A stretch of 64,000 nucleotides of DNA. It comes from Azorinus chamasolen (Eukaryota; Mollusca; Bivalvia; Cardiida; Solecurtidae). The DNA is taken from contig OY755240.1 in NCBI GenBank assembly GCA_963576725.1, positions 98,180,316-98,244,315 on the forward strand, written 5' to 3'. The notes below the pieces were generated by a model. It saw nothing but the letters and a program-made list of their open reading frames with translations. It had not been told where the DNA came from and searched no databases. The position numbers were made by a program, and so were the translations under genes. Of the stretch, positions 1 to 64,000 are shown piece by piece (within the stretch, counting starts at the first letter, position 1; every line of letters starts with the position of its first letter).

Positions 1-572
1 GGTTTATTGGCGCCCAACCTCACTCTTATTCCATCCCCACCCTAAAAGACAAACAGTGTAAATAAACGTATCCCCTCTCCGACTAATCTACAACAACCGC
101 GACGGCAAATACAATGGTAAAGTGCATGTATAACGAAAAAACATTTAATTGAACATACTGTATCCACCTATCGCTAGTGTACTCAATGATTGAGCTGCAA
201 ACAGAGTAACTGTAGAAAAGTAATAAAGGGTACGACAAAAATGAAATAGTACAGATATCCGACGTTCTCCTTCCATTTCTGGATTTAAGAGGTCGCCTTC
301 ATAGAGTACTAAACCTTTCTTGTCGGCGTACATGCAAAGAGGCCAGCGTGATTGCTAACTGTAAAAGGGTTCACAACCAGACATGCAGTATGTTGTAGTA
401 CTACAGGATCATATCCCTTTTTAATGAATTGTTTAATACATTTGATGAACAAAGTGAGAAAATGGGTATGTCCAATAATTTTACGAAGTTTGTAAATCAC
501 ATCACCATAAAATTCAGGATGTGAAATACCGTGTCGCAGAAGCACCTTGAGATTACATTGGTACTTGCCAAC
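1..572 (-). mobile_element. Naiad-type PLE family C, 3' fragment
   Basis: Remnant of a Penelope-like element: the 3' UTR and the last ~88 codons of the RT ORF, on the minus strand. The coding part (309-572) ends at a TAG at 309-311 and encodes the conserved C-terminal block seen in all copies (FYGDVIYKLRKIIGH, then CLVVNPFT). The family C tail palindromes lie at the window edge (GGCGCC at 9-14). The 5' side is cut at 572, where it abuts a truncated alpha module of the neighbouring family A copy, so the open frame running to 641 is chimeric. Family assignment comes from near identity with the copies at 42300-42800 and 50770-51600. Confidence 0.8.
254..302 (-). promoter_or_regulatory. Candidate SECIS element (family C)
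   Basis: Starts six bases after the RT stop codon. ATGA is followed by 12 bases and then AAA in the apical loop. The arms are CGAC/GTCG (lower) and CTCTT/AGGAG (upper), and the 3' arm is followed by GGAT, which supplies the GA of a SECIS quartet. Same position and spacing in families A and B. It would act in the mRNA 3' UTR to recode UGA as selenocysteine. Structure judged by eye. Confidence 0.6.
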
Positions 573-740
573 ACCATCTAACAAGAAACGGTAAAGCCAC
601 AAGACAAAACATAACAAGACGCATATCAAGACGAAACACATTAAACATTAAGCATATTAAAAAACAAAATTGACCGTAGGCTGAAAGCTGGAGTGCCGCC
701 TTGGAACGGCAAGCAGCCAAAACAAAAGGCTACTGGGGGA
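573..740 (-). repeat. Alpha 3' module, truncated
   Basis: 3'-terminal module of family A (also at 4958, 11100, 12904 and 60861). It carries the ACCG...CGGT hairpin common to all modules. Its distal end is missing at the junction with the family C fragment. Confidence 0.6.
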
Positions 741-1139
741 CTTAAACCTGGTTTACGGGTACCCAACCTCGTCCTTATCCCACTTTCACCAAAGTCAAAA
801 TGTAAATAAATTCCCCCCTCCAGACAACTCCACAACATGCATAACGATGTCTGCCAAAATGAAAATGATTTGAAAATAAACGTTAGAGGTAAACAAGCGA
901 CGTCATCATTTAAATGACGTCATAATTTAAAAGTACGGGAAAACTATTTGAAACACTTCTACACCGACATTTAATAAAAGATAAATCGCAAGAAGATTAC
1001 TAGGGGATATTAAGCATGCACAACTGTTTTGTTTGAAAAAGAATAAACTTGACATCGTAGACATGTACTCGATGACTATTCAGGTCCGAGCAGCTGTAGA
1101 GAAGTCATTTGGGGTACGACAGAACTGGCAAATACAAAT

Positions 1140-1185
1140 ATCTAATTTCCTCCCTCCGTAAACGGGTTTAAGAGGGAATCTTCAT
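1140..1185 (-). promoter_or_regulatory. Candidate SECIS element (family A)
   Basis: Six bases after the TAA at 1192-1194. ATGA, 12 bases, then AAACCC in the loop. The lower helix GATT/AATT and an upper CCTCTT/AGGGAGG-like helix replace the family B and C pairs while keeping pairing. The 3' arm ends in AGAT. Confidence 0.55.
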
Positions 1186-1191
1186 AGAGTA

Positions 1192-4100
1192 TTAAGCCTT
1201 TTCCGTCGTCGCACAAGCAAAGAGGAAAGCATAATGACCAACTGTAAAGGGGTCAACCACCAATCATGTAGTGTGCTGCAATATAGAGGGGTCATATCCC
1301 TTTTTAATGAATTGTTTCATACGTTTGACAAACAAAGTATCAAAATATGTGTGTCCAATAATTTTTCGAAGTTTGTAAATGACATCACCGTATAACTCCG
1401 GATATGAAATACCTAACTTTAGAACAGTACGTAAATTACAATTGTATTTGCTGATGAGTAGAACATTACGGTGGTAAAAATTTGAAAATGTTTTATGAAG
1501 TTTGTCATATCTGTAGCCCTGTTTTAGTAGTTTTTCAGTGATAATAAGGTTACGATTGTTAAAATCATCAACAGAGGAACAAGTTCTAGCAAAACGAATA
1601 AGCTGAGAAATGTATACACCGTAACATGTAGCTCGGGGAACATCCCCATCCAAATGAGGATAGTTAACTATTTTAAAATTAGTCATCCCTTTTGTCATAA
1701 ATTCCAGAAGAAATTGTTCCATTGTTTATAGATAAATTTAAATCTAAAAAGGCAACAGATATGTCAGAACTGTTTGCTTTATTAAGCTTGAGCTCCCTAG
1801 GGTAAATTGAGGTTATCATAGAATCAAAGTATGGGTTATCAATATTAAAAATGTCGTCTAAATAACGTGCTGTATTGTTAAAGGCATTGATGACATCCGC
1901 CTGTGAATCGCTGTTAAGGTTAAGCATAAAATCCCGTTCATAACAAAACAAAAACAAGTCTGCAATTAAAGGAGCACAATTGGTTCCCATGGGAATACCA
2001 ATGACCTGGCGATAAACAGAATTACCAAAACGAACAAATATATTGTCTAACAGAAACGTAATAGCGTCACAAAGATCTAAACATGTCCACGAGGTATATT
2101 TATTTGTAACGTCATTGGTAAAGAACGCATGTCTAGAATTACAGGCAATAAATGATACTTTTTCTCTGGCAAATGTTTTATTTATAAGATGAGTAAGTTT
2201 GATCTTTATTAGATCGTGTGGTAATGTGGTATAAAGTGTAGAAAATTCATAAGTGCTTATAGTGTTAGCTTGGTGTTGCTTGATTTTTAATTTAGTTAAA
2301 ACCTCATTGGAGTTTTTTATAGACCAAAAAAGGTTAATTCCTGCATTCTCATAAGCTTTATCGCAGTAACGCTTGACATGTTCTTTGACCGCTGTTAGAC
2401 ACGGTGTAATTAGTTTGGATAGTGCGGTTGTTGTGCATGAGACAGAATTTGCTATGAAGTGTGATTTATATGGCGTTTTATGGAGTTAAGGTATCCAGTA
2501 CATCGTCGGAAGTTTATGATGTGTGATTAATATATCAGCATTTAACTGTTTACATTTATTAACATGTTCAGATAGTATGTCGTTTTCAGACTTAGAGACC
2601 ACAATATATGACTTTATCTTAGTTAGTTCTTGTTCTAAAACATCCACATAATAAAGTCGTCAAACGATAATTACATTGTTTGACGCTTTATCAGCTGGGA
2701 CAAACACGTATTTAGAGTGAAATTCTTGTATACTATTTTTCAAGAAGCGAACTGAAGTCTTAGGTTTAGGCGGAAGAGGGTGAATGTTAGATTTGTAAAA
2801 CGCGATACGTGTATCCATTATATTTGAAATTTGTTTTATCCATTTTGTAAGGGCACTATTGTCTACATGTTCTCGGCGACACCATTTTACACTGAAGTCT
2901 AACAAAGATTCTATAATTTTGCTACGGCATATTTCGAAATCTATCAAAGAAGGTAGTCTGTATTTAAGTCCCTTAGTTAGTAAAGTACGGAGACGTTTGT
3001 TTTCGATAATGTCAAAATTGCCTGTAATAACATGACCAGCCTCGGCGTAACAGAACTTAGAAGAATTACAATTTCAACTAACAGGAGTATTATTTACAAT
3101 ATTAAGGTCCGATACAATTTTATTGTAATTAAAAATAGTATTTTGTACTTATAGCAGATAATTGGAGATTCTAAGTTTTTGAAATAGGCTGGGATGGTAT
3201 TAATTACGTTTTTATCGCGAAATATTGATTGGAGATCGATAAAATCTATACCTTTATTAACAAAAGGAATTTTCAAAACATATCTTTTATGGGCAGACAC
3301 TGAATCAACGTGTGGTCGAAGAACATACCGAGTGTAGTTCTGAATGAAAGAAGCTGTATTATATAAAGGATCTGTTCGTAAGATCACTTTGTCTGCTTCT
3401 ACGTCAATGTCTCTTATGGAAGAAATAGACAAAGAACATAGACGAGAGAGCATATTATGTTTGCCAGATTGTAGACGTATCTTGTGTAAATCTGAAACAG
3501 ACGTTTTAAGTCGAGCTTTGCGTTTGGTATTGCCGTTTATACGTAAACCATGTGATCTGGTTTTTCGTTTTTTAATTGAGTAAATAGAAAATATATCAAT
3601 GTTAGGGTCTTTAGAAATATTTCCGGTTTGATATATGTTATCATTTAGGCCTAAAGGGAAAGGTGTCTGTAATTTGTTTTTATCCATTTGAGTTCTGCCA
3701 TAAATCTGGCTTTAGATTTGATGCTGTTTGTAGAATTATAATCATAAACAAGATGTTCAACTGGCTGAACTGTAATATCTTTAAATGAATGACCCGATTT
3801 ACGAAAATGCTGGTATAGATTTTTTTTTATTTTATTATTCCGGCATTGATATATATGCTCACGAAATCTAGTTTTTAGTGAGCGTCCAGTTTGTCCTACA
3901 TATTGTATACCACAGAGTGGTGCATTTCATGTTAAAACGTAAATCACATGAGAAGGTTTACAGTTAATATTTGATGTAAATTTTGTGGTAAAAACTCTAC
4001 CATTAATTGTAGATTTAATGGTAGAATTACAGATAGATATTTGCAGCACATACACCTCTTAGCATTGCACTTATCAATGGTTGGATACATTCTACGTCTT

Positions 4101-4368
4101 CCGTGCAAAATCAGTATATTTTGAATCATATTAACTACAGTACTATGTTGAATAGATTTATGTAACGGAGAAAGTACCACTTTTGGGCCATTGTGAAAAC
4201 AGCTGTTAATAGAAACAGAAGGTAGGTGGAACGATTTTGCAGAATAAAGGTTTAGTGGCTTTAAACACAATGAAGGTTGAAACGATCTAAAATTACCATT
4301 TTGTGAATTTGCACAGATGTCGTAGAATGTAGTTTTAAAGTTTGAAGTTTGCTCGTAGTTGTATTCAT
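1192..4368 (-). pseudogene. Naiad A polyprotein (GIY-YIG nuclease + RT), broken
   Basis: Encoded a retrotransposon protein that nicks the target and primes reverse transcription. The start is inferred from the ATG at 4366-4368, matching the clean start of the copy at 27166. Order: Cys-rich cluster (CNAKRCMCCK), IYVLT followed by TGA, QYVGQTGRSLKTRFREH of the GIY-YIG fold, the ELxWIKKLxTPFPLGL linker, a TGA-x-C motif, PADKASNN (a PLE DKG-type motif) followed by TGA, RT motif IPMGTNCAPLIADLF and the active-site box RYLDDIFNIDNPY. TGA triplets fall at 3927-3929, 3074-3076 and 2660-2662. Damage: a frameshift near 4020, another in the linker, a TAA after YWIP near 2487, and a frameshift near 1680. 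Confidence 0.75.
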
Positions 4369-4369
4369 A

Positions 4370-4780
4370 GTTTAGTTGTAAGTAGAGGAGCACCATACTG
4401 TGTTCAACGATACATGGGTAATTAGGTAGATAGAGCGAGTTTGGCTCTTAGGTACTGCGATATTAAATTGGTTATATAGTGCATTGATGTAAACAAGTTT
4501 AGGCTCTTTTAACACGTCGATCCTAAAATAAGTCAAATAGTGCCAAATATATGAATTGATAAACATTGTATTGTTACTGTGACAATAAATAGGTCAAATA
4601 GCGCAGACAATATAGACGGAAAGGTAGTCAGAGTGAGCAGTCCGAGCTCTATGGCACTGCGACACTGATTAGGTAATAAAACATTAAAATTGATATAGAT
4701 AACTATATGAATGGGTGAGTAATTTTGGTTCTATGGCACTACGACACTAAATAAGTAAATCAATAAAATATTCAGATGGA
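4370..4780 (-). repeat. Degenerate ~100 bp repeats in the Naiad A 5' region
   Basis: Related blocks of the form CTCTxxGGxACTGCGAxxxT recur at about 4440, 4505, 4655 and 4730. Two of them are also present upstream of the start codon in the other A copy (27180-27360), so they belong to the element's 5' leader. Confidence 0.5.
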
Positions 4781-4907
4781 AATCGACCCAAAATATCGTT
4801 GAAAACAGAATCTACCATGTGGTGCATAGCGTGATGATGAATATGTGATGATGAAATAACGTAAGTAACACCCTCTGTAAGGGGAGAAATAACAATATCG
4901 ATTGTAT

Positions 4908-5110
4908 GTACGGGGAGACGTTTTACGGCCGCCACACGGCACACACAACACTAATGTGGTCAAACAGGGAGAGCCACGCACGAAATGACACCGCACCAAA
5001 CACCATCTAACAAGAAACGGTAAAGCCACAAGACAAAACATAACAAGACGCATATCAAGGCGAAACACATTAAACATTAAGCATATTAAAAAACAAAATT
5101 GACCGTAGGC
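4908..5110 (-). repeat. Delta remnant joined to an alpha module
   Basis: 4908-4940 matches the end of the delta repeat (GACGTTTTACGGCCGCCAC). 4958-5110 is an alpha module lacking its proximal end. They are chained without ORF sequence. Confidence 0.55.
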
Positions 5111-5130
5111 CATATTCATACATATTATTT

Positions 5131-5203
5131 ATTATGACACGCTGCTACAATATGCACGTGCCGTTTTTGAACTCATATCATACACATGTGTTGTGATCAA
5201 ACT
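5131..5203 (+). pseudogene. Partial duplicate of a TRP channel exon
   Basis: About 72 bases nearly identical (one obvious mismatch) to the interior of the TRP exon at 5960-6142, from TATGACACG to GTGATCAAA. It encodes LQYARAVFELISYTCVVIK, then diverges and meets TGA. Neither splice site of the exon was copied. The near identity implies a recent duplication. It lies right after an alpha module, so transposon-linked DNA capture is possible. Confidence 0.75.
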
Positions 5204-5959
5204 CATAAAATGATGTAGTATGTGCTCTCGTCTACCGTTCAACGTTATGTATGACAGAATGCTTGTTTGAATAAGGACTATGTATGAAACAATGTAGATT
5301 ATTACCATAACTTGGCAGCCTAGTAGTGTCACGTGATGCATCTTCTGCTGTAAAACCTGTCAAAACTTAGCAGCCTAGTAGTTTAACTTGATTTATCTTC
5401 ATACAGTAAAACGTGCCAAAAACTTGCCAAAAATGGATAGCCTAGTATTGTCGCGTGATTCATCTTCATACAATGAACCCTGTCTGAACCCACCATGAAA
5501 ACAGAAGTCCAGTTCGTTCTGAGTTTGTAATGCTGATGGTAGCTTAATGCAGGTCAACAGAAATGAAGAAAACTCACATAGGAGCTTTCTGCATTTCTTT
5601 TTCCCTGCATGAAGCAGCCATTTATTTTTTATTCCTCACATGGTGAATAAATTAATGGTCGCTTAAGAGATGTTCTTTTGTACAATGGTATTGCTTTGTA
5701 TACATATTGTAGATAAGCTGGAGGTTGGGATAAACACATGTCCTACGTTTGCACTCGTATATAATTAGTATTTAGATTAAACTCACTAAAATGGCTGAAT
5801 ATAATGGAACAGAGGCATTTTAGTCAACACATTTAATATCTAAGCTACTATACAAAACAGTCGTGTACAATAATTCATTCTAATCGAGTAAATACATGCA
5901 AATGCAAATACTTAAGTATGCCATAACGTTTATAACACATATCATCATTCCTGTTTCAG
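5204..5959. other. Intergenic or intronic DNA with a hairpin repeat
   Basis: AT-rich. A hairpin repeat at about 5541-5625 (GCTTAATGCAGG ... TTTCTGCAT...CCCTGCAT) belongs to a dispersed family. A short motif (AGCCTAGTA) recurs near 5320, 5370 and 5440. No gene seen. Confidence 0.5.
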
Positions 5960-6142
5960 CATAGAAGCCTTGGTCTACTTGTTTGTTGTCTTTGCGTTGA
6001 CATTCGTCGTCGTGACGTCAGTGAACTGTGCAGATGTTAGAATTTATGACACGCCGCTACAATATGCACGTGCCGTTTTTGAACTCATATCATACACATG
6101 TGTTGTGATCAAATTCGTCAGTGAACTTCGCCAATTAATCAG
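5960..6142 (+). CDS. TRP-like cation channel, exon with S1-S2
   Basis: Internal coding exon of a membrane ion channel. A pyrimidine-rich acceptor (CTGTTTCAG) precedes 5960 and a strong donor (AG/gtaagt) follows 6142. Translation in phase 2 gives a hydrophobic S1 (ALVYLFVVFALTFVVV), an extracellular loop, and an S2-like segment (LQYARAVFELISYTCVV). It joins the next exon in frame through a split AGA codon to give QLI-R-EKKRYFMDF, the usual S2-S3 linker of TRP channels. The family call rests on this layout and on the pore exon. The ankyrin-rich N-terminus expected for TRPV/TRPA-type channels is outside the visible exons. Confidence 0.8.
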
Positions 6143-6259
6143 GTAAGTTTAAATTTATAGTACTTTAGTTTTAGTTATGCGAAATATTCCACTTATAGAG
6201 TAACATCCATCTAAACTGGACATTTCGTATCGAAGAATTTAGATCTTTATTGGCAGGCG

Positions 6260-6400
6260 TCTGCTTAATACTGGATGAATGTCGGAGAGTTTTCGGGAGT
6301 TTCTGCATGACATTCATCCTGCATTAAGCTGCAACCTGTCTTGCAGACTTGCATTGGTGCTAATTTGAACGCACAGTTTAGACAGGTTTTACTGTAATGA
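6260..6400. repeat. Hairpin repeat in TRP intron
   Basis: Inverted arms around GAATGTCGG...GACATTCATCCTGCATTAAGC. A member of the dispersed TTAATGCAGG hairpin family. Confidence 0.4.
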
Positions 6401-6407
6401 ACTTGAA

Positions 6408-6692
6408 TAAAAATTATGAAGGGAGGTGATCCCCCGAGAGCAAAAATTGCAACACAAAAAGAGAAAATTGCAGACTCGGTTTTATTGAGTCTGTTCATGA
6501 ACAGTAATTGAAAGTGCAACACTGCTCATGCCCCCTAGCACCGACTTAAGCGGTATTCAATTTTCAGAACAAGAAGTACTGAAATTCATGATCTCGAAGG
6601 ATCAGAAGGTATAACAACACTGAGAATGAAGTACGGGGCGACGTTTTACGGTCGCCACACAAGCACTTAACACCTGATGTTGTGAAGATTAT
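6408..6692 (+). repeat. Delta repeat in TRP intron
   Basis: Full ~285 bp delta unit: starts GGGAGGTGATCCCCC, contains the inverted pair GACTCGG...GAGTC, CTGTTCATGAACAG and ACCGACTTAAGCGGT, and ends in GCCGCCACAC-like sequence. It lies inside the intron between TRP exons 6142 and 7817. The recurrent short minus-strand ORF inside (MNRLNKTESAIF) is a by-product of the repeat. Confidence 0.65.
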
Positions 6693-7816
6693 AAATTTTC
6701 CAGGCTTATATAAAGTTTATTGATCGACCATATATATTGAATCATACCTTTTTCATATCTTTCGCAGACGTCCGAGCAATTGTTATAGTAAAAGAACCCT
6801 AAAACAGACATTATATAAAGAAAAATTGTGGTAATTTTATGCAGGTAGATACTTCAGTCATGCAGACAGCTCCTTTGTGTGTTGTCTGCATGAAGTGTTC
6901 CCTGCATGAAACTGCCACTTGTCTAACGACCGACAGTAATACCGATTTGAACGTTCGGTTCAGAGGGGTACACGAACATCTGTGTATGAAACCGTTAGTG
7001 AACTTTTTATCTAATGTGATGCGTCTAGCAAATACCAGAATAAATAGACAAACAGCGCTACAGGCAATAGTTTGAAGACAAACTCCAAGGCTGACTGTCA
7101 TCCTTACTATTCGGTGATTATATATTATAGTTCTTTTCCAGTCCCTTAAGCATCTTTCACATTTTACCGGATAACATTAACGGACGTCAAACAGATAACA
7201 TTATTTTAAATCCGTTCGCATGCGTTCCTTGTCCGTTTCTCATTCGACGTGAGTGCTTCTGGTTAGGCATGGTTCGTGTAGTCCGACGGAAAGGTTTGAA
7301 CATGCACAACACCCAGAACGGACTCCACCGCACAAAGGCGCTGTTGGACGTACGGTACCTATGCGCTAGCATGTGGTTTGTTCGGAACCCGCGCGTTCCT
7401 TCTCCTGAACGTGCGTTCCTTCTCCTTGACATGTCTAGTTCGCATCCGTTCATGTCCGATGGACCTGATTCGCGACCGGACTACTACCTGACATGCAACA
7501 GGTCGACCGGAGGTGTTTTGAAAAACGTCATTCGAAGAATGTCTTGTCATTGTTTCATGCGCTGCACTTTCGTTTTACCCGGTACTTCACCGTTAATCGT
7601 ACGGTGATGTCTGTTAATCGGCCGTTAATTTTCCAGAACATGTCCGGTAATTGTGCGTTTTATGCGCTCCATACACCTACCGCTTTTTCCTTTATCCATT
7701 TGACGTTCGTTTACGCTATCCAGTAAGGTGTGACAGATACTTTATTGCTAGCAAATGTATGAATGATTGTGCGTCAGTGCCGACCCGGCTGCAGTGTAGT
7801 TTTGACATTTTTGCAG

Positions 7817-7990
7817 AGAGAAAAAACGCTACTTCATGGATTTTGTTAACACAACAGAGATGTTGGCTTCGACTACGCTACTTTGTGTTCTTCCGCTTCG
7901 ATTCTTGCACGAAGTCTCACACTGGTATGTGTTTGCGGTCGGCTACATTCTATGGATACGCATCATCCAGAAATATGCGGTCATATTTAG
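7817..7990 (+). CDS. TRP-like cation channel, exon with S3-S4
   Basis: Acceptor TTTTTGCAG precedes 7817 and donor AG/gtataat follows 7990; both ends are phase 2. Encodes EKKRYFMDFVNTTEML, then two hydrophobic segments (LASTTLLCVLPLRFL and WYVFAVGYILWIRII) ending KYAVIF plus a split Arg codon. In TRP channels this region is S3-S4 with the S4-S5 linker starting at the Arg. It joins exon 8568 to give FRTTGTHAQILVKIL, a typical continuation. Confidence 0.8.
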
Positions 7991-8349
7991 GTATAATATT
8001 GTTCACCAACATTCTTACATTCTCTTCTGCAACTAATTAGTAAATGATTAACCATTTAAACATGACACTTAAATATTGCAACATGAATATGCTGAAACAT
8101 GTACAGTAGAAAAAGTATGTAGCAACTATATAAATAATGAATATGGATGTTAATCATGTCAGGTGGGCGCTTAATCCTTTCCTCCATATAGAATCTAACA
8201 CATTTTTATGCCTTCACAACAGACTATATTCAGATTAGACTCCTGATAACGGTCTGCTCTGTTTGCGAATGAAATTATAATAGACTGTAAAGTTCCGTCC
8301 AATACCAAAACATCTAGTGTACATGTGCCATTATTAATGGTTGTCTCTG

Positions 8350-8455
8350 AAAGAAGCAGTTGGCTGCTTAATTTAGGGCGAAAGTAATGCTAAAAGCTCC
8401 TGTAGGATCTTCCTGTCCGATTTTCGTCCTGCATTAAGCCACCACCTGCCTCTAC
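8350..8455. repeat. Hairpin repeat in TRP intron
   Basis: GCTGCTTAATTTAGGGCGAA...TTTTCGTCCTGCATTAAGCC. A TTAATGCAGG-family foldback with arms of about 35 bp. Confidence 0.5.
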
Positions 8456-8567
8456 GACCAAGAACTCGACCTAATGTTGGTGGTCGCATTTGAATGTTTC
8501 TAATGTATTCTACCTATGATGAATGCAATACTCTCATTAAACATCTTCCTGTTATATTTCATTCCAG

Positions 8568-8723
8568 AACAACTGGCACCCATGCCCAAATACTAGTGAA
8601 GATTCTACATAAGGATATCATTCAGTTCAGTATGGTGTTCGTTGTCATCAACTGTGCGTTTTCTGGATGTTTTCTTCTCGTCTTAAAGGGAGATTCTGGA
8701 CTAAACGTGAACGGCGAAACCAG
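8568..8723 (+). CDS. TRP-like cation channel, exon with S4-S5 linker and S5
   Basis: Acceptor TTCATTCCAG precedes 8568 and donor AG/gttgag follows 8723, phase 2 at both ends. Encodes TTGTHAQILVKILHKDIIQ, then the S5-like helix FSMVFVVINCAFSGCFLLVL, then a polar stretch KGDSGLNVNGET leading to the pore. The in-phase join to 9460 reads ETS-SFFAILLFG. Confidence 0.8.
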
Positions 8724-9459
8724 GTTGAGTGTTTCCTTTCAGTGCATATACATTTATTACCCGTCAGATAAAATGATAAAATGATCGAATGCTGATTGTT
8801 CATCCTGCCGAGGTGTCCAGAACCGTGCACCCCGGCAAGAGGCGAGGTGTACGAGATGATTTTATTCTCAATTGCGGCCTTTTCCCCTTTTCCAGTCAAT
8901 GATTTAACGGCATGGTCTGCTGTCAAATGTAAACAATGCCTTAACGATGCGCTATTCACAGCGAGAGCACATATGATACCAAACGGGCTAACATTGTAAC
9001 GAAAAACACAGAAAACCATGCAAAAAGCCACCAACCTGTCAGGATAAATACAAAATTCCAACCGGTTTCAAAATTTGCTCCGCCCAAATTATTAATTATC
9101 CAGTTAAAATAAACTCTTGATCGAATTTGTGTTGTTGAGCCAAACTTTTACGTGCGTTTTAAATAAAAAAATCTATGTTAAACGAATAAAATGTGCTTTG
9201 TTTTACATTGATCAGTTTGTATGATTTTTAAATTACATACCTGATGAGTTACATCATATTATTCAGTGATGACGTCCTTAAGTCGTAATAGTCGTATCAT
9301 TTTAGGTCATGATTGTGTTCACATCTTTTATTGCAATATGTATAAATACCTTACAGGTAATACGTTCGTTACACGTCAATTTGACAGGGTATACGGCGTG
9401 GTATGATCCATTCTCCGCCCACCTGACTATAGTTTTGAGCTACGTTTATTTCATTTCAG

Positions 9460-9540
9460 CTCATTTTTTGCCATTTTACTCTTTGGTTTACGTACATTGA
9501 TTGAAGGCGAACCTGTATTGGACTACACAGACGGTTACAG
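9460..9540 (+). CDS. TRP-like cation channel, pore exon
   Basis: Acceptor TTTCATTTCAG precedes 9460 and donor AG/gtacaat follows 9540. The 81-base exon encodes SFFAILLFGLRTLIEGEPVL plus DYTDGY: the pore helix and selectivity-filter region of a TRP channel (LRTLIEGEPV is the most diagnostic string). Four consecutive exons with matching phase and no internal stop argue for a live host gene. The exon for S6 and the TRP box was not found downstream to 11100; it may lie beyond the transposon-filled intron. Confidence 0.8.
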
Positions 9541-11099
9541 GTACAATGCTTTGTTTCTCATTATATTATATTATACGTCGTTTACAGCATAATATAGAAC
9601 ATAGTTCGGGACTATAATGTATATTAACTAATCATTTTGCTTCATATATACCAAGGGCTTGAGCTAACCGAATTCATTAAACGTTTATCAAAAGTACACC
9701 TCTCAAAGACTCCAGCGTCCTGTATCAAAGTCAATATTTCTATACATGTATTTATTTTAAAGTCGCTTTCTTGAAACATTCGTGTACACACAACTTTTCA
9801 CAAACTTTAGTATACATGTAAATTGTCCCAGGTTTCACTCAAAATCATATGTGCGCTCTTTTACGTTATACTTTAGAAATTTACTTGAATATACATTTTC
9901 ATCTAGATCTGTGATCAGTCCAGTGAGATGGTATTATATATGTCACTTTCAGAGTATATATAGTTATAATACGATTGGTAGTATATGCATTTATCATTTA
10001 ACATGATTATATATTGCTTTTATGAGATTCACTTTTCCATTGAGGTAACCCTTTCTTTGCTGACATGTCAAATGGACTTCTAAAAGTCAAATACAGCAAA
10101 ATTACCATGAATATTCAGGAATTGTATTTTTTAAGAAAAGTGTAGCACGTTTTGGACTCCTCTCATCTGGATCTGCACTATTTGTAAAGGGCATTTAGGG
10201 CTCGTTAAATGCTGCACTGATTGGGGTTAACATTAATTAAAAATTAAGCAGAACGGCCAGTTTATCAAACATTGTGATTCCTTATGAGACACAGAGTTAC
10301 TCGGCATCTCATCTGGATCACGAATGTTTGCATAAGTTGTCACACATTCGCCCACAGAAGGCTAAAAGTTTCCATGGTGACATTGACTGACCTATCCGAT
10401 TCTGCTCACTTTGGACTAATTGGACGCTCCAGCGAGAGGAGAGAGGATACGGAGAAACCCGGGTGCGGTGCCATACTCTTATTATCGACATGCTTTCTCT
10501 GGTTCTTTTAGATGCACAGTGAACTTGGAATACCAAGTGTTTGATGTCAGTGCACCATGTTATGACTGCGTACGGCATTCTCAAGTTAGGTTATCATGAT
10601 ATTGACCTTTCATCTCAATCGCACAAGTGTCATATACTACTACACTATACGGATTACTAAAGTCTGCGTAAATATGCCAATTAGGTAATTATGTGCAGAG
10701 TGTGTCATACCATTCTCAGCATGACATGAAAAAGGTCGCCCATGCAAGTTTACAGGTTAAATTCAGATTTCGTGTCTGATTTATAATCCTTTATATTCTA
10801 TATACCCGAAATAGTTGGAAGGATTTGAGATCAAATCTACAAGCTAAACATATTCCAAATAATCAATCCATTAGCTGACAGAAACGCGTTTTGACAGAGT
10901 TGACGCAGCTCAAATGGTGCGAGGAGAAGCGGTGGAAGCAGAATCTGCTTTGTTTGCTTATGAAATTGATTCTACGGTTTGCCATGGGAAAATATTTTGC
11001 ACTTCATAATGCGATTATAAACATTCAGCGAAGTGACTTGTTTCGCATGAAAACTCAAATGGTAAACACATGAAAACATTTACATTCAATATGGAAAAA
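9541..11099. other. Probable TRP intron or 3' flank
   Basis: AT-rich. Contains a fragment of the palindrome GAGTTACTCGGCATCTCATC near 10290 (shared with the MITE at 22430) and no coding exon I can support. Confidence 0.4.
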
Positions 11100-11345
11100 T
11101 AGTCAAACAGGGAGAGCCACACACGAAATGACACCGCACCAAACACCATCAAACAAGAAACGGTATAGCCACAAGACAAAACATAACAGGATGCATATCA
11201 AGACGAAACTCATTAAACATTAAGCATATTAAATAACAAAATTGACCATAGGCTGAAAGCAGGAGTACCGCCTTGGAACGGTCAGTAACTAAAGCTACTA
11301 GGGGACTTAAACCTGGTTTACGGGTACCCAACCTCGTCCTTATCC
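11100..11345 (-). repeat. Alpha 3' module with family A tail
   Basis: Tail-only piece of a family A element: alpha module (11100-11312), then AAACCTGGTTTA, GGGTACCC and a short stretch of 3' UTR, with no coding sequence. It faces a beta module on the plus strand. Confidence 0.65.
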
Positions 11346-11351
11346 GACTTA

Positions 11352-11628
11352 TCCCCAGTGGTGTTTTTGCTACTGACCGTGCCAAGGCGGTACTCTCTTT
11401 GTCACCCTTCCTTTTGTTTGCCTTACGTCTTTGTGCTTGTGATTTTGTTCATGTGTGGAGTGTTTGTCTCTAGTTCTTGTGTGTCTGTTGATGTTTTCTG
11501 TGTTTATCTCGTGTGTGAGTGTGCGTTTGGATGCTTGTGTATGCGTGTGTCTTGCTGTCTATCGGTGTTTTGGTGGTGGTTCCGTCTTGTATATGGCATT
11601 GCCCGCTTGACATTACTACTTTTCCATT
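11352..11628 (+). repeat. Beta 3' module
   Basis: Family B 3' module alone: CCCCAGTGGTG...CTACTGACCGTGCCAAGGCGGTACT, a GT-rich body, then TTGACATTACTACTTTTCCAT. No family B coding sequence is attached. The continuous frame through the GT-rich body is low complexity and not a gene. Confidence 0.65.
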
Positions 11629-11644
11629 TACTACTTTTTCATTC

Positions 11645-11821
11645 AACCCCCAGTGACTTTTGTCACTGACTGTTCCAAATCGGTACTTCCATTGTATGTT
11701 TGTCTTTGTGCGTCTTTTGATGTTTTTATAGTTATGTACATTTGCTGTTTCCTTGTGTTGCTGTTCGGTGGCTGTTTGTTCTGTATATTGTGTTTCCTGC
11801 ATGACCTATATTTGTACTTTT
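11645..11821 (+). repeat. Gamma 3' module
   Basis: Family C 3' module directly downstream of the beta module: CAGTGACTTTTGTCACTG hairpin, then ACTGTTCCAAATCGGT (decayed second hairpin), ending CATGACCTATATTTGTACTTTT. Confidence 0.65.
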
Positions 11822-11844
11822 GTTCTTCGTTTTTTCTTCCTCTT

Positions 11845-11895
11845 CATAATAATAATAAATAGTAATAATAATATAAATTATCATCATCATATTCT
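11845..11895. repeat. AAT/ATC microsatellite
   Basis: AATAATAATAAATAGTAATAATAAT followed by ATCATCATC, immediately next to the gamma terminus. PLEs of this type are known to favour microsatellite targets. Confidence 0.7.
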
Positions 11896-12620
11896 ACATT
11901 TGCTTCTTATTCTTCTTCCACGAACTTCTGCATATTTTCCTGTAAGTAATAGTCCGACACTAATTAAATTTAACACGAAGCTTGCTGGTTAAGGACATAT
12001 TTGCATTATACTTTTGCTATTTGTAAAATTGTCATATTATCGAACAGTGGTATGTGATTGATCGACAGTTAGATATTGTTCGAGTTAGCTGATAAATTGG
12101 TATGTCGGGATATTTTAGTACCGTTAGCTCAACCCTAGGTGTTCGAAAGAGATTGTTGCAATGGTAACGGAGTGATGGTTCTTGATTTTTCGTATATATT
12201 ATTCGATTTTGCTGTAAACTGGTATATAGGTGTACTGAGGCACGCCAAACTTTATGGTAAAGTGTTCGTTGCAATGTTTACCCTGTATTGTCCTACGATT
12301 GTATATGTTGCAGAATTAATAGATGTTGCTAATCTATACCTTTTTGTCTGTTTCGTTTTGGGGACATCCTGTAACAGAAATCGTTACAATTAGATCTTAT
12401 TATTTCATTACTTCGTTGCTATTCTGAGAAATATATTTTCTTTATTTCTCTTCCAAAATGTGATAAGAGATTGGATCGTGAAGAGACGTTGAGTTAATCG
12501 GAATTTCATTTGGACCCAACCCGCAGTTTGGACAGTATAATACCATTAAAACCGACACCGAAACGTTAATTTCGGCCTGTTACTCGCCATATTTGTTTTT
12601 ACTTTCATGGAGTGCAGAAT
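11896..12620. other. Unassigned AT-rich stretch
   Basis: Short open frames on both strands overlap each other with no motif. No gene supported. Confidence 0.4.
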
Positions 12621-12903
12621 GAAAAAGTAGTAAAGTCAAGCAGGCAAAGCCACATACAAGACGCAACCACAACCAAAACACCGATAGACAGCATGACACA
12701 CACATACACACACAACCACACACCCAAACGCACACTCACACACGAGATAACACAGAAAACATCACCAGACACACAAGAACTAAACAAACACTCCACATAT
12801 GAACAAAATCACCAGCACAGAGACGTAAGGCAAACAAAAGGAAGGGTGACAAAGAGAGTATCGCCTTGGCACGGTCAGTAGCAAAAACACCACTGGGCGT
12901 TTA
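12621..12903 (-). repeat. Beta 3' module chained to alpha
   Basis: On the minus strand a family A 3' UTR and alpha module run straight into a beta module that begins at the TTAAAC palindrome half (AAACGCCCAGTGGTG). A chain of 3' modules without coding sequence between them. Confidence 0.65.
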
Positions 12904-13495
12904 ATATGGAAAAATAGTCAAACAGGGAGAGCCACACACGAAATGACACCGCACCAAACACCATCAAACAAGAAACGGTAAAGCCACAAGACAAAACATA
13001 ACAGGACGCATATCAAGACGAAAAACATTAAACATTAAGCATATTAAACAACAAAATTGACCGTAGGCTGAAAACAGGAGTACCGCCTTGGAACGGCCAG
13101 CAACCAAAATAAGCTACTGGGGGACTTAAACCTGGTTTACGGGTACCCAACCTCGTCCTTATCCCACTTTCACCAAAGTCAAAATGCAAATAAAATTCCC
13201 CCCTCCAGACAACTCCACAACATGCATAACGATGTCTGCCAAAATGAAAATGATTTGAAAATAAACGTTAGAGTAAAAACAAGCGACGTCATCATTTAAA
13301 TGACGTCATAATTTAAAAGTACGGGAAAACTATATGAAACACTTCTACACCGACATCTAATAAAATATAAATCGCAAGAAGATACAAATACTAGTGGATA
13401 TTAAGCATGCACAACTGTTTTGTTTGAAAAAGAATAAACTTGACATCGTAGACATGTACTCGATGACTATTCAGGTCAGAGCAGCTGTTGAGAAT

Positions 13496-13928
13496 AAATT
13501 CTGAAAGGAGGTGATCCACCGAGAGCAAAGATTGCAACACAAAAAGAGAAAATTGCAGACTCGGTATTATTGAGTCTGTTCATGAACAGTAATTGAAAGT
13601 GCAACACTGTTCACGCCCCCTAGCACCGGCTTAAGCGGTATTCAATTTTCAGAACAAGAAGTACTGAAATTCATGATCTCGAAGGATCAGAAGGTATAAC
13701 AACACTGAGAATGAAGTACGGGGCGACGTTTTACGGCCGCCACACAAGCACTTAACACCTGCTGTTGTGAAGATTATAAATTCTGAAAGGACGTGATCCC
13801 CCGAGAGCAGAAATTGCAACACAAAAAGAGAAAATTGCAGACTCGGTTTTATTGAGTCTGTTCATGAACAGTAATTGAAAGTGCAACACTGTTCACACCC
13901 CCTAGCACCGGCTTAAGCGGTATTCATT
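13496..13928 (+). repeat. Tandem delta repeats inserted in a Naiad A 3' UTR
   Basis: One full delta unit (13496-13790) followed head to tail by a unit truncated after its ACCGGCTTAAGCGGTATTC hairpin. The junction reads TTGTGAAGATTATAAATTCTGAAAGGACGTGATCC, the same kind of joint as at 62790. Confidence 0.65.
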
Positions 13929-13957
13929 TGGGGTACGACAGAACTGGCAAATGCAAA

Positions 13958-14004
13958 TATCTAATTTCCTCCCTCCGTAAACGGGTTTAAGAGGGAATCT
14001 TCAT
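13958..14004 (-). promoter_or_regulatory. Candidate SECIS element (family A, second copy)
   Basis: Same ATGA-N12-AAA hairpin as at 1140-1185, six bases after the stop at 14011-14013. Confidence 0.55.
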
Positions 14005-14010
14005 AGAGTA

Positions 14011-16323
14011 TTAAGCCTTTTCCGTCGTCGCACAAGCAAAGAAGAAAGCATAATGACCAACTGTAAAGGGGTCGACCACCAAGCATGTAGTGTGCTGCAA
14101 TATAGAGGGGTCATATCCCTTTTTAATGAATTGTTTTATACGTTTGACAAACAAAGTATCTAAATATGTGTGTCCAATAATTTTCCGAAGTTTGTAAATG
14201 ACATCACCGTAAAACTCCGGATGTGAAATACCTAACTTTAGAAAAGTACGTAAATTACAATTGTATTTGCTGATGAGTAGAACATTACGGTGGTAAAATT
14301 TTGAAAATGTTTTACGAAGTTTGTCATATCTGTAGCCCTGTTTTAGTAGTTTTTCAGTGATAATAAGGTTACGATTGTTAAAATCATCAACAGAGGAACA
14401 AGCTCTAGCAAAACGAATACGCTGAGAAATGTATACACCGTAACATGTAGCTCGGGGAACATCCCCATCCAAATGAGGATAGTTAACTATTTTAAAATTA
14501 AAGTCATCCCTTTTGTCATAAATTCTAGAAGAAATTGTTCCATTGTTTATAGATAAATTTAAATCTAAAAAGGCTGCAAATATGTCAGAACTATTTGCTT
14601 TATTAAGCTTGAGCTCTCTAGGGTAAATTGAGCTTATCATAGAATCAAAGTATGGGTTATCAATATTAAAAATGTCGTCTAAATAACGTGCTGTATTGTT
14701 AAAGGCATTGATGACATCCGCCTGTGAATCGCTGTTAAGGTTAAGCATAAAATCCCGTTCATAACAAAACAAAAATAAGTCTGCAATTAAAGGAGCACAA
14801 CTGGTTCCCATGGGAATACCAATGACCTGGCGATAAACAGAATTACCAAAAACGAACAAATATATTGTCTAACAGAAACGTAATTGCGTCACAAGATCTA
14901 AACATGTCCACGATGTATATTTATTTGTAATGTCATTGGTAAAGAACGCATGTCTAGAATTACAGGCAATAAATGATCCTTTTTCTCTGGCAAATGTTTT
15001 ATTTATAAGATTAGTAAGTTTGATCTTTATTAGATCGTGTGGTAATGTGGTATAAAGTGTAGAAAAATCATAAGTGCTTATAGTGTTAGATTGGTGTTGT
15101 TTGATTTTTAATTTAGTTAAAACCTCATTGGAGTTTTTTATTGACCAAAAAAGGTTAATTCCTGAATTATCAGAAGCTTTATCGCAGTAACGCTTGACAT
15201 GTTCTTTGACCGCTGTTAGACACGATGTAATTAGTTTGGATAGTGTGGTTGTTGTGCATGAGACGAATTCGCTAAGAAGCGTGATTTATAAGGCGTTTTA
15301 TGGAGTTTAGGTATCCAGTACATTGTTGGAAGTTTATGATGTGTGATTAATATATCAGCATTGAACTGTTTCCATTTATTAACATGTTCAGATATTATGT
15401 CGTTTTCAGACTTAGAGACCACAATATATGACTTTGTCTTAGTTCTTGTTCTAAAACATCCACATAATAAAGTCGTCAAACGATAATTACATTGTTTGAC
15501 GCTTTATCAGCTGGGACAAACACGTATTTAGAGTGAAATTCTTGTATACTATTTTTTAAGAAGCGAACTGAAGTCTTAGGTTTAGGCGGAAGAAGGTGAA
15601 TGTTAGATTTGTAAAACGCGATACGTGTATCCATTATATTTGAAATTTGTTTTATCCATTTTGTATGGGCACTATTGTCTACATGTTCTCGGCGACACCA
15701 TTTTACACTGAAGTCTAACAAAGATTCTATAATTTTGCTACGGCAGATTTCGAAATCTATCAAAGAAGGTAGTCTGTATTTAGGTCCCTTAGTTAGTAAA
15801 GTACGGAGACGTTTGTTTTCGATAATGTCAAAATTGCCTGTAATAACATGACCAGCCTCGGCGTAACAGAACTTAGAATTACAATTTCAACTAACAGGAG
15901 TATTATTTACAATATTAAGGTCCGATAAATTTTATTATAATTAAAAATAGTATTCCTAATAGGTATTTTGTACTTATAGCAGATAATTGGAGTTTTTAAA
16001 ATAGGCTGGGATGGTATTAATTACGTTTTTATCGCGAAATATTGATTGTAGATCGATAAAATCTATACCTTTATTAACAAAAGGAATTTTCAAAAAGATA
16101 TCTTTTATGGGCAGACACTGAATCAACGTGTGGTCGAAGAACATACCGAGTGTAGTTCTGAATGAAAGAAGCTGTATTATATAAAGGATCTGTTCGTAAG
16201 ATCACTTTGTCTGCTTCTATGTCAATGTCTCTTATGGAAGAAATAGACAAAGAACATAGATGAGAGAGCATAGTATGTTTACCAGATTGTAGACGTATAT
16301 TGTGTAAATCTGAAACAGACGTT
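14011..16323 (-). pseudogene. Naiad A reverse transcriptase, interrupted
   Basis: RT half of the second family A copy. 14011-14859 is an intact stretch of 282 codons from FGNSVYRQVIGIPMG through RYLDDIFNIDNPY to TEKA and a TAA stop. Upstream, in pieces, are the thumb/finger regions, PADKASNN, and a linker with EAGHVITG. TGA codons at 15476-15478 (after NNVIIV) and 15887-15889 (first position of the CxC motif) coincide with those of the other copies. A one-base loss near 14850 separates the RT pieces. The frame ends at the TTAA insertion at 16324. Confidence 0.75.
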
Positions 16324-16851
16324 ATAAAGGCATTTCGAAAGGAATGTTGACCCATTAACCTCATGCTGTGTATTTTGGGTACGTTATGGTGCCACACTGA
16401 GAATTTCACTGCTGGATACTGATAGTCAATTATCAGGTTATCCCAATATGCAGCAGAACTATTGATAAAATATCTACAGGTAAATGAAATGATAGTTTGT
16501 GTCATGTATCATTAATTTCTCTATAAACAATGATGTGTTTGTTTCAGCATTTAATTTTATTAATTTATGTGATTGAAAATAAAGTATTTAAAAGCATTAT
16601 AATTTATCATTATTTCAATAATTTTTATCATGCGAGTAATGTAAAATGGTCTTTATTGTTTTCATCTAGTTGAAATTTAGATGATTGATTTGTATTTTAT
16701 TTGTATTTATTTGAATTTGAATTTGTTTTTTGAAAACAAATAATGATTTTAGTTTATCGAAATTATTGTCCATTAATAATTATTTGTGTTGTGCTATGAC
16801 ACAAGAGAAGCAATTGGTGTTTTATAATAAAACAATGTGTAGATATGGTAA

Positions 16852-16948
16852 GAAGCGTTTCGTTATATTTTATTCTATAGGAATTACATTCCTGTAGAAT
16901 AAAATACATCCAGACCACACCACGGGGAGGCGCTTCTAATCATGGTCC
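16852..16948 (+). repeat. Left terminal inverted repeat
   Basis: 97 bp, complementary to 19400-19496 with few mismatches. Contains a 36 bp hairpin centred near 16890. Confidence 0.8.
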
Positions 16949-17006
16949 TTTTTTTTTTTTTTTTTTTTTTAATTTTTTTTTATTTATTTTTTTATATATA
17001 TATATA
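16949..17006. repeat. Poly-T and TA tract
   Basis: About 50 bases of nearly pure T followed by TATATATATATATA, just inside the inverted repeat. Confidence 0.8.
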
Positions 17007-17070
17007 TGGGGGTTGGGGTCAGTACATAGTCTTGACAACATATTTACACTGCAGTGATGCCTATCTCTTC

Positions 17071-18584
17071 TTAGAAGGGTCTCCAGATATGAGTCCCATA
17101 CACCTGTGTCATCCATTTGGCCCAGATATTTGTTCTATATTTGTATGAATTTCTGCTGGAGCCAACATTTTCATTCCAGTGGCATACTGCTAAATCACTT
17201 CGCAGCCTGTAGGTGGAATCACCCATGGACCCGATCCTCTTGTCTTGGAAAATGTTCAATACGTTATTGAAAGATTCCACTAGGAAGGTATCCATACAGT
17301 GAACATAGTTCTGTGGGTTTTTATATACATCTATTCCACGTAGCGTGTTTGTGAGGAGAGTCACGGCAATTGGCTCAGTCAGTAGTTGTCTGCTGGGTAT
17401 ATAATTGTCATCAGTTTGACACCGTGACTCACTTGGACACTTCCTATGTTCATTCTGGTAGTGGTTTGGTACCTGGTCTATTCTGTCTTTCAATAGTTGT
17501 GGGCTGCCTCCACAGTTTTTCATAGCATAGTATATGTGTGTTTTCACTGGCTTCACTTTGTCCACAAGCTGTGTAGACCAGGTCTTTCCTTCACGGCACT
17601 TGGCACCTGATGATATCTTTTTCAGTTCTTTTTCCACTGAAACCGACACATGCCAGGTATCATTTTGATTGATTGTCCCGGGCTGCTGTTCGCGCACATA
17701 CTTGTTGATACTCGCATTTCTGTCATGCCCATGCTTGTTCACTTTCACATTTTGGTGTGCTAGAGTTTCATATATGCGTTTCGTGCCGAACAGTTCATGG
17801 CGCTGTGTACAGGGATCGTCCTCTCGTCGTACAATCTGATGCTGAATAACCTTGCGGCTGTTGTATCCAATACACACGACATCCGTATACTTAGAATTTT
17901 TCCTTGTAGAGTGTCTGGCATCCGTTATAATGTCCACACTGTCGTGATTGTCACTGAATGTCTGCTCTTCAAAAAGAGCTGAGTGGCATGACATAGAGCG
18001 TTCATGGCTCACTGCCTCGCTGTAATTCCCTGTGTAAGTATCAACTTTGTGTCTTGTAAGAGTGCCCACACCAGACGATTCACAAAACCGACTAAGTTGT
18101 GAGAACAACATCCCACTTGAGTAATATGCATGCGTTAGTTTCATGGATACCAAATCACTTCCATCCGGAATGAAGCCTTCCACAGTTCAAAGAAACTACA
18201 CTGTTCACATGAAACTCTGTACACCTTAGAGCATGTCTCGATGTCCTCACACTGAATAATAACAGATGAAGGACATGTACAGTTGTGCGTATTTACAATA
18301 TTCACAAGAGCGAAAAGTGATGTCTGAGCTGTGATAGTGAGAGGCTGAGTAGACCCGGCTTTGCTGCACTGCTGTGTCGCTGTACTCGCGGTTCTAGACT
18401 TATTGACACTATCCCGAAGATAGTGATCCAGTGCATCATTCAGTATATTGAGCGAATTACCAGATGACTGTTCAAACATGTTTTTTGCCAGGTCTAATTT
18501 CTTCTGCACGGCTGTGAACAACTCCTCTGAACCATATAAGCTCAATGTCTGTTTCTTTCTCTTAGCAGATGTTGGAGTGTTCAT
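17071..18584 (-). pseudogene. Kolobok-like transposase, frameshifted
   Basis: Two overlapping frames form one protein of about 500 residues: 18584-18141 (start MNTPTSAKRKKQ, a helical region, then a Cys-rich part with CEQCSFFELW) and 18183-17071. They meet at TTTGAACTGTGGAAGG, where a one-base change is needed. The second half has IITDARHSTRKNSKYTDVV, then HDRNASINKY and NQNDTWHVSVSVEKEL. These match, in order and spacing, the DGRxDSPGHSAKY, TDRH and FDVWHxSK blocks of Kolobok-type DDE transposases (first two catalytic Asp in DARHS and DTWH). A later VESFNNVLN may hold the acidic third residue. The N-terminal THAP finger of many Koloboks is not evident. Confidence 0.65.
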
Positions 18585-18867
18585 TATGATATAGTGGTGT
18601 ATAGCTTCGTGATTTAGCAGAAATACTGACTAGTATGGAATACTTCAATTATAAGTATACCTTAGACAACACTAGTGCACATGACTAGGTCCTGAACAGG
18701 TGTGTTGTATAAACACAAGTTAGTATACCTGTAATGACAGTGTGACATGTGACATGGCTCTTATACACAAGTAGACCTCAGCATTGGGAGAAATGACACG
18801 CTGTCCACATGAGACTTATTTTGTTTCGTTCATACATGATACTTATTTTGTTTCAATCATAAGAATC

Positions 18868-19359
18868 ATGGCAACTGAAAAGCTAACATTGAACGTTACA
18901 GAGGAGCAGAAGCTGGCAATCTTGGCCCTTTTCAACCACAACAACTGGGATCTGGAGTCATGTTCAAGCAGCGAGTCACTGATGCATGAGGAAGGTCGTG
19001 ATGATGGCAGTTTTCCTGTAGAGCGACATGAGTCCGGAGCAACAGAGTGTCCAGAGTGCTTCTGCGCTCCATGTATAATAACAGAGAGCAAGAGACAGAT
19101 TTGGTGGCCGGATCATAATGAGAGTCAGAAGGTTGGCAATGCATTGGCCAGGAAAAGACTGTATCAGAGGTTCTGGGCTATGCTCAGTAATTGTGGTGCA
19201 TGGACAGACGCTCGATATCATGTGAAGAAAGCCATTGCCAGAAAGTCGAAGACAACATGGCACCGAAGAGAGCTGATACCAAAGTGTGTTGTAGACCAGT
19301 GCAGAATGTGGCTTCCGAATCCTGCGGGCGTCGAATACATGGGCCATAAGTGGTACTGA
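18868..19359 (+). CDS. Transposon-associated Cys protein, unknown function
   Basis: Divergent partner of the transposase inside the same inverted repeats. About 163 residues from MATEKLTLNV. An in-frame ATG at 18784 exists, but the extra stretch is a direct repeat (ACTTATTTTGTTTC twice) and looks untranslated. Acidic N-terminus, then ECPECFCAPCI, RKRLYQRFWAMLSNCGAWTD, RRELIPKCVVDQCRMWLPNP and YMGHKWY at the C-terminus. From memory, this FCxPC / GAW / ELxPxCV / YMGHxW layout is shared by many uncharacterised cnidarian and mollusc proteins; I know no function. The intact frame suggests a relatively young element. Confidence 0.65.
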   Translation: MATEKLTLNVTEEQKLAILALFNHNNWDLESCSSSESLMHEEGRDDGSFPVERHESGATECPECFCAPCIITESKRQIWWPDHNESQKVGNALARKRLYQRFWAMLSNCGAWTDARYHVKKAIARKSKTTWHRRELIPKCVVDQCRMWLPNPAGVEYMGHKWY

Positions 19360-19399
19360 ACCCCACGACATCAAGAAAAAGAAAATAATAAAAAAAAAT

Positions 19400-19496
19400 G
19401 GACCATGATTAGAAGCGCCTCCCCGTGGTGTGGTCTGGATGTATTTTATTCTACAGGAATGTTATTCCTATAGAATAAAATATAACGAAGCGCTTC
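19400..19496 (-). repeat. Right terminal inverted repeat
   Basis: Complement of 16852-16948. Ends CGAAGCGCTTC, itself a near palindrome. Confidence 0.8.
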
Positions 19497-19548
19497 ATGG
19501 ATATTACACAGTTATGTTTGAGCAATTGCTTCTCAATTGCCATTTCAA

Positions 19549-19625
19549 TATTATTGTTATTATTATTATTATTATTAATGTATAATTATTATTATTTTTA
19601 TTATTGTTGTTGTTAGTATATGAAG
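19549..19625. repeat. ATT microsatellite
   Basis: Imperfect ATT/TTG run beside the transposon end. Confidence 0.7.
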
Positions 19626-19934
19626 TCGACAGTACATTGTTTGCTAAATCATAAAATTTAACTGATACAAAATCAGTAATAAAATGTTGCAAACAAATTT
19701 ATGCGGCATAATCCCCTCAAACAAAAAATCAATAGAGAAAAAGAAACTGTTATTAATGTTACTCAAAACATGAGTAACTCTTCTCATTTGCATTTGTTAA
19801 AAAAAACTAATGACCCGTTTATGGACTGATTAGTAGGTATTCACACCTTTTAGTGCTAGATTTATTTCTAAACACCTATAACCCTTTTCCTGTTTGCTTT
19901 GACAAAAACCGTCGAATCATCTATATCGTGTCAA

Positions 19935-20145
19935 AAGCAAACAGAGCAGACGTTGATCAGACGGCTTCTTTAGGACTCGTATGATCTGAATCTACTCTGT
20001 TTGCTAATGCAATAACATGTTATTTCTGCTAAAAAAGTTTTTCTTTGGCTAAAACTGTAGAATCAGATCTGTATCGAACCAAGAGCAAACATATTAGACC
20101 CTGATCAACGGCTTCTCTGATCTGGGTCTACTCTGTTTGCTAATT
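19935..20145. repeat. Two copies of a CAAACAGAGTAGACC hairpin repeat
   Basis: Inverted arms of the type GCAAACAGAG(T/C)AGACC...GGTCTACTCTGTTTGC around a GATCAGACGGC core. Part of a dispersed family (see 21474, 22911 and 25013). Confidence 0.55.
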
Positions 20146-20274
20146 GCGTAAAAACAGGTATTTTTATTGGTTATTTCACACAAAAACTGACATTTTGTAC
20201 TGTCTAGCTCTTAATTTGCCTATCTACCTGGATCAAGGTATAATTGCATAACTTTATCTCATCCCAGCCAGCAC

Positions 20275-20565
20275 ACCTATATCGGGCCGATGTCGGCCTA
20301 TAAGCGTAATGACGGCAACAATTCTCGACATCGGCTTGACGACGGGCCGATATCATTCCCACGCTATAATATGAGCAAAATATGTTTAACTTAAAATTAC
20401 CATGTACCCATATCAAACCGACGAAGTACCGATAAAAAGTTTGACACTTGTATTAAAAAAATATGCCCGATAACATACGACGTCGGCCCGATGTTGTGCC
20501 GACCTAGTTTCTCTTAAAAAGACGTAGGTCGGGCCGATGCTGGGCCGATGTCACGTTATGACGAT
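20275..20565. repeat. Cluster of GGGCCGATGTCGG motifs
   Basis: At least seven direct and inverted copies of (C)GGGCCGATGTCGG within 290 bases. A second cluster at 25910-26165 suggests two copies of one repeat. Confidence 0.6.
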
Positions 20566-21841
20566 CAGGAACGGACTCAACGTATCAAAGAAAATAATTT
20601 TATAAATTTACTGAACAGTATTAATTTCCATGAGAAAAATAAGTAATTAATTTTTTATTTGCTAGCCATTATCAGAATATTTTTTTAAAGCGTGGCAAAA
20701 AAATAAATAATATTCGCTGCGGTCTTCTGGAGTTCGTCTGCAAAAGAAGTTGGATTGAACAACTAAACACTGGGTATGTAGAAACTTTTCCTGTTTTTGT
20801 ATGATAATAGATATATTTAAGATATGATCAGATACTATTATTTTTTAGGAAAGGTATATAGATCCTAATTTTAAAATATTTCACTTAAAAGACTTGGCTA
20901 AAGACCATACTATGCTTTCTTGAATATACTTTGTAACCGGTTTTCGCGAATTAGTGATATTTAACTGGACGTTGCCTTCTGTGTTCATGGATGAAATTTC
21001 TCTGGATTATTTTTTAAAATCAAGATTATGAATGTTAAAAATGACTAGATCTAGATATTTTATTTAATTTTTGCTTCATAAGTTTAGAAAAAAGGTTTTC
21101 AGGACTTGGAAAATACTGTGTCTATGCAGACTATGTCTATGTCGTATAGCCTATACTTCCGGACCAAAACCAAATCGGACAGGGTCAAATCAGACCCCTA
21201 TATATTGAAAAGAATGTCCCATATGATTTGTTATTGATATTACCTAGTGGCAACTGACAAAAAAAAAGATAGATCTACCTAAATTCGGACAAATAAGAAT
21301 AGTGTCATGCATTGATTAATCCTTTCCATCTTCTACCTTTATTCCAAATTCCAATACCTACTGTATATTCATTAACATAATACATGTAGTTCAAATTTAT
21401 ATGAAGTATGGAATGTGGAACATTGTAGCCCTTTAATTAGAAAGTAAAGAAACAGATCTAGCAAATTCCATTTGCAAACATAGCAGACCCTGATTGGGCG
21501 GCTCCTATAGGAGCCCTCTGATCTGGGACTACCCTGTTTGCAAAAGCGTGAAAACACGTTTATAATTTATGAACTTGGAAAGGGTGTTACAAAATATGTT
21601 AATTAAAATTTTATCTTCTTTTACAGTAATCACTAATGGATTATATCTGTAAGTGTTTAGGCGGGGCCCATGTAATTTGGGTATTTGGGGTCTGTCCGTG
21701 GCACACATTTTGTAATGCGAACTAGATCTACTTCTATATTTCTTTATACCAATTGACATCAAACTTTGCATTAATGCATTTTATAATCAAGTATATGTAG
21801 ACTTGTTCCATTAATCTCAATATATTGTTGTTTTCTTTCAG
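20566..21841. other. AT-rich DNA with one hairpin repeat
   Basis: A CAAACATAGCAGACC hairpin at 21474-21541 with core GGCTCCTATAGGAGCC. Otherwise no feature supported. Confidence 0.4.
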
Positions 21842-22050
21842 GCAAATACATTTCCCATCTTCAGAAGATGAAGATACATAAACTACAATCTCTCTAAGTT
21901 ACCTAAACCACCCAAACCAGTTTTTGAGTTCAACCCAAGTGTTACCAGTGAGTAACACCGTGCAGCCGTCAATGAGCACACCAACACCAGATCCACTCTC
22001 ACCAAGACATACCAAGACACAGCCTTCGACACCCACAGAATTTATCCATG
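21842..22050 (+). pseudogene. Putative upstream exon of the DUF4806 gene
   Basis: Acceptor TTTTCTTTCAG and donor CATG/gtaaat bracket 209 bases. All frames are interrupted (TAA near 21877 and 21953), though one frame reads LPVSNTVQPSMSTPTPDPLS, a Ser/Thr/Pro-rich stretch. A decayed exon or untranslated leader of the gene continuing at 23098. Confidence 0.35.
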
Positions 22051-22429
22051 GTAAATATATGACAAATCCAAATGTAATTAAGAGACTTTAGAAGAGAGTT
22101 TGGTACCGGTGTGGGTGGGTGGGGGGGAGTGGGGGTTAAAAAAGTTGTGCATTATCAGGGCGTCTTTATAATTGCAACCTTAGGAATTCATTTATTTAAA
22201 TGCCTTATTTGTCTTTATGTTTTTAATTAATTTCCAGGAAAAACAACTTATATACACAAAACAATTTTAATGTGGTCCTTTGAAGATTAGATTTAACAAA
22301 CGACATTCATACAGAAATAAGCGTCAAATTTCAACCAATCGGGTGCCAGCATTGTTTGTGACACATATACTATTAATACCCCCTGAATCGAGGTTCTGGG
22401 CCAGATAGGTTTTGCCCTTAGTTTTGCCC

Positions 22430-22644
22430 TTAACCCTTTCGCTGCCAATGCCGGATCGGTGATTACCTATGCAAACAATTTGGATCCAGATGAGATGCCG
22501 AGTAACTCGGCGTCTCATCAGGATCCAAACAGTTTGTTACTGTTACTATGTTTTTGAAACAAAAATGAAGAAAATCAAAAGAATGAAACTTTGTAGCAGA
22601 CGACAAAGTTAGCAGACGACAGGGTTTGACAGCGAAAGGGTTAA
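22430..22644. mobile_element. MITE with TTAACCCTTTCGCTG ends
   Basis: Perfect 15 bp terminal inverts (TTAACCCTTTCGCTG / CAGCGAAAGGGTTAA), 215 bp, with an inner palindrome GATGCCGAGTAACTCGGCGTC. TTAA at both ends fits a TTAA-type transposon relative. Confidence 0.7.
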
Positions 22645-22910
22645 TGTATGTTTGTCTGTCCATCTTTTGCTATCTGTCTGTGCTGCTATCCAGGGGCATT
22701 TATGATTCACAAACATATTTGCTTGAGGTAAACAGAAGGCGGTATTAAGCTGCTATATGTATTTTTAAACCTTTACTCCATAAATATTCATGATAGAAAT
22801 GATGACGGTATTAGTATTAATTAGGCTAATTATTAAAATGGCATACAAACACATGAAATTTTCACCAAAGTACAAACTGTAGAATCAGATCTATATTAAA
22901 ATATCACATG

Positions 22911-22981
22911 CAAACAGAGTAGAGCCTGATCAGACGGGCCGGTTCCTATAGGAGCCGTCTGATCTTGGTCTGCTCTGTTTG
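22911..22981. repeat. CAAACAGAGTAGA hairpin repeat
   Basis: Foldback GCAAACAGAGTAGAGCCTGATCAGACGG / CCGTCTGATCTTGGTCTGCTCTGTTTG with a short centre. Confidence 0.65.
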
Positions 22982-23097
22982 GAAAGGCTTAGAAAGGAAT
23001 ATTTATGGAGTATATGGTTAAATAACTGCATACTTATGGAAAAATATTGGTTCAAGTACATTGAGATAATGTACATGTATTTTGTTTTGAATTTTAG

Positions 23098-23341
23098 CCA
23101 GGGACATATAAGGCTGATCACAGTTCTTGAGAAAATCAGGGGGGCACAGGTGAAACAACAGGGCAAGCTTGAAACAATTTACAAGGAGTTGCAGGGAATG
23201 TCAAACAGCCTGCATGTATGACCAGAAATGACCAAAGGAAGTTTGCCTGAGGAAGTATCCAGTTTGCTTCCACTGAACAGCCATGAGGATCTCAAAACCC
23301 TAGAAAACCTTTTAGCTGATAAGCAGATGTTTTCTTCTCTG
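23098..23341 (+). pseudogene. DUF4806-type gene, exon 5' of domain
   Basis: Acceptor GAATTTTAG and donor CTG/gtaaga bracket an exon of one frame with a single in-frame TGA at 23219-23221. Before it: a helix LITVLEKIRGAQVKQQGKLE. After it: EEVSSLLPLNSHEDLKTLEN, the LPL...EELxxLE start of the DUF4806 domain. DUF4806 proteins are uncharacterised and often transposon-linked in invertebrates. The TGA could be a disabling mutation. The SECIS-type hairpin of the Naiads is not nearby, so I do not read it as Sec. Confidence 0.5.
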
Positions 23342-23783
23342 GTAAGAATAATTAATTATATCAACACCCCAACAATCTTTGTAAGATTTCCAAAGCAAAT
23401 ACAGTATTCTGAGTAGGGCAGAAAAGGTCAGGTAGAAACTAGCAAGTATCTGTGTACAAAATTACTACCCAATATGCAAACAATGCACTGAAAAGTAGTC
23501 AATTTTTGTAAAAAAAACTTTTTAAAAAAGTGAAACAAAAACTCGTCAAGTCAAACCTCATTGCAATACATGGATTTGTTCCCTCTTAAATATGACTATT
23601 CATTTCCCCGAGATAAATCTCGGGATGAATATTTCAACCTGTCGCTATATATATATAGATAACGGGCAATATTCAACGGTGACAAAGATCTAGATATAAG
23701 TTATTTGATTTTACTCGTGTTTTGGATTTTGAAGGATTAATGAAACTGAAAAGATGTAGATTTTTCTCATACTTTACCTTGTC

Positions 23784-24012
23784 TTAACCCTTTCCTCCGT
23801 AGCTTATTTTCAGTATTGAATACAGATGGTTGCTTGAAGCAGACTGAAAGTAAAGCAGAATGCTCCTTTAGTATTCTAAATTTCTATCTGCTAGTATATA
23901 GGAGAAATATTTCTTTTGTTACATATTTATGACTGTATAAAGCAGAACTTTTTCTTTACTGGGGGAATAACTTAAATGTGTTAAAATGAGTATCTATGGA
24001 GTAAAGGGTTAA
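23784..24012. mobile_element. MITE with TTAACCCTTT ends (copy 1)
   Basis: TTAACCCTTTCCTCCGTA ... TATGGAGTAAAGGGTTAA, 229 bp. Interior related to 25586-25837 (AGTATTGAATACAGATGGTTG). It sits in the DUF4806 intron, where the central exon would be expected. Confidence 0.7.
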
Positions 24013-24417
24013 GGCTCGAAATACTATTTAAGATATCTTTATCTTACACATGTTTAAGATCATTCAATTATGATCTGACACTAGTTGTCACGAGATCAAC
24101 ATTTCTCAAATTCGTTTAGAAAAAGCGTTATTTAACTCGCCAAATATTTTTTTTTCTAAATTTTAAGAACTGTTTATTTCAGAAAACAACTTGTGACAAA
24201 ACCTGTATTTATGGTACATCTATATCTTAATATACTATAATCGGTGTAAGGCGGGTGCCCAGGTATCAGCAGGTAATTGCCAAAGAGGTACCTGGGTACA
24301 AAATTTATACCCTTTTCAATCCTTATTCTACAGATAATGTTCTGTTGAAAAGGTGTTGTAAAATAGCCAAATTTACAAATCTCCTCAATATTCAACTGGT
24401 TTAAGGTAGGTTTCTGC

Positions 24418-24500
24418 TAGAGCAAGATAAAAGTAAAGCAGAAAGCTCCTTAAATAGGACCTTTCTGTTTTACTGTCATCTTGCTTTAAGCTACCACTTG
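24418..24500. repeat. TTAATGCAGG-family hairpin
   Basis: AAAGTAAAGCAGAAAGCTCC...GGACCTTTCTGTTTTACTGTC, followed by GCTTTAAGCTACCACTTG. Confidence 0.5.
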
Positions 24501-24563
24501 TAATCAAAACCTTCATTGAATGTTCATAGTGATGGCTGATTTGATTTTTTTGTCTATTTTCAG

Positions 24564-24715
24564 AGGCAATTAGGAGATGCAGAGGGGAGGTAACGAATGT
24601 TGAATTGGAGGTGACTGTACGTGAACGGCTACGTACTGCAAGCGACAGAGTTGGCGGTAGGAAGAGGAGAGCGGCAGCAAACTGTCAGAGTGAAAACAGT
24701 GAATTGATTCTATAA
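24564..24715 (+). pseudogene. DUF4806-type gene, terminal exon
   Basis: Acceptor TATTTTCAG, then an open frame AIRRCRGEVTNVELEVTVRE followed by RLRTASDRVGGRKRR and a TAA at 24713. This fits the conserved DUF4806 C-terminus (acidic helix, then WLxxAxDRxGGRxxR). It starts in phase 1 while exon 23098-23341 ends in phase 0, so a central exon is missing or was lost, probably around the MITE at 23784. Hence a broken gene. Confidence 0.5.
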
Positions 24716-25012
24716 TAGGATTGGAATAGACACTTTGTAGCAAATTTAGGGACATTAGGGTATTTGTTTTCAGATAAATTTATTCTGTATTTGAGCATTT
24801 GAATGTATAACAGATTTAGACTTACTCGGGACATTTTGACTATCGCACGGTCTTGTCTTGCCTTGTGACACAGTGTAATCACATGACGTAGGTCGGTCAC
24901 ATTACTCGAGGAGTTATGTACATTTAACTCTGCTTAAGTTCTATATCCTTGAGTCATGTGACCTACCTAGGTTATGTGATTCACGCTGATTGACCATCCG
25001 TCACACTTGTCC

Positions 25013-25083
25013 TATGCAAACAGTGTAGACCCTTATCAGTGGTCTCCTTAAGAATCCCTCTGATCAGGGTCTGCACTGTTTGT
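25013..25083. repeat. CAAACAGTGTAGACC hairpin repeat
   Basis: GCAAACAGTGTAGACCCTTATCAG / CTGATCAGGGTCTGCACTGTTTG. Confidence 0.65.
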
Positions 25084-25108
25084 GGTTTTAAACTATTTAA
25101 ACTATATT

Positions 25109-25292
25109 GTACAGTCAAGCCTGTCTTAAGCGACCATGCTACGAGGAAGCCTAGCGATCATTAAAGACAGGTGACTGCTTAATGCAGGTCGAAAGCATTA
25201 TTTTCGATCTGCATTCAGAAGTCACCTGTCTTAGAAACTTCAAGATGACTTCTGTTTCTTTTTGATGGTTGTTAAAAACAGGTTTGACTGTA
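25109..25292. repeat. MITE with ACAGTCAAGCCTGT ends
   Basis: ACAGTCAAGCCTGTCTTAAG at the left, AAAACAGGTTTGACTGTA at the right, with an inner foldback around GCTTAATGCAGGTCGAAAGC. Confidence 0.6.
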
Positions 25293-25585
25293 TAAAACAA
25301 CCCTAAATAGTAAAAAAACTATTGGAAATTGGAATTGTTTATTTGAAGTTTCAGGGGTACATGAATTAATAAATGAATGAGACTTGCTTTGGATTTACTA
25401 GTTTTTTTATTTCATTTTTAAAAATATAGCCACACATTTGATGAAATTTTGTTGTAGGAGGGTCTATTTAACATGATTGCAGATCTATACTTCAAGATAG
25501 CACATGTACAACCTTGGCCAGAATTCAAAATGAGGTTTCAACATTATTTTGACATCCAGCCAGTGTCATACCGATGTCTTGTGTC

Positions 25586-25837
25586 TTAACCCTTTACTCC
25601 ATAACATGTTTTCAGTATTGAAGACAGATGGTTGCTCAAAGCAGGATGTAAGAAAGGCATACAACTCCTTTAGGAGCATTCTACCTTACTTTCAGCCTGC
25701 TTTAAGCTGCATCATCTGCTAGAATATGGAAATATTTCTTGTTGTGCATATTCATGACTGTATAAAGTGGAACTATTTTCTTGAGTGGAGGAATAGATTA
25801 AATGTCTTAAAATGCGCATCTATGGAGTAAAGGTTAA
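25586..25837. mobile_element. MITE with TTAACCCTTTACTCC ends (copy 2)
   Basis: TTAACCCTTTACTCCATA ... TATGGAGTAAAGGTTAA, 252 bp. Second copy of the 23784 element, with a hairpin insert around CTCCTTTAGGAG. Confidence 0.7.
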
Positions 25838-25909
25838 AGAACCCGTTGGCCCATAATCATGTGTTTCTGATCGGCTGTAGATATCTGATATCTGATTGCA
25901 AACATTGGT

Positions 25910-26165
25910 CCGATGTCGACCCGTTTCTCGTTTGCAACGTGTTTTGACGTTGGCCCGATGTAAGGTTTGATGTCGGCCCGATATCGTTTGAATGTCATTT
26001 TGTCATCGGCTGTAGATCATTTTTATGTCGGGCCGACGTCAGAACTTACATCGGGCCGACGGCAAAACGCGTTGCAAAAGAAAAGCGGGTCGACATCGGG
26101 CCGCCTTAAAATCCGACGTTGGACCGATATTGGAAACAATATCGGCCCAATGTCGGCCCGATTGC
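25910..26165. repeat. Second cluster of GGGCCGATGTCGG motifs
   Basis: Direct and inverted copies of TCGGCCCGATGTCGG, as at 20275-20565. Confidence 0.6.
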
Positions 26166-26310
26166 AGCGTGCTGCCTGTGATATGGTCACTGACCCTGAC
26201 TGGACACTGCAGGAGCACCCCAGGTTATCAATAATCACTAATCTGCACAGCTGGATACTGTGTATATGGGGGGGGGGTCACTTATATAAGGAGCTTTGAA
26301 ATGCCTTTAA

Positions 26311-27366
26311 GTCGAGCTTTGCGTTTGATACTGCCGTTTATACGTAAACCATGTGATCTGGTTTTTCGTTTTTTAATTGAGTAAATAGAAAATATCAATG
26401 TTAGGGTCTTTAGAAATATTTCCGGTTTGATATATGTTATCATTTAGGCCTAAAGGGAAAGGTGTCTGTAATTATTTTTATCTATTTGAGTTCTGCCATA
26501 AATCTGGCTTTAGATTTGATGCTGTGTGTAGAATTATAATCATAAACAAGATGTTCAGCTGGCTGAACTGTAATATCTTTAAATGAATGACCCGATTTAC
26601 GAAAATGCTGGTATAGAAAAAAAATTATTTTATTTTTCCGGCATTGATATATGCTCACGAAATCTAGTTTTTAGTGAGCGTCCAGTTTGTCCTACATATT
26701 GTATATCACAGAGTGGTGCATTTCATGTTAAAACGTAAATCACATGAGAAGGTTTACAGTTAATATTTGATGTAAATTTTGTGGTAAAAACTCTACCATT
26801 AATTGTAGATTTAATGGTAGAATTACAAGATAGACATTTGCAGCACATACACCTCTTAGCATTGCACTTATCAATGGTTGGATACATTCTACGTCTTCCG
26901 TGCAAACTCAGTTTATTTTGAATCATATTAACTACAGTACTATGTTGAATAGACTTATGTAACAGAGAAAGTACCACTTTTGGGCCATTGTGAAAACAGC
27001 TGTTAATAGAAACAGAAGGTAGGTGGAACGATTTTGCAGAATAAAGGTTTAGTGGCTTTAAACACAATGAAGGTTGAAACGATCTAAAATTACCATTTTG
27101 TGGAATTTGCACAGATGTCGTAGAATGTAGTTTTAAAGTTTGAAGTTTGCTCGTAGTTGTATTCATAGTTTAGTTATAAGTAGAGGGGCACCATACTGTG
27201 TTCAACGATACATGGGTAGTCTGATTGAAAGAGCGAGTTCGGCTCTTAGGTACTGCGATATTAAATTGGTTATATAGTATATAGCGCATTGATGTAAACA
27301 AGTTTAGGCTCTTTTAACACTGCGATCCTACATAATTCAAATAGTGCCAAATATATGAATTGATAA
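26311..27366 (-). pseudogene. Naiad A N-terminal nuclease half (second copy)
   Basis: Continuation of the copy split at 16324. Clean start ATG at 27164-27166 (MNTTTSKLQTLKLHSTTSVQ). The Cys cluster KCNAKRCMCCKCLSC is intact here, then HVIYVLT, TGA at 26723-26725, and QYVGQTGRSLKTRFREH of the GIY-YIG fold. Downstream are frameshifts and a TAG in the linker. 27167-27366 is the 5' leader. At 27366 it abuts a family B tail. This copy gives the best view of the N-terminus and shows the nuclease upstream of the RT. Confidence 0.7.
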
Positions 27367-27440
27367 ACCGGTTTACGGACGTCCCAACCTCACACTTCTC
27401 TCAAAGTCGCCCTAGCTTTACAAATAGTGTAATAGAAGTC
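27366..27440 (-). repeat. Family B tail remnant
   Basis: TAAACCGG, GGACGTCC and the 3' UTR end of family B, without a beta module. Confidence 0.55.
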
Positions 27441-27810
27441 ACATGACGATAATGTTACAGTATCTCATTTCCAGTCATTGCTGTTTAGCTTGGGCTTTAC
27501 TTGGTAAATCCCATTCAATTTTTAGAAGTGAAACATTTTCGAGTATCGCAAATTGTTTTCTACTGATATGATAATAAGGTCTAGAATGTGGCCGCTAAGG
27601 ACAGGTGGACACCGGATACAGGTGGTCGCTAGACTAGGTTTGACTGTATATGACTGTAAATCGATTTGATTAATATTTCGCATAGAAAAGTGATGCTAAA
27701 ACGGCGCATAAATTGACCTTTAAGACCATTTTTATGTTTGATGACAAATAGTTTGTATCCAAATATGAGACTCCAAGTGACTCGGCGTATCATCCGAATG
27801 TACCATTATT
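27441..27810. other. Unassigned stretch
   Basis: Short fragment of the ACTCGGCGTxTCATC palindrome near 27780; nothing else recognised. Confidence 0.35.
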
Positions 27811-28108
27811 CTGAAAATGGGTGATCCCTCGAAAGCAAAAGTATAAATGCAAAAACAGAAAATTGCAGACTCGGTTTTATTTATTGAGTCTGTTCATGAG
27901 TAGTAATTACACGTGCAACACTACTCACGCCCCCTAGCACCGGCTTAAACGGTATTCAACTTTCTAAACTAATAACATCAAATCTTATGATCCCAAAGGA
28001 CCAGAAAATATAACAACACTGAGAATGAAGTACGGGGTGACTTTTTACGGCCGCCACACAAGCACTTAACACCTGCTGTTGTGAAGTACATATATTCTGA
28101 AAATGGGT
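27811..28108 (+). repeat. Delta repeat, diverged
   Basis: Delta unit with ACCGGCTTAAACGGT. TATTCTGAAAATGGGTG is repeated at both ends, showing the head-to-tail joint of a second unit's start. Confidence 0.65.
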
Positions 28109-28790
28109 GTTTGATACTTAGATTCTATATACACAGAGAATGCGGGTATGCGTAAAATGAGTAGAAACTGAACATAATTTGAGTAGGATACAACTTACTC
28201 CGAATATTAAAGCATATTGTTTAATCAGAGGACATTTATTGAGTAATGTATGAAAAGACCAAATAATTCCTAGTAATTTGAAATGGTACACGAGTATACA
28301 ACATTTGCGACAGTAAATAACCAGATTAGAGGATTTAAGTTTGCCATTCAAATACTCTCGCAAATTATACCCTTTCATGCAAAACTGACTATATCATAAA
28401 GCAGCGATGGAGAAATACTCTTTGCAAATCAAAGTCTTAACTGATACACATCGTTTCATGTTTTTCAGTTGCGATATGGACGATCAATTGGAATTCAACA
28501 TAAACGTCGGCCAAGGATTTTGGCACAAACAGGGGCACATAAATATACAGGTATGCAGTGATAAACCATTTGCTACATTTATTCGTGTACATATATGCGC
28601 GTCGACGTTTTGCACACAGTGTAGACCCAGCCTAATCAGAGTCGAACATCTGCTCAGGATTTTTTCATGTAAACAGACTGTTTTTGCTGATGATGTGATT
28701 CAGTAGGGTAGATCCTAATCATAACTTCACATTGCGGGCGTCGTATGTTAGAACATACTATAACTATTTTGGTATGAAGTACAAACGTGA
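28109..28790 (+). other. Non-repeat DNA with one possible exon
   Basis: 28469-28550 is bracketed by an acceptor (GTTTTTCAG) and donor (CAG/gtatgc) and can encode CDMDDQLEFNINVGQGFWHK. It is short and unrecognised, so support is weak. A degraded AGTGTAGACC hairpin lies near 28615. Confidence 0.25.
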
Positions 28791-29078
28791 GTCATGCAGG
28801 AATCACCACATACAGAACAAACAGTCACCCGAACAGCAACACAAGGAAACAGCAAATTTATAAAACTATAAAAGCATCAAGAGACGCCGGTTAAATCGGT
28901 TTTTGGGCGCCCAACCTCACACTTATTCCATCCCTACCCTAAAAGACAAACAGTGTAAATAAACGTATCCTCTCTCCTCTCTACAACAACCGCTAATCTT
29001 AACTGTTGCACCATAGAGACAATTGTAGTGTTTCTCATTACGATAACTTTGACCGTGTGAACTTTCGCTATACGGGGT
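28791..29078 (-). repeat. Gamma module and family C 3' UTR fragment
   Basis: Gamma remnant (28791-28890) with an internal deletion running into TTTGGGCGCCCAA and the family C 3' UTR, in opposite orientation to the C coding piece that follows. Confidence 0.6.
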
Positions 29079-29632
29079 TTCAGATGTGTGGATGATATTT
29101 TTAATTTAGAAAACCCTTTCTTTGATGCACTGATTCCTACAATGTATCCTAAAGAACTCAAATTGAATAAAGCTAACCCGTCCGACAATTATGCAGCGTT
29201 TCTTGATCTAGACCTTAAAATTGATAATGGAATGATTTCTTCTAAAATATATGACAAAAGAGATGATTTTGATTTTAATATTGTAAATTTTCCTCATCTT
29301 AATGGGGATTTCCCCGTGCTCCATCTTACGTGGTTTATATATCTCAACTTATTCGTTTTGCTAGAGCTTGTTCTATTAACGATTTTAACAGTCGAAATCT
29401 CATTTTAACTGAAAAACTGCTTAAGCAAAGATATAGATACCATAAACTAAGAAAAACTTTCTCTAAATTTTACTATCGAAATCTCTCACTTATTGGCAAG
29501 TACCAATGTAATCTCAAGGCGCTTCTGCGACACGGTATTTTACATCCTGAATTTTATGGTGATGTGATTTACAAACTCCGTAAAATTATTGGACATACCA
29601 ATGTTCTCACTTTGTTCACCAAATACGTCAAC

Positions 29633-31053
29633 AAGAGTACCGCATACGGTACATAATACGCCCACTTGCAAACTTTCTCCAATTCAACATGCCTTATAAG
29701 TTTTGACATTTTCTAATCTGTGCTTCAGATCTTGATTTCCATATTAAGTTGGTACTATTTTTTTTAAAAATCAAGTGAATATCTTATTAAATAAAAAAGT
29801 TACAGCTAATCCTCATTTTTGCAGATTTTTGTAAAGTGCAACGGCCATAACTCTGTAAAGACAAACTGAATGAACCTCAAAATAAACTCAGCTTCAAATT
29901 TTGTTGCTTAAAACATTTGTGTTAAGTTGTTAAGTTTCATTTATATCAACCGACAAACAAAAAATTTACCGATTAACAAAGCAACAAACACACAAAGTTC
30001 AAGGACCATAACTTTAGAATAAAATGACATATCAAAACCCCCGCAATATATGTGAAAATTCACATTAAGGTTTAACCATATAAAAAAATTGAAGCAAATA
30101 TCATTGTAAATGAAAAAGTTATGGCCATCCTCATATTTGCATAGATTTGCATTATTTTTTTAATTGCAAGGGCCATAACTCCGAAACATTTAATCAAATG
30201 ATCCTCAGACTCGACCTAGCTTTAGGTCTAGATGCATTAAACATGTGTATGATGTTTCAAAAATATATGTCAAATAGTTTTCCCAGAAAACAGCGGACAA
30301 ACTATTTGCATATTTTTCAAGCACAAGGGACATAACTCTGAAATGAAAAATCAAATGAACCTCAGAATCAACTCAGCTTCAGATCTTGAAGCATTTAACA
30401 TTTGTGTGAAGTTTCATTAATATCTGTCATATAGTTTTCCCAGAAAACAGCGGACAAACTATTTGCATGTATTTGCATTATTTTTCAAGTAAAAGGGCCA
30501 TAACTCCGAAATGACAAATCAAATGAGCCTCAGAATCGACTTAGCTTCAGACCTTGATGCATTAAACATTTATGTGAAGTTTCATTAATATCTCTCAAAT
30601 AGTTTTACCAGAAAACAGCTGACAAACTATTTGCATGTATTTGCATTATTTTTTAAAGTAAAAGGGCCATAACTCCAAAACGACAAATCAAATGAACCTC
30701 AGAATCGACTCAGCTTCAGATCTTGATGCATTAAACATTTGTGTGAAGTTTCATTAATATCTCTCAAATAGTTTCCCCAGAAAACAGCGGACAAACTATT
30801 TGCATATTTTTTAAGGACAAGGGCCATAACTCTGAAATGAAAAATCAAATGAACCTCAGAATCAACTCAGCTTCAGATCTTCATGCATTTAACATTTGTG
30901 TTAAGTTTCATTAATATCTGTCTAATAGTTTTCCCAGAAAACAGCGGACAAACAAAATGTTGACGGACGAACGAACGAACGAACGAACGAACGAACGGAC
31001 GGACGGACAGGGCCACGACAATATACGACCACCTTTATTAGGTGGGCGTATAA
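29633..31053 (-). mobile_element. Helentron-type non-autonomous element (HINE/pearl-like)
   Basis: Read on the minus strand: subterminal invert ATACGCCCACC, an ACGA/GACG microsatellite (30961-31010), about six degenerate ~155 bp tandem repeats (30130-30950; recurring GGGCCATAACTCxGAAATG and GTTTTCCCAGAAAACAGC), the second subterminal invert GTGGGCGTAT, then a terminal stem-loop GTACCG-TATG-CGGTAC and the end TCTT. This layout is that of helentron-associated elements. It interrupts a Naiad C ORF between ACGTCAAC and ATCATTGAAAAGGG, apparently between two T residues with no long duplication. Confidence 0.7.
30130..30950. repeat. ~155 bp tandem repeats of the helentron-type element
   Basis: Core satellite of about six units, each with AACTATTTGCAT, AGGGCCATAACTC, TCAAATGAACCTCAGAATC and GTGTGAAGTTTCATTAATATC. 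Confidence 0.8.
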
Positions 31054-31525
31054 AATATCATTGAAAAGGGATATAATCCTGTAGTACTACAACATACTGC
31101 GTGTTTGGTTGTCAACCCTTTTACAGTTGGCAATCACGCTGGCCTCTTTGCATGTATGCCGACAAGAAAGGTTTAGTACTTTATGAAGGCGACCTCTTAA
31201 ATGGTTTCGTTATACATGCACTTTACTACTGTATTTTCCATCGCGGTTTTTGTAGATTAGTCGGAGAGGGGATACGTTTATTTACACTGTCTTTAAGGGT
31301 GGGGATGGAATAAGTGTGAGGTTAGGCGCCCATAAACCGGTTTAACCCACAGTGATTTTGTCACTGACCGTTCCAAGACGGTACTTCCATCTTCCCCCTA
31401 TTGTATGTTTGTTTTCTCTTTGTGCGTCTCTTGTTGTTTTTATAGTTATGTACAATATCTGTTTGCTTGTGTTGCTGTTCGGGCGACTGTTTGTTCTGTA
31501 TGTGGTGTTTCCTGCATGACTCATT

Positions 31526-32611
31526 GGCAAACTTTCTATGTTATTTGGTAGTGGTTGCGTCTTGTATGTGGCTTTGTCTGCTTGACTTTACTATATTTCC
31601 GTTGTTTATCGTCTTTACCCTTTTCCTGTCTGAGGTCCATAGACGAAGAGGCTGATGAAATTTATATGCGTACAGATCTGTTAATTAATACTGCATCACT
31701 TATACAAAGTTACACACAGCATGTTCTTCGTCCTCGTGTTGATAAAGAATCTGAACAAAAAAGACACTTTCTGAAACTTCAATTCCTAAATAAAGGTATC
31801 GATTTTATCGTAATTTATTCAAAGTATATTTCGTGATAAGAATGTAATCGATACTATTCCCAAATATGTCATCAACTCTGAATCACCTATCACCTGTTAT
31901 AGATACAGTAGAAAACCTCTAATCGGACCACTTAATGAATAAACATGGGTGGCTGTATAAGCAGGCGGTTGCTTAATGCAGGACAAAAGTAATGCAGAAA
32001 GCTGATAGAAGAGATAGAAGAGCTTTCTGCATTACTTTTGTCCTGCATTAAGCTACCACCTGCATCTAACACAGAATTATACCTCGTTTAGGTACCTCGG
32101 CCTATAGTTACATTTCGCTATTTGAAGAAAAACATTTCTAAGTTTCATTCAAATTATGTTCTTGTTCCTGCTGAGAAGGCATCAGATAAGGTAAAAACTT
32201 ATATAACAGTTCAAACACCTGAAAAAGATATAGTTTCGGAACATGTAAAATGTGCAATGATTTTAAGTCTGGTCCTGACATAAAACAACATAAACTTTCT
32301 ACTTTGTACAGGATTCCGAATCTACATAAAAACCCTTACAAGGCGCGTTTTATTGCCAACTCTAGCTGTTGTACCACTACTAAAATATCTAAACTTTTGA
32401 CGTCCTGTCTCACTACGTTCAAGGAACATGTAAAACGTTACTGTGATAAAATATATGAAAATTCTGGTATTAATGTTTTTTGGTCCATCAAAAATTCAAA
32501 TGATGTTTTAACGAAAATGAACAGTATAACATTTTTTTCACCATCTTATAAAGGATAAACTGATTAAATTAATAGAAAAAAACCTTTGCCAGAGAAAACA
32601 AAATGTTCATT
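31526..32611 (+). pseudogene. Naiad family B fragment, rearranged
   Basis: A short beta scrap (31553-31610) leads into B coding sequence (YTQHVLRPRVDKESEQ, KGIDFI). It is interrupted at 31922-32077 by a hairpin MITE, then resumes at TFRYLKKNISKFHSNYVLVP. A deletion removes the site-3 TGA and its surroundings (KASDKVKTYITVQ). It then continues through KLSTLYRIPNLHKNPYK to FARENKMF. Other frameshifts at 31800 and 32245. It ends at a beta module. Confidence 0.65.
31922..32077. repeat. Hairpin MITE (TTAATGCAGG family)
   Basis: GCTTAATGCAGGACAAAAGT with an exact inverted partner ACTTTTGTCCTGCATTAAGC around GATAGAAGAGATAGAAGAGC. The cleanest copy of this family here. Confidence 0.75.
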
Positions 32612-32880
32612 GCTTTGTCACCCTTACTTTTGTTTGTCTTGTGTCTTTGTGCTTGTGTTTTGTTCATGTTTGTCTCTAGAGCTTGTGTATTTGTTGGTGT
32701 TTTCTTCTCGTGTGTTTGGTTGTGTGTGTGTGACATGTTGACTATCGATGTGTTGGTGGTGATTGCATCTTGTATATGACTTTCTACTGTATGTGCGTAT
32801 GGGTATAAATTGCTATATCAAGTGCTTTCTGTAGGTGCTGTGGTGATGGTGGCGTTTTGTGTGTGACTTTTCCTGCTTGA
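32612..32880 (+). repeat. Beta module, degenerate
   Basis: TTTGTCACCCTTACTTTTG through the GT-rich body to TCCTGCTTGACTTCATT. It lacks the hairpins at its start. Confidence 0.5.
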
Positions 32881-32883
32881 CTT

Positions 32884-33092
32884 CATTCTCAGTGTTGTTA
32901 TACCTTCTGATCCTTCGAGATCATGAATTTCAGTACTTCTTGTTCTGAAAATTGAATACCCCATCAGCCGGTGCTAGGGGGCGTGAGCAGTGTTGCACTT
33001 TCAATTACTGTTCATGAACAGACTCAATAAAACCGAGTCTGCAATTTTCTCTTTTTGTGTTGCAATTGTTGCTCTCGGGAGATCACCTCCTG
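32884..33092 (-). repeat. Delta repeat, partial
   Basis: Delta in inverse orientation (GACTCAATAAAACCGAGTC, GGGAGATCACCTCC), between beta and a B coding piece. Confidence 0.6.
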
Positions 33093-33812
33093 TTCTTTGC
33101 TTGATTTTAAGTTGTAATTTAGTTATAACTGATAAACTTCTTAAGCAACTTTATAGATATCACAAACTTCGGAAAACGTTTTCTAAATTTTATTATCGAA
33201 ATTTACCACTCATTAGTAAATATAATTGCAAACTACGGATGTTACTGCAATAAGGCATTTCTCAACCAGACTTTTATGGGGATGTTATCTACAAACTTAG
33301 GACAATTCGGGGTCATATCCATTTTCACGATTTGTTTATAAAACGTTTTAAACATTTAAGAAGAAAGGTTATGATCCCGTTATATTGCAACGCACTGCAT
33401 GTTAGGTTATCGACCTTTTTACAGTCGGTAGCTACACTTCACTCTTTGCGTGCGCGGTGACAAACCGAGGGTAGTACTCCATTATGGTATACTCTTAAAC
33501 TCAGATACGGGATGAGCTTATCAGACTCATGTATTACTTTTTCCCTGTCGTGCCCTTAACGGCTTACCTGCAGGTGCTCTGACTTCAGCAAAGTCATTGA
33601 GTAGATATTTGACGGATTGTCACAGTTATTATGCTGTTTTACATGTTGTCCTTGTCTCAAGTTCTTGTGTGTCTGTTGATGTTTTCTGTGTTCATCTCGT
33701 GTGTGAGTGTGCGTTTGGTGTGTGGTTGTATGTGTGTCATGCTATCTATCGGTGTTTTGGTGGTGGTTGTGTCTTGGATGTGGCTTTGCCTGCTTGACTT
33801 TACTAATTTTCC
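33093..33812 (+). pseudogene. Naiad family B C-terminal fragment with beta module
   Basis: B coding end from YRYHKLRKTFSKFYYRNLPL to the C-terminus (stop near 33475), a degraded SECIS-like hairpin (TATGGTATACTCTTAAAC at 33484), 3' UTR to 33654, then a beta module lacking its hairpins (33655-33812). Confidence 0.6.
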
Positions 33813-33817
33813 AATTA

Positions 33818-34262
33818 TTACATTTATAACAGATGATAGGGAATTCTGAGTTGATTAAATATTCGGGAATAGTATTGTTTACCTTCTGATCACGAAATAA
33901 TACTTTGAATATCAATAAAATCGATACCTTTATTTAGGAAATGAAAATTCAGAAAATGCCTTTTATGTTCAGATTCTGTATTAATACGAGGACGAAAAAC
34001 ATGATGTGTGTAACTTTGTATAAGTGAGGCAGAATTAATTAACGGATCTATAATCAGCCTCTTCTTCTATGGACCTGAGACAGGAAAAGGGTAAAGACGA
34101 TAAACAAGATAAGATAGAATGTTTACCAGTTTGTTTAAGAATGGTATGTAAATCATGAATAGACATATTACGACGTAATACACGCTTAATATTACCATAT
34201 CTACGTCTACCATGTGATAGATGAGTTTCAGTCATTTTCTCTTTTTGCATTGCTACCGATGC
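33818..34262 (-). pseudogene. Naiad family B fragment, inverted
   Basis: Minus-strand B sequence before the CxC motif: HGRRRYGNIKRVLRRNMSIH, GKHSILSCLSSLPFSC, then THHVFRPRINTESE and KGIDFIDIQSIISRDQ-like remains. Inverted relative to the B piece on its left. Confidence 0.6.
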
Positions 34263-34264
34263 TT

Positions 34265-34905
34265 TCAAAGGATCTCCCACTTTCAGAATATATACGTACT
34301 TCACAACAGTAGGTGTTAAGTGTTTATGTTGTGGCCGTAAAAGTCGCCCTGTACTTCATTCTCAGTGTTGTTATATTTTCTGGTCATTCGGGATCATTAG
34401 TTTTGATGTTATAAGTTTTGAAAATTGAATAATGCTTAAGCCGGTGATAGGGGCGTGAGTAGTGTTGCACGTGTAATTACTACTCATGATCAGATTCAAT
34501 AAATGGAAAGGTAGTAAAGTCAAGCAGGCAAAGCCGCAACCACCACCAAAGACGCAACCACCACCAAAACACCGATAGATAGCATGACACACACACACAC
34601 AACCACACACACAACCACGCACCCAAACGCATACTCATAAGAGATGAACACAGAAAATACCAACAGACACACAAGAACTAGAGACAAACACTCCACACAT
34701 GAACAAAATAACAAGCACAAAAACGTAAGGCAAACAAAAGGAAGGGTAACAAAGAGGGTCGCGTCTTGGCACGGTCAGTAGCAAAACACCACTGGGGGTT
34801 TAAACCGGTTTACGGACGCCCTAACAAAACCGAGTCTGCAATTTTCTCTTTTGCATTGCTACTTTTGCTTTCGAAGGATCTCCCACGTTCAGAATATATT
34901 ACCTT
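34265..34905 (-). repeat. Delta repeat split by a beta insertion
   Basis: Delta halves 34265-34502 and 34827-34905 are interrupted by a beta module plus family B tail (34503-34826: beta, AAACCGGTTTA, GGGCGTCC). Shows that a tail-plus-module unit inserted as a mobile piece with no coding sequence. Confidence 0.65.
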
Positions 34906-34956
34906 TTTGTATGGTCATCACTGACATTAAACTATTCATTCTGCAGCGTAAATACA

Positions 34957-35223
<267 letters not shown>

Positions 35224-36546
35224 CTATAACTTGTTGTTTAGATGTTATTGACATTTCCTTTTTCCAGATTTGGGTAACATGGCGGGACCAGATCCGATCA
35301 TGATTACCAGACAAACACAGAAGGTAAATGGCCTTTAATGCAAAGAAAACTAATATTGAATATTTAGCATTTGGTCCATTACACCAGTCCTAGAATAAGA
35401 GTCGGAGAGGTTTTTACTACATTCGTGTCTTCTGTTTTATGTAAATATAACTCTTTACTCCAAAAATACGCCTTTCTACAGATTTGCAACAGAAAGTAAA
35501 TCCCTCTAGGGGCAGTCTGGTCAGGGTTTGCTATGTTTGCACATGACATAATAAAAACCAAAACCAGTTTCATTTTGGCATATTATCTAATGAATATTCA
35601 TGTAAGGAAAACGACATCACTCATGTTAATTGGACACATTTTAAACAGTCGTCGAACGCAGGAATGTTTGATCATGGCAGGAACTGTAGAATCAGATCTA
35701 CATGTAAAATGTATATTATAAAATAAACAACCAGAGCAGTAATAGTTATGCATACACCTTCTGGACAACGAGCTGCGTAGACCGATATCAGAGGACCCCT
35801 CGAGGCCCCTTGTTGCGAATCGGCACCGTTCGTTGACTAAAGTGTTATACAGGTAATGTACTTTACATGTCATGGTGCAATTATCTGTAACTACCCGCAA
35901 GGATAGTTAGTTTTTCACAGACATTCAGGGCAACATACTGTGTAGACCCATATCGGACGGTCCCTCGCTGGTCGCTGGTAGGAATAACACCGTTCATTAA
36001 CTGACTGAGCTTTCCGTTTGGATATTAAACTATCCACAGGTTTAAGGAAATCGGGTATAATAAAGTGTGTAGAACCATGCCAATGGGTCCCTTCGGTGCC
36101 CCTGATACACATCATCACAGTTCGTAACTACCATTTCATAAATAGATAGGTAAATTTTATTCAAGAAAAAGGGCATTTGCCCAACATACCACATACAAAT
36201 ATCATATTTACATGTAACAAACACATATCTCAATACAAATAAGTGAAATGTAGTTAAATGTAATATACATAAATCAATCAATAGTCAATGACGATCTTAA
36301 ATTCAAACATCTAAAGATCAATCAATTGGGAGCTAACAAAACACATCTACAAACTTTTATTTGAGTTATCCCCCTTTCATCGACTCTAAATATCTAAATA
36401 CGCTCAGTATAACGTCGTATAATGAGTTTACTATGCACCCAAGTTTCTACTAATAATTAGCGATATCAGTTAATATAATGTTAACTTCCGTAAATACTTT
36501 CAAGAGAGAAGGACATTGTATTAATTACCATAGTAAGTACTGTTCC
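35224..36546 (+). other. Non-repeat DNA with one possible exon
   Basis: 35268-35323 has an acceptor (TTTTTCCAG), an ATG at 35279 and a donor (AAG/gtaaat), encoding MAGPDPIMITRQTQK. It could be a first coding exon but nothing supports the rest of a gene. Degraded copies of the GTAGACC hairpin lie near 35780 and 35940. Confidence 0.25.
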
Positions 36547-36850
36547 TTATTTCAAATGCTTTAAAAATAAATAGCGGTTCCTAAGAGTGCCTTCACTTTC
36601 AGTTTTTAACTGTTCAATAAACTTCACCATATTTGGTCGTTTCCAATAATACTGTTTCATATACAATTTTCGCAAATTAGCATACAAAGGACATTCGAGC
36701 AGAAAGTGGTGTTCGTCCTCTAACTATTTGCATGACTGGCATTTTCTTTCATTATATGGAATTTTCTTTGGTTTGTGTCATCTTCCTGCTTCAACTTCTA
36801 ACCTATGTGCTGAAACACGAAAGCGAGTAAGTGTTATTCTAAACTATTTT
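36547..36850 (-). pseudogene. LINE ORF2 C-terminus, displaced
   Basis: Minus-strand FRITLTRFRVSAHRLEVEAG, then RKCQSCK, LEDEHHFLLECPLY and YYWKRPNMVKFIEQL, ending at a TAA at 36547. This is the Cys-rich C-terminal part of an APE-type LINE. It is the expected continuation of the ORF2 that breaks off at 44077 (QSYLNCI), so the two pieces are one LINE split by the Naiad block 36866-44072. TGA and TAG replace Trp-type positions, so it is dead. Confidence 0.7.
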
Positions 36851-36865
36851 ATACTATTCTAAAAC

Positions 36866-39151
36866 AAACTGGTAAACATTCTATGTTATCTTGTTTATCG
36901 TCTTTACCCTTTTCCTGTCTTAAGTCAATGGACGAAGAGGCTGATAAAATCTATATGCGTACAGATCCGTTAATTAATACTGCCTCACTTATACAAAGTT
37001 ACACACAGCATGTTCTTCGTCCACGTATTGATAAAGAATCTGAACATAAAAGACATTTTCTGAAACTTCAGTTCCTAAATAAAGGTATCGATTTTATTGA
37101 TATTCAAAGTATATTTCGTGATAAGAATGTAATCGATGCTATTCCCAAATATTTCATCAACTCTGATTCACCTATCATCTGTTATAAATATAATAAACCT
37201 ATTAGAAATGTTATTTTTAACTACAATAAAATTGTCTCTGACTTAAATATTGATGTTAATACCCCTATTTCTTGAGATTGTAGCATTTCTAGCTTTTGCT
37301 ATAAACCAGTTGGTCATGTCATTACTGGTAATTTTGATATCATTAAGGATATACGTCTCAGGACCCTCCTAACTAAAGGACCTAAATATAGATTACCTTC
37401 CCTTATTGATTTTGACGCTTGTCGAACTCATATTGCGGAAGCTATTAAAGAATTCTGCATCAAATGGTGTCGACAAGAACATGCTGATGTTAATGCCCTT
37501 TCGGATTGGAAGAAATGTATTTTCGATATTATTGATACGCGAATAACTTTTTACAAATCAAATTACCATCTTTTACCACCTCGACCTAGAGTTACATTTC
37601 GCTACTTGAAGAAAAACATTTCTAATTTTCATTCAGATTATGTTCTTGTTCCTGCTGACAAGGCATCAAACAATGTAATCATTATTTGAAGATTGTATTA
37701 TGTTGATGTTTTAAAGAAGGAGCTAACTGATTCAAAAACTTATATAACAGTTCAAACACCTGAAAAAGATATAGTCTCGGAACATGTAAAAATGTGCAAT
37801 AATTTTAAGTCTGGTCCTAACATAAAACAACATAAACTTTCTACTTTGTATTGGATTCCGATACTACATAAAAACCCTTATAAGTCGCGTTTTATTGCCA
37901 ACTCTAGCTGTTGTACCACTACTAAATTATCTATACTTTTGACGTCCTGTCTTACTACGATCAAAGAACATGTTAAACGCTACTGTGATAAAATATATGA
38001 AACTTCTGGTATTAATGTTTTTTGGTCCATAAAAAATTCAAATGATGTTTTAACAAAACTTGAAAATGAACAGTATAACATTTCTTTACTGAGCTCTTAT
38101 GATTTCTCTACACTCTATACTACTCTACCTCACTATCTTATAAAGGATAAACTTATTAAATTGATAGAAAAAACCTTTGCCAGAGAAAACAAAATGTTCA
38201 TTGCTTGTAATGTTCAACGTTCATTCTTTTCGAATTCAGAAGTTGAACATTACACAATGTGGACTTGCCTTGATGTTTGTAGATCTCTTACCTTTCTTTT
38301 AGATAATATATTTGTGCGTTATGGGGATACCATATATCGTCAAGTTGTTGGTATACCCATGGGTACAAATTGTGCCCCTCTTGTTGCAGATTTGTTTTTG
38401 TATTGCTACGAGAGGGATTTTATGCTTAGCTTAAAACCTGATACACAGACCGATATTGTTAATGCTTTTAATAAAACTTCAAGGTATTTAGACGATATTT
38501 TGAATTTAGATAATCCTTATTTTGATACTATGGTTTCTACCCAAAAGAACTGTCTTTAAACAAAGCTAATCAATCTGACATTAATGCTTCAGTTTTAGAT
38601 TTGAATCTTTCAATTACAAATGATAAAGTTTCGTCCAAAGTATACGATAAAAGAGAAGATTTAATTTTAAAATTGTTAATTATCCTTTTCTAGATGGGGA
38701 CGTGCCACGTTCTACATCTTATGGGGTTTATATTTCTCAACTTATTAGGTTTGCCCGAGCCTGTTCTTTGCTTGAAGATTTTAACAGACGTAATTTAGTT
38801 ATAACTGATAAACTTCTTAAGCAAGTTTACAGATATCACAAACTTCGGAAAACCTTTTCTAAATTTTATTATCGAAATTTACCTCTCATTAGTAAATATA
38901 ATTGCAATCTACGGACGTTACTGCGACAAGGCATTTCTCAACCAGAATTTTATGGGGATGTTATCTACAAACTTAGGAAAATTCGGGGTCATATCCATTT
39001 TCATGATTTGTTTATAAAACGCATTAAAACATATAAAAAGAAAGGTTATGATCCTATTATATTGCAACACACTGCATGTTTGGTTATCGACCATTTTACA
39101 GTCGGTAGCTACGCTTCCCTCTTTGCTTGCGCGATGACAGGCCGAGGGTAG
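36866..39151 (+). CDS. Naiad B reverse transcriptase with in-frame UGA codons
   Basis: One frame runs from 36883 to about 38540 with only two interruptions, both TGA: 37273-37275 (NTPIS-TGA-DC, first position of the CxC linker) and 37687-37689 (DKASNNVIII-TGA-RLYYVDV). Other family members have TGA at the same places, so I read them as selenocysteine. Motifs: YTQHVLRPRIDKES, GHVITGNFDI, KWCRQEHADVNALSDWKK, PADKASNN, STLYWIPILHKNPYKSRFIA, STLYTTLPHYLI, IPMGTNCAPLVADLFLYCYE, SRYLDDILNLDNPYF (RT active site). Two small deletions (about 38540 and 38664) break the frame in the thumb before the C-terminus at 39151 (TAG). The function would be reverse transcription primed at a nicked target. The GIY-YIG part is absent. 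Confidence 0.75.
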
Positions 39152-39157
39152 TACTCT

Positions 39158-39203
39158 ATGATGGTATACTCTTAAACTTGGATACAGGAGGAGCTTACCA
39201 GAC
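39158..39203 (+). promoter_or_regulatory. Candidate SECIS element (family B)
   Basis: Six bases after the TAG. ATGA, 12 bases, AAA; lower helix GGTA/TACC and upper CTCTT/AGGAG; 3' arm followed by AGAC. Compensated differences from families A and C support selection on structure. Confidence 0.6.
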
Positions 39204-39422
39204 TCATGTATTACCTTTTCCCTGTCGTGCCCTTAACGACTTACCTGCAGGTGCTCTGACTTCAGCAAAGTCATTGAGTACATATTTGACGGATTGTCAG
39301 TTATTATGCTATGTTTTACATGTTGTCCTGTGTTCACCGTCGTCTATGTTGTGGGTAAGTCCAGCGGGGATACCTTTATTTAAATATTTGTAAAGCTAGG
39401 GTGACTTTGAGAGAAGTGTGAG

Positions 39423-39733
39423 GTTAGGACGTCCGTAAACCGGTTTAAACCCCCAGTGGTGTTTTTGCTGCTGACCGTGCCAAGGCGGTACTCACTTTGT
39501 CACCCTTCCTTTTGTTTGCCTTGCGTCTATGTGCTTGTGGTTTGTTCATGTTGTGGAACGTTTGTCCCTGGTTCTTGAGTGTCTTTTGGTGTTTTCTGTG
39601 TTCATTTCGTGTGTGTGTGTGTGTGTGCGTTTGGGTGTGTGGTTGTGTGTGTGTGTGTCATGCTGTCTATCGGTGTTTTGGTGGTGGTTGCGTCTTGCAT
39701 GTGGCTTTGCCTGCTTGACTTTACTACTTTTCC
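39423..39733 (+). repeat. Family B tail palindromes and beta module
   Basis: GGACGTCC, GTAAACCGGTTTAAAC, CCCAGTGGTG...TGCTGCTG, ACCGTGCCAAGGCGGT, GT-rich body, then GCTTGACTTTACTACTTTTCC at the end. Confidence 0.7.
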
Positions 39734-40844
39734 ATTGTCAACTTTAACTCTTGCCGTGTTCAGATTGCGGAGGCTTTACAAATTTTTAGTATTAAATGGT
39801 GTCGAAGAGAACATGTTGAGTCTAATGCTCTTTCTTGTTGGAAAAAACTAATGTTTGATATAATTGATAAACGCATTTCCTTTTACAGCTCTAATAAACA
39901 CCTCCTTCCACCTAAACCTAGAACTTCTTTTAGACATCTTAAAAAGGGTTTACAGGATTTCCATTCAAAATACGTTTTTGTTCCTGCTGATAAGGCATCG
40001 AATAATGTTATTATTATTTGACGATTACATTATATTGATGTCTTGAAGCAGGAAATTATTAATACCAAGTCATACATTTCAGTTACCACGGACGAAAAGA
40101 CCATCATTTCAGACCATGTCAAAAAGTGTGAACAATTTGGAACCGATATTAAAATTACACAACATAAACTTCCTACAAGGTATTGGTTACCAAAACTACA
40201 TAAAAACCCATAAAAAGCGCGTTTCATTGCAAATTCTAGTTCATGTACAACTACTAAATTGTCTATACTTTTGACTTCTTGTTTAACGAAGGTAAAGGAA
40301 CATGTAAAATTCTACTGTGATAAGACTTATGAAAATTCTGGAATAAATCTCTTCTGGTCTATTAAGAACTCTTCAGAAGTCTTAAACAAACTTAAGAACA
40401 AAAGGTATCTTGCATCCACTGTAAGCACGTACGATTTTTCTACTCTGTACACAACTCTTCCTCATATTTTAATTAAGGATAAGCTTACTAACTTAATCCA
40501 GAAAGTATTTGCACGGGAAAAAACATCATTCTTGGCATGTAATACTGAAAAAGCTTTCTTTACTGACGAGCAAATGAAATATTACACCAATTGGACTTGC
40601 TCAGAAGTTTGCGAAGCACTTACCTTTCTTACCTTACATATTTGTACGTTATGGGAATGCTATATACCGTCAGGTAATTGGTATTCCTATGGGTACGAAT
40701 TGTGCACCACTTGTCGCAGATTTGTTTTTGTACTGCTATGAGAGAGATTTCATGTTGCGTTTGAATCCTCAATCACAAGAAGATGTTATAAAAGCCTTCA
40801 ATGAAACTTGTCGATATTTGGATGATATTTTTAACTTAGATATA

Positions 40845-41853
40845 GAGAATAATAGGTTAGTGCCGTAGATGGGACGCTTTATCCGACGAGGGGAGAAAAC
40901 GTTGAGGCGAGGCTTGCCGAGCCTCAACTGTTTTCTCTCCGAGTCGGATAAAGGCGTCCCATCTACGACACTAACCTATTATTCGATTTATCCAGTCAAT
41001 ATAGTTAAATGTCTTTTTTATAGACTCATAACACTCTTGAAATAATTTAAATTGAAAATGCAGTTTTTCGATCAACGGATCCCTCCCTTTTCACTTCCAT
41101 TTAGACGTAAACAGATCTAATGAGCTACCGCAGAGGAATATAGTTTCGATACTTGTATTACTAGAAGGGAAACGTGGTTGAATTTGAAAAATAAGATGAT
41201 TTGAATCGAGGGTCGATAAGTTATTTAAAACAGACATGATCTATATTCTTTGGTCAAATTCGAGTTACGTAGTCTCGGTTTCTATTTTTAGATTCTACCT
41301 AACGTCACTCAGAAATCGATGGAACTGAACAGGCTATATTTAGGTTTATGACTATCACCGCCCCTGTAAGAGTTTATCAATCAAATAATCATGAGAGTGA
41401 AAAGAAAACATTTACTATTTATCTGTCAATCTTTGCTTCCAGGTTTGATTTTATCAAAAACGGGTTTTACCAGCGGTGGATTAAATTAATAAAAGTGATA
41501 AATCAACATCATTTTGTATGTGGCCTCAGTGGCGTAATCGGTAAAGGCGACGTCTCTAGAGAGATTAGAATTAGTTTTTGTAGGATCAGGCGCGGGTTCG
41601 AATCCAGCTGTAGCCAATTATTTTTATTTTTTTCTCATTTGAATAATTCTTCTGGTGACCAAATAGATCTGTTAGATCTATTCCATCAACATGTTTATGA
41701 ATGTTTACAGAAAACTAAAATAGTTCCATGGTTATAGAATCATTACGCTTATCTACTAACCTAATAAACCTTCCACTACCGGAAGTAACCAAATAAACCT
41801 AAGTTTATTTGCACCCCCTTTATTATGTCACTAGAGAAGCCTGGTGACTGGAT
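40845..41853. mobile_element. Insertion in the Naiad C active-site box (foldback + tRNA-like)
   Basis: Splits RYLDDIFNLD from NPFFDAL. 40850-40985 is a foldback with arms AATAATAGGTTAGTG / CACTAACCTATTATT and GATGGGACGC / GCGTCCCATC. The middle holds a tRNA-like segment (41522-41615). The right end contains CTACTAACCTAATAAAC, a weak inverse of the left end. No transposase. Confidence 0.55.
41522..41615 (+). ncRNA. tRNA-like / SINE-head segment
   Basis: A-box-like TGGCGTAATCGGTAAAGG and a perfect B box GGGTTCGAATCC, the internal promoters of RNA polymerase III. GGCCTCA and TGTAGCC can pair at five of seven acceptor positions. The anticodon arm (TCTCTAGAGAGA) is not a normal tRNA arm, and the 94-base length would need a long variable arm. 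More likely a tRNA-derived SINE head or tRNA pseudogene than a working tRNA. Confidence 0.5.
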
Positions 41854-42508
41854 AAAACCCTTTCTTTGATGCTCTGATTCCTACAATGTATCCTAAAGAA
41901 CTGAAATTGAATAAAGCTAACCCGTCCGACAATTATGCAGCGTTTCTTGATCTAGACCTTAAAATTAATAATGGAATGATTTCTTCTAAAATATATGACA
42001 AAAGAGATGATTTTGATTTTAATATTGTAATTTTTCCTAATCTTGACGGGGATGTTCCCCGTGCTCCATCTTACGGGGTTTATATATCTCAACTTATTCG
42101 TTTGCTAGAGCTTGTTCATCTATTGACGATTTTAACAGTCGAAATCTCATTTTAACTGAAAAGCTACTTAAGCAAGGATATAAATACCATAAACTAAGAA
42201 AAACTTTCTCTAAATTTTACTATCGAAATCTCTCGCTTATTGGCAAGTACCAATGTAATCTCAAGGCGCTTCTGCGACACGGTATTTCACATCCTGAATT
42301 TTATGGTGATGTGATTTACAAACTTCGTAAAATTATTGGACATACCCATTTTCTCACTTTGTTCACCAAATGTGTTAAACAATTCATTAAAAAGGGATAT
42401 GATCCTGTAGTACTACAACATACTGCATGTTTGGTTGTGAACCCTTTTACAGTTGGCAATCACGCTGGCCTCTTTGCATGTACGCCGACAAGAAAGGTTT
42501 AGTACTCT

Positions 42509-42557
42509 ATGAAGGCGACCTCTTAAATCCAGAAATGGAAGGAGAACGTCGGATATC
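42509..42557 (+). promoter_or_regulatory. Candidate SECIS element (family C)
   Basis: Six bases after the TAG at 42500-42502. Same sequence as at 254-302. Confidence 0.6.
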
Positions 42558-42826
42558 TGTACTATTTTATTTTTGTCGTACCCTTTATTACTTTTCTACA
42601 GTTACTCTGTTTGCAGCTCAATCATTGAGTACACTAGCGATAGGTGGATACAGTATGTTCAATTAAATGTTTTTTCGTTATACATGCACTTTACCATTGT
42701 ATTTGCCGTCGCGGTTGTTGTAGATTAGTCGGAGAGGGGATACGTTTATTTACACCGTTTGTCTTTTAGGGTGGGGATGGAATAAGAGTGAGGTTGGGCG
42801 CCCATAAACCGGTTTAAGGTATTTCC

Positions 42827-43874
42827 GACAATGGCCGTTTGATTACTTTCTTTCAATTTGACCTTCATATTAAAAATTGATAAAATCTATATTTTAAACA
42901 ATTTTTCAGCAATTATTTTAATACAGTTATTAAGTAAAGGTCCTAGTGTAGTTCATAAATGTTAAACAACGTTTTTTAAGAATTAAATAAAAACTTTAAT
43001 TTTTACCTGAAAATATGCAAAAAAGAGGTGCCATATAACTCACTTTTCCAGATATTTCTTTTTTAAAAAAATATCAAAAGTTTCCTTCTAAATATCTTCT
43101 TTAGTGCTGTTGGTGTATCTATAAGTCCTTATTATATGATAAATGTTCCAATTTCACTTTTTCCCAGCACCACTTTTTTCAATCATAGCAAATCATACGA
43201 GGGACATTCAGTATGTAATGCAACTGATGGTTTATTTAAGAAACAAACAAATGGATTCCGAATTTTAACGCTTTCTTGAAATGGTTTTCCAGCCAAACCG
43301 CAGTGCATACGAGTAGAGCTGTTCAATGTACATGTACACTTTTAGCAATATTCATGTAACCGACCTACACATATTTTGTATCAGTGTAAAGGGTAGATAG
43401 TGAATTGAACGTGTATATAAAGGGATTAGCGGCCACGTGCAATGCATGGAAAACCGAGCGCTAGTTTCATTACATACTGAATAGCCCTCGTATGTTTGCT
43501 ATGATTGAAATATAGTGGTGTTGGGGAAAAGTTAATTTGGAACATTTATCATATAATAAGGACTTATTAATACATCAACAGGACTAAAGAAGATATTTGG
43601 AATGATTCTTTTGAAAGAATGTTTTAAAAAACAAATCTGGAAAAGTGAGTTATATGACACCTCTTTTTTGCATATTTTCAGGTAAAAATTAATGTTTTTA
43701 TTTAACTCTTAAAATGTGTTGTTTAACATTTATGAACTACAGTAGGAAATTTACTTCATAATTGTATTAAAATAATTGCTGAAAAAATGTTAAAAATATA
43801 GATTTAATCAATTTTAAATATGAAGGTCAAATTGAATAGAGGTAAACAAATGGCCATTGATGGAAATACCTTAA
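42827..43874. mobile_element. TTAA-flanked giant hairpin element
   Basis: Flanked by TTAA on both sides (CCGGTTTAA / TTAACCCCCC, contiguous in the copy at 31330), so inserted into the Naiad C tail with TTAA duplication. Ends GGTATTTCC / GGAAATACC. The two arms (about 42831-43195 and 43496-43870) are inverted copies over ~365 bp, with almost no unique centre apart from a nested mariner-type MITE. Non-autonomous, piggyBac- or Kolobok-like by target site. Confidence 0.8.
43197..43493. mobile_element. Mariner-type MITE
   Basis: TACGAGGGACATTCAGTATG at the left and its inverse CATACTGAATAGCCCTCGTA at the right, with TA at both flanks (CAAATCA-TACG / CGTA-TGTTTG). This is the end type of mariner elements. 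It sits at the apex of the TTAA hairpin element. Confidence 0.75.
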
Positions 43875-44072
43875 CCCCCCAGTGACTTTTGTCACTGACC
43901 GTTCCAAGGCGGTACTTCCATCTTCCTCCTATTGTATGTTTGTTTTGTCTTTGTGTGTCTCTTGTTGTTTTTTCTAGTTATGTACATTTGCTGTTTCCTT
44001 GTGTTGCTGTTCGGGCGAGTGTTTGTTCTGTATGTGGTGTTTCCTGCATGACTCATTTTTGTACTTTTAATG
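43874..44072 (+). repeat. Gamma 3' module
   Basis: CCCCCCAGTGACTTTTGTCA hairpin, ACCGTTCCAAGGCGGT hairpin, body, then CCTGCATGACTCATTTTTG end. Confidence 0.7.
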
Positions 44073-44076
44073 CAAT

Positions 44077-47000
44077 TCAGATATGACTGAAATGAAAAAT
44101 CACAAAATATCCTATTTGTTCTTGCCCTAGTTGAGTTTTCCAAATCACTATTCCATATCTATGAATAATTATCTTAAGTCTTTGTTGAAAAATTGAAAGA
44201 AATAACTGTACATGTTGAACACCTTGGTTTAACCAAACATTATAAAAACCCAGATTCTCCAGTAAACTTTTAATTGATCTAGCCCATAATTTCTTCTCAG
44301 GATAATATTCTAAATCACTTAACATCATCTTATAAACCTGTGTTATATATTTTTCATTTGAGCAGTTAATTATTTTGAACTAGTATTTTATAACTCTTAC
44401 TAGTCTTTTTAATTTAAGGAGATGTCTACCAAGCTCTCCATATATAAAACTATTCTGTGTTTGACACCTTACACCCAGTCTTTGTTTACAAAATAGTAAA
44501 TGTAGCCTTTCTATTTTGTCCGACTCCTTTACACCCCAAACTTCACTAAAAGAATCGGCTCAATGAGTTTATCAAACAAATCTAATTTATGACTAACTGA
44601 CATATTCGGAAACTTTATCATATAACATTTAAGCTTAAAAACTGCCTTCAGTGCTTGTCCATACATTGCTTCATAAGTTCCATTAAACGAACCCGCTGTT
44701 GTGAAAATAATCCCAAGGTATTTGAAATGGTTTACTATTTCTAGTGTGTCTTCTTTGTAAGTAAAAAATATGTCCTGCTTAATCCTACCCCCTTTTCTAA
44801 ATGTCATGACCTTCGTTTTGCTTATAAAACTTTCCACTTATCACAGTATTCTTCTAGTAATTTCAAACCATATTGAAATCAATTTTCATTTTCAGAAATT
44901 AAGACTATATCATCAGAATACATGTATAACAGTAAGACTAATTTAAGCAAACCATTATCAACACCTTCAAAACACTTTGTTATAAAAACTCTTCAATATC
45001 ATTCAGATACATGGAAAAAAGAAATGGAGAGAGGCCTTTCCTTGTCTGACACCCAGTGTACTAATGACACTATCACTTAATTTGATTATTGTCTTTGACC
45101 TTACAAGAGGTTTTAACATTTTCATTTATTGACATTACTATGTTCAGTATATTTCCACGCACACCCAATTTTATAAGCTTGTACCAAATAATTTCTCTGA
45201 CAATAAATCAAAAGCTTTGGTATAATCTATAAATACTGCAAACAGCTTTTTAGTTTTATTTAACAAATGGTTATTTAAACATGGAGAATAAAAAACATTG
45301 TCAATCGTACTCATATTTTCCCGGAAACCAGCTTGTGCTTCAACATAAACATTATATTTTTTCTGCCCACTGTGTCAGTCTAGTATTTAAAATTTTAGAG
45401 AATAATTTACGTAGAGTACTTAATAGTGTTATTGCTCTGTAATTCCCTGGCTCATTTTGATCTCCTTTTTATGTAGAGGTACAATAAAACCCTCTGACCA
45501 ACTGTTTGGAAAAAGCCAACACTTAACAGTTTATCAAACAAAACAGTTAAACAATGTAAAAAAGAAACATTCTTTTCACCATGTATAAACATTTCATTCA
45601 ATACCAATTCTGGTCCAGCTGACTTACCAGTAATTAGCTCACTACAAACTTTTAAAACCTCATCCACCTGTATGTTAACATTTAGTTCATCAAACATACA
45701 TTGCAATTCTCCTTGAACCTACCTTTCATTAAACAAAAGAAAGTCCTCATCAGGTTGAAAAAAAAGAATCAGGGTCATTTATTGATTTAAAATACCTTGC
45801 AAAAGTGTCTGTGCTAATATAACATGTTGTTGTATTTTGTCCACACATGCCCTTTAGTAATTTCCAATAATCTTTGACATTTTTGTACCTTACATTTTCA
45901 AGTTTTCTAGTTTGCAATCGTTCATAATTATATTTTTGACTTCTTCTCATACTATTATACTTGCTTCTTGCACTAACCATACGCTCTTTTTTTCCATTAG
46001 ACCTATCTTTTCTGTAAAAGTTTATAGAATTGTAAAAATCAGACTGACACATTTTGCATTCTGCATCATACCATGGCTGTTTTTCTTTACTATGTACATT
46101 AAATCCAGACTTATTTGGAGAAATATGTTTCTTAAAAAGTGGATCACAAATATTCTCTATATAGGAGTAAAAATGATTTAAATTTGCTTCAAGTTCTTCT
46201 GTAGTACATGACAAATTAATATCAGTACACAAATAATCCATCTTACTACAATTTTCCATTGAACTGAGTGAGCTCAAAAATAAATGTTTTATCATTGTCC
46301 CATTTATAGGTATGATTTAAGTTTTCAGCACCACATGTAATATTTGCATCACAGTTTCCATCAGAAACATCTACAGTATAAGTACTACTTGCTTTAATAG
46401 AAAAATTCCAACCACATGGTCAGATAAAATATTGGCTTCATGTACCTGGAAATTATCAATAAAATTGAACAACTCTTTTCTGCATAATACCAGATCAATC
46501 ACACTGCTTCCTTGTGAAGTTATACATGTATATTTCCCCATCTTATCAAAATATGTCCTCCCATTTAATATTCTAAGCCCTATAGCTTTACACATGTCTA
46601 ACAATAGCTTACCATTTTCATTTACACACGTATTATATGACCTTCTGGGTAAGACCTCATCCACCATGTAATCACCAGGCAGAAAACCAAAATTCATTAA
46701 AGATTCATTTTCAACGTAATCTGCTCTTTCTCCAGTTCTAGCATCCAGCTAAAAGAAAATGACAATTATTATTATATTGATTTTGGTAAAAGTACATATC
46801 ATCAGCTATTGGATCAAACACATTTCTGTTAACAGCTACCAGTTGGTATATTGTAACACAAACAAACAAGTAATCATCATTACACCCAACTCTACCCCCT
46901 TTTATTGTAAACCAAATATTGCTATCATCAACATGCTTTAAAAATTCCACCTGATTCTTCAAAGTGTCCTTTATATATACTATTAACCCACTACTATTTC

Positions 47001-47225
47001 TTTTTGACCTTTCTGTTTACAGTTTCTATTTAAAGTGAAAGTAGAAAAGTCATGTACATCAGGATACGTCACTTAGCCATGTTTCTGTGAATAATAAAAT
47101 ATCATTACTATCAAACATGTCTATCAAGTAAGCATCATCTAGGTTCGAATATCTAATTCCAACTAACCCCTGTATATTCAAACAACAAACTTTAATGTCA
47201 GTTTCCCTTCCCTCACGCCTGTCCT
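44077..47225 (-). pseudogene. LINE ORF2 (APE endonuclease + RT), degraded
   Basis: Non-LTR retrotransposon polyprotein. From the N-terminus: CCLNIQGL and DILLFTETWLSD (start of the APE nuclease, about 47195-47060), GYxVDEVLPRRS...NGRTYFD, SSVIDLVLCRKEL and LSDH (46697-46371), a linker with KQPWYDAECKMCQSDFYNSI (46295-45750), then RT pieces (GKSAGPELVLNEMFIHG at 45600; FSKTKVM-type and FKYLGIIFT at 44837-44529; WLNQGVQHVQLFLSIFQQRL at 44200). Frameshifts and gaps separate the pieces (about 46710, 45440-44840). It stops at QSYLNCI at 44077 where the Naiad block begins; the C-terminus is at 36547-36850. CR1/L2-like by its C-terminal layout, but the clade is not certain. Confidence 0.7.
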
Positions 47226-47749
47226 ATTTCTCCTTCGTCCCTTCACAAACATGATCTATATTTACACATGCTCGGTCATTGATAACGTCATTACTACATT
47301 TGATTGGACGAGGGATGACGCACTTTTCTCTAGTCTATTTGTGGAATTTGACCTCGTGTTCTGTGTGCGTATATTCACCGAATGTCTACCACGTGTCTGT
47401 ATTGTGGAAACAGACTGTTTACCACGTTCAGAATTTGTGTCCCCGGAATTCACACGGCTTCTAGCCCTAGACACAGTTCTACTACGCGCTCTATTGCCCT
47501 TGTCACCCTCGGGTAAGTGTTTTTTACAGTATCACCCGCCCCGCTAGGCTGTGACCTACATTCGCTACTCGGATCACGTGACTGCCGGGTTTTCTCTATA
47601 TCAACAAAAACAGCTGACTGACCGTCTGTCACAAACGCACCTGCTTCAGATTTACGGTCTGCGACAGTTTCATTCGAATACACGCACTCCTCGTGACGTG
47701 TACTGGGTGCCTAACCAATGCGTCTTTTCCCCATGATTTTAAACCACTG

Positions 47750-48593
47750 TCATTTATTTTCCCTCAATGTAAAGCATGGCTGGATACCTAATTTGTAAGT
47801 TTTTCTCTCATATCTTGCCTTTTTGGCTACCTCACTAGTGTAAAGCTCTTTTCTTGCCTCTGCTATTTCTCTAGGGAAGTCTCTATCTACCCCGAACGGT
47901 GTGTTATTCAACATATATGCCTTGCTAATTATAGTTTCTGTGTCTATATAGTCTCTGAATTTTACTGTCAAAGGACGTTTGGGATCTGATCTGTTTCTTC
48001 TTTCTTCTTTCACCGAACCTAGTCTATGCGTCGTTTCCATGCTCATTTTATCAGTGTCTATGCATAGTTCATCTTTAATAAAATTCAGAATGATTGACCT
48101 GTCCGACCCACGTGTTGACCCCTTTTTAATGTTATAAAAGATCACGTTGTTTCTCCAACTTCTCGCCTCAATATCAATAGATCTATACGACAGTGTCCTG
48201 ATCTCATCTTCTTGCAACTTTACAATGCAATCTAATACATCTACTCTTTCATTTGTCTCTCTGGCCACTTTGTTTACAATTTGTATGTCTCTAATGTACT
48301 CATCCTGTTTGGTTTTTATACTCTCTATCTTACTGCAATTTCGATTGAGTTGGTCAAATATGCGCACTAGCCTCTCATCAGTACTCAGTGTTACAAAGAA
48401 ATCGTTACTAAAGCTCCCACTCCTACCTTTTCCTTTTTCGTACTTGTCTTTGCCACTCACCATTGTCTTTGTTCCCGTGCCGCCCTTCAAACCGGTTTGA
48501 CGTGGATACGGAAAATTCCATTTGAGGATCTGGATCGCAACCCGACTCATCCATTTCACCGTCAAGACTTCTCCCATACCTGTCTGTACTCAT
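47750..48593 (-). pseudogene. LINE ORF1 (L1-type RNA-binding protein), frameshifted
   Basis: The start MSTDRYGRSLDGEMDE is at 48593. A frameshift near 48430 (KRKR/GSFSNDFF) leads into a long open stretch to 47750: a heptad-like region (FDQLNRNCSKIESIKTKQDE, VNERVDVLDCIVKLQEDEIR), then RSWRNNVIFYNIK, a typical ORF1 RRM start, HRLGSVKEERR, and a basic C-terminal domain (KRPLTVKFRDYID). It precedes ORF2 of the same LINE on the same strand and would coat the RNA. The coding order 5'-ORF1-ORF2-3' on the minus strand is consistent. Confidence 0.7.
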
Positions 48594-48934
48594 GACACTG
48601 AATATCTTCTTCAATCTTTGCCTCACTCTTTTTATATTTCAATTTTCATAATGTTTACATTTCTACGTGCACTGACCACCATTGACCGGAAGTAATATTT
48701 AAGTGTGCCTTAAATATGCACAGTTCAATAGATAAATGTATATGCTTCATACATAATAAATGTATATGCTTCATAAATATGTTCCAGACGTCAAATACGG
48801 GTACCGGTATCCTTTCGTTACGGAAAGGCTCCGAACCTGTGTATACATGGAAAAAAGCAGACAACTTATATTACCGCCGCTAGCAATCTTGTTTTAAGTT
48901 TTGGCAAGGTTGCATTTATAAGCTCTTACGACGA

Positions 48935-50305
48935 CGGTTAGCAGGTATATCGATACCGGTTAGAGACTTCAAAACAGCAGCTAGGGTATCAGCTATACGA
49001 CTTCGAAATATCCTCCCGAAAATTGTTAGCCTTGATCAGCAAGGTTTCATTAAAAATAGATTCATAGGTTTTAACATACGTCAAATACAAGACATATAGG
49101 CGCGGGGGCGGGTGTTTTTTGTATGATTTTAAGTATTGCTTAACCTATGACTTGTAAAACGTCACTACAATAAATAATTTACTTACTTACTTACTTACAA
49201 GACGTGATAGATTATTGTGAAATGTTAGACAAACGGTGCGATCTTATTTCTAGATTTCAAAAAATATTTTGACACTATTGATTGGAAATTTATGTTTCAG
49301 ATGTTTAAATACTTTGGCTTCAAAAACGGTTTTATTAACTGGGTAAAGTATTTTACAATGCTATTATTTCTTCCGTTATAAATAAAGGCTGGACATCCAA
49401 CTATTTTAATGTTTCATGTGGGATACGTCAATGATGTCCTTTATCAGCTATCTTATTTGTCGTGATCGCAGACATGTTAGCAATTAAGATTAGTTCATGT
49501 GAGTATATTGATGGAATTAAAGTAAAATTGAACAATAATATTCATTATATAATTGTTTTACAACTAGCTGATGATACCACCTTATTCTTGAAATATAAAA
49601 CGGAAATAGAAAATGCTATATCAATTGTAGAGGAATTTGGTACCTACTCTGGATTAAAATTAAACAAAAAGAAAACAGAAGGAATTTGGCTCGGAAAATA
49701 CAGAATAACTGATGATTCATTTTAAAGTATACAATTAAAAAACGAATATGTAAAAACGCTAGGTGTATATATAGGTCATAATAGGTTAGAATAAAATTGG
49801 AACAACAAAATTGAAGATGTAAAATCATATCAATCTTTGAATCCGCAGAAAACTTACGTGTTACGGTACAAAAACAATAATAAAATCCACACTTCCAAAA
49901 TTTACATATGTGATGCAATCTACATTTACTCTAATTACAATTGTCGATCAATTAAATGCACTGGGGTTTTTAATTCATCTTGAGTAAGTTCACATTATTG
50001 GCGAAAGAAATAAAGGTAGACTAGGCATGATTGACTTAGATAGTTACCAGAAATCTCTAAAACTGAAATGGATAAAGTGCCTCACAAACAGACAATTTGC
50101 TAACTGGAAAGTAATTCCACAGTATTTCTTAAACCAATACGGTCATAGTCTTTTATTTTTTAGAATGAACATAGATAATTTTAAGTCATAACCAAAAAAA
50201 CCGGAAACCTCTACCTATCTTCTATAAAACACTACTTCAAAAATTGATCTCTTTTAAACCCACAGCACCGTATCCAACACCAGCAACCTTGTATGACATA
50301 AGACG
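48935..50305 (+). pseudogene. Second LINE, reverse transcriptase fragment
   Basis: Plus-strand RT: RLRNILPKIVSLDQQGFIKN, an interrupting short repeat, then FDTIDWKFMFQMFKYFGF, VNVSCGIRQGxP-like region (frameshifted), and 49462-49725 with LADDTTLFLKYKTEIENAIS (the xADD active site) and SGLKLNKKKTEGIWLG. Later GRLGMIDLDSYQKSLKLKWI and LYDIRRS. L1/Tx1-like. It breaks at about 50305 at a Naiad C fragment. A C-terminal piece in the same orientation resumes at 63891. Confidence 0.65.
49096..49196 (+). mobile_element. Short retroposed repeat with TTAC tail
   Basis: About 100 bp ending in (TTAC)n, flanked by ACAAGACAT and ACAAGACGT (9 bp target duplication, one change) inside the second LINE. SINE or truncated LINE tail. 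Confidence 0.6.
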
Positions 50306-50309
50306 TAGT

Positions 50310-50565
50310 AAGGCGCTTCTGCGACACGGTGTTTCACATCCTGAATTTTATGGTGATGTGATTTACAAACTTCGTAAAATTATTGGACATACGCATTTTC
50401 TCACTTTGTTCATCAAATATGTTAAAAAATTCAAGGGATATGATGCTGTAGTACTACAACATACTGCAGGTTTGGTTGTGAACCCTTTTACAGTTGGAAA
50501 TCACGCTGGCCTCTTTGCATGTACGGCAACAAGAAAGGTTTAGTACTTTATGAAGGCGACCTCTT
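50310..50565 (+). pseudogene. Naiad family C C-terminal fragment
   Basis: RT C-terminal end (LLRHGVSHPEFYGDVIYKLR, HTAGLVVNPFTVGNHAG), TAG stop, and the first half of the SECIS hairpin cut after CTCTTAA. It meets the gamma end of the next copy tail to tail. Confidence 0.7.
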
Positions 50566-51019
50566 AAAAGTACAAAAATGAGTCATGCAGGAAACACCAC
50601 ATACAGAACAAACACTCGCCCGAACAGCAACACAAGGAAACAGTAAATGTACATAAGTAGAAAAAACAACAAGAGACGCACAAAGACAAAACAAACATAC
50701 AATAGGAGGAAGATGGAAGTACCGCCTTGGAACGGTCAGTGACAAAAGTCACTGGGGGGTTAAACCGGTTTATGGGCGCCCAACCTCACACTTATTCTAT
50801 CCCCATCCTAAAAGACAAACAGTGTAAATAAAAGTATCCCCTCTCCGACTAATCTACAACAACCGCGACAGCAAATACAGTGGTAAAGTGCATGTATAAC
50901 GAAAAAACATTTAAGTGAACATACTGTATCCACCTATCGCTAGTGTACTCAATGATTGGGCTGCAAACAGAGTAACTGTAGAAAAGTAATAAAGGGTACG
51001 ACAAAAATAAAATAGAACA

Positions 51020-51068
51020 GATATCCGACGTTCTCCTTCCATTTCTGGATTTAAGAGGTCGCCTTCAT
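51020..51068 (-). promoter_or_regulatory. Candidate SECIS element (family C, minus copy)
   Basis: Same ATGA-N12-AAA hairpin, six bases after the stop at 51075-51077. Confidence 0.6.
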
Positions 51069-52213
51069 AGAGTACTAAACCTTTCTTGTCGGCGTACATG
51101 CAAAGAGGCCAGCGTGATTGCCAACTGTAAAAGGGTTCACAACCAAACATGCAGTATGTTGTAGTACTACAGGATCATATCCCTTTTTAATGAATTGTTT
51201 TATACATTTGATGAACAAAGTGAGAAAATGGGTATGTCCAATAATTTTACGAAGTTTGTAAATCACATCACCATAAAATTCAGGATGTGAAATACCGTGT
51301 CGCAGAAGCACCTTGAGATTACACTTGTACTTGCCAATAAGAGAGAGATTTCGATAGTAAAATTTAGAGAAAGTTTTTCTTAGTTTATGGTATCTATATC
51401 CTTGCTTAAGCAGTTTTTCAGTTAAAATGAGATTTCGACTGTTAAAATCGTCAATAGATGAACAAGCTCTAGCAAAACGAATAAGTTGAGATATACAAAC
51501 CCCGTAAGATGGAGCACGGGGAACATCCCCGTCAAGATGAGGAAAATTTACAACATTAAAATCAAAATCATCTCTTTTGTCATCTATTTTAGAGGAAATC
51601 ATTCCATTATCAATTTAAGGTCTAGATCAAGAAATGCTGCATAAGTTTCATTGAAGGCTTTTATAACATCTTCTTGTGATTGAGGATTCAAACGCAACAT
51701 GAAATTCTCTCACAGCAATACAAAAACAAATCTGCGACAAGTGGTGCACAATTTGTACCCATAGGAATACCAATTACCTGGTATATAGCATTCCCATAAC
51801 GTACAAATATGTTATCCAAAAGAAAGGTTAGTGATTCTCAAACTTCTGAGCAAGTCCAATTGGTGTACTATTTCATTTGCTCGTCAGTAAAGAAAGCTTT
51901 TTCAGCATAACATGCCTAGAATGATGTTTTTTCCCTGGCAAATGCTTTCTGGATTAAGTCAGTAAGCTTATCCTTAATTAAATCGTACGTGCTTACAGTG
52001 GATGCAAGATACCTTTTGTTCTTAAGTTTGTTTAAGATTTCTGAAGAGTTCTTAATAGACCAGAAGATATTTATTCCAGAATTTTCATAAGTCTTATCAC
52101 AGTAGAATTTTACATGTTCCTTTATCTTCGTTAAACAAGAAGTCAAAAGTATAGACAATTTAGTAGTTGTACATGAACTAGCATTTGCAATGAAACGCGC
52201 CTTATATGGTTTT

Positions 52214-53070
52214 TATGCCCCCAAAGGCGGGCATATAGTAATCGCATTGTCCGTCTTTCCGTCTTTCCGTCTGTCCGTCTGTCCGTCCGTCCGTCTGTCC
52301 GTCTGTCCTTCCATCCGTCCCAACTTCGTGTCCGGTCTGTAACTTCTTTATCTATCAATGGATTTCAATATAACTTGCCACAAATGTTCACCAGACAGAG
52401 ACGATGTGTCGCATTTTACTCCCTGGTCCATGGGTCAAAGGTCAAGGTCACAGGGTACATTTATTTTGTCACAAATTTCGTGTCCGGTCTGTAACTTCTT
52501 CATCTATCAATGGATTTCAATATAACTTGGCACAAATGTTCACCACACAAAGACGATGTGTCGCTTTCAACTCCCTGGTCCATAGGTCAAAGGTCAAGGT
52601 CACAGGGTACAATTACTTTGTCACAAATTTCGTGTCCGGTCTGTAACTTCTTAATATATCACTGAATTTCAATATGATTTGGCACAAATGTTCACCAGAC
52701 AGAGACGATGTGTCGCTTTCAACTCCCTGGTCCATGGGTCAAAGGTCAAGGTCACAGAATACAATTACTTTGTCACAAATTTCGTGTCCGGTCTGTTACA
52801 TTTTTATCTATCAATGGATTTCAATATAACTTGGCACAGATGTTTACCAGACAAAGACGATGTGTCGCGTTCAGCTCCCTGGTCCATATGTCAAAGGTCA
52901 AGGTCACAGGGTACAATTACTTGTTTATCTGTGAATGGATTTCAAAGGAACCTGGCACAAATGTTCACCTTACAAAGACGATGTGTCAACTCCCTGGTCC
53001 ATGGTTCAAATGTCAAGGTCACATGGTACAATTTTTGGGGGCATTTGTCACGTGACTGTGACATCTCTTG
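52214..53070 (+). mobile_element. Helentron-type non-autonomous element (second family)
   Basis: TATGCCCCC...GGGCATATAG start, TCCGTC/TTCCGTC microsatellite (52248-52320), four ~151 bp tandem repeats, then GGGGGCAT, a terminal stem-loop GTCAC-GTGACT-GTGAC and the end ATCTCTTG. The element at 29633 ends in the same CTCTTG after its stem-loop. Inserted in a T run of the Naiad C ORF (KxPYK region) without a long duplication. Confidence 0.7.
52327..52930. repeat. ~151 bp tandem repeats of the helentron-type element
   Basis: Units start TTCGTGTCCGGTCTGTAACT at 52327, 52477, 52629 and 52781, with a degenerate fifth. Each contains CTCCCTGGTCCATGGGTCAA and AGGTCAAGGTCACAGGGTAC. Confidence 0.85.
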
Positions 53071-53934
53071 TTTTATGTAGTTTTGGTAACCAATACATTG
53101 TAGGAAGTTTATGTTGTGTAATTTTAATATCGGTTCCAAGTTGTTCACACTTTTTGACATGGTCTGAAACGATTGTCTTTTCGTCAGTAGTAACTGAAAT
53201 TTATGACTTGGTATTTATAATTTCCTGCTTCAAGACATCGATATAATGTAATCGTCAAATAATAATCACATTATTCGATGCCTTATCAGCAGGAATGGAA
53301 ATCCTGTAAACCCTTTTAAAATGTCTAAATGAAACTCTAAGTTTAGGTGGAAGAAGGGGTGTATTAGAGCTATAAAAGGAAATGCGTTTATCAATTATAT
53401 CAAAAATTAGTTTTTTCCAACTAGAAAGAGCATTAGACTCAACATGTTCTCTTCGACACCATTTAATACTAACATTTTGTAAAGCCTCCGCAATCTGAAA
53501 TCGACAAGAGTTAAAATCTATCAAGGATGGTATTCTATATTTGGGACCTTTATTCAAAAGAGATCGTAGACGTTTATCTTTAATTATCTCAAAATTATCA
53601 GTAATCACATGACCAGGCGGAGAATAGCAACATTTAGAGGTGGCGCAATCTCAATTATCAGGAATATTATCATTAATCTTAAGGTCGGCCACAATTTTAT
53701 TATAGTTGAAAATTGTATTTCTGATGGGTTTGTTATATTTGTAGCAGATGATAGGTGGTTCTGTATTTTTAAAGTATTTAGGAATAGTGTCAATTACATG
53801 TTAGTCTCTAAAAATACTTTGGAGGTCAATAAAATCAATTCCCTTATTAATAAAAGGAATTTTCAAGAAGAATCTTTGGTGTTCAGATAATTTGTCAATG
53901 TGCGGTCTGAGAACATGTAGAGTAAATGGAAAAG

Positions 53935-54340
53935 TAGTAAAGTCAAGCAGGCAAAGCCACATGCAAGACGCAACCACCACCAAAACACCGATAGACAACA
54001 TGACACACACACACACAACCACACACCCAAACGCACACACACACACGAAATGAACACAGAAAACACCAAAAGACACACAAGAACCAGGGACAAACGTTCC
54101 ACAACATGAACAAACCACAAGCACAGAGACGCAAGGCAAACAAAAGGAAGGGTGACAAAGAGAGTACCGCCTTGGCACGGTCAGCAGCAAAAACACCACT
54201 GGGGGTTTAAACCGGTTTACGGACGTCCTAACCTCACACTTCTCTCAAAGAGACCCTAGCTTTACAAATATTGTAAATAAAGGTATCCCCGCTGGACTTA
54301 CCCACAACATAGACGACGGTGAACACAGGACAACATGTAT
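53935..54340 (-). mobile_element. 5'-truncated Naiad B tail inserted in Naiad C
   Basis: Family B 3' UTR (54340-54233), GGACGTCC/TAAACCGGTTTA tail and beta module (54208-53935), splitting the C frame between GTASLI and HVLRPHIDKLSEH. It contains no coding sequence, yet ends exactly at the beta terminus (CTACTTTTCCAT). Confidence 0.7.
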
Positions 54341-54846
54341 CAAACTAGCTGTTCCTTTGAGAGGATCTGATCTAAAAATAATTTTACCGGCTTGCTCGTC
54401 AATTTCTTTTAATGAACATATAGATAAGGAGGAAAGTCTAGAAAGCATGGCATGTTTACCAGACGTTAGACGTAAAGTATGTAGATCAAGAATAGTCATT
54501 TTCAGACGAGATTTTCGTTTAATATTACCATTTTTGTGAATGCCATGTGATCGAGATTTGCGTTTTCTTATAGAAAAAAATGAAAAAATATCTATATCTG
54601 GTTCTTTTGAAATATTTCCAGTCTGGTAAATATTATCGTTCAGTCCTAAAGGAAAGGGTGTTTTCAATTTTTTGATCCAAATTAATTCAGATATAAATCT
54701 AACTTTCGATTTAAAGCTACTATTAGCATCCTAATCATATGTTATATGCTCAACAATTTGTACTAAAACATCTTTAAAAGAATGGCCAGATTCCCGAAAG
54801 TGTTGGTATAAAAAATGGTTTAGTTTACGATTTCGACACTGATATG

Positions 54847-54920
54847 TAACATAACATACCGGTATCCCGACGGAGCCAAAATGTACTCAATAAAACAGTA
54901 ATTCGTGAAACTTCACGACA
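54847..54920 (-). repeat. BEL/Pao 3' LTR, truncated
   Basis: TGTCGTGAAGTTTCACGA...CCGTCGGGATACCGG matches the start of the 5' LTR at 63876. Only ~74 bases remain. The preceding CGGCGGCGGGAG is a plausible polypurine tract. Confidence 0.7.
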
Positions 54921-55105
54921 CTCCCGCCGCCGTATATAAACGACTATGCTTAACAAGGTAATAACTTCATCAACATATCTTGTTTCACATCTTATCGTGT
55001 AACAAAATAAATTTCAAACTTAACTTTATATAGTTTTGTTAAGTAGAGGGCAATGGGAAAATATGCGTTAAGGCATCATCCATAATGTTCAAACAATTTT
55101 GGTTC

Positions 55106-55977
55106 TTAGACTTTCCAAGATTTCCAATAAGTGTCATCATAATGCACAGACTTATGGATTGGCTGTCCGTCTTTGTAGGTTGTGATGCGAGTGCCTGTGC
55201 GCATCCATACCTTTATCTCTATCATGTACATATGCCTGTCCATCCTAGTATTATCTTCATTTGGATCCTGTATTTCGATGACGTCACTGTCACTAGCTGA
55301 CGTTTCGATAGCCGCGTCATCCGACCCACTAGAGTCAAAAGTTTCAATGGCGTCACTGTCACTCGCGGATATTTCTTCTGCCGTCTGATAATTCCCGTAC
55401 TCGGTGTCATTATCACACTGAGGATTTGTTTCACTGATATCACTAAAGTAGCACAAATCATTTTTAGCCTCACACTGATGTTAACTACCGTTACTATCAT
55501 TTTTAGCCTCACACTGATTTTCACTACTGTTGTTATTATTATCTGGCACTACACTGTTCTCATCGTCGACGATTAGTTCAACTTCACTTATATCACTAAG
55601 ATCTGCAAATTTGTCTAAATCAAAGTTGTCAACAACCACCGCTGAACTACGTTGAAAATCGTCGTCGTCGTTAGCAAAGCTGCGCAGATCAAATATGTCG
55701 TCGTCGTCGGATGAAACGTCATCGTAGTACGACGTGGCTACTTCAACTGTGGACACTCGTGTCGCCTCCAACGCCAACGCCCTTGCTTCTCCTTTCGTGT
55801 AATCATGGTATAATGTAAGATGCTTCCACAGGTAACTCCTGCGTATGAACTTTGAAGGGCAACATTCCACCACACACTCCATATTTTGTCTGTGTCTATA
55901 TGATTCTCTGAGATGTGCCTCTTCAAGTTTCGTTTATATTTGTACTCCTTGTTACAGGTATCACAAATGAATCCCAT
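55106..55977 (-). pseudogene. C2H2 zinc-finger / acidic protein ORF downstream of pol
   Basis: Start MGFICDTCNKEYKYKRNLKR with a C2H2 finger (C-x2-C-x12-H-x4-H). A frameshift near 55880 leads to a second finger-like block (CVVECCPSKFIRRSYLWKHL...H), then a long acidic Ser/Asp-rich region (DDVSSDDDDIFDL, ELIVDDENSV). A TAA at about 55483 interrupts a direct duplication (QCEAKND twice). The acidic part continues to 55106, ending with MYMIEIKVWMRTGTRI. It lies where BEL/Pao elements may carry an env-like gene, but nothing here is env-like. It could be a captured host transcription-factor-like gene or an accessory ORF. Confidence 0.6.
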
Positions 55978-56472
55978 ATTTAGTTTGTGATTACACAGCC
56001 TTCTGTTACTAAAGTTACTAACTAAATGAATTGTTATTTAGACTGTCCATGTTAAGCAGCGCTTTGCACGCGCACCACGTTCCTCTTAACAAAAGGCAAT
56101 CTCTGTTTTTGCTCCGCCGACCATGCTCCGTCAGAAATTTACACGAAACACAATACACGTTGTAAACGAACACTTGCTCCGCCAGGATAACACGCACGGA
56201 TTAAATCTCCTCGCTGTTCCGACGACCACAATAAACCGTATACATTATAATAACAGCACCATTTGTAGTTGTATTTCTATATACACGTTTCTTTTGCTAA
56301 GCGTACAGATTGCAAGACGTCACTCCGTATGATAATCAGCATGTAATATCTGAAACATTATCTGTGCACAAACACATCGTTACAAGTTTCACATTTATAA
56401 GACGCATTTAACATATTGCCACGTTAAACTATTTACACGTGCACCGTGGACATATTCCAAGTAATCACCACG
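55978..56472. other. Region between BEL/Pao pol and the zinc-finger ORF
   Basis: No coding motif. Could be untranslated or promoter sequence of the downstream ORF. Confidence 0.35.
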
Positions 56473-58117
56473 TTATGATAACTGCTCATAAATTGTGCAT
56501 CTTGCTACTTTGGCAGCTGCGCTCTCATGTCGTTCATTCATGGGCTTGTTACTCTTTGGTTGTATGGTGTCACGTGTGTGCTCCGTCACTTCAAGAGGGA
56601 ACAACAAATAAAGTGGTCGTTTAATCAGACGACCAGATGAAAGGCGAGCTTCCGCTGATCTCACAACTTTGTCACGACTCTGTTTGAGAGACTATTCTGC
56701 CAAGTTTCGAGCAACTTCTAGGGAGATCCTCATTAACGTGAACAACGTCACCTAGGTTTGGTGTACACTTTGCCTCAATTCTACCTCGAGTCTAATCAAG
56801 TAATCATCCACCCAAAGTTTCCAGAACGCGTTCAATAATTTCTGACCTTTATGCCACATTTTCAGTACTTTCAGAAGGCAGGTAGGTGACATCCTTGTCA
56901 TTTTGTCAACTTCAGGGGCAGAAACTCGTGGATTAATCATTAAGAAATGACCCGGAGTAAGCGAAATATTTGAGTTTTATGTTCTCCCACGTACACTAAT
57001 TATCTGGAGTTCACTACAGATTTGATTTCGTTCAGAAAAAGTTTGCAACTGGATCAATGTCATCACTTTGCCTTGCGCATTGATCTTTTGACGATACCCA
57101 CTAACCTTTCATAGAAGCCTCCCATCCAAGGGGCTAACTCTACTATAAAGTTCCAGTGAATTCGTTTCTCAAAAACATAGCTTTGGACATCGTCATCTGT
57201 ACATACATTTTTCCACACAAGGTCTAGAGTTCTGTTTGCTGTTTTGAACTGCAAAGCGTTGTCTGAAATTATTTCTGATGGTACACCTCTTTGGGAAATG
57301 AATCTTCGAAAAGCTAACAGAAAGTCCTTTGCAATAATATCAAGCACACGCTCCAAATGTATAGCTCGAGTCACTAAGCAGGTGAATAAACAAACCCAAA
57401 CCTTTTGAGTTTCGGGTGCCATTTTGACATATAATGGACCTAAGTAGTCAAGCCCGGTATGAGCAAACGGCGGCGACTCCGTAACCCTCGAATTGGGAAG
57501 AGGTGGCATCTGCGGAACAGGATACGGTCCACCCTCATTTCATCTACACATTCTACACTACCTAAGCACTGACTTTCAGTTGATGTCAGAGATCCATGTT
57601 TGACAGGAATACGTTTTCGGATGATCCAGATGAATCGCAACACATATGCCGTAACTCGAAGAAGCTTTGACACTGACGAGTATTCTTGATGGTCTATCTC
57701 AAAAGTAGCGCTCTCTGGCATTTGAGCTATTGATTCTTTCTGGCAATGTACATCTTCTGTTACATTTCGCACTGTATCATTAGCACTTAAAGCGTCCTCC
57801 ACATAAAGAAATTCTTGCGTACACAGTGGCCAGCTATTCCGAGATTGATATAGCCATTTAGGCCCATGCCACCACAATTCACTAGAAACAAGATTCTTTA
57901 CAGTTATACCTCTCGAAGCGATGTCAGCAGGATTCTCCATTGCTTTCACATATGAGAACATTACGATGTTGTGCTCCTTTATCTCATTCACCCTGTTTTT
58001 CACAAACACAGGTAAATCCTTTTCGGTGTTAATCCAATGAAGATAACACTGCGAGTCTGTGAATAAATGAATGGTTTCCATTGGCACTCTCAGCTGCTTT
58101 TCAAAAAATTGATACAT
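56473..58117 (-). pseudogene. BEL/Pao RNase H end and integrase, frameshifted
   Basis: From the N-terminus: RNase H-like SQCYLHWINTEKDLPVFVKN and NPADIASRGI (58117-57440), a CHLFPIRG zinc region, then the integrase core with DDE residues in GLDYLGPLY, ISDNALQF and GGFYERLVGIVKRS (57509-57063). Beyond is a linker with MINPRVSAPEVDKM and LWVDDYL (56940-56752), and a C-terminal barrel (LGDVVHVNEDLPRS, RSAEARLSSGRLIKRPLY) to 56473. Frameshifts near 57450, 57000 and 56690. It would insert the cDNA copy. Confidence 0.75.
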
Positions 58118-58129
58118 CGAACCCCAATC

Positions 58130-59886
58130 AATACCGCCATAATTTCTAGCTTAGGTATTGTCATACTTTTCAGTGGCGCGAGTCTACTCTTAGAGAATAT
58201 GAGTTCCAATTTTATTTCCTCCCCATTAGTTACTTTAAGATACACCGCAGTGACATGCGTTTTCTGAAGCATCACAAAAGCAACAAAGACTGTATATTAC
58301 TTTTCCACTTATCCCTTTGACCGACGCCCATCTTGGAATGTTCTGCTCACAGAGTGTTCTAATATCTGACCTAATTTAGACCCACTGTAACTGGTCATCG
58401 ATTGACACTTCGTCATCCCAATCAAGATTATTGGCCCACAAACGCTGAATTAACAGCGTACCATTCAACAGAACGGGGGAAAACAATCCTAGAGGATCGA
58501 AATTTGAAGCAACCTCTTTCAAAACAATTATTTTTGTTGTTTTTTCTCATTGTTTCCAATAATGTCTGTGGATTTCAGAGATATGTGTCATAGCGAGTGT
58601 TCCAGCAATGCCCTAAAACACCCGTTGACTCTTCCTTAGCTCTGTCAAATTCTGGCATATATGTGTTCACAACTCTGTTGTTTGTCATCCACTCTCTCAG
58701 ATTCATTGAAGCATCTTTGAACACTGACTTTGTTCAGTCGTAGTATTCGATGGCTTTTACGTCAGATTCTTCTCCCGTTATAACATTATCCACATATATA
58801 TCATTCTTGATCTTTTCTGTAAGGTCAATCTTGTACGTCGCTAGATGGCTCTGAACTGCTGCACCCAACAAAAATGGACTCGAGATCATCCCGAAAGGAA
58901 CACGAGTGAATCGATACTCTTATATTTTCGGGACTTACAGGTTTAGTGATGTCTTTTAGCCACAAGAATCGTGTCACATCTCTTTGATCCTTTTGCAGCC
59001 CTACTTGGAGAAAGGCTTTCTCAATGTCCGCCACAATGGCCACTTTGTAAAGTCTAAATCGCATTAGCATCCCACAAAGGTCTTGAAGTATCGCAGGGCC
59101 ACGATACAAAAAGTCATTTAAACTCCTATTCCCATCGCGTGCTTGTGCCGAAGCATCATACACAACACGCATCTTTATTGTTGTTTTCTGTGGCGTAATT
59201 ACGGCCTGATGGGGAATATAATGTTTTATTCCGTCTGCTTGATGACGGCTGGTTTTTTCTATAACCCCTTTGTCAAGTTGATCATTAGTCACAGCGTTGT
59301 ACTTTTCCATCAGCTGCTCATTTTACGACAGTCTAGATACTGTGGACCTCATTCTACCCAAGGCCAGTGTCCGGTTTTCAGGTAAGTTAAACTCTTCTTC
59401 TTTCCAAGGTCACGTTACTTGATAACGGCCGTCTGCAAATATAAGGGTCTTTTGGAACTTTTGTAGGGCAATCTCATCACTTGTTTTAGTCAACTTATCC
59501 GTTATGCCAATAGATTCAATGTTCCAAATATCCTCTAAATCAGGTTTTGTTGGAATGACGTGGTCGACGCTTGTGAATGCACTTTCCCTTGTCACATCAC
59601 TGCCGTATGCCATTACAAACATGCTCGTCTCACTTGTAGACTCGGTGAGTTCGCTCACACGGCCAGTTAGGATCCAGCCAAGCTTCGAGTTGAGCAAGTA
59701 AAGTCCAGGATAAAGTTCTATCCTTTGCGGAAGAATTAGTTCCATGTAATAGTCATTTCCTACCAGAACCTCTATAGTAGATGACTGTTTCACACCTGGT
59801 ATGCTGTCGGCTAAATCCACAGTGTTAACCACTTGTTTCATTTGCTCTGACAACAAATGCTTTACAGTTTCTTTGGGTTTGTCCAC
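58130..59886 (-). pseudogene. BEL/Pao reverse transcriptase, frameshifted
   Basis: 59886-59410 joins the protease to the RT. 59310-58825 holds the RT fingers: KTTIKMRVVYDASA, LNDFLYRGPAILQDLCGMLM, VAIVADIEKAFLQVGL and TRFLWLKD. The active site reads IYVDNVITGEE near 58790. Start of RNase H near 58275-58130 (RLAPLKSMTIPKLEIMAVLI). Frameshifts near 59330, 58810 and 58290. Confidence 0.75.
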
Positions 59887-60236
59887 TTATTGTTGGCACT
59901 ATATATAGCTGATATTTCCATTATACTTCCATCTTTAAGTGTAACACACAATTGTGTTGCTTTTGTTTTAATAACCTTTGGTCTTTCACTTCCAAAGGTC
60001 ACTATTTTCAGCTCTTGCTCCAGCGTTGGTTTTAAGTGGAGCTCGTTGGCCAGCTTTTCGGTGATATAGGTTCTTTGAGAGCCCGAGTCGAACATAATTT
60101 TGACTTGTTTTCGAGCCCAACCATCCGGATTACCGACTTGCGTTCTTGCAGTCTGCATCAAAACCATTTCATCTGATGAAACGAACACATGTCCATCAGG
60201 AATGTCACCTTTCGCTGATGAAGGTTCTATACTCAC
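59862..60236 (-). CDS. BEL/Pao aspartic protease region
   Basis: Open piece with the retroviral-type aspartic protease signature FDSGSQRTYITEKLANEL (DSGS catalytic motif), followed by a hydrophobic KIVTFGS strand. It would cleave the gag-pol polyprotein. It lies between the gag zinc knuckles and the RT. Confidence 0.7.
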   Translation of the reverse strand: MSIEPSSAKGDIPDGHVFVSSDEMVLMQTARTQVGNPDGWARKQVKIMFDSGSQRTYITEKLANELHLKPTLEQELKIVTFGSERPKVIKTKATQLCVTLKDGSIMEISAIYSANNKWTNPKKL

Positions 60237-60378
60237 TTCAGATAAATGTTACAGAGAGGTTTTGACACCAAACCTTTTGGGGCATAAACTCCGGTGGTGG
60301 TTATTGAAATCACCACAATGAATGCACGATTTCTTTAACTTACAATCTCTTGCTCCATGTCCCTTTTTCAAACATTTG

Positions 60379-61072
60379 TCATTATGCTTTCCTGTTTGCT
60401 TGTGCGACGACGGAAAAGACTTCTTAAACCCGTTTACGGAGGGAGGAATTTAGATATTTGTATTTTGCCAGTTCTGTCGTACCCCAAATGACTTCTCCAC
60501 AGCTGCTCTGACCTCTGAATAGTCATCGAGTACATGTCAACGATGTCAATTTTATTCTCTTTCAAACAAAACAGTTGGACCTATTTAGTATCCACTAGTA
60601 TTTGTATCTTCTTGCAATTTATTTTTTATAAAATGTAGGTGTAGAAGTGTTTCATATATTTTCCCCGTACTTTTAAATTATGACGTCATTTAAATAATGA
60701 CGTCGCTTGTTTACCTCTAACGTTTATTTTAAAGTCATTTCATTTTGGCAGACATCGTAATTCATGTTGTGAAGTTTTCTGGAGGGGGATTTTATTTACA
60801 TTTTGACTTTGGTGAAAGTTGGATAAGGACGAGGTTGGGTACCCGTAAACCAGGTTTAAGCCCCCCAGTAGCTGATTTTGGTTTTTGGTTACCGACCGTT
60901 CCAAGGCGGTACTCCTGCTTTCAGCCTATGGTCAACTTTGTTGTTTAATATGCTTAATGTTTTTCGTCTTGATATGCGTCCTGTTATGTTTTGTCTTGTG
61001 GCCATACCATTTCTTGTTTGATGGTGTTTGGTGCGGTGTCATTTCGTATGTGGCTCTCCCTGTTTGACTATT
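60379..61072 (+). mobile_element. Naiad A 3' end inserted in BEL/Pao gag
   Basis: 5'-truncated family A copy: last codons (ATGCTTTCC...GCGACGACGG), partly deleted SECIS hairpin, 3' UTR, GGGTACCC and AAACCAGGTTTA tail, alpha module (60861-61072). The target reads ACATTTGT on the left and ACATTTTGT on the right (8-9 bp duplication with one extra T), so the alpha end (TTTGACTATTTTTCC) is the true 3' terminus. Confidence 0.8.
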
Positions 61073-61582
61073 TTTCCACATTTTGTAACACGAGCCACGA
61101 AGTTCCTTTTTGCTTTCTTCAACCGATTTATATTTATTTACACATTCGTCACTCCAGTGCTTTGCATCACAATATCTGCACTTATTTTTATAACTCTCTT
61201 TTTGTTTCACATTTGCTGTCAATGCCTCAGTGTTTAACTGCTTCGTTGTATTTTCATATATTTGCCTGTTGTTAGGCGTTGGATGATTCAACCTGCCCGA
61301 CAGTTGATTTCTGTTCATATTGGTCCTTCCTTTGTACTGAGGAGGCAACTCTCTGTTCTCACTATTATTCTTTTTCATAGCTTTTTCACACGCGGTAATG
61401 TATTCACGTAATTTGTCACGCAAACTGTCCACTCATTCCACGAACCAGTATGAAATTCCAATTGTCGGAGTACAAAATCGGGTAATTTAGACCGAATCAT
61501 GGAAATGAATACATGCTGGTTCACATTCTCTTCAAGCACTTCTAGGCTTTTTATATGACGTTCAACACTGTCGAGAAATAAC

Positions 61583-61876
61583 ATGGAAAAGTAGTAAAGT
61601 CAAGCAGGCAAAGCCACATACAAGACGCAACCACCACCAAAACACCGATAGACAGCATGACACACATATACACATACACAACCACACACCCAAACGCACA
61701 TTCACACACGAGATAAACACAGAAAACATCAACAGACACACAAGAACTAGAGACAAACACTCCACACATGAACAAAATCACAAGCACAAAGACGTAAGGC
61801 AAACAAACGGAAGGGTGACAAAGAGAGTACCGCCTTGGCACGGTCAGTAGCAAAAACACCACTGAGGGTTTAAACC
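61583..61876 (-). mobile_element. Solo beta module in BEL/Pao gag
   Basis: A ~294 bp insertion consisting only of the beta module, from GGTTTAAACCCTCAGTGG to CTACTTTTCCAT, splitting PAPSARF from LFLDSVERH. It begins at the half-palindrome that ends the family B tail. Confidence 0.7.
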
Positions 61877-62045
61877 TTGCACTAGGAGCAGGAATATTCA
61901 TGAGTTTTTGGTAGTGTAGGTCTACAACCTCTTGCTTTTTGCCGAACCTTTCCTTAAGAATTCCTATGGCAATATCATAGTTTTCATTTGTCAAGGCGAG
62001 ACCGTCAACAGCTCGCCTCGCTTCTCCATATAGTTTGCTTTGAAG

Positions 62046-62102
62046 ATAGCTGAACTTTTCAATGTTGGAAAGCAGCTGAACTTTTCAATGTTGGAAAGCT
62101 TT
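62046..62102. repeat. 29 bp tandem duplication in gag
   Basis: AGCTGAACTTTTCAATGTTG repeated directly. It shifts the gag frame. Confidence 0.75.
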
Positions 62103-62506
62103 TTATTTATGTGTATGGTACACTCAAACGTATCCCAGAATGTGACCCATCTCAATTTATCGCCGTTGAAAGACACCATATCTAACTTAGGTAACTTTAC
62201 TGAGTTACATTCCTTTTCCTTTTATCCCGCTTTTCGAAATATTCCTTTGTTTTTCCATCTGCATAAGCAACATATTTTGCATCTGTTTTTGCACTTCTAG
62301 CATTCTAACACTTTCCATTCCTTGTTTGACTTCAGTCTCTTGTTTAACGAGAGCGTCTATAAACAGTTCCAGCTCTATGGAACACTGTTCAGCCCCAAGG
62401 ATAAGTTCACTTTCTCATTCACCACTTTCTCAACGAATTCCATATCACTATCACCTATTGCATCACTAATTCTAACCATATTCTCCACCAACTTCGTGGG
62501 GTAAAA

Positions 62507-63093
62507 TTCTGCAGGGAGGTGATCCCCCGAAAGCAAAATTTCCAACACAAAAAGTGAACATTGCAGACTCGGTTTTATTGAGTCTGTTCATGAGCAGTAA
62601 TTGCAAGTGCAACACTGCTCACGCCTCCTAGCACCGGCTTAAGCGGTATTCAATTTACAGAACAAGAGGTACTGAAATTCATGATCTCGAAGGATCAGAA
62701 GGTATATCAACACTGAGAATGAAGTACGGGGCGACGTTTTACAGCGGCCACACAAGCACTTAACGCCTGCTGTTGTTAAGATTATAAATTCTGAAGGGAG
62801 GTGATCCCCGAAAGCAAAAATTGCAAAACAAAAAGTGAAAATTGCAGACTCGGTTTTATTGAGTCTGTTCATGAGCAGTAATTGAAAGTGCAACACTGCT
62901 CACGCCCCCTAGCACCGGCTTAAGCGGTATTTAATTATCAGAACAAGAGGTACTGAAATTCATGATTTCGAATGATCAGAAGGTATAACAACACTGAGAA
63001 TGAAGTACGGGGCGACGTTTTACGGCCGCCACACAAGCACTTAACACATGCTGTTGTGAAAATTATAAATTCTGAAGGGAGGTGATCCCCCGA
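62507..63093 (+). repeat. Tandem delta repeats in BEL/Pao gag
   Basis: Two full delta units head to tail (62507-62790, 62790-63075) plus the first bases of a third (GAAGGGAGGTGATCCCCCGA), inserted in gag after KKSMKLLL. Confidence 0.7.
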
Positions 63094-63444
63094 AAGAAGC
63101 AATAATTTCATGCTTTTCTTGGAATCCTGCAAACACGTGTCTTTGTCACGCCTTGCAAAGTCACTCTCCATGATTTTCCATGCGTTTGTTTTTCCTCTAT
63201 CTAGTGTGTTACGGTATCGTGTTCGAACACCCTTTAAAGATGAAACGTTTGCCATGTTGTAGATATGAAGAAAGGAAATGCAGTAAATAAAAATTACCTT
63301 GAAAATCCTTGCAATCCGTCCTCCTTTCGAATCACTAAACAATATAACTGATGAACACTAAACAAACGCACTGATAATCCATATATCATCGAATGCTCCT
63401 TCTCACTTGGTTCCCGCTGTTTCCCGGGTTCCGGCACCAAGCAA

Positions 63445-63876
63445 TGTGGCGAGATTATTATTAGACTGAATTGGCCGGTTTCAAACACCACAATGGACAT
63501 TATTTAAAACTGAGAGAATAAATTCACAACATTTTTAATCTTATCCTTTTCAAATAATTCCGTATTTTCAACTTTATTCCTAACACATCTGATAAATCCT
63601 AAAGTAAATCCAAACGTTCTCCCCTCGCTATTACAAGTTAGACGTATATATACTGACGGCAATACCATGGAAATCAGGACGATCATGCTTTCATCATGTC
63701 ATTGAAATATAATATAATACTCCAATGCAGTTTAAAAGCATGATAATAGATTTACATAATAATACTCCGGCTTACATAACATACCTACCGGTATCCCGAC
63801 GGAGTCAAAATGTACTAAATGAACTTTAAAGAATACTCCGACGGAGTAAAACAGTAACTCGTGAAACTTCACGACA
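63445..63876 (-). repeat. BEL/Pao 5' LTR
   Basis: Begins TGTCGTGAAGTTTCACGA at 63876, which matches the 3' LTR start. The end is placed at an ACA just before TTGGTGCCGGAACCCGGGAA (63421-63440), a plausible tRNA primer-binding site. About 432 bp; the right boundary is inferred. Confidence 0.6.
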
Positions 63877-63890
63877 AATAGAGTTAAACA

Positions 63891-64000
63891 GTATAAATTC
63901 AAATTAATGCATAACATAATAGCTACAGATCAACATTTATGTAAATGGAAGATATATAATTCTCCAAATTGTTTACATTGTAATAATATTGAAGATTTAA
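63891..64000 (+). pseudogene. Second LINE, C-terminal piece (continues beyond window)
   Basis: YKFKLMHNIIATDQHLCKWK and NSPNCLHCNNIEDL, the Cys-containing end of an L1/Tx1-type ORF2, same strand as 48935-50305. Probably the far side of the LINE interrupted by the BEL/Pao and Naiad insertions. About a hundred residues between the two pieces are missing. Confidence 0.5.

Follow-up and report, generated by a model that had tools for sequence, protein, structure and literature searches.

Our analysis of a 64,000-nucleotide stretch of DNA from the bivalve Azorinus chamasolen (the window), together with copies from its genome, indicates, with a probability that we put at about 95%, that the protein of its Naiad-type retrotransposons is a selenoprotein with three selenocysteines (Sec), whose UGA codons would be recoded through a SECIS element at the stop codon and tRNA-Sec. 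An earlier note on this DNA had proposed that UGA is read as Sec here, and the proposal gains support from the SECIS at the 3' ends of the elements and its covariation, the tRNA-Sec gene, the Cys-bearing homologues and the TGA columns. In the mechanism envisaged from these sequences, Penelope-like retrotransposons of the Naiad type carry a GIY-YIG endonuclease, a CxC linker and a telomerase-like reverse transcriptase (RT) in one ORF, and the three Sec would lie at a conserved Cys position of the endonuclease (site 1), at the first Cys of CxC (site 2) and at the Cys after DKASNNVI(I/V)(I/V) in the RT (site 3). A SECIS RNA element that includes the ORF's own UAA or UAG stop in its basal stem would direct the recoding of UGA, with the SECIS-binding machinery and tRNA-Sec supplied by the host.

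Fixed TGA codons in the window and in the genome

A codon check in the frame of each element found TGA at all 11 listed codons (Table 1), so that the claim of TGA as the interrupting codon in 11 of 11 cases across the window copies was borne out. Coverage by tblastn of element pieces against the window amounted to two copies at site 1, four at site 2 and five at site 3, all with TGA; in a sixth copy, which extends over site 3 near 32095-32277, the site is deleted. Copy 1 is damaged, with frameshifts and one or more TAA. In the family-C copy, the 564 codons of positions 36850-38541 contain just two stops, namely TGA at site 2 and TGA at site 3.

Table 1. Features of the Naiad copies in the window
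Position	Strand	Feature	Basis
3927..3929	-	Site 1 TGA, proposed Sec; Cys in homologues 54/54	codon check, homologue alignment
26723..26725	-	Site 1 TGA, second family-A GIY-YIG fragment	codon check
3074..3076	-	Site 2 TGA, first residue of CxC linker motif	codon check, homologue alignment
15887..15889	-	Site 2 TGA, family A	codon check
37273..37275	+	Site 2 TGA, family C	codon check, codon comparison
53651..53653	-	Site 2 TGA, family B	codon check, codon comparison
2660..2662	-	Site 3 TGA after DKASNNVIIV	codon check, homologue alignment
15476..15478	-	Site 3 TGA, family A	codon check
37687..37689	+	Site 3 TGA, family C	codon check, codon comparison
40019..40021	+	Site 3 TGA, family B	codon check, codon comparison
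53255..53257	-	Site 3 TGA, family B	codon check, codon comparison
1264..1266	-	In-frame TGA private to copy 1; column Cys (TGC/TGT) in genome copies	tblastn, genome codon rows
1195..4396	-	Naiad copy 1, family A	tblastn pieces; codon comparison with genome copy
3654..3989	-	Copy 1, GIY-YIG	tblastn
3139..3687	-	Copy 1, linker	tblastn
1682..3139	-	Copy 1, reverse transcriptase	tblastn
1195..1680	-	Copy 1, C-terminus	tblastn
14014..16370	-	Naiad copy, family A, linker to C-terminus	tblastn, codon comparison
26306..27194	-	Naiad fragment, family A: N-terminus, GIY-YIG part, linker start	tblastn
36850..39148	+	Naiad copy, family C	tblastn, codon comparison
39731..42499	+	Naiad copy, family B, two blocks (39731-40841, 41856-42499)	tblastn, codon comparison
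51078..54844	-	Naiad copy, family B, several lesions	tblastn, codon comparison
1127..1194	-	SECIS, family A; RF00031 match 1193-1131; TAA stop 1194-1192 in basal stem	
13946..14013	-	SECIS, family A second copy; RF00031 30.8 bits (E 0.044), below cut-off	
39149..39216	+	SECIS, family C, from TAG stop onward; no RF00031 match at E<=5	
42500..42567	+	SECIS, family B, from TAG stop onward; RF00031 26 bits, below cut-off	
51010..51077	-	SECIS, family B; RF00031 23.6 bits, below cut-off	
244..311	-	SECIS, family B, after C-terminal fragment 312-572	
33472..33539	+	SECIS, family C, after C-terminal fragment 33116-33471	
31174..31226	+	SECIS remnant, family B, apical loop broken	
60400..60468	+	SECIS remnant, family A, with C-terminus fragment 60362-60418	

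Family A was followed through the genome in 70 loci (51,286 codons compared, only alignments of at least 80% identity), one of which, L001, is the window's own copy 1. TGA occupied site 1 in 27 of 27 cases, site 2 in 67 of 67 and site 3 in 62 of 66, giving 156 TGA and neither TAA nor TAG at the three columns, whereas the stops off the columns in the same loci were scattered and mixed (47 TAA, 29 TGA, 18 TAG), at most three copies sharing any such position. Because TGA is fixed at the columns while the stops elsewhere are of this kind, the columns in the 70 loci cannot be put down to chance. Coverage reached 900 codons or more in 20 loci, nine of which were without other stops in the aligned frames, frameshifts being uncounted, and three loci read as ORFs of 978, 1039 and 1063 amino acids, each with exactly three TGA. 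Such open frames, and they only, would also be expected if this genome used UGA generally as a sense codon; this idea is rendered vanishingly improbable by the rarity and scatter of other TGAs in the elements and by the genome's tRNA-Sec gene (80.7 bits), which has the anticodon TCA and is the one component of the host Sec machinery that the analysis covered.

First-look searches gave 11,168 candidates for family A and 11,925 for family C, in lists that probably overlap, and the best 150 of each were scored. At least two TGA over the stretch from site 2 to site 3 were counted in 145 of the best 150 for family A and 135 of the best 150 for family C, positions being checked in the fetched copies only, and at least one TGA in 147 of the 150 site-1 matches listed in the genome. 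The exceptions read at the columns were TAA (3), TGG, TTA, TCA, GGA, CGC, TGC and TGT; among the matches listed, TAA stood at site 3 in two of 150 family-C copies and at site 1 in one of 150. The absence of TAA and TAG from the sites, as claimed from the window, thus holds there but fails genome-wide, and the check whether TGA, TGC and TGT alone occupy the columns returned overwhelmingly TGA, but with the three TAA and, in some copies, Leu, Ser, Gly, Arg and Trp codons besides. An enrichment of Cys codons in family-C copies lacking a TGA (TGC or TGT in 7 of 15) was set aside as evidence, because the search ranks by similarity to a Cys-bearing query and so favours Cys codons; the comparison of TGA with TAA and TAG should be less affected, since all three kinds of stop would be expected to rank alike. 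Family B is represented by the window copies and by 46 of the 150 listed site-1 matches, at 70-72% identity (B-like); one of three fetched B-like copies shared 50 of 58 residues with the B piece of the window, against 38 of 58 with family A.

The additional in-frame TGA of copy 1 at 1264-1266 was considered as a fixed fourth Sec site and rejected, as genome copies have TGC (50) or TGT (10) in this column and the lone TGA belongs to copy 1 itself. It is most likely a nonsense change from Cys.

Selection across the TGAs and cysteine in homologues

Counts within a family are not independent, because its copies are related by descent, and the weight therefore rests on the comparison between families. 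The three families had been described as diverged, and synonymous divergence among them proved to approach saturation. Upstream as well as downstream of each of the three TGAs, dN/dS lies at about 0.05-0.22 wherever it can be measured. Between families C and A the ratio was 0.116 for the 564 codons that include sites 2 and 3 and 0.055 for the C-terminus, at a pS of about 0.7; B-like copies across site 1 gave 0.06-0.08 over 117-118 codons in three of three cases; and some decayed family-A pieces of the window gave 0.91-1.02, near 1. These data bear on the possibility that a dead master copy with three nonsense TGAs was spread in trans, untranslated past them. Near-identical copies within one family would by themselves be compatible with such an origin, but it is made highly improbable by three near-saturated families that keep the TGAs under purifying selection up- and downstream of each site, and by compensating SECIS pairs kept across families.

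The claim that the homologous residues are Cys found ample confirmation: Cys stands at site 1 in 54/54 homologues, at site 2 in 99/104 and at site 3 in 110/120, the others having Trp except for one gap. The site 1 column was taken from pairwise alignments; in a fixed alignment to which the element was added, its N-terminal part was misplaced. An in-frame UGA aligned with Cys of homologues, the pattern of eukaryotic selenoprotein genes, is accordingly found here. Conventional programmed read-through of the stops, with Trp, Arg or Cys inserted and no selenium involved, could draw on the Trp of some homologues and on the C that follows site 3 in families A and B (TGA CGA), TGA followed by C being a leaky stop context. 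It is nevertheless very unlikely, given the A or G after sites 1 and 2, the A after site 3 of family C, Cys as the residue of the wider family and the covarying SECIS at the stop. The Trp letters, moreover, cluster around the Sec families (eight of the nine Trp bearers are on the tree, all eight in that clade) and, going by protein letters only, are most simply TGA translated under a table with UGA=Trp. Trp-bearing relatives include P0002, P0004, P0005 and P0006; viral contigs scanned with P0002 for DNA of such relatives yielded none.

Naiads are Penelope-like elements with an N-terminal endonuclease (EN+), in which GIY-YIG precedes the RT, CxC lies between the two and the RT is telomerase-like. 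In the tblastn pieces GIY-YIG is likewise N-terminal to the RT, and Cys occupies column 390 of the homologues in 54/55 cases and column 392 in 55/55, corresponding to UxC in the window copies. Among the listed homologues, which bear no family names, P0106 has both PF01541 (GIY-YIG) and PF00078 (RVT_1), the others having one of the two or neither; the element's own ORF gave no Pfam family at E<=0.001. The AlphaFold model of the Cys homologue P0025 (pLDDT 86) had telomerase RT as its 14 best PDB matches (E 3e-10 to 6e-7; loose superposition, query TM 0.25-0.32), which suggests a telomerase-like RT fold.

The SECIS element and the stop codon

The Rfam SECIS model RF00031 matched copy 1 with 36.8 bits against a cut-off of 35, the match starting inside the stop codon, and seven of the ten element 3' ends in the window carry a full SECIS equivalent at the stop, in three families and with compensatory base changes. 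The AUGA/GA quartet and the unpaired A's in the apical loop, both hallmarks of SECIS, are present. Beyond copy 1, RF00031 by itself is weak evidence, the scores of three family-B copies (23.6-26 bits, E 0.94-4.2) being at chance level when taken alone. Double-change cells, a measure of covariation, numbered 28; shuffling gave 10.2 on average and in none of 500 shuffles as many, and slid structures gave 0-11. Neither the number of pairs with a double change (6 against a shuffled 5.0, 127 of 500 as high) nor that of further pair types (14 against 15.2, 486 of 500 as high) was above the shuffles, and in minimum-energy folding of two family-A sequences, as single strands, the SECIS fold was not the minimum (z -1.33 and -2.12). 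All 15 of the RF00031 genome matches listed have, by eye, Naiad SECIS sequence, and Naiad C-terminal sequence adjoins 10 of these 15.

The third base of the stop codon covaries with its stem I partner across families (A-U, G-U, G-C), the gap from stop to AUGA is 6 nt and the UGA-to-SECIS distances are 1476-2754 nt. It is conceivable, though we consider it rather doubtful, that SECIS and stop act as one structure, so that a terminating ribosome would open the SECIS and throttle recoding for the next ribosome. Such a coupling might also account for the retention of Cys at the C-terminal residue that lies 78 nt before AUGA and is Cys in 10 of the 13 relatives reaching it.

Meaning and relation to known systems

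Selenocysteine is costly and rarely used, and here an abundant retrotransposon apparently needs three Sec per protein; we infer both the insertion of Sec itself and its benefit to the enzyme. The genome may serve as a natural laboratory, in which the requirements for Sec insertion could be read from the many copies that differ in having a Sec, Cys or other codon at a given column, and from compensated SECIS variants. Automatic annotation may label intact elements as pseudogenes or, under a table with UGA=Trp, invent tryptophans.

Craig, Yushenova, Rodriguez and Arkhipova (2021, Mol Biol Evol 38:5005) reportedly described selenoproteins of Naiad Penelope-like elements from clams and spiders; these elements are said to have a single ORF with an N-terminal GIY-YIG, a CxC linker and a C-terminal RT, several UGA in frame where Cys is conserved, and tandem copies. 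By that description, the elements analysed here resemble them in the single ORF with the same domain order, in the UGA at conserved Cys and in their tandem copies, whereas the location of the stop within the basal stem of the SECIS and the per-column codon counts for one genome come from the present analysis. Clam Naiads that encode selenocysteine have thus reportedly been described before, and what is least familiar is that the stop forms part of the first stem of the SECIS. A literature search for selenocysteine in Penelope-like elements showed no such paper among the entries listed; two papers that name the 2021 study mention neither Naiads nor selenium, and the text of a Mercenaria paper (PMC8905726) contains neither Naiad nor selen.

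Among cellular selenoprotein mRNAs, which have their SECIS in the 3'UTR, the mammalian UGA-to-SECIS range is 207-5207 nt according to work on vertebrate selenoproteomes (PMC3316567), and the Naiad distances lie inside it. Unlike those mRNAs, the Naiad is a mobile element rather than a host gene, and its SECIS begins at the stop, which AUGA follows after 6 nt. The fowlpox GPx4, whose SECIS lies within the coding sequence (PMC8310308), offers a likeness in that SECIS is not restricted to the 3'UTR; in the Naiad, only the 5' edge of the SECIS overlaps the stop codon.

The TGA columns in copies and homologues

The earlier note had proposed that UGA is read as selenocysteine (Sec) in these elements, a reading that is well supported by the sequence. 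The window (C6:98180316-98244315; G+C 36.6%, in an assembly of 1.72 Gb and 137 contigs) contains numerous pieces of a single type of element, which fall into three diverged families (A, B and C). The pieces are ordered, from the 5' end, GIY-YIG-like part, CxC-bearing linker, reverse transcriptase (RT). This domain order and the motif are those of Naiad Penelope-like elements. No family was recognised in a Pfam search of the element ORF at E≤0.001; some relatives have precomputed PF01541 or PF00078, presumably GIY-YIG and RVT_1, and one (P0106) has both. The structure predicted for a Cys-bearing relative (P0025), from an alignment of 55 rows hand-picked out of 120 homologues, had a pLDDT of 86, and its top 14 matches in the PDB were all telomerase reverse transcriptases, with good E-values and loose superposition. 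Many family-A copies were tied at one search score, and a head-to-tail arrangement with a spacing of 4483 bases was seen for several (contigs C12 and C16), as expected of recently active elements.

TGA was indeed found at all 11 window sites, distributed over site 1 (GIY-YIG part), site 2 (first residue of CxC) and site 3 (RT, after DKASNNVII). Among 70 family-A loci of the genome (the top 30 and the final 40 of 150 scored copies, L001 being the window's own copy), direct counts gave TGA in 31/31 at site 1, 70/70 at site 2 and 66 of 71 rows at site 3 (otherwise TGG 2, CGC 1, TTA 1, gap 1). When alignments below 80% identity were dropped, the counts were 27/27, 67/67 and 62/66, and stops outside the three columns were scattered (TAA 47, TGA 29, TAG 18; 51,286 codons). 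Search tables, in which TGA positions are known for the fetched rows, gave at least two TGAs over the site-2/site-3 stretch in 145/150 family-A and 135/150 family-C copies, and at least one in 147/150 site-1 matches. The 15 family-C exceptions, all inspected, carry TGT (4), TGC (3), TTA (3), TCA (2), TAA (2) and GGA (1), the three site-1 exceptions carry TAA, TGG and TTA, and TGG also stands at site 2 of one more family-A copy. Hence, the absence of TAA and TAG that the earlier note saw at these columns holds in the window and within the 70 family-A loci and fails in rare genome copies (TAA in two of family C and one at site 1), at a level that decay would give.

The earlier note had also given Cys as the homologous residue in other Naiads, and it occupies site 1 in 54/54 and site 2 in 99/104 (Trp 5) of those reaching the column, and site 3 in 110/120 (Trp 9, gap 1), among 120 examined of the 136 proteins returned by the search. 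Together with the second Cys of CxC (55/55), sites 2 (54/55) and 3 (52/55) are the most conserved cysteines of linker and RT. Nine proteins bear Trp. For three of them (P0002, P0004, P0005), sites 2 and 3 are the only places in the aligned part with a Trp that the element lacks; the remaining six have additional ones. A quick tree was built from 63 rows, among them the first 60 homologues by number with RT coverage; it includes eight of the nine Trp-bearing proteins, and all eight fall within a clade of 24 rows that also contains families A, B and C. We infer that these Trp letters are probably TGA translated under a UGA=Trp table. The same clade contains two proteins with Cys at site 2 and Trp at site 3 (P0003, P0010) and ten whose alignment begins after site 2 and whose site 3 is Cys (P0007–P0009, P0012–P0017, P0019), a pattern suggestive of Sec and Cys states intermixed as a mosaic.

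Selection across the TGA codons

As reference for dN/dS we used a family-A copy whose only stops are the three TGAs. Compared with it, a family-C copy with only the site-2 and site-3 TGAs as stops gave pS 0.70 and dN/dS 0.116 over 564 codons, with 0.055 at its C-terminus. Nine family-B blocks gave 0.10–0.22, and four more were synonymously saturated, so that no ratio was obtainable. Three B-like copies spanning site 1, one with TGA there and the other two chosen as the TGG and TTA exceptions, gave 0.06–0.08 over 117–118 codons and 0.14–0.22 over the 34 codons upstream of the site. Within family A the ratio ranged from 0.11 to 1.02, as it would in decaying copies. Low dN/dS at near-saturated synonymous sites indicates that TGA is retained during synonymous turnover and that the protein past the TGAs is under selection. 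Multiplication in trans of a dead copy bearing the TGAs does not explain the data.

SECIS elements and neighbouring sequences

Behind a family-A copy of the window, Rfam SECIS_1 (RF00031) matched at 36.8 bits against a cut-off of 35; the equivalent places after one further family-A copy (30.8 bits) and three family-B copies (23.6–26 bits, E 0.94–4.2) fell below it, and the family-C SECIS had no Rfam match, yet could be aligned with those of A and B. In a set of 21 full-length SECIS (20 distinct), hand-picked from the three families out of 69 listed, 93.5% of cells pair, and double-change cells number 28 against a shuffled mean of 10.2, with 0/500 shuffles as high (the shuffles ignore relatedness) and 0–11 in slid structures. 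Two of five covariation measures were not above the shuffles, namely pairs with a double change (6; mean 5.0) and further pair types (14; mean 15.2). One pair differs between the families: most A sequences have UA, most B sequences GC, and C has AU. All 15 pairs from RNAalifold are contained in the 17 proposed; single-strand minimum folds took the SECIS shape in B and C and did not in A.

A model from the covariation sequences gave nine matches in the 64-kb window at E≤1, every one at a Naiad 3' end and none elsewhere; seven are its own training sequences and two are remnants outside that set. The ten Naiad 3' ends of the window comprise seven full SECIS, two remnants and one interrupted. Genome-wide, RF00031 has at least 15 matches (150 of 67,113 candidates scored); the 15 listed all bear, by eye, the family-A SECIS, and ten have Naiad C-terminal sequence directly upstream. 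L096, L097, L100, L105 and L106, with SECIS and tail and no C-terminus detected, resemble 5'-truncated copies. The apical loop contains CTCTGAAACCC in many family-A genome copies, L026 among them, and CTCTTAAACCC at that place in other copies and in those of the window; the difference is a single change adjoining the loop's conserved A's.

The SECIS of one family-B copy in the window and of one family-A copy elsewhere (L020, near 3334) are broken at the identical point, in the apical loop after CTCTTAAA, where a common foreign sequence begins AGTACAAAAATGAGTCATGC; this looks like an element inserting at TTAA, and the window has an additional copy of it. A near-perfect inverted repeat within a family-C fragment had miRNA family matches on both strands, below cut-off; between a miRNA and a small MITE-like hairpin, the latter is the likelier. 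At L105 (C11:80202054-80202386) the SECIS-bearing 3' end directly abuts a tandem repeat, fitting the insertion bias of Naiads to microsatellites.

Features of the window
Feature	Position	Strand	Evidence
SECIS_1 match	1193-1131	-	RF00031
Mutator-like transposase ORF	17074-18183	-	PF20700, 44.7 bits
Inverted repeat	31963-32061		
Family-C copy used for dN/dS	36850-38541		
Additional copy of foreign sequence	44046-44065	-	
Broken family-B SECIS	50540-50588		
Broken ORFs, BEL/Pao retroelement-like	57440-61432	-	by eye; no Pfam match for three ORFs tested

Host machinery and the SECIS at the stop codon

The genome has a tRNA-Sec gene (80.7 bits), with anticodon TCA by ARAGORN. Two further matches to the family lie just above the 47-bit cut-off and 32 below; we take these for ordinary tRNAs, because the family also matched in 14/14 control genomes, mostly below cut-off.

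The SECIS starts at the ORF stop codon, whose second and third bases form part of stem I, and the third base covaries with its partner (AU 11, GU 5, GC 4 in the 20 distinct sequences). AUGA begins 6 nt downstream of the stop, and its distance from the Sec codons of sites 1, 2 and 3, which all precede it, is 2754, 1890 and 1476 nt respectively. The C-terminal Cys is 78 nt upstream of AUGA; the minimum UGA-SECIS spacing, given as 51–111 nt (PMC3316567), may, speculatively, be why it stays Cys rather than Sec. In fowlpox GPx4 the SECIS lies within the coding region, and in its cellular counterparts in the 3'UTR (PMC8310308). Such an overlap of the SECIS with the stop codon is an unusual placement, and it is the feature of the system that merits testing. 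Selenocysteine-encoding elements of this kind were reportedly described by Craig et al. in 2021.
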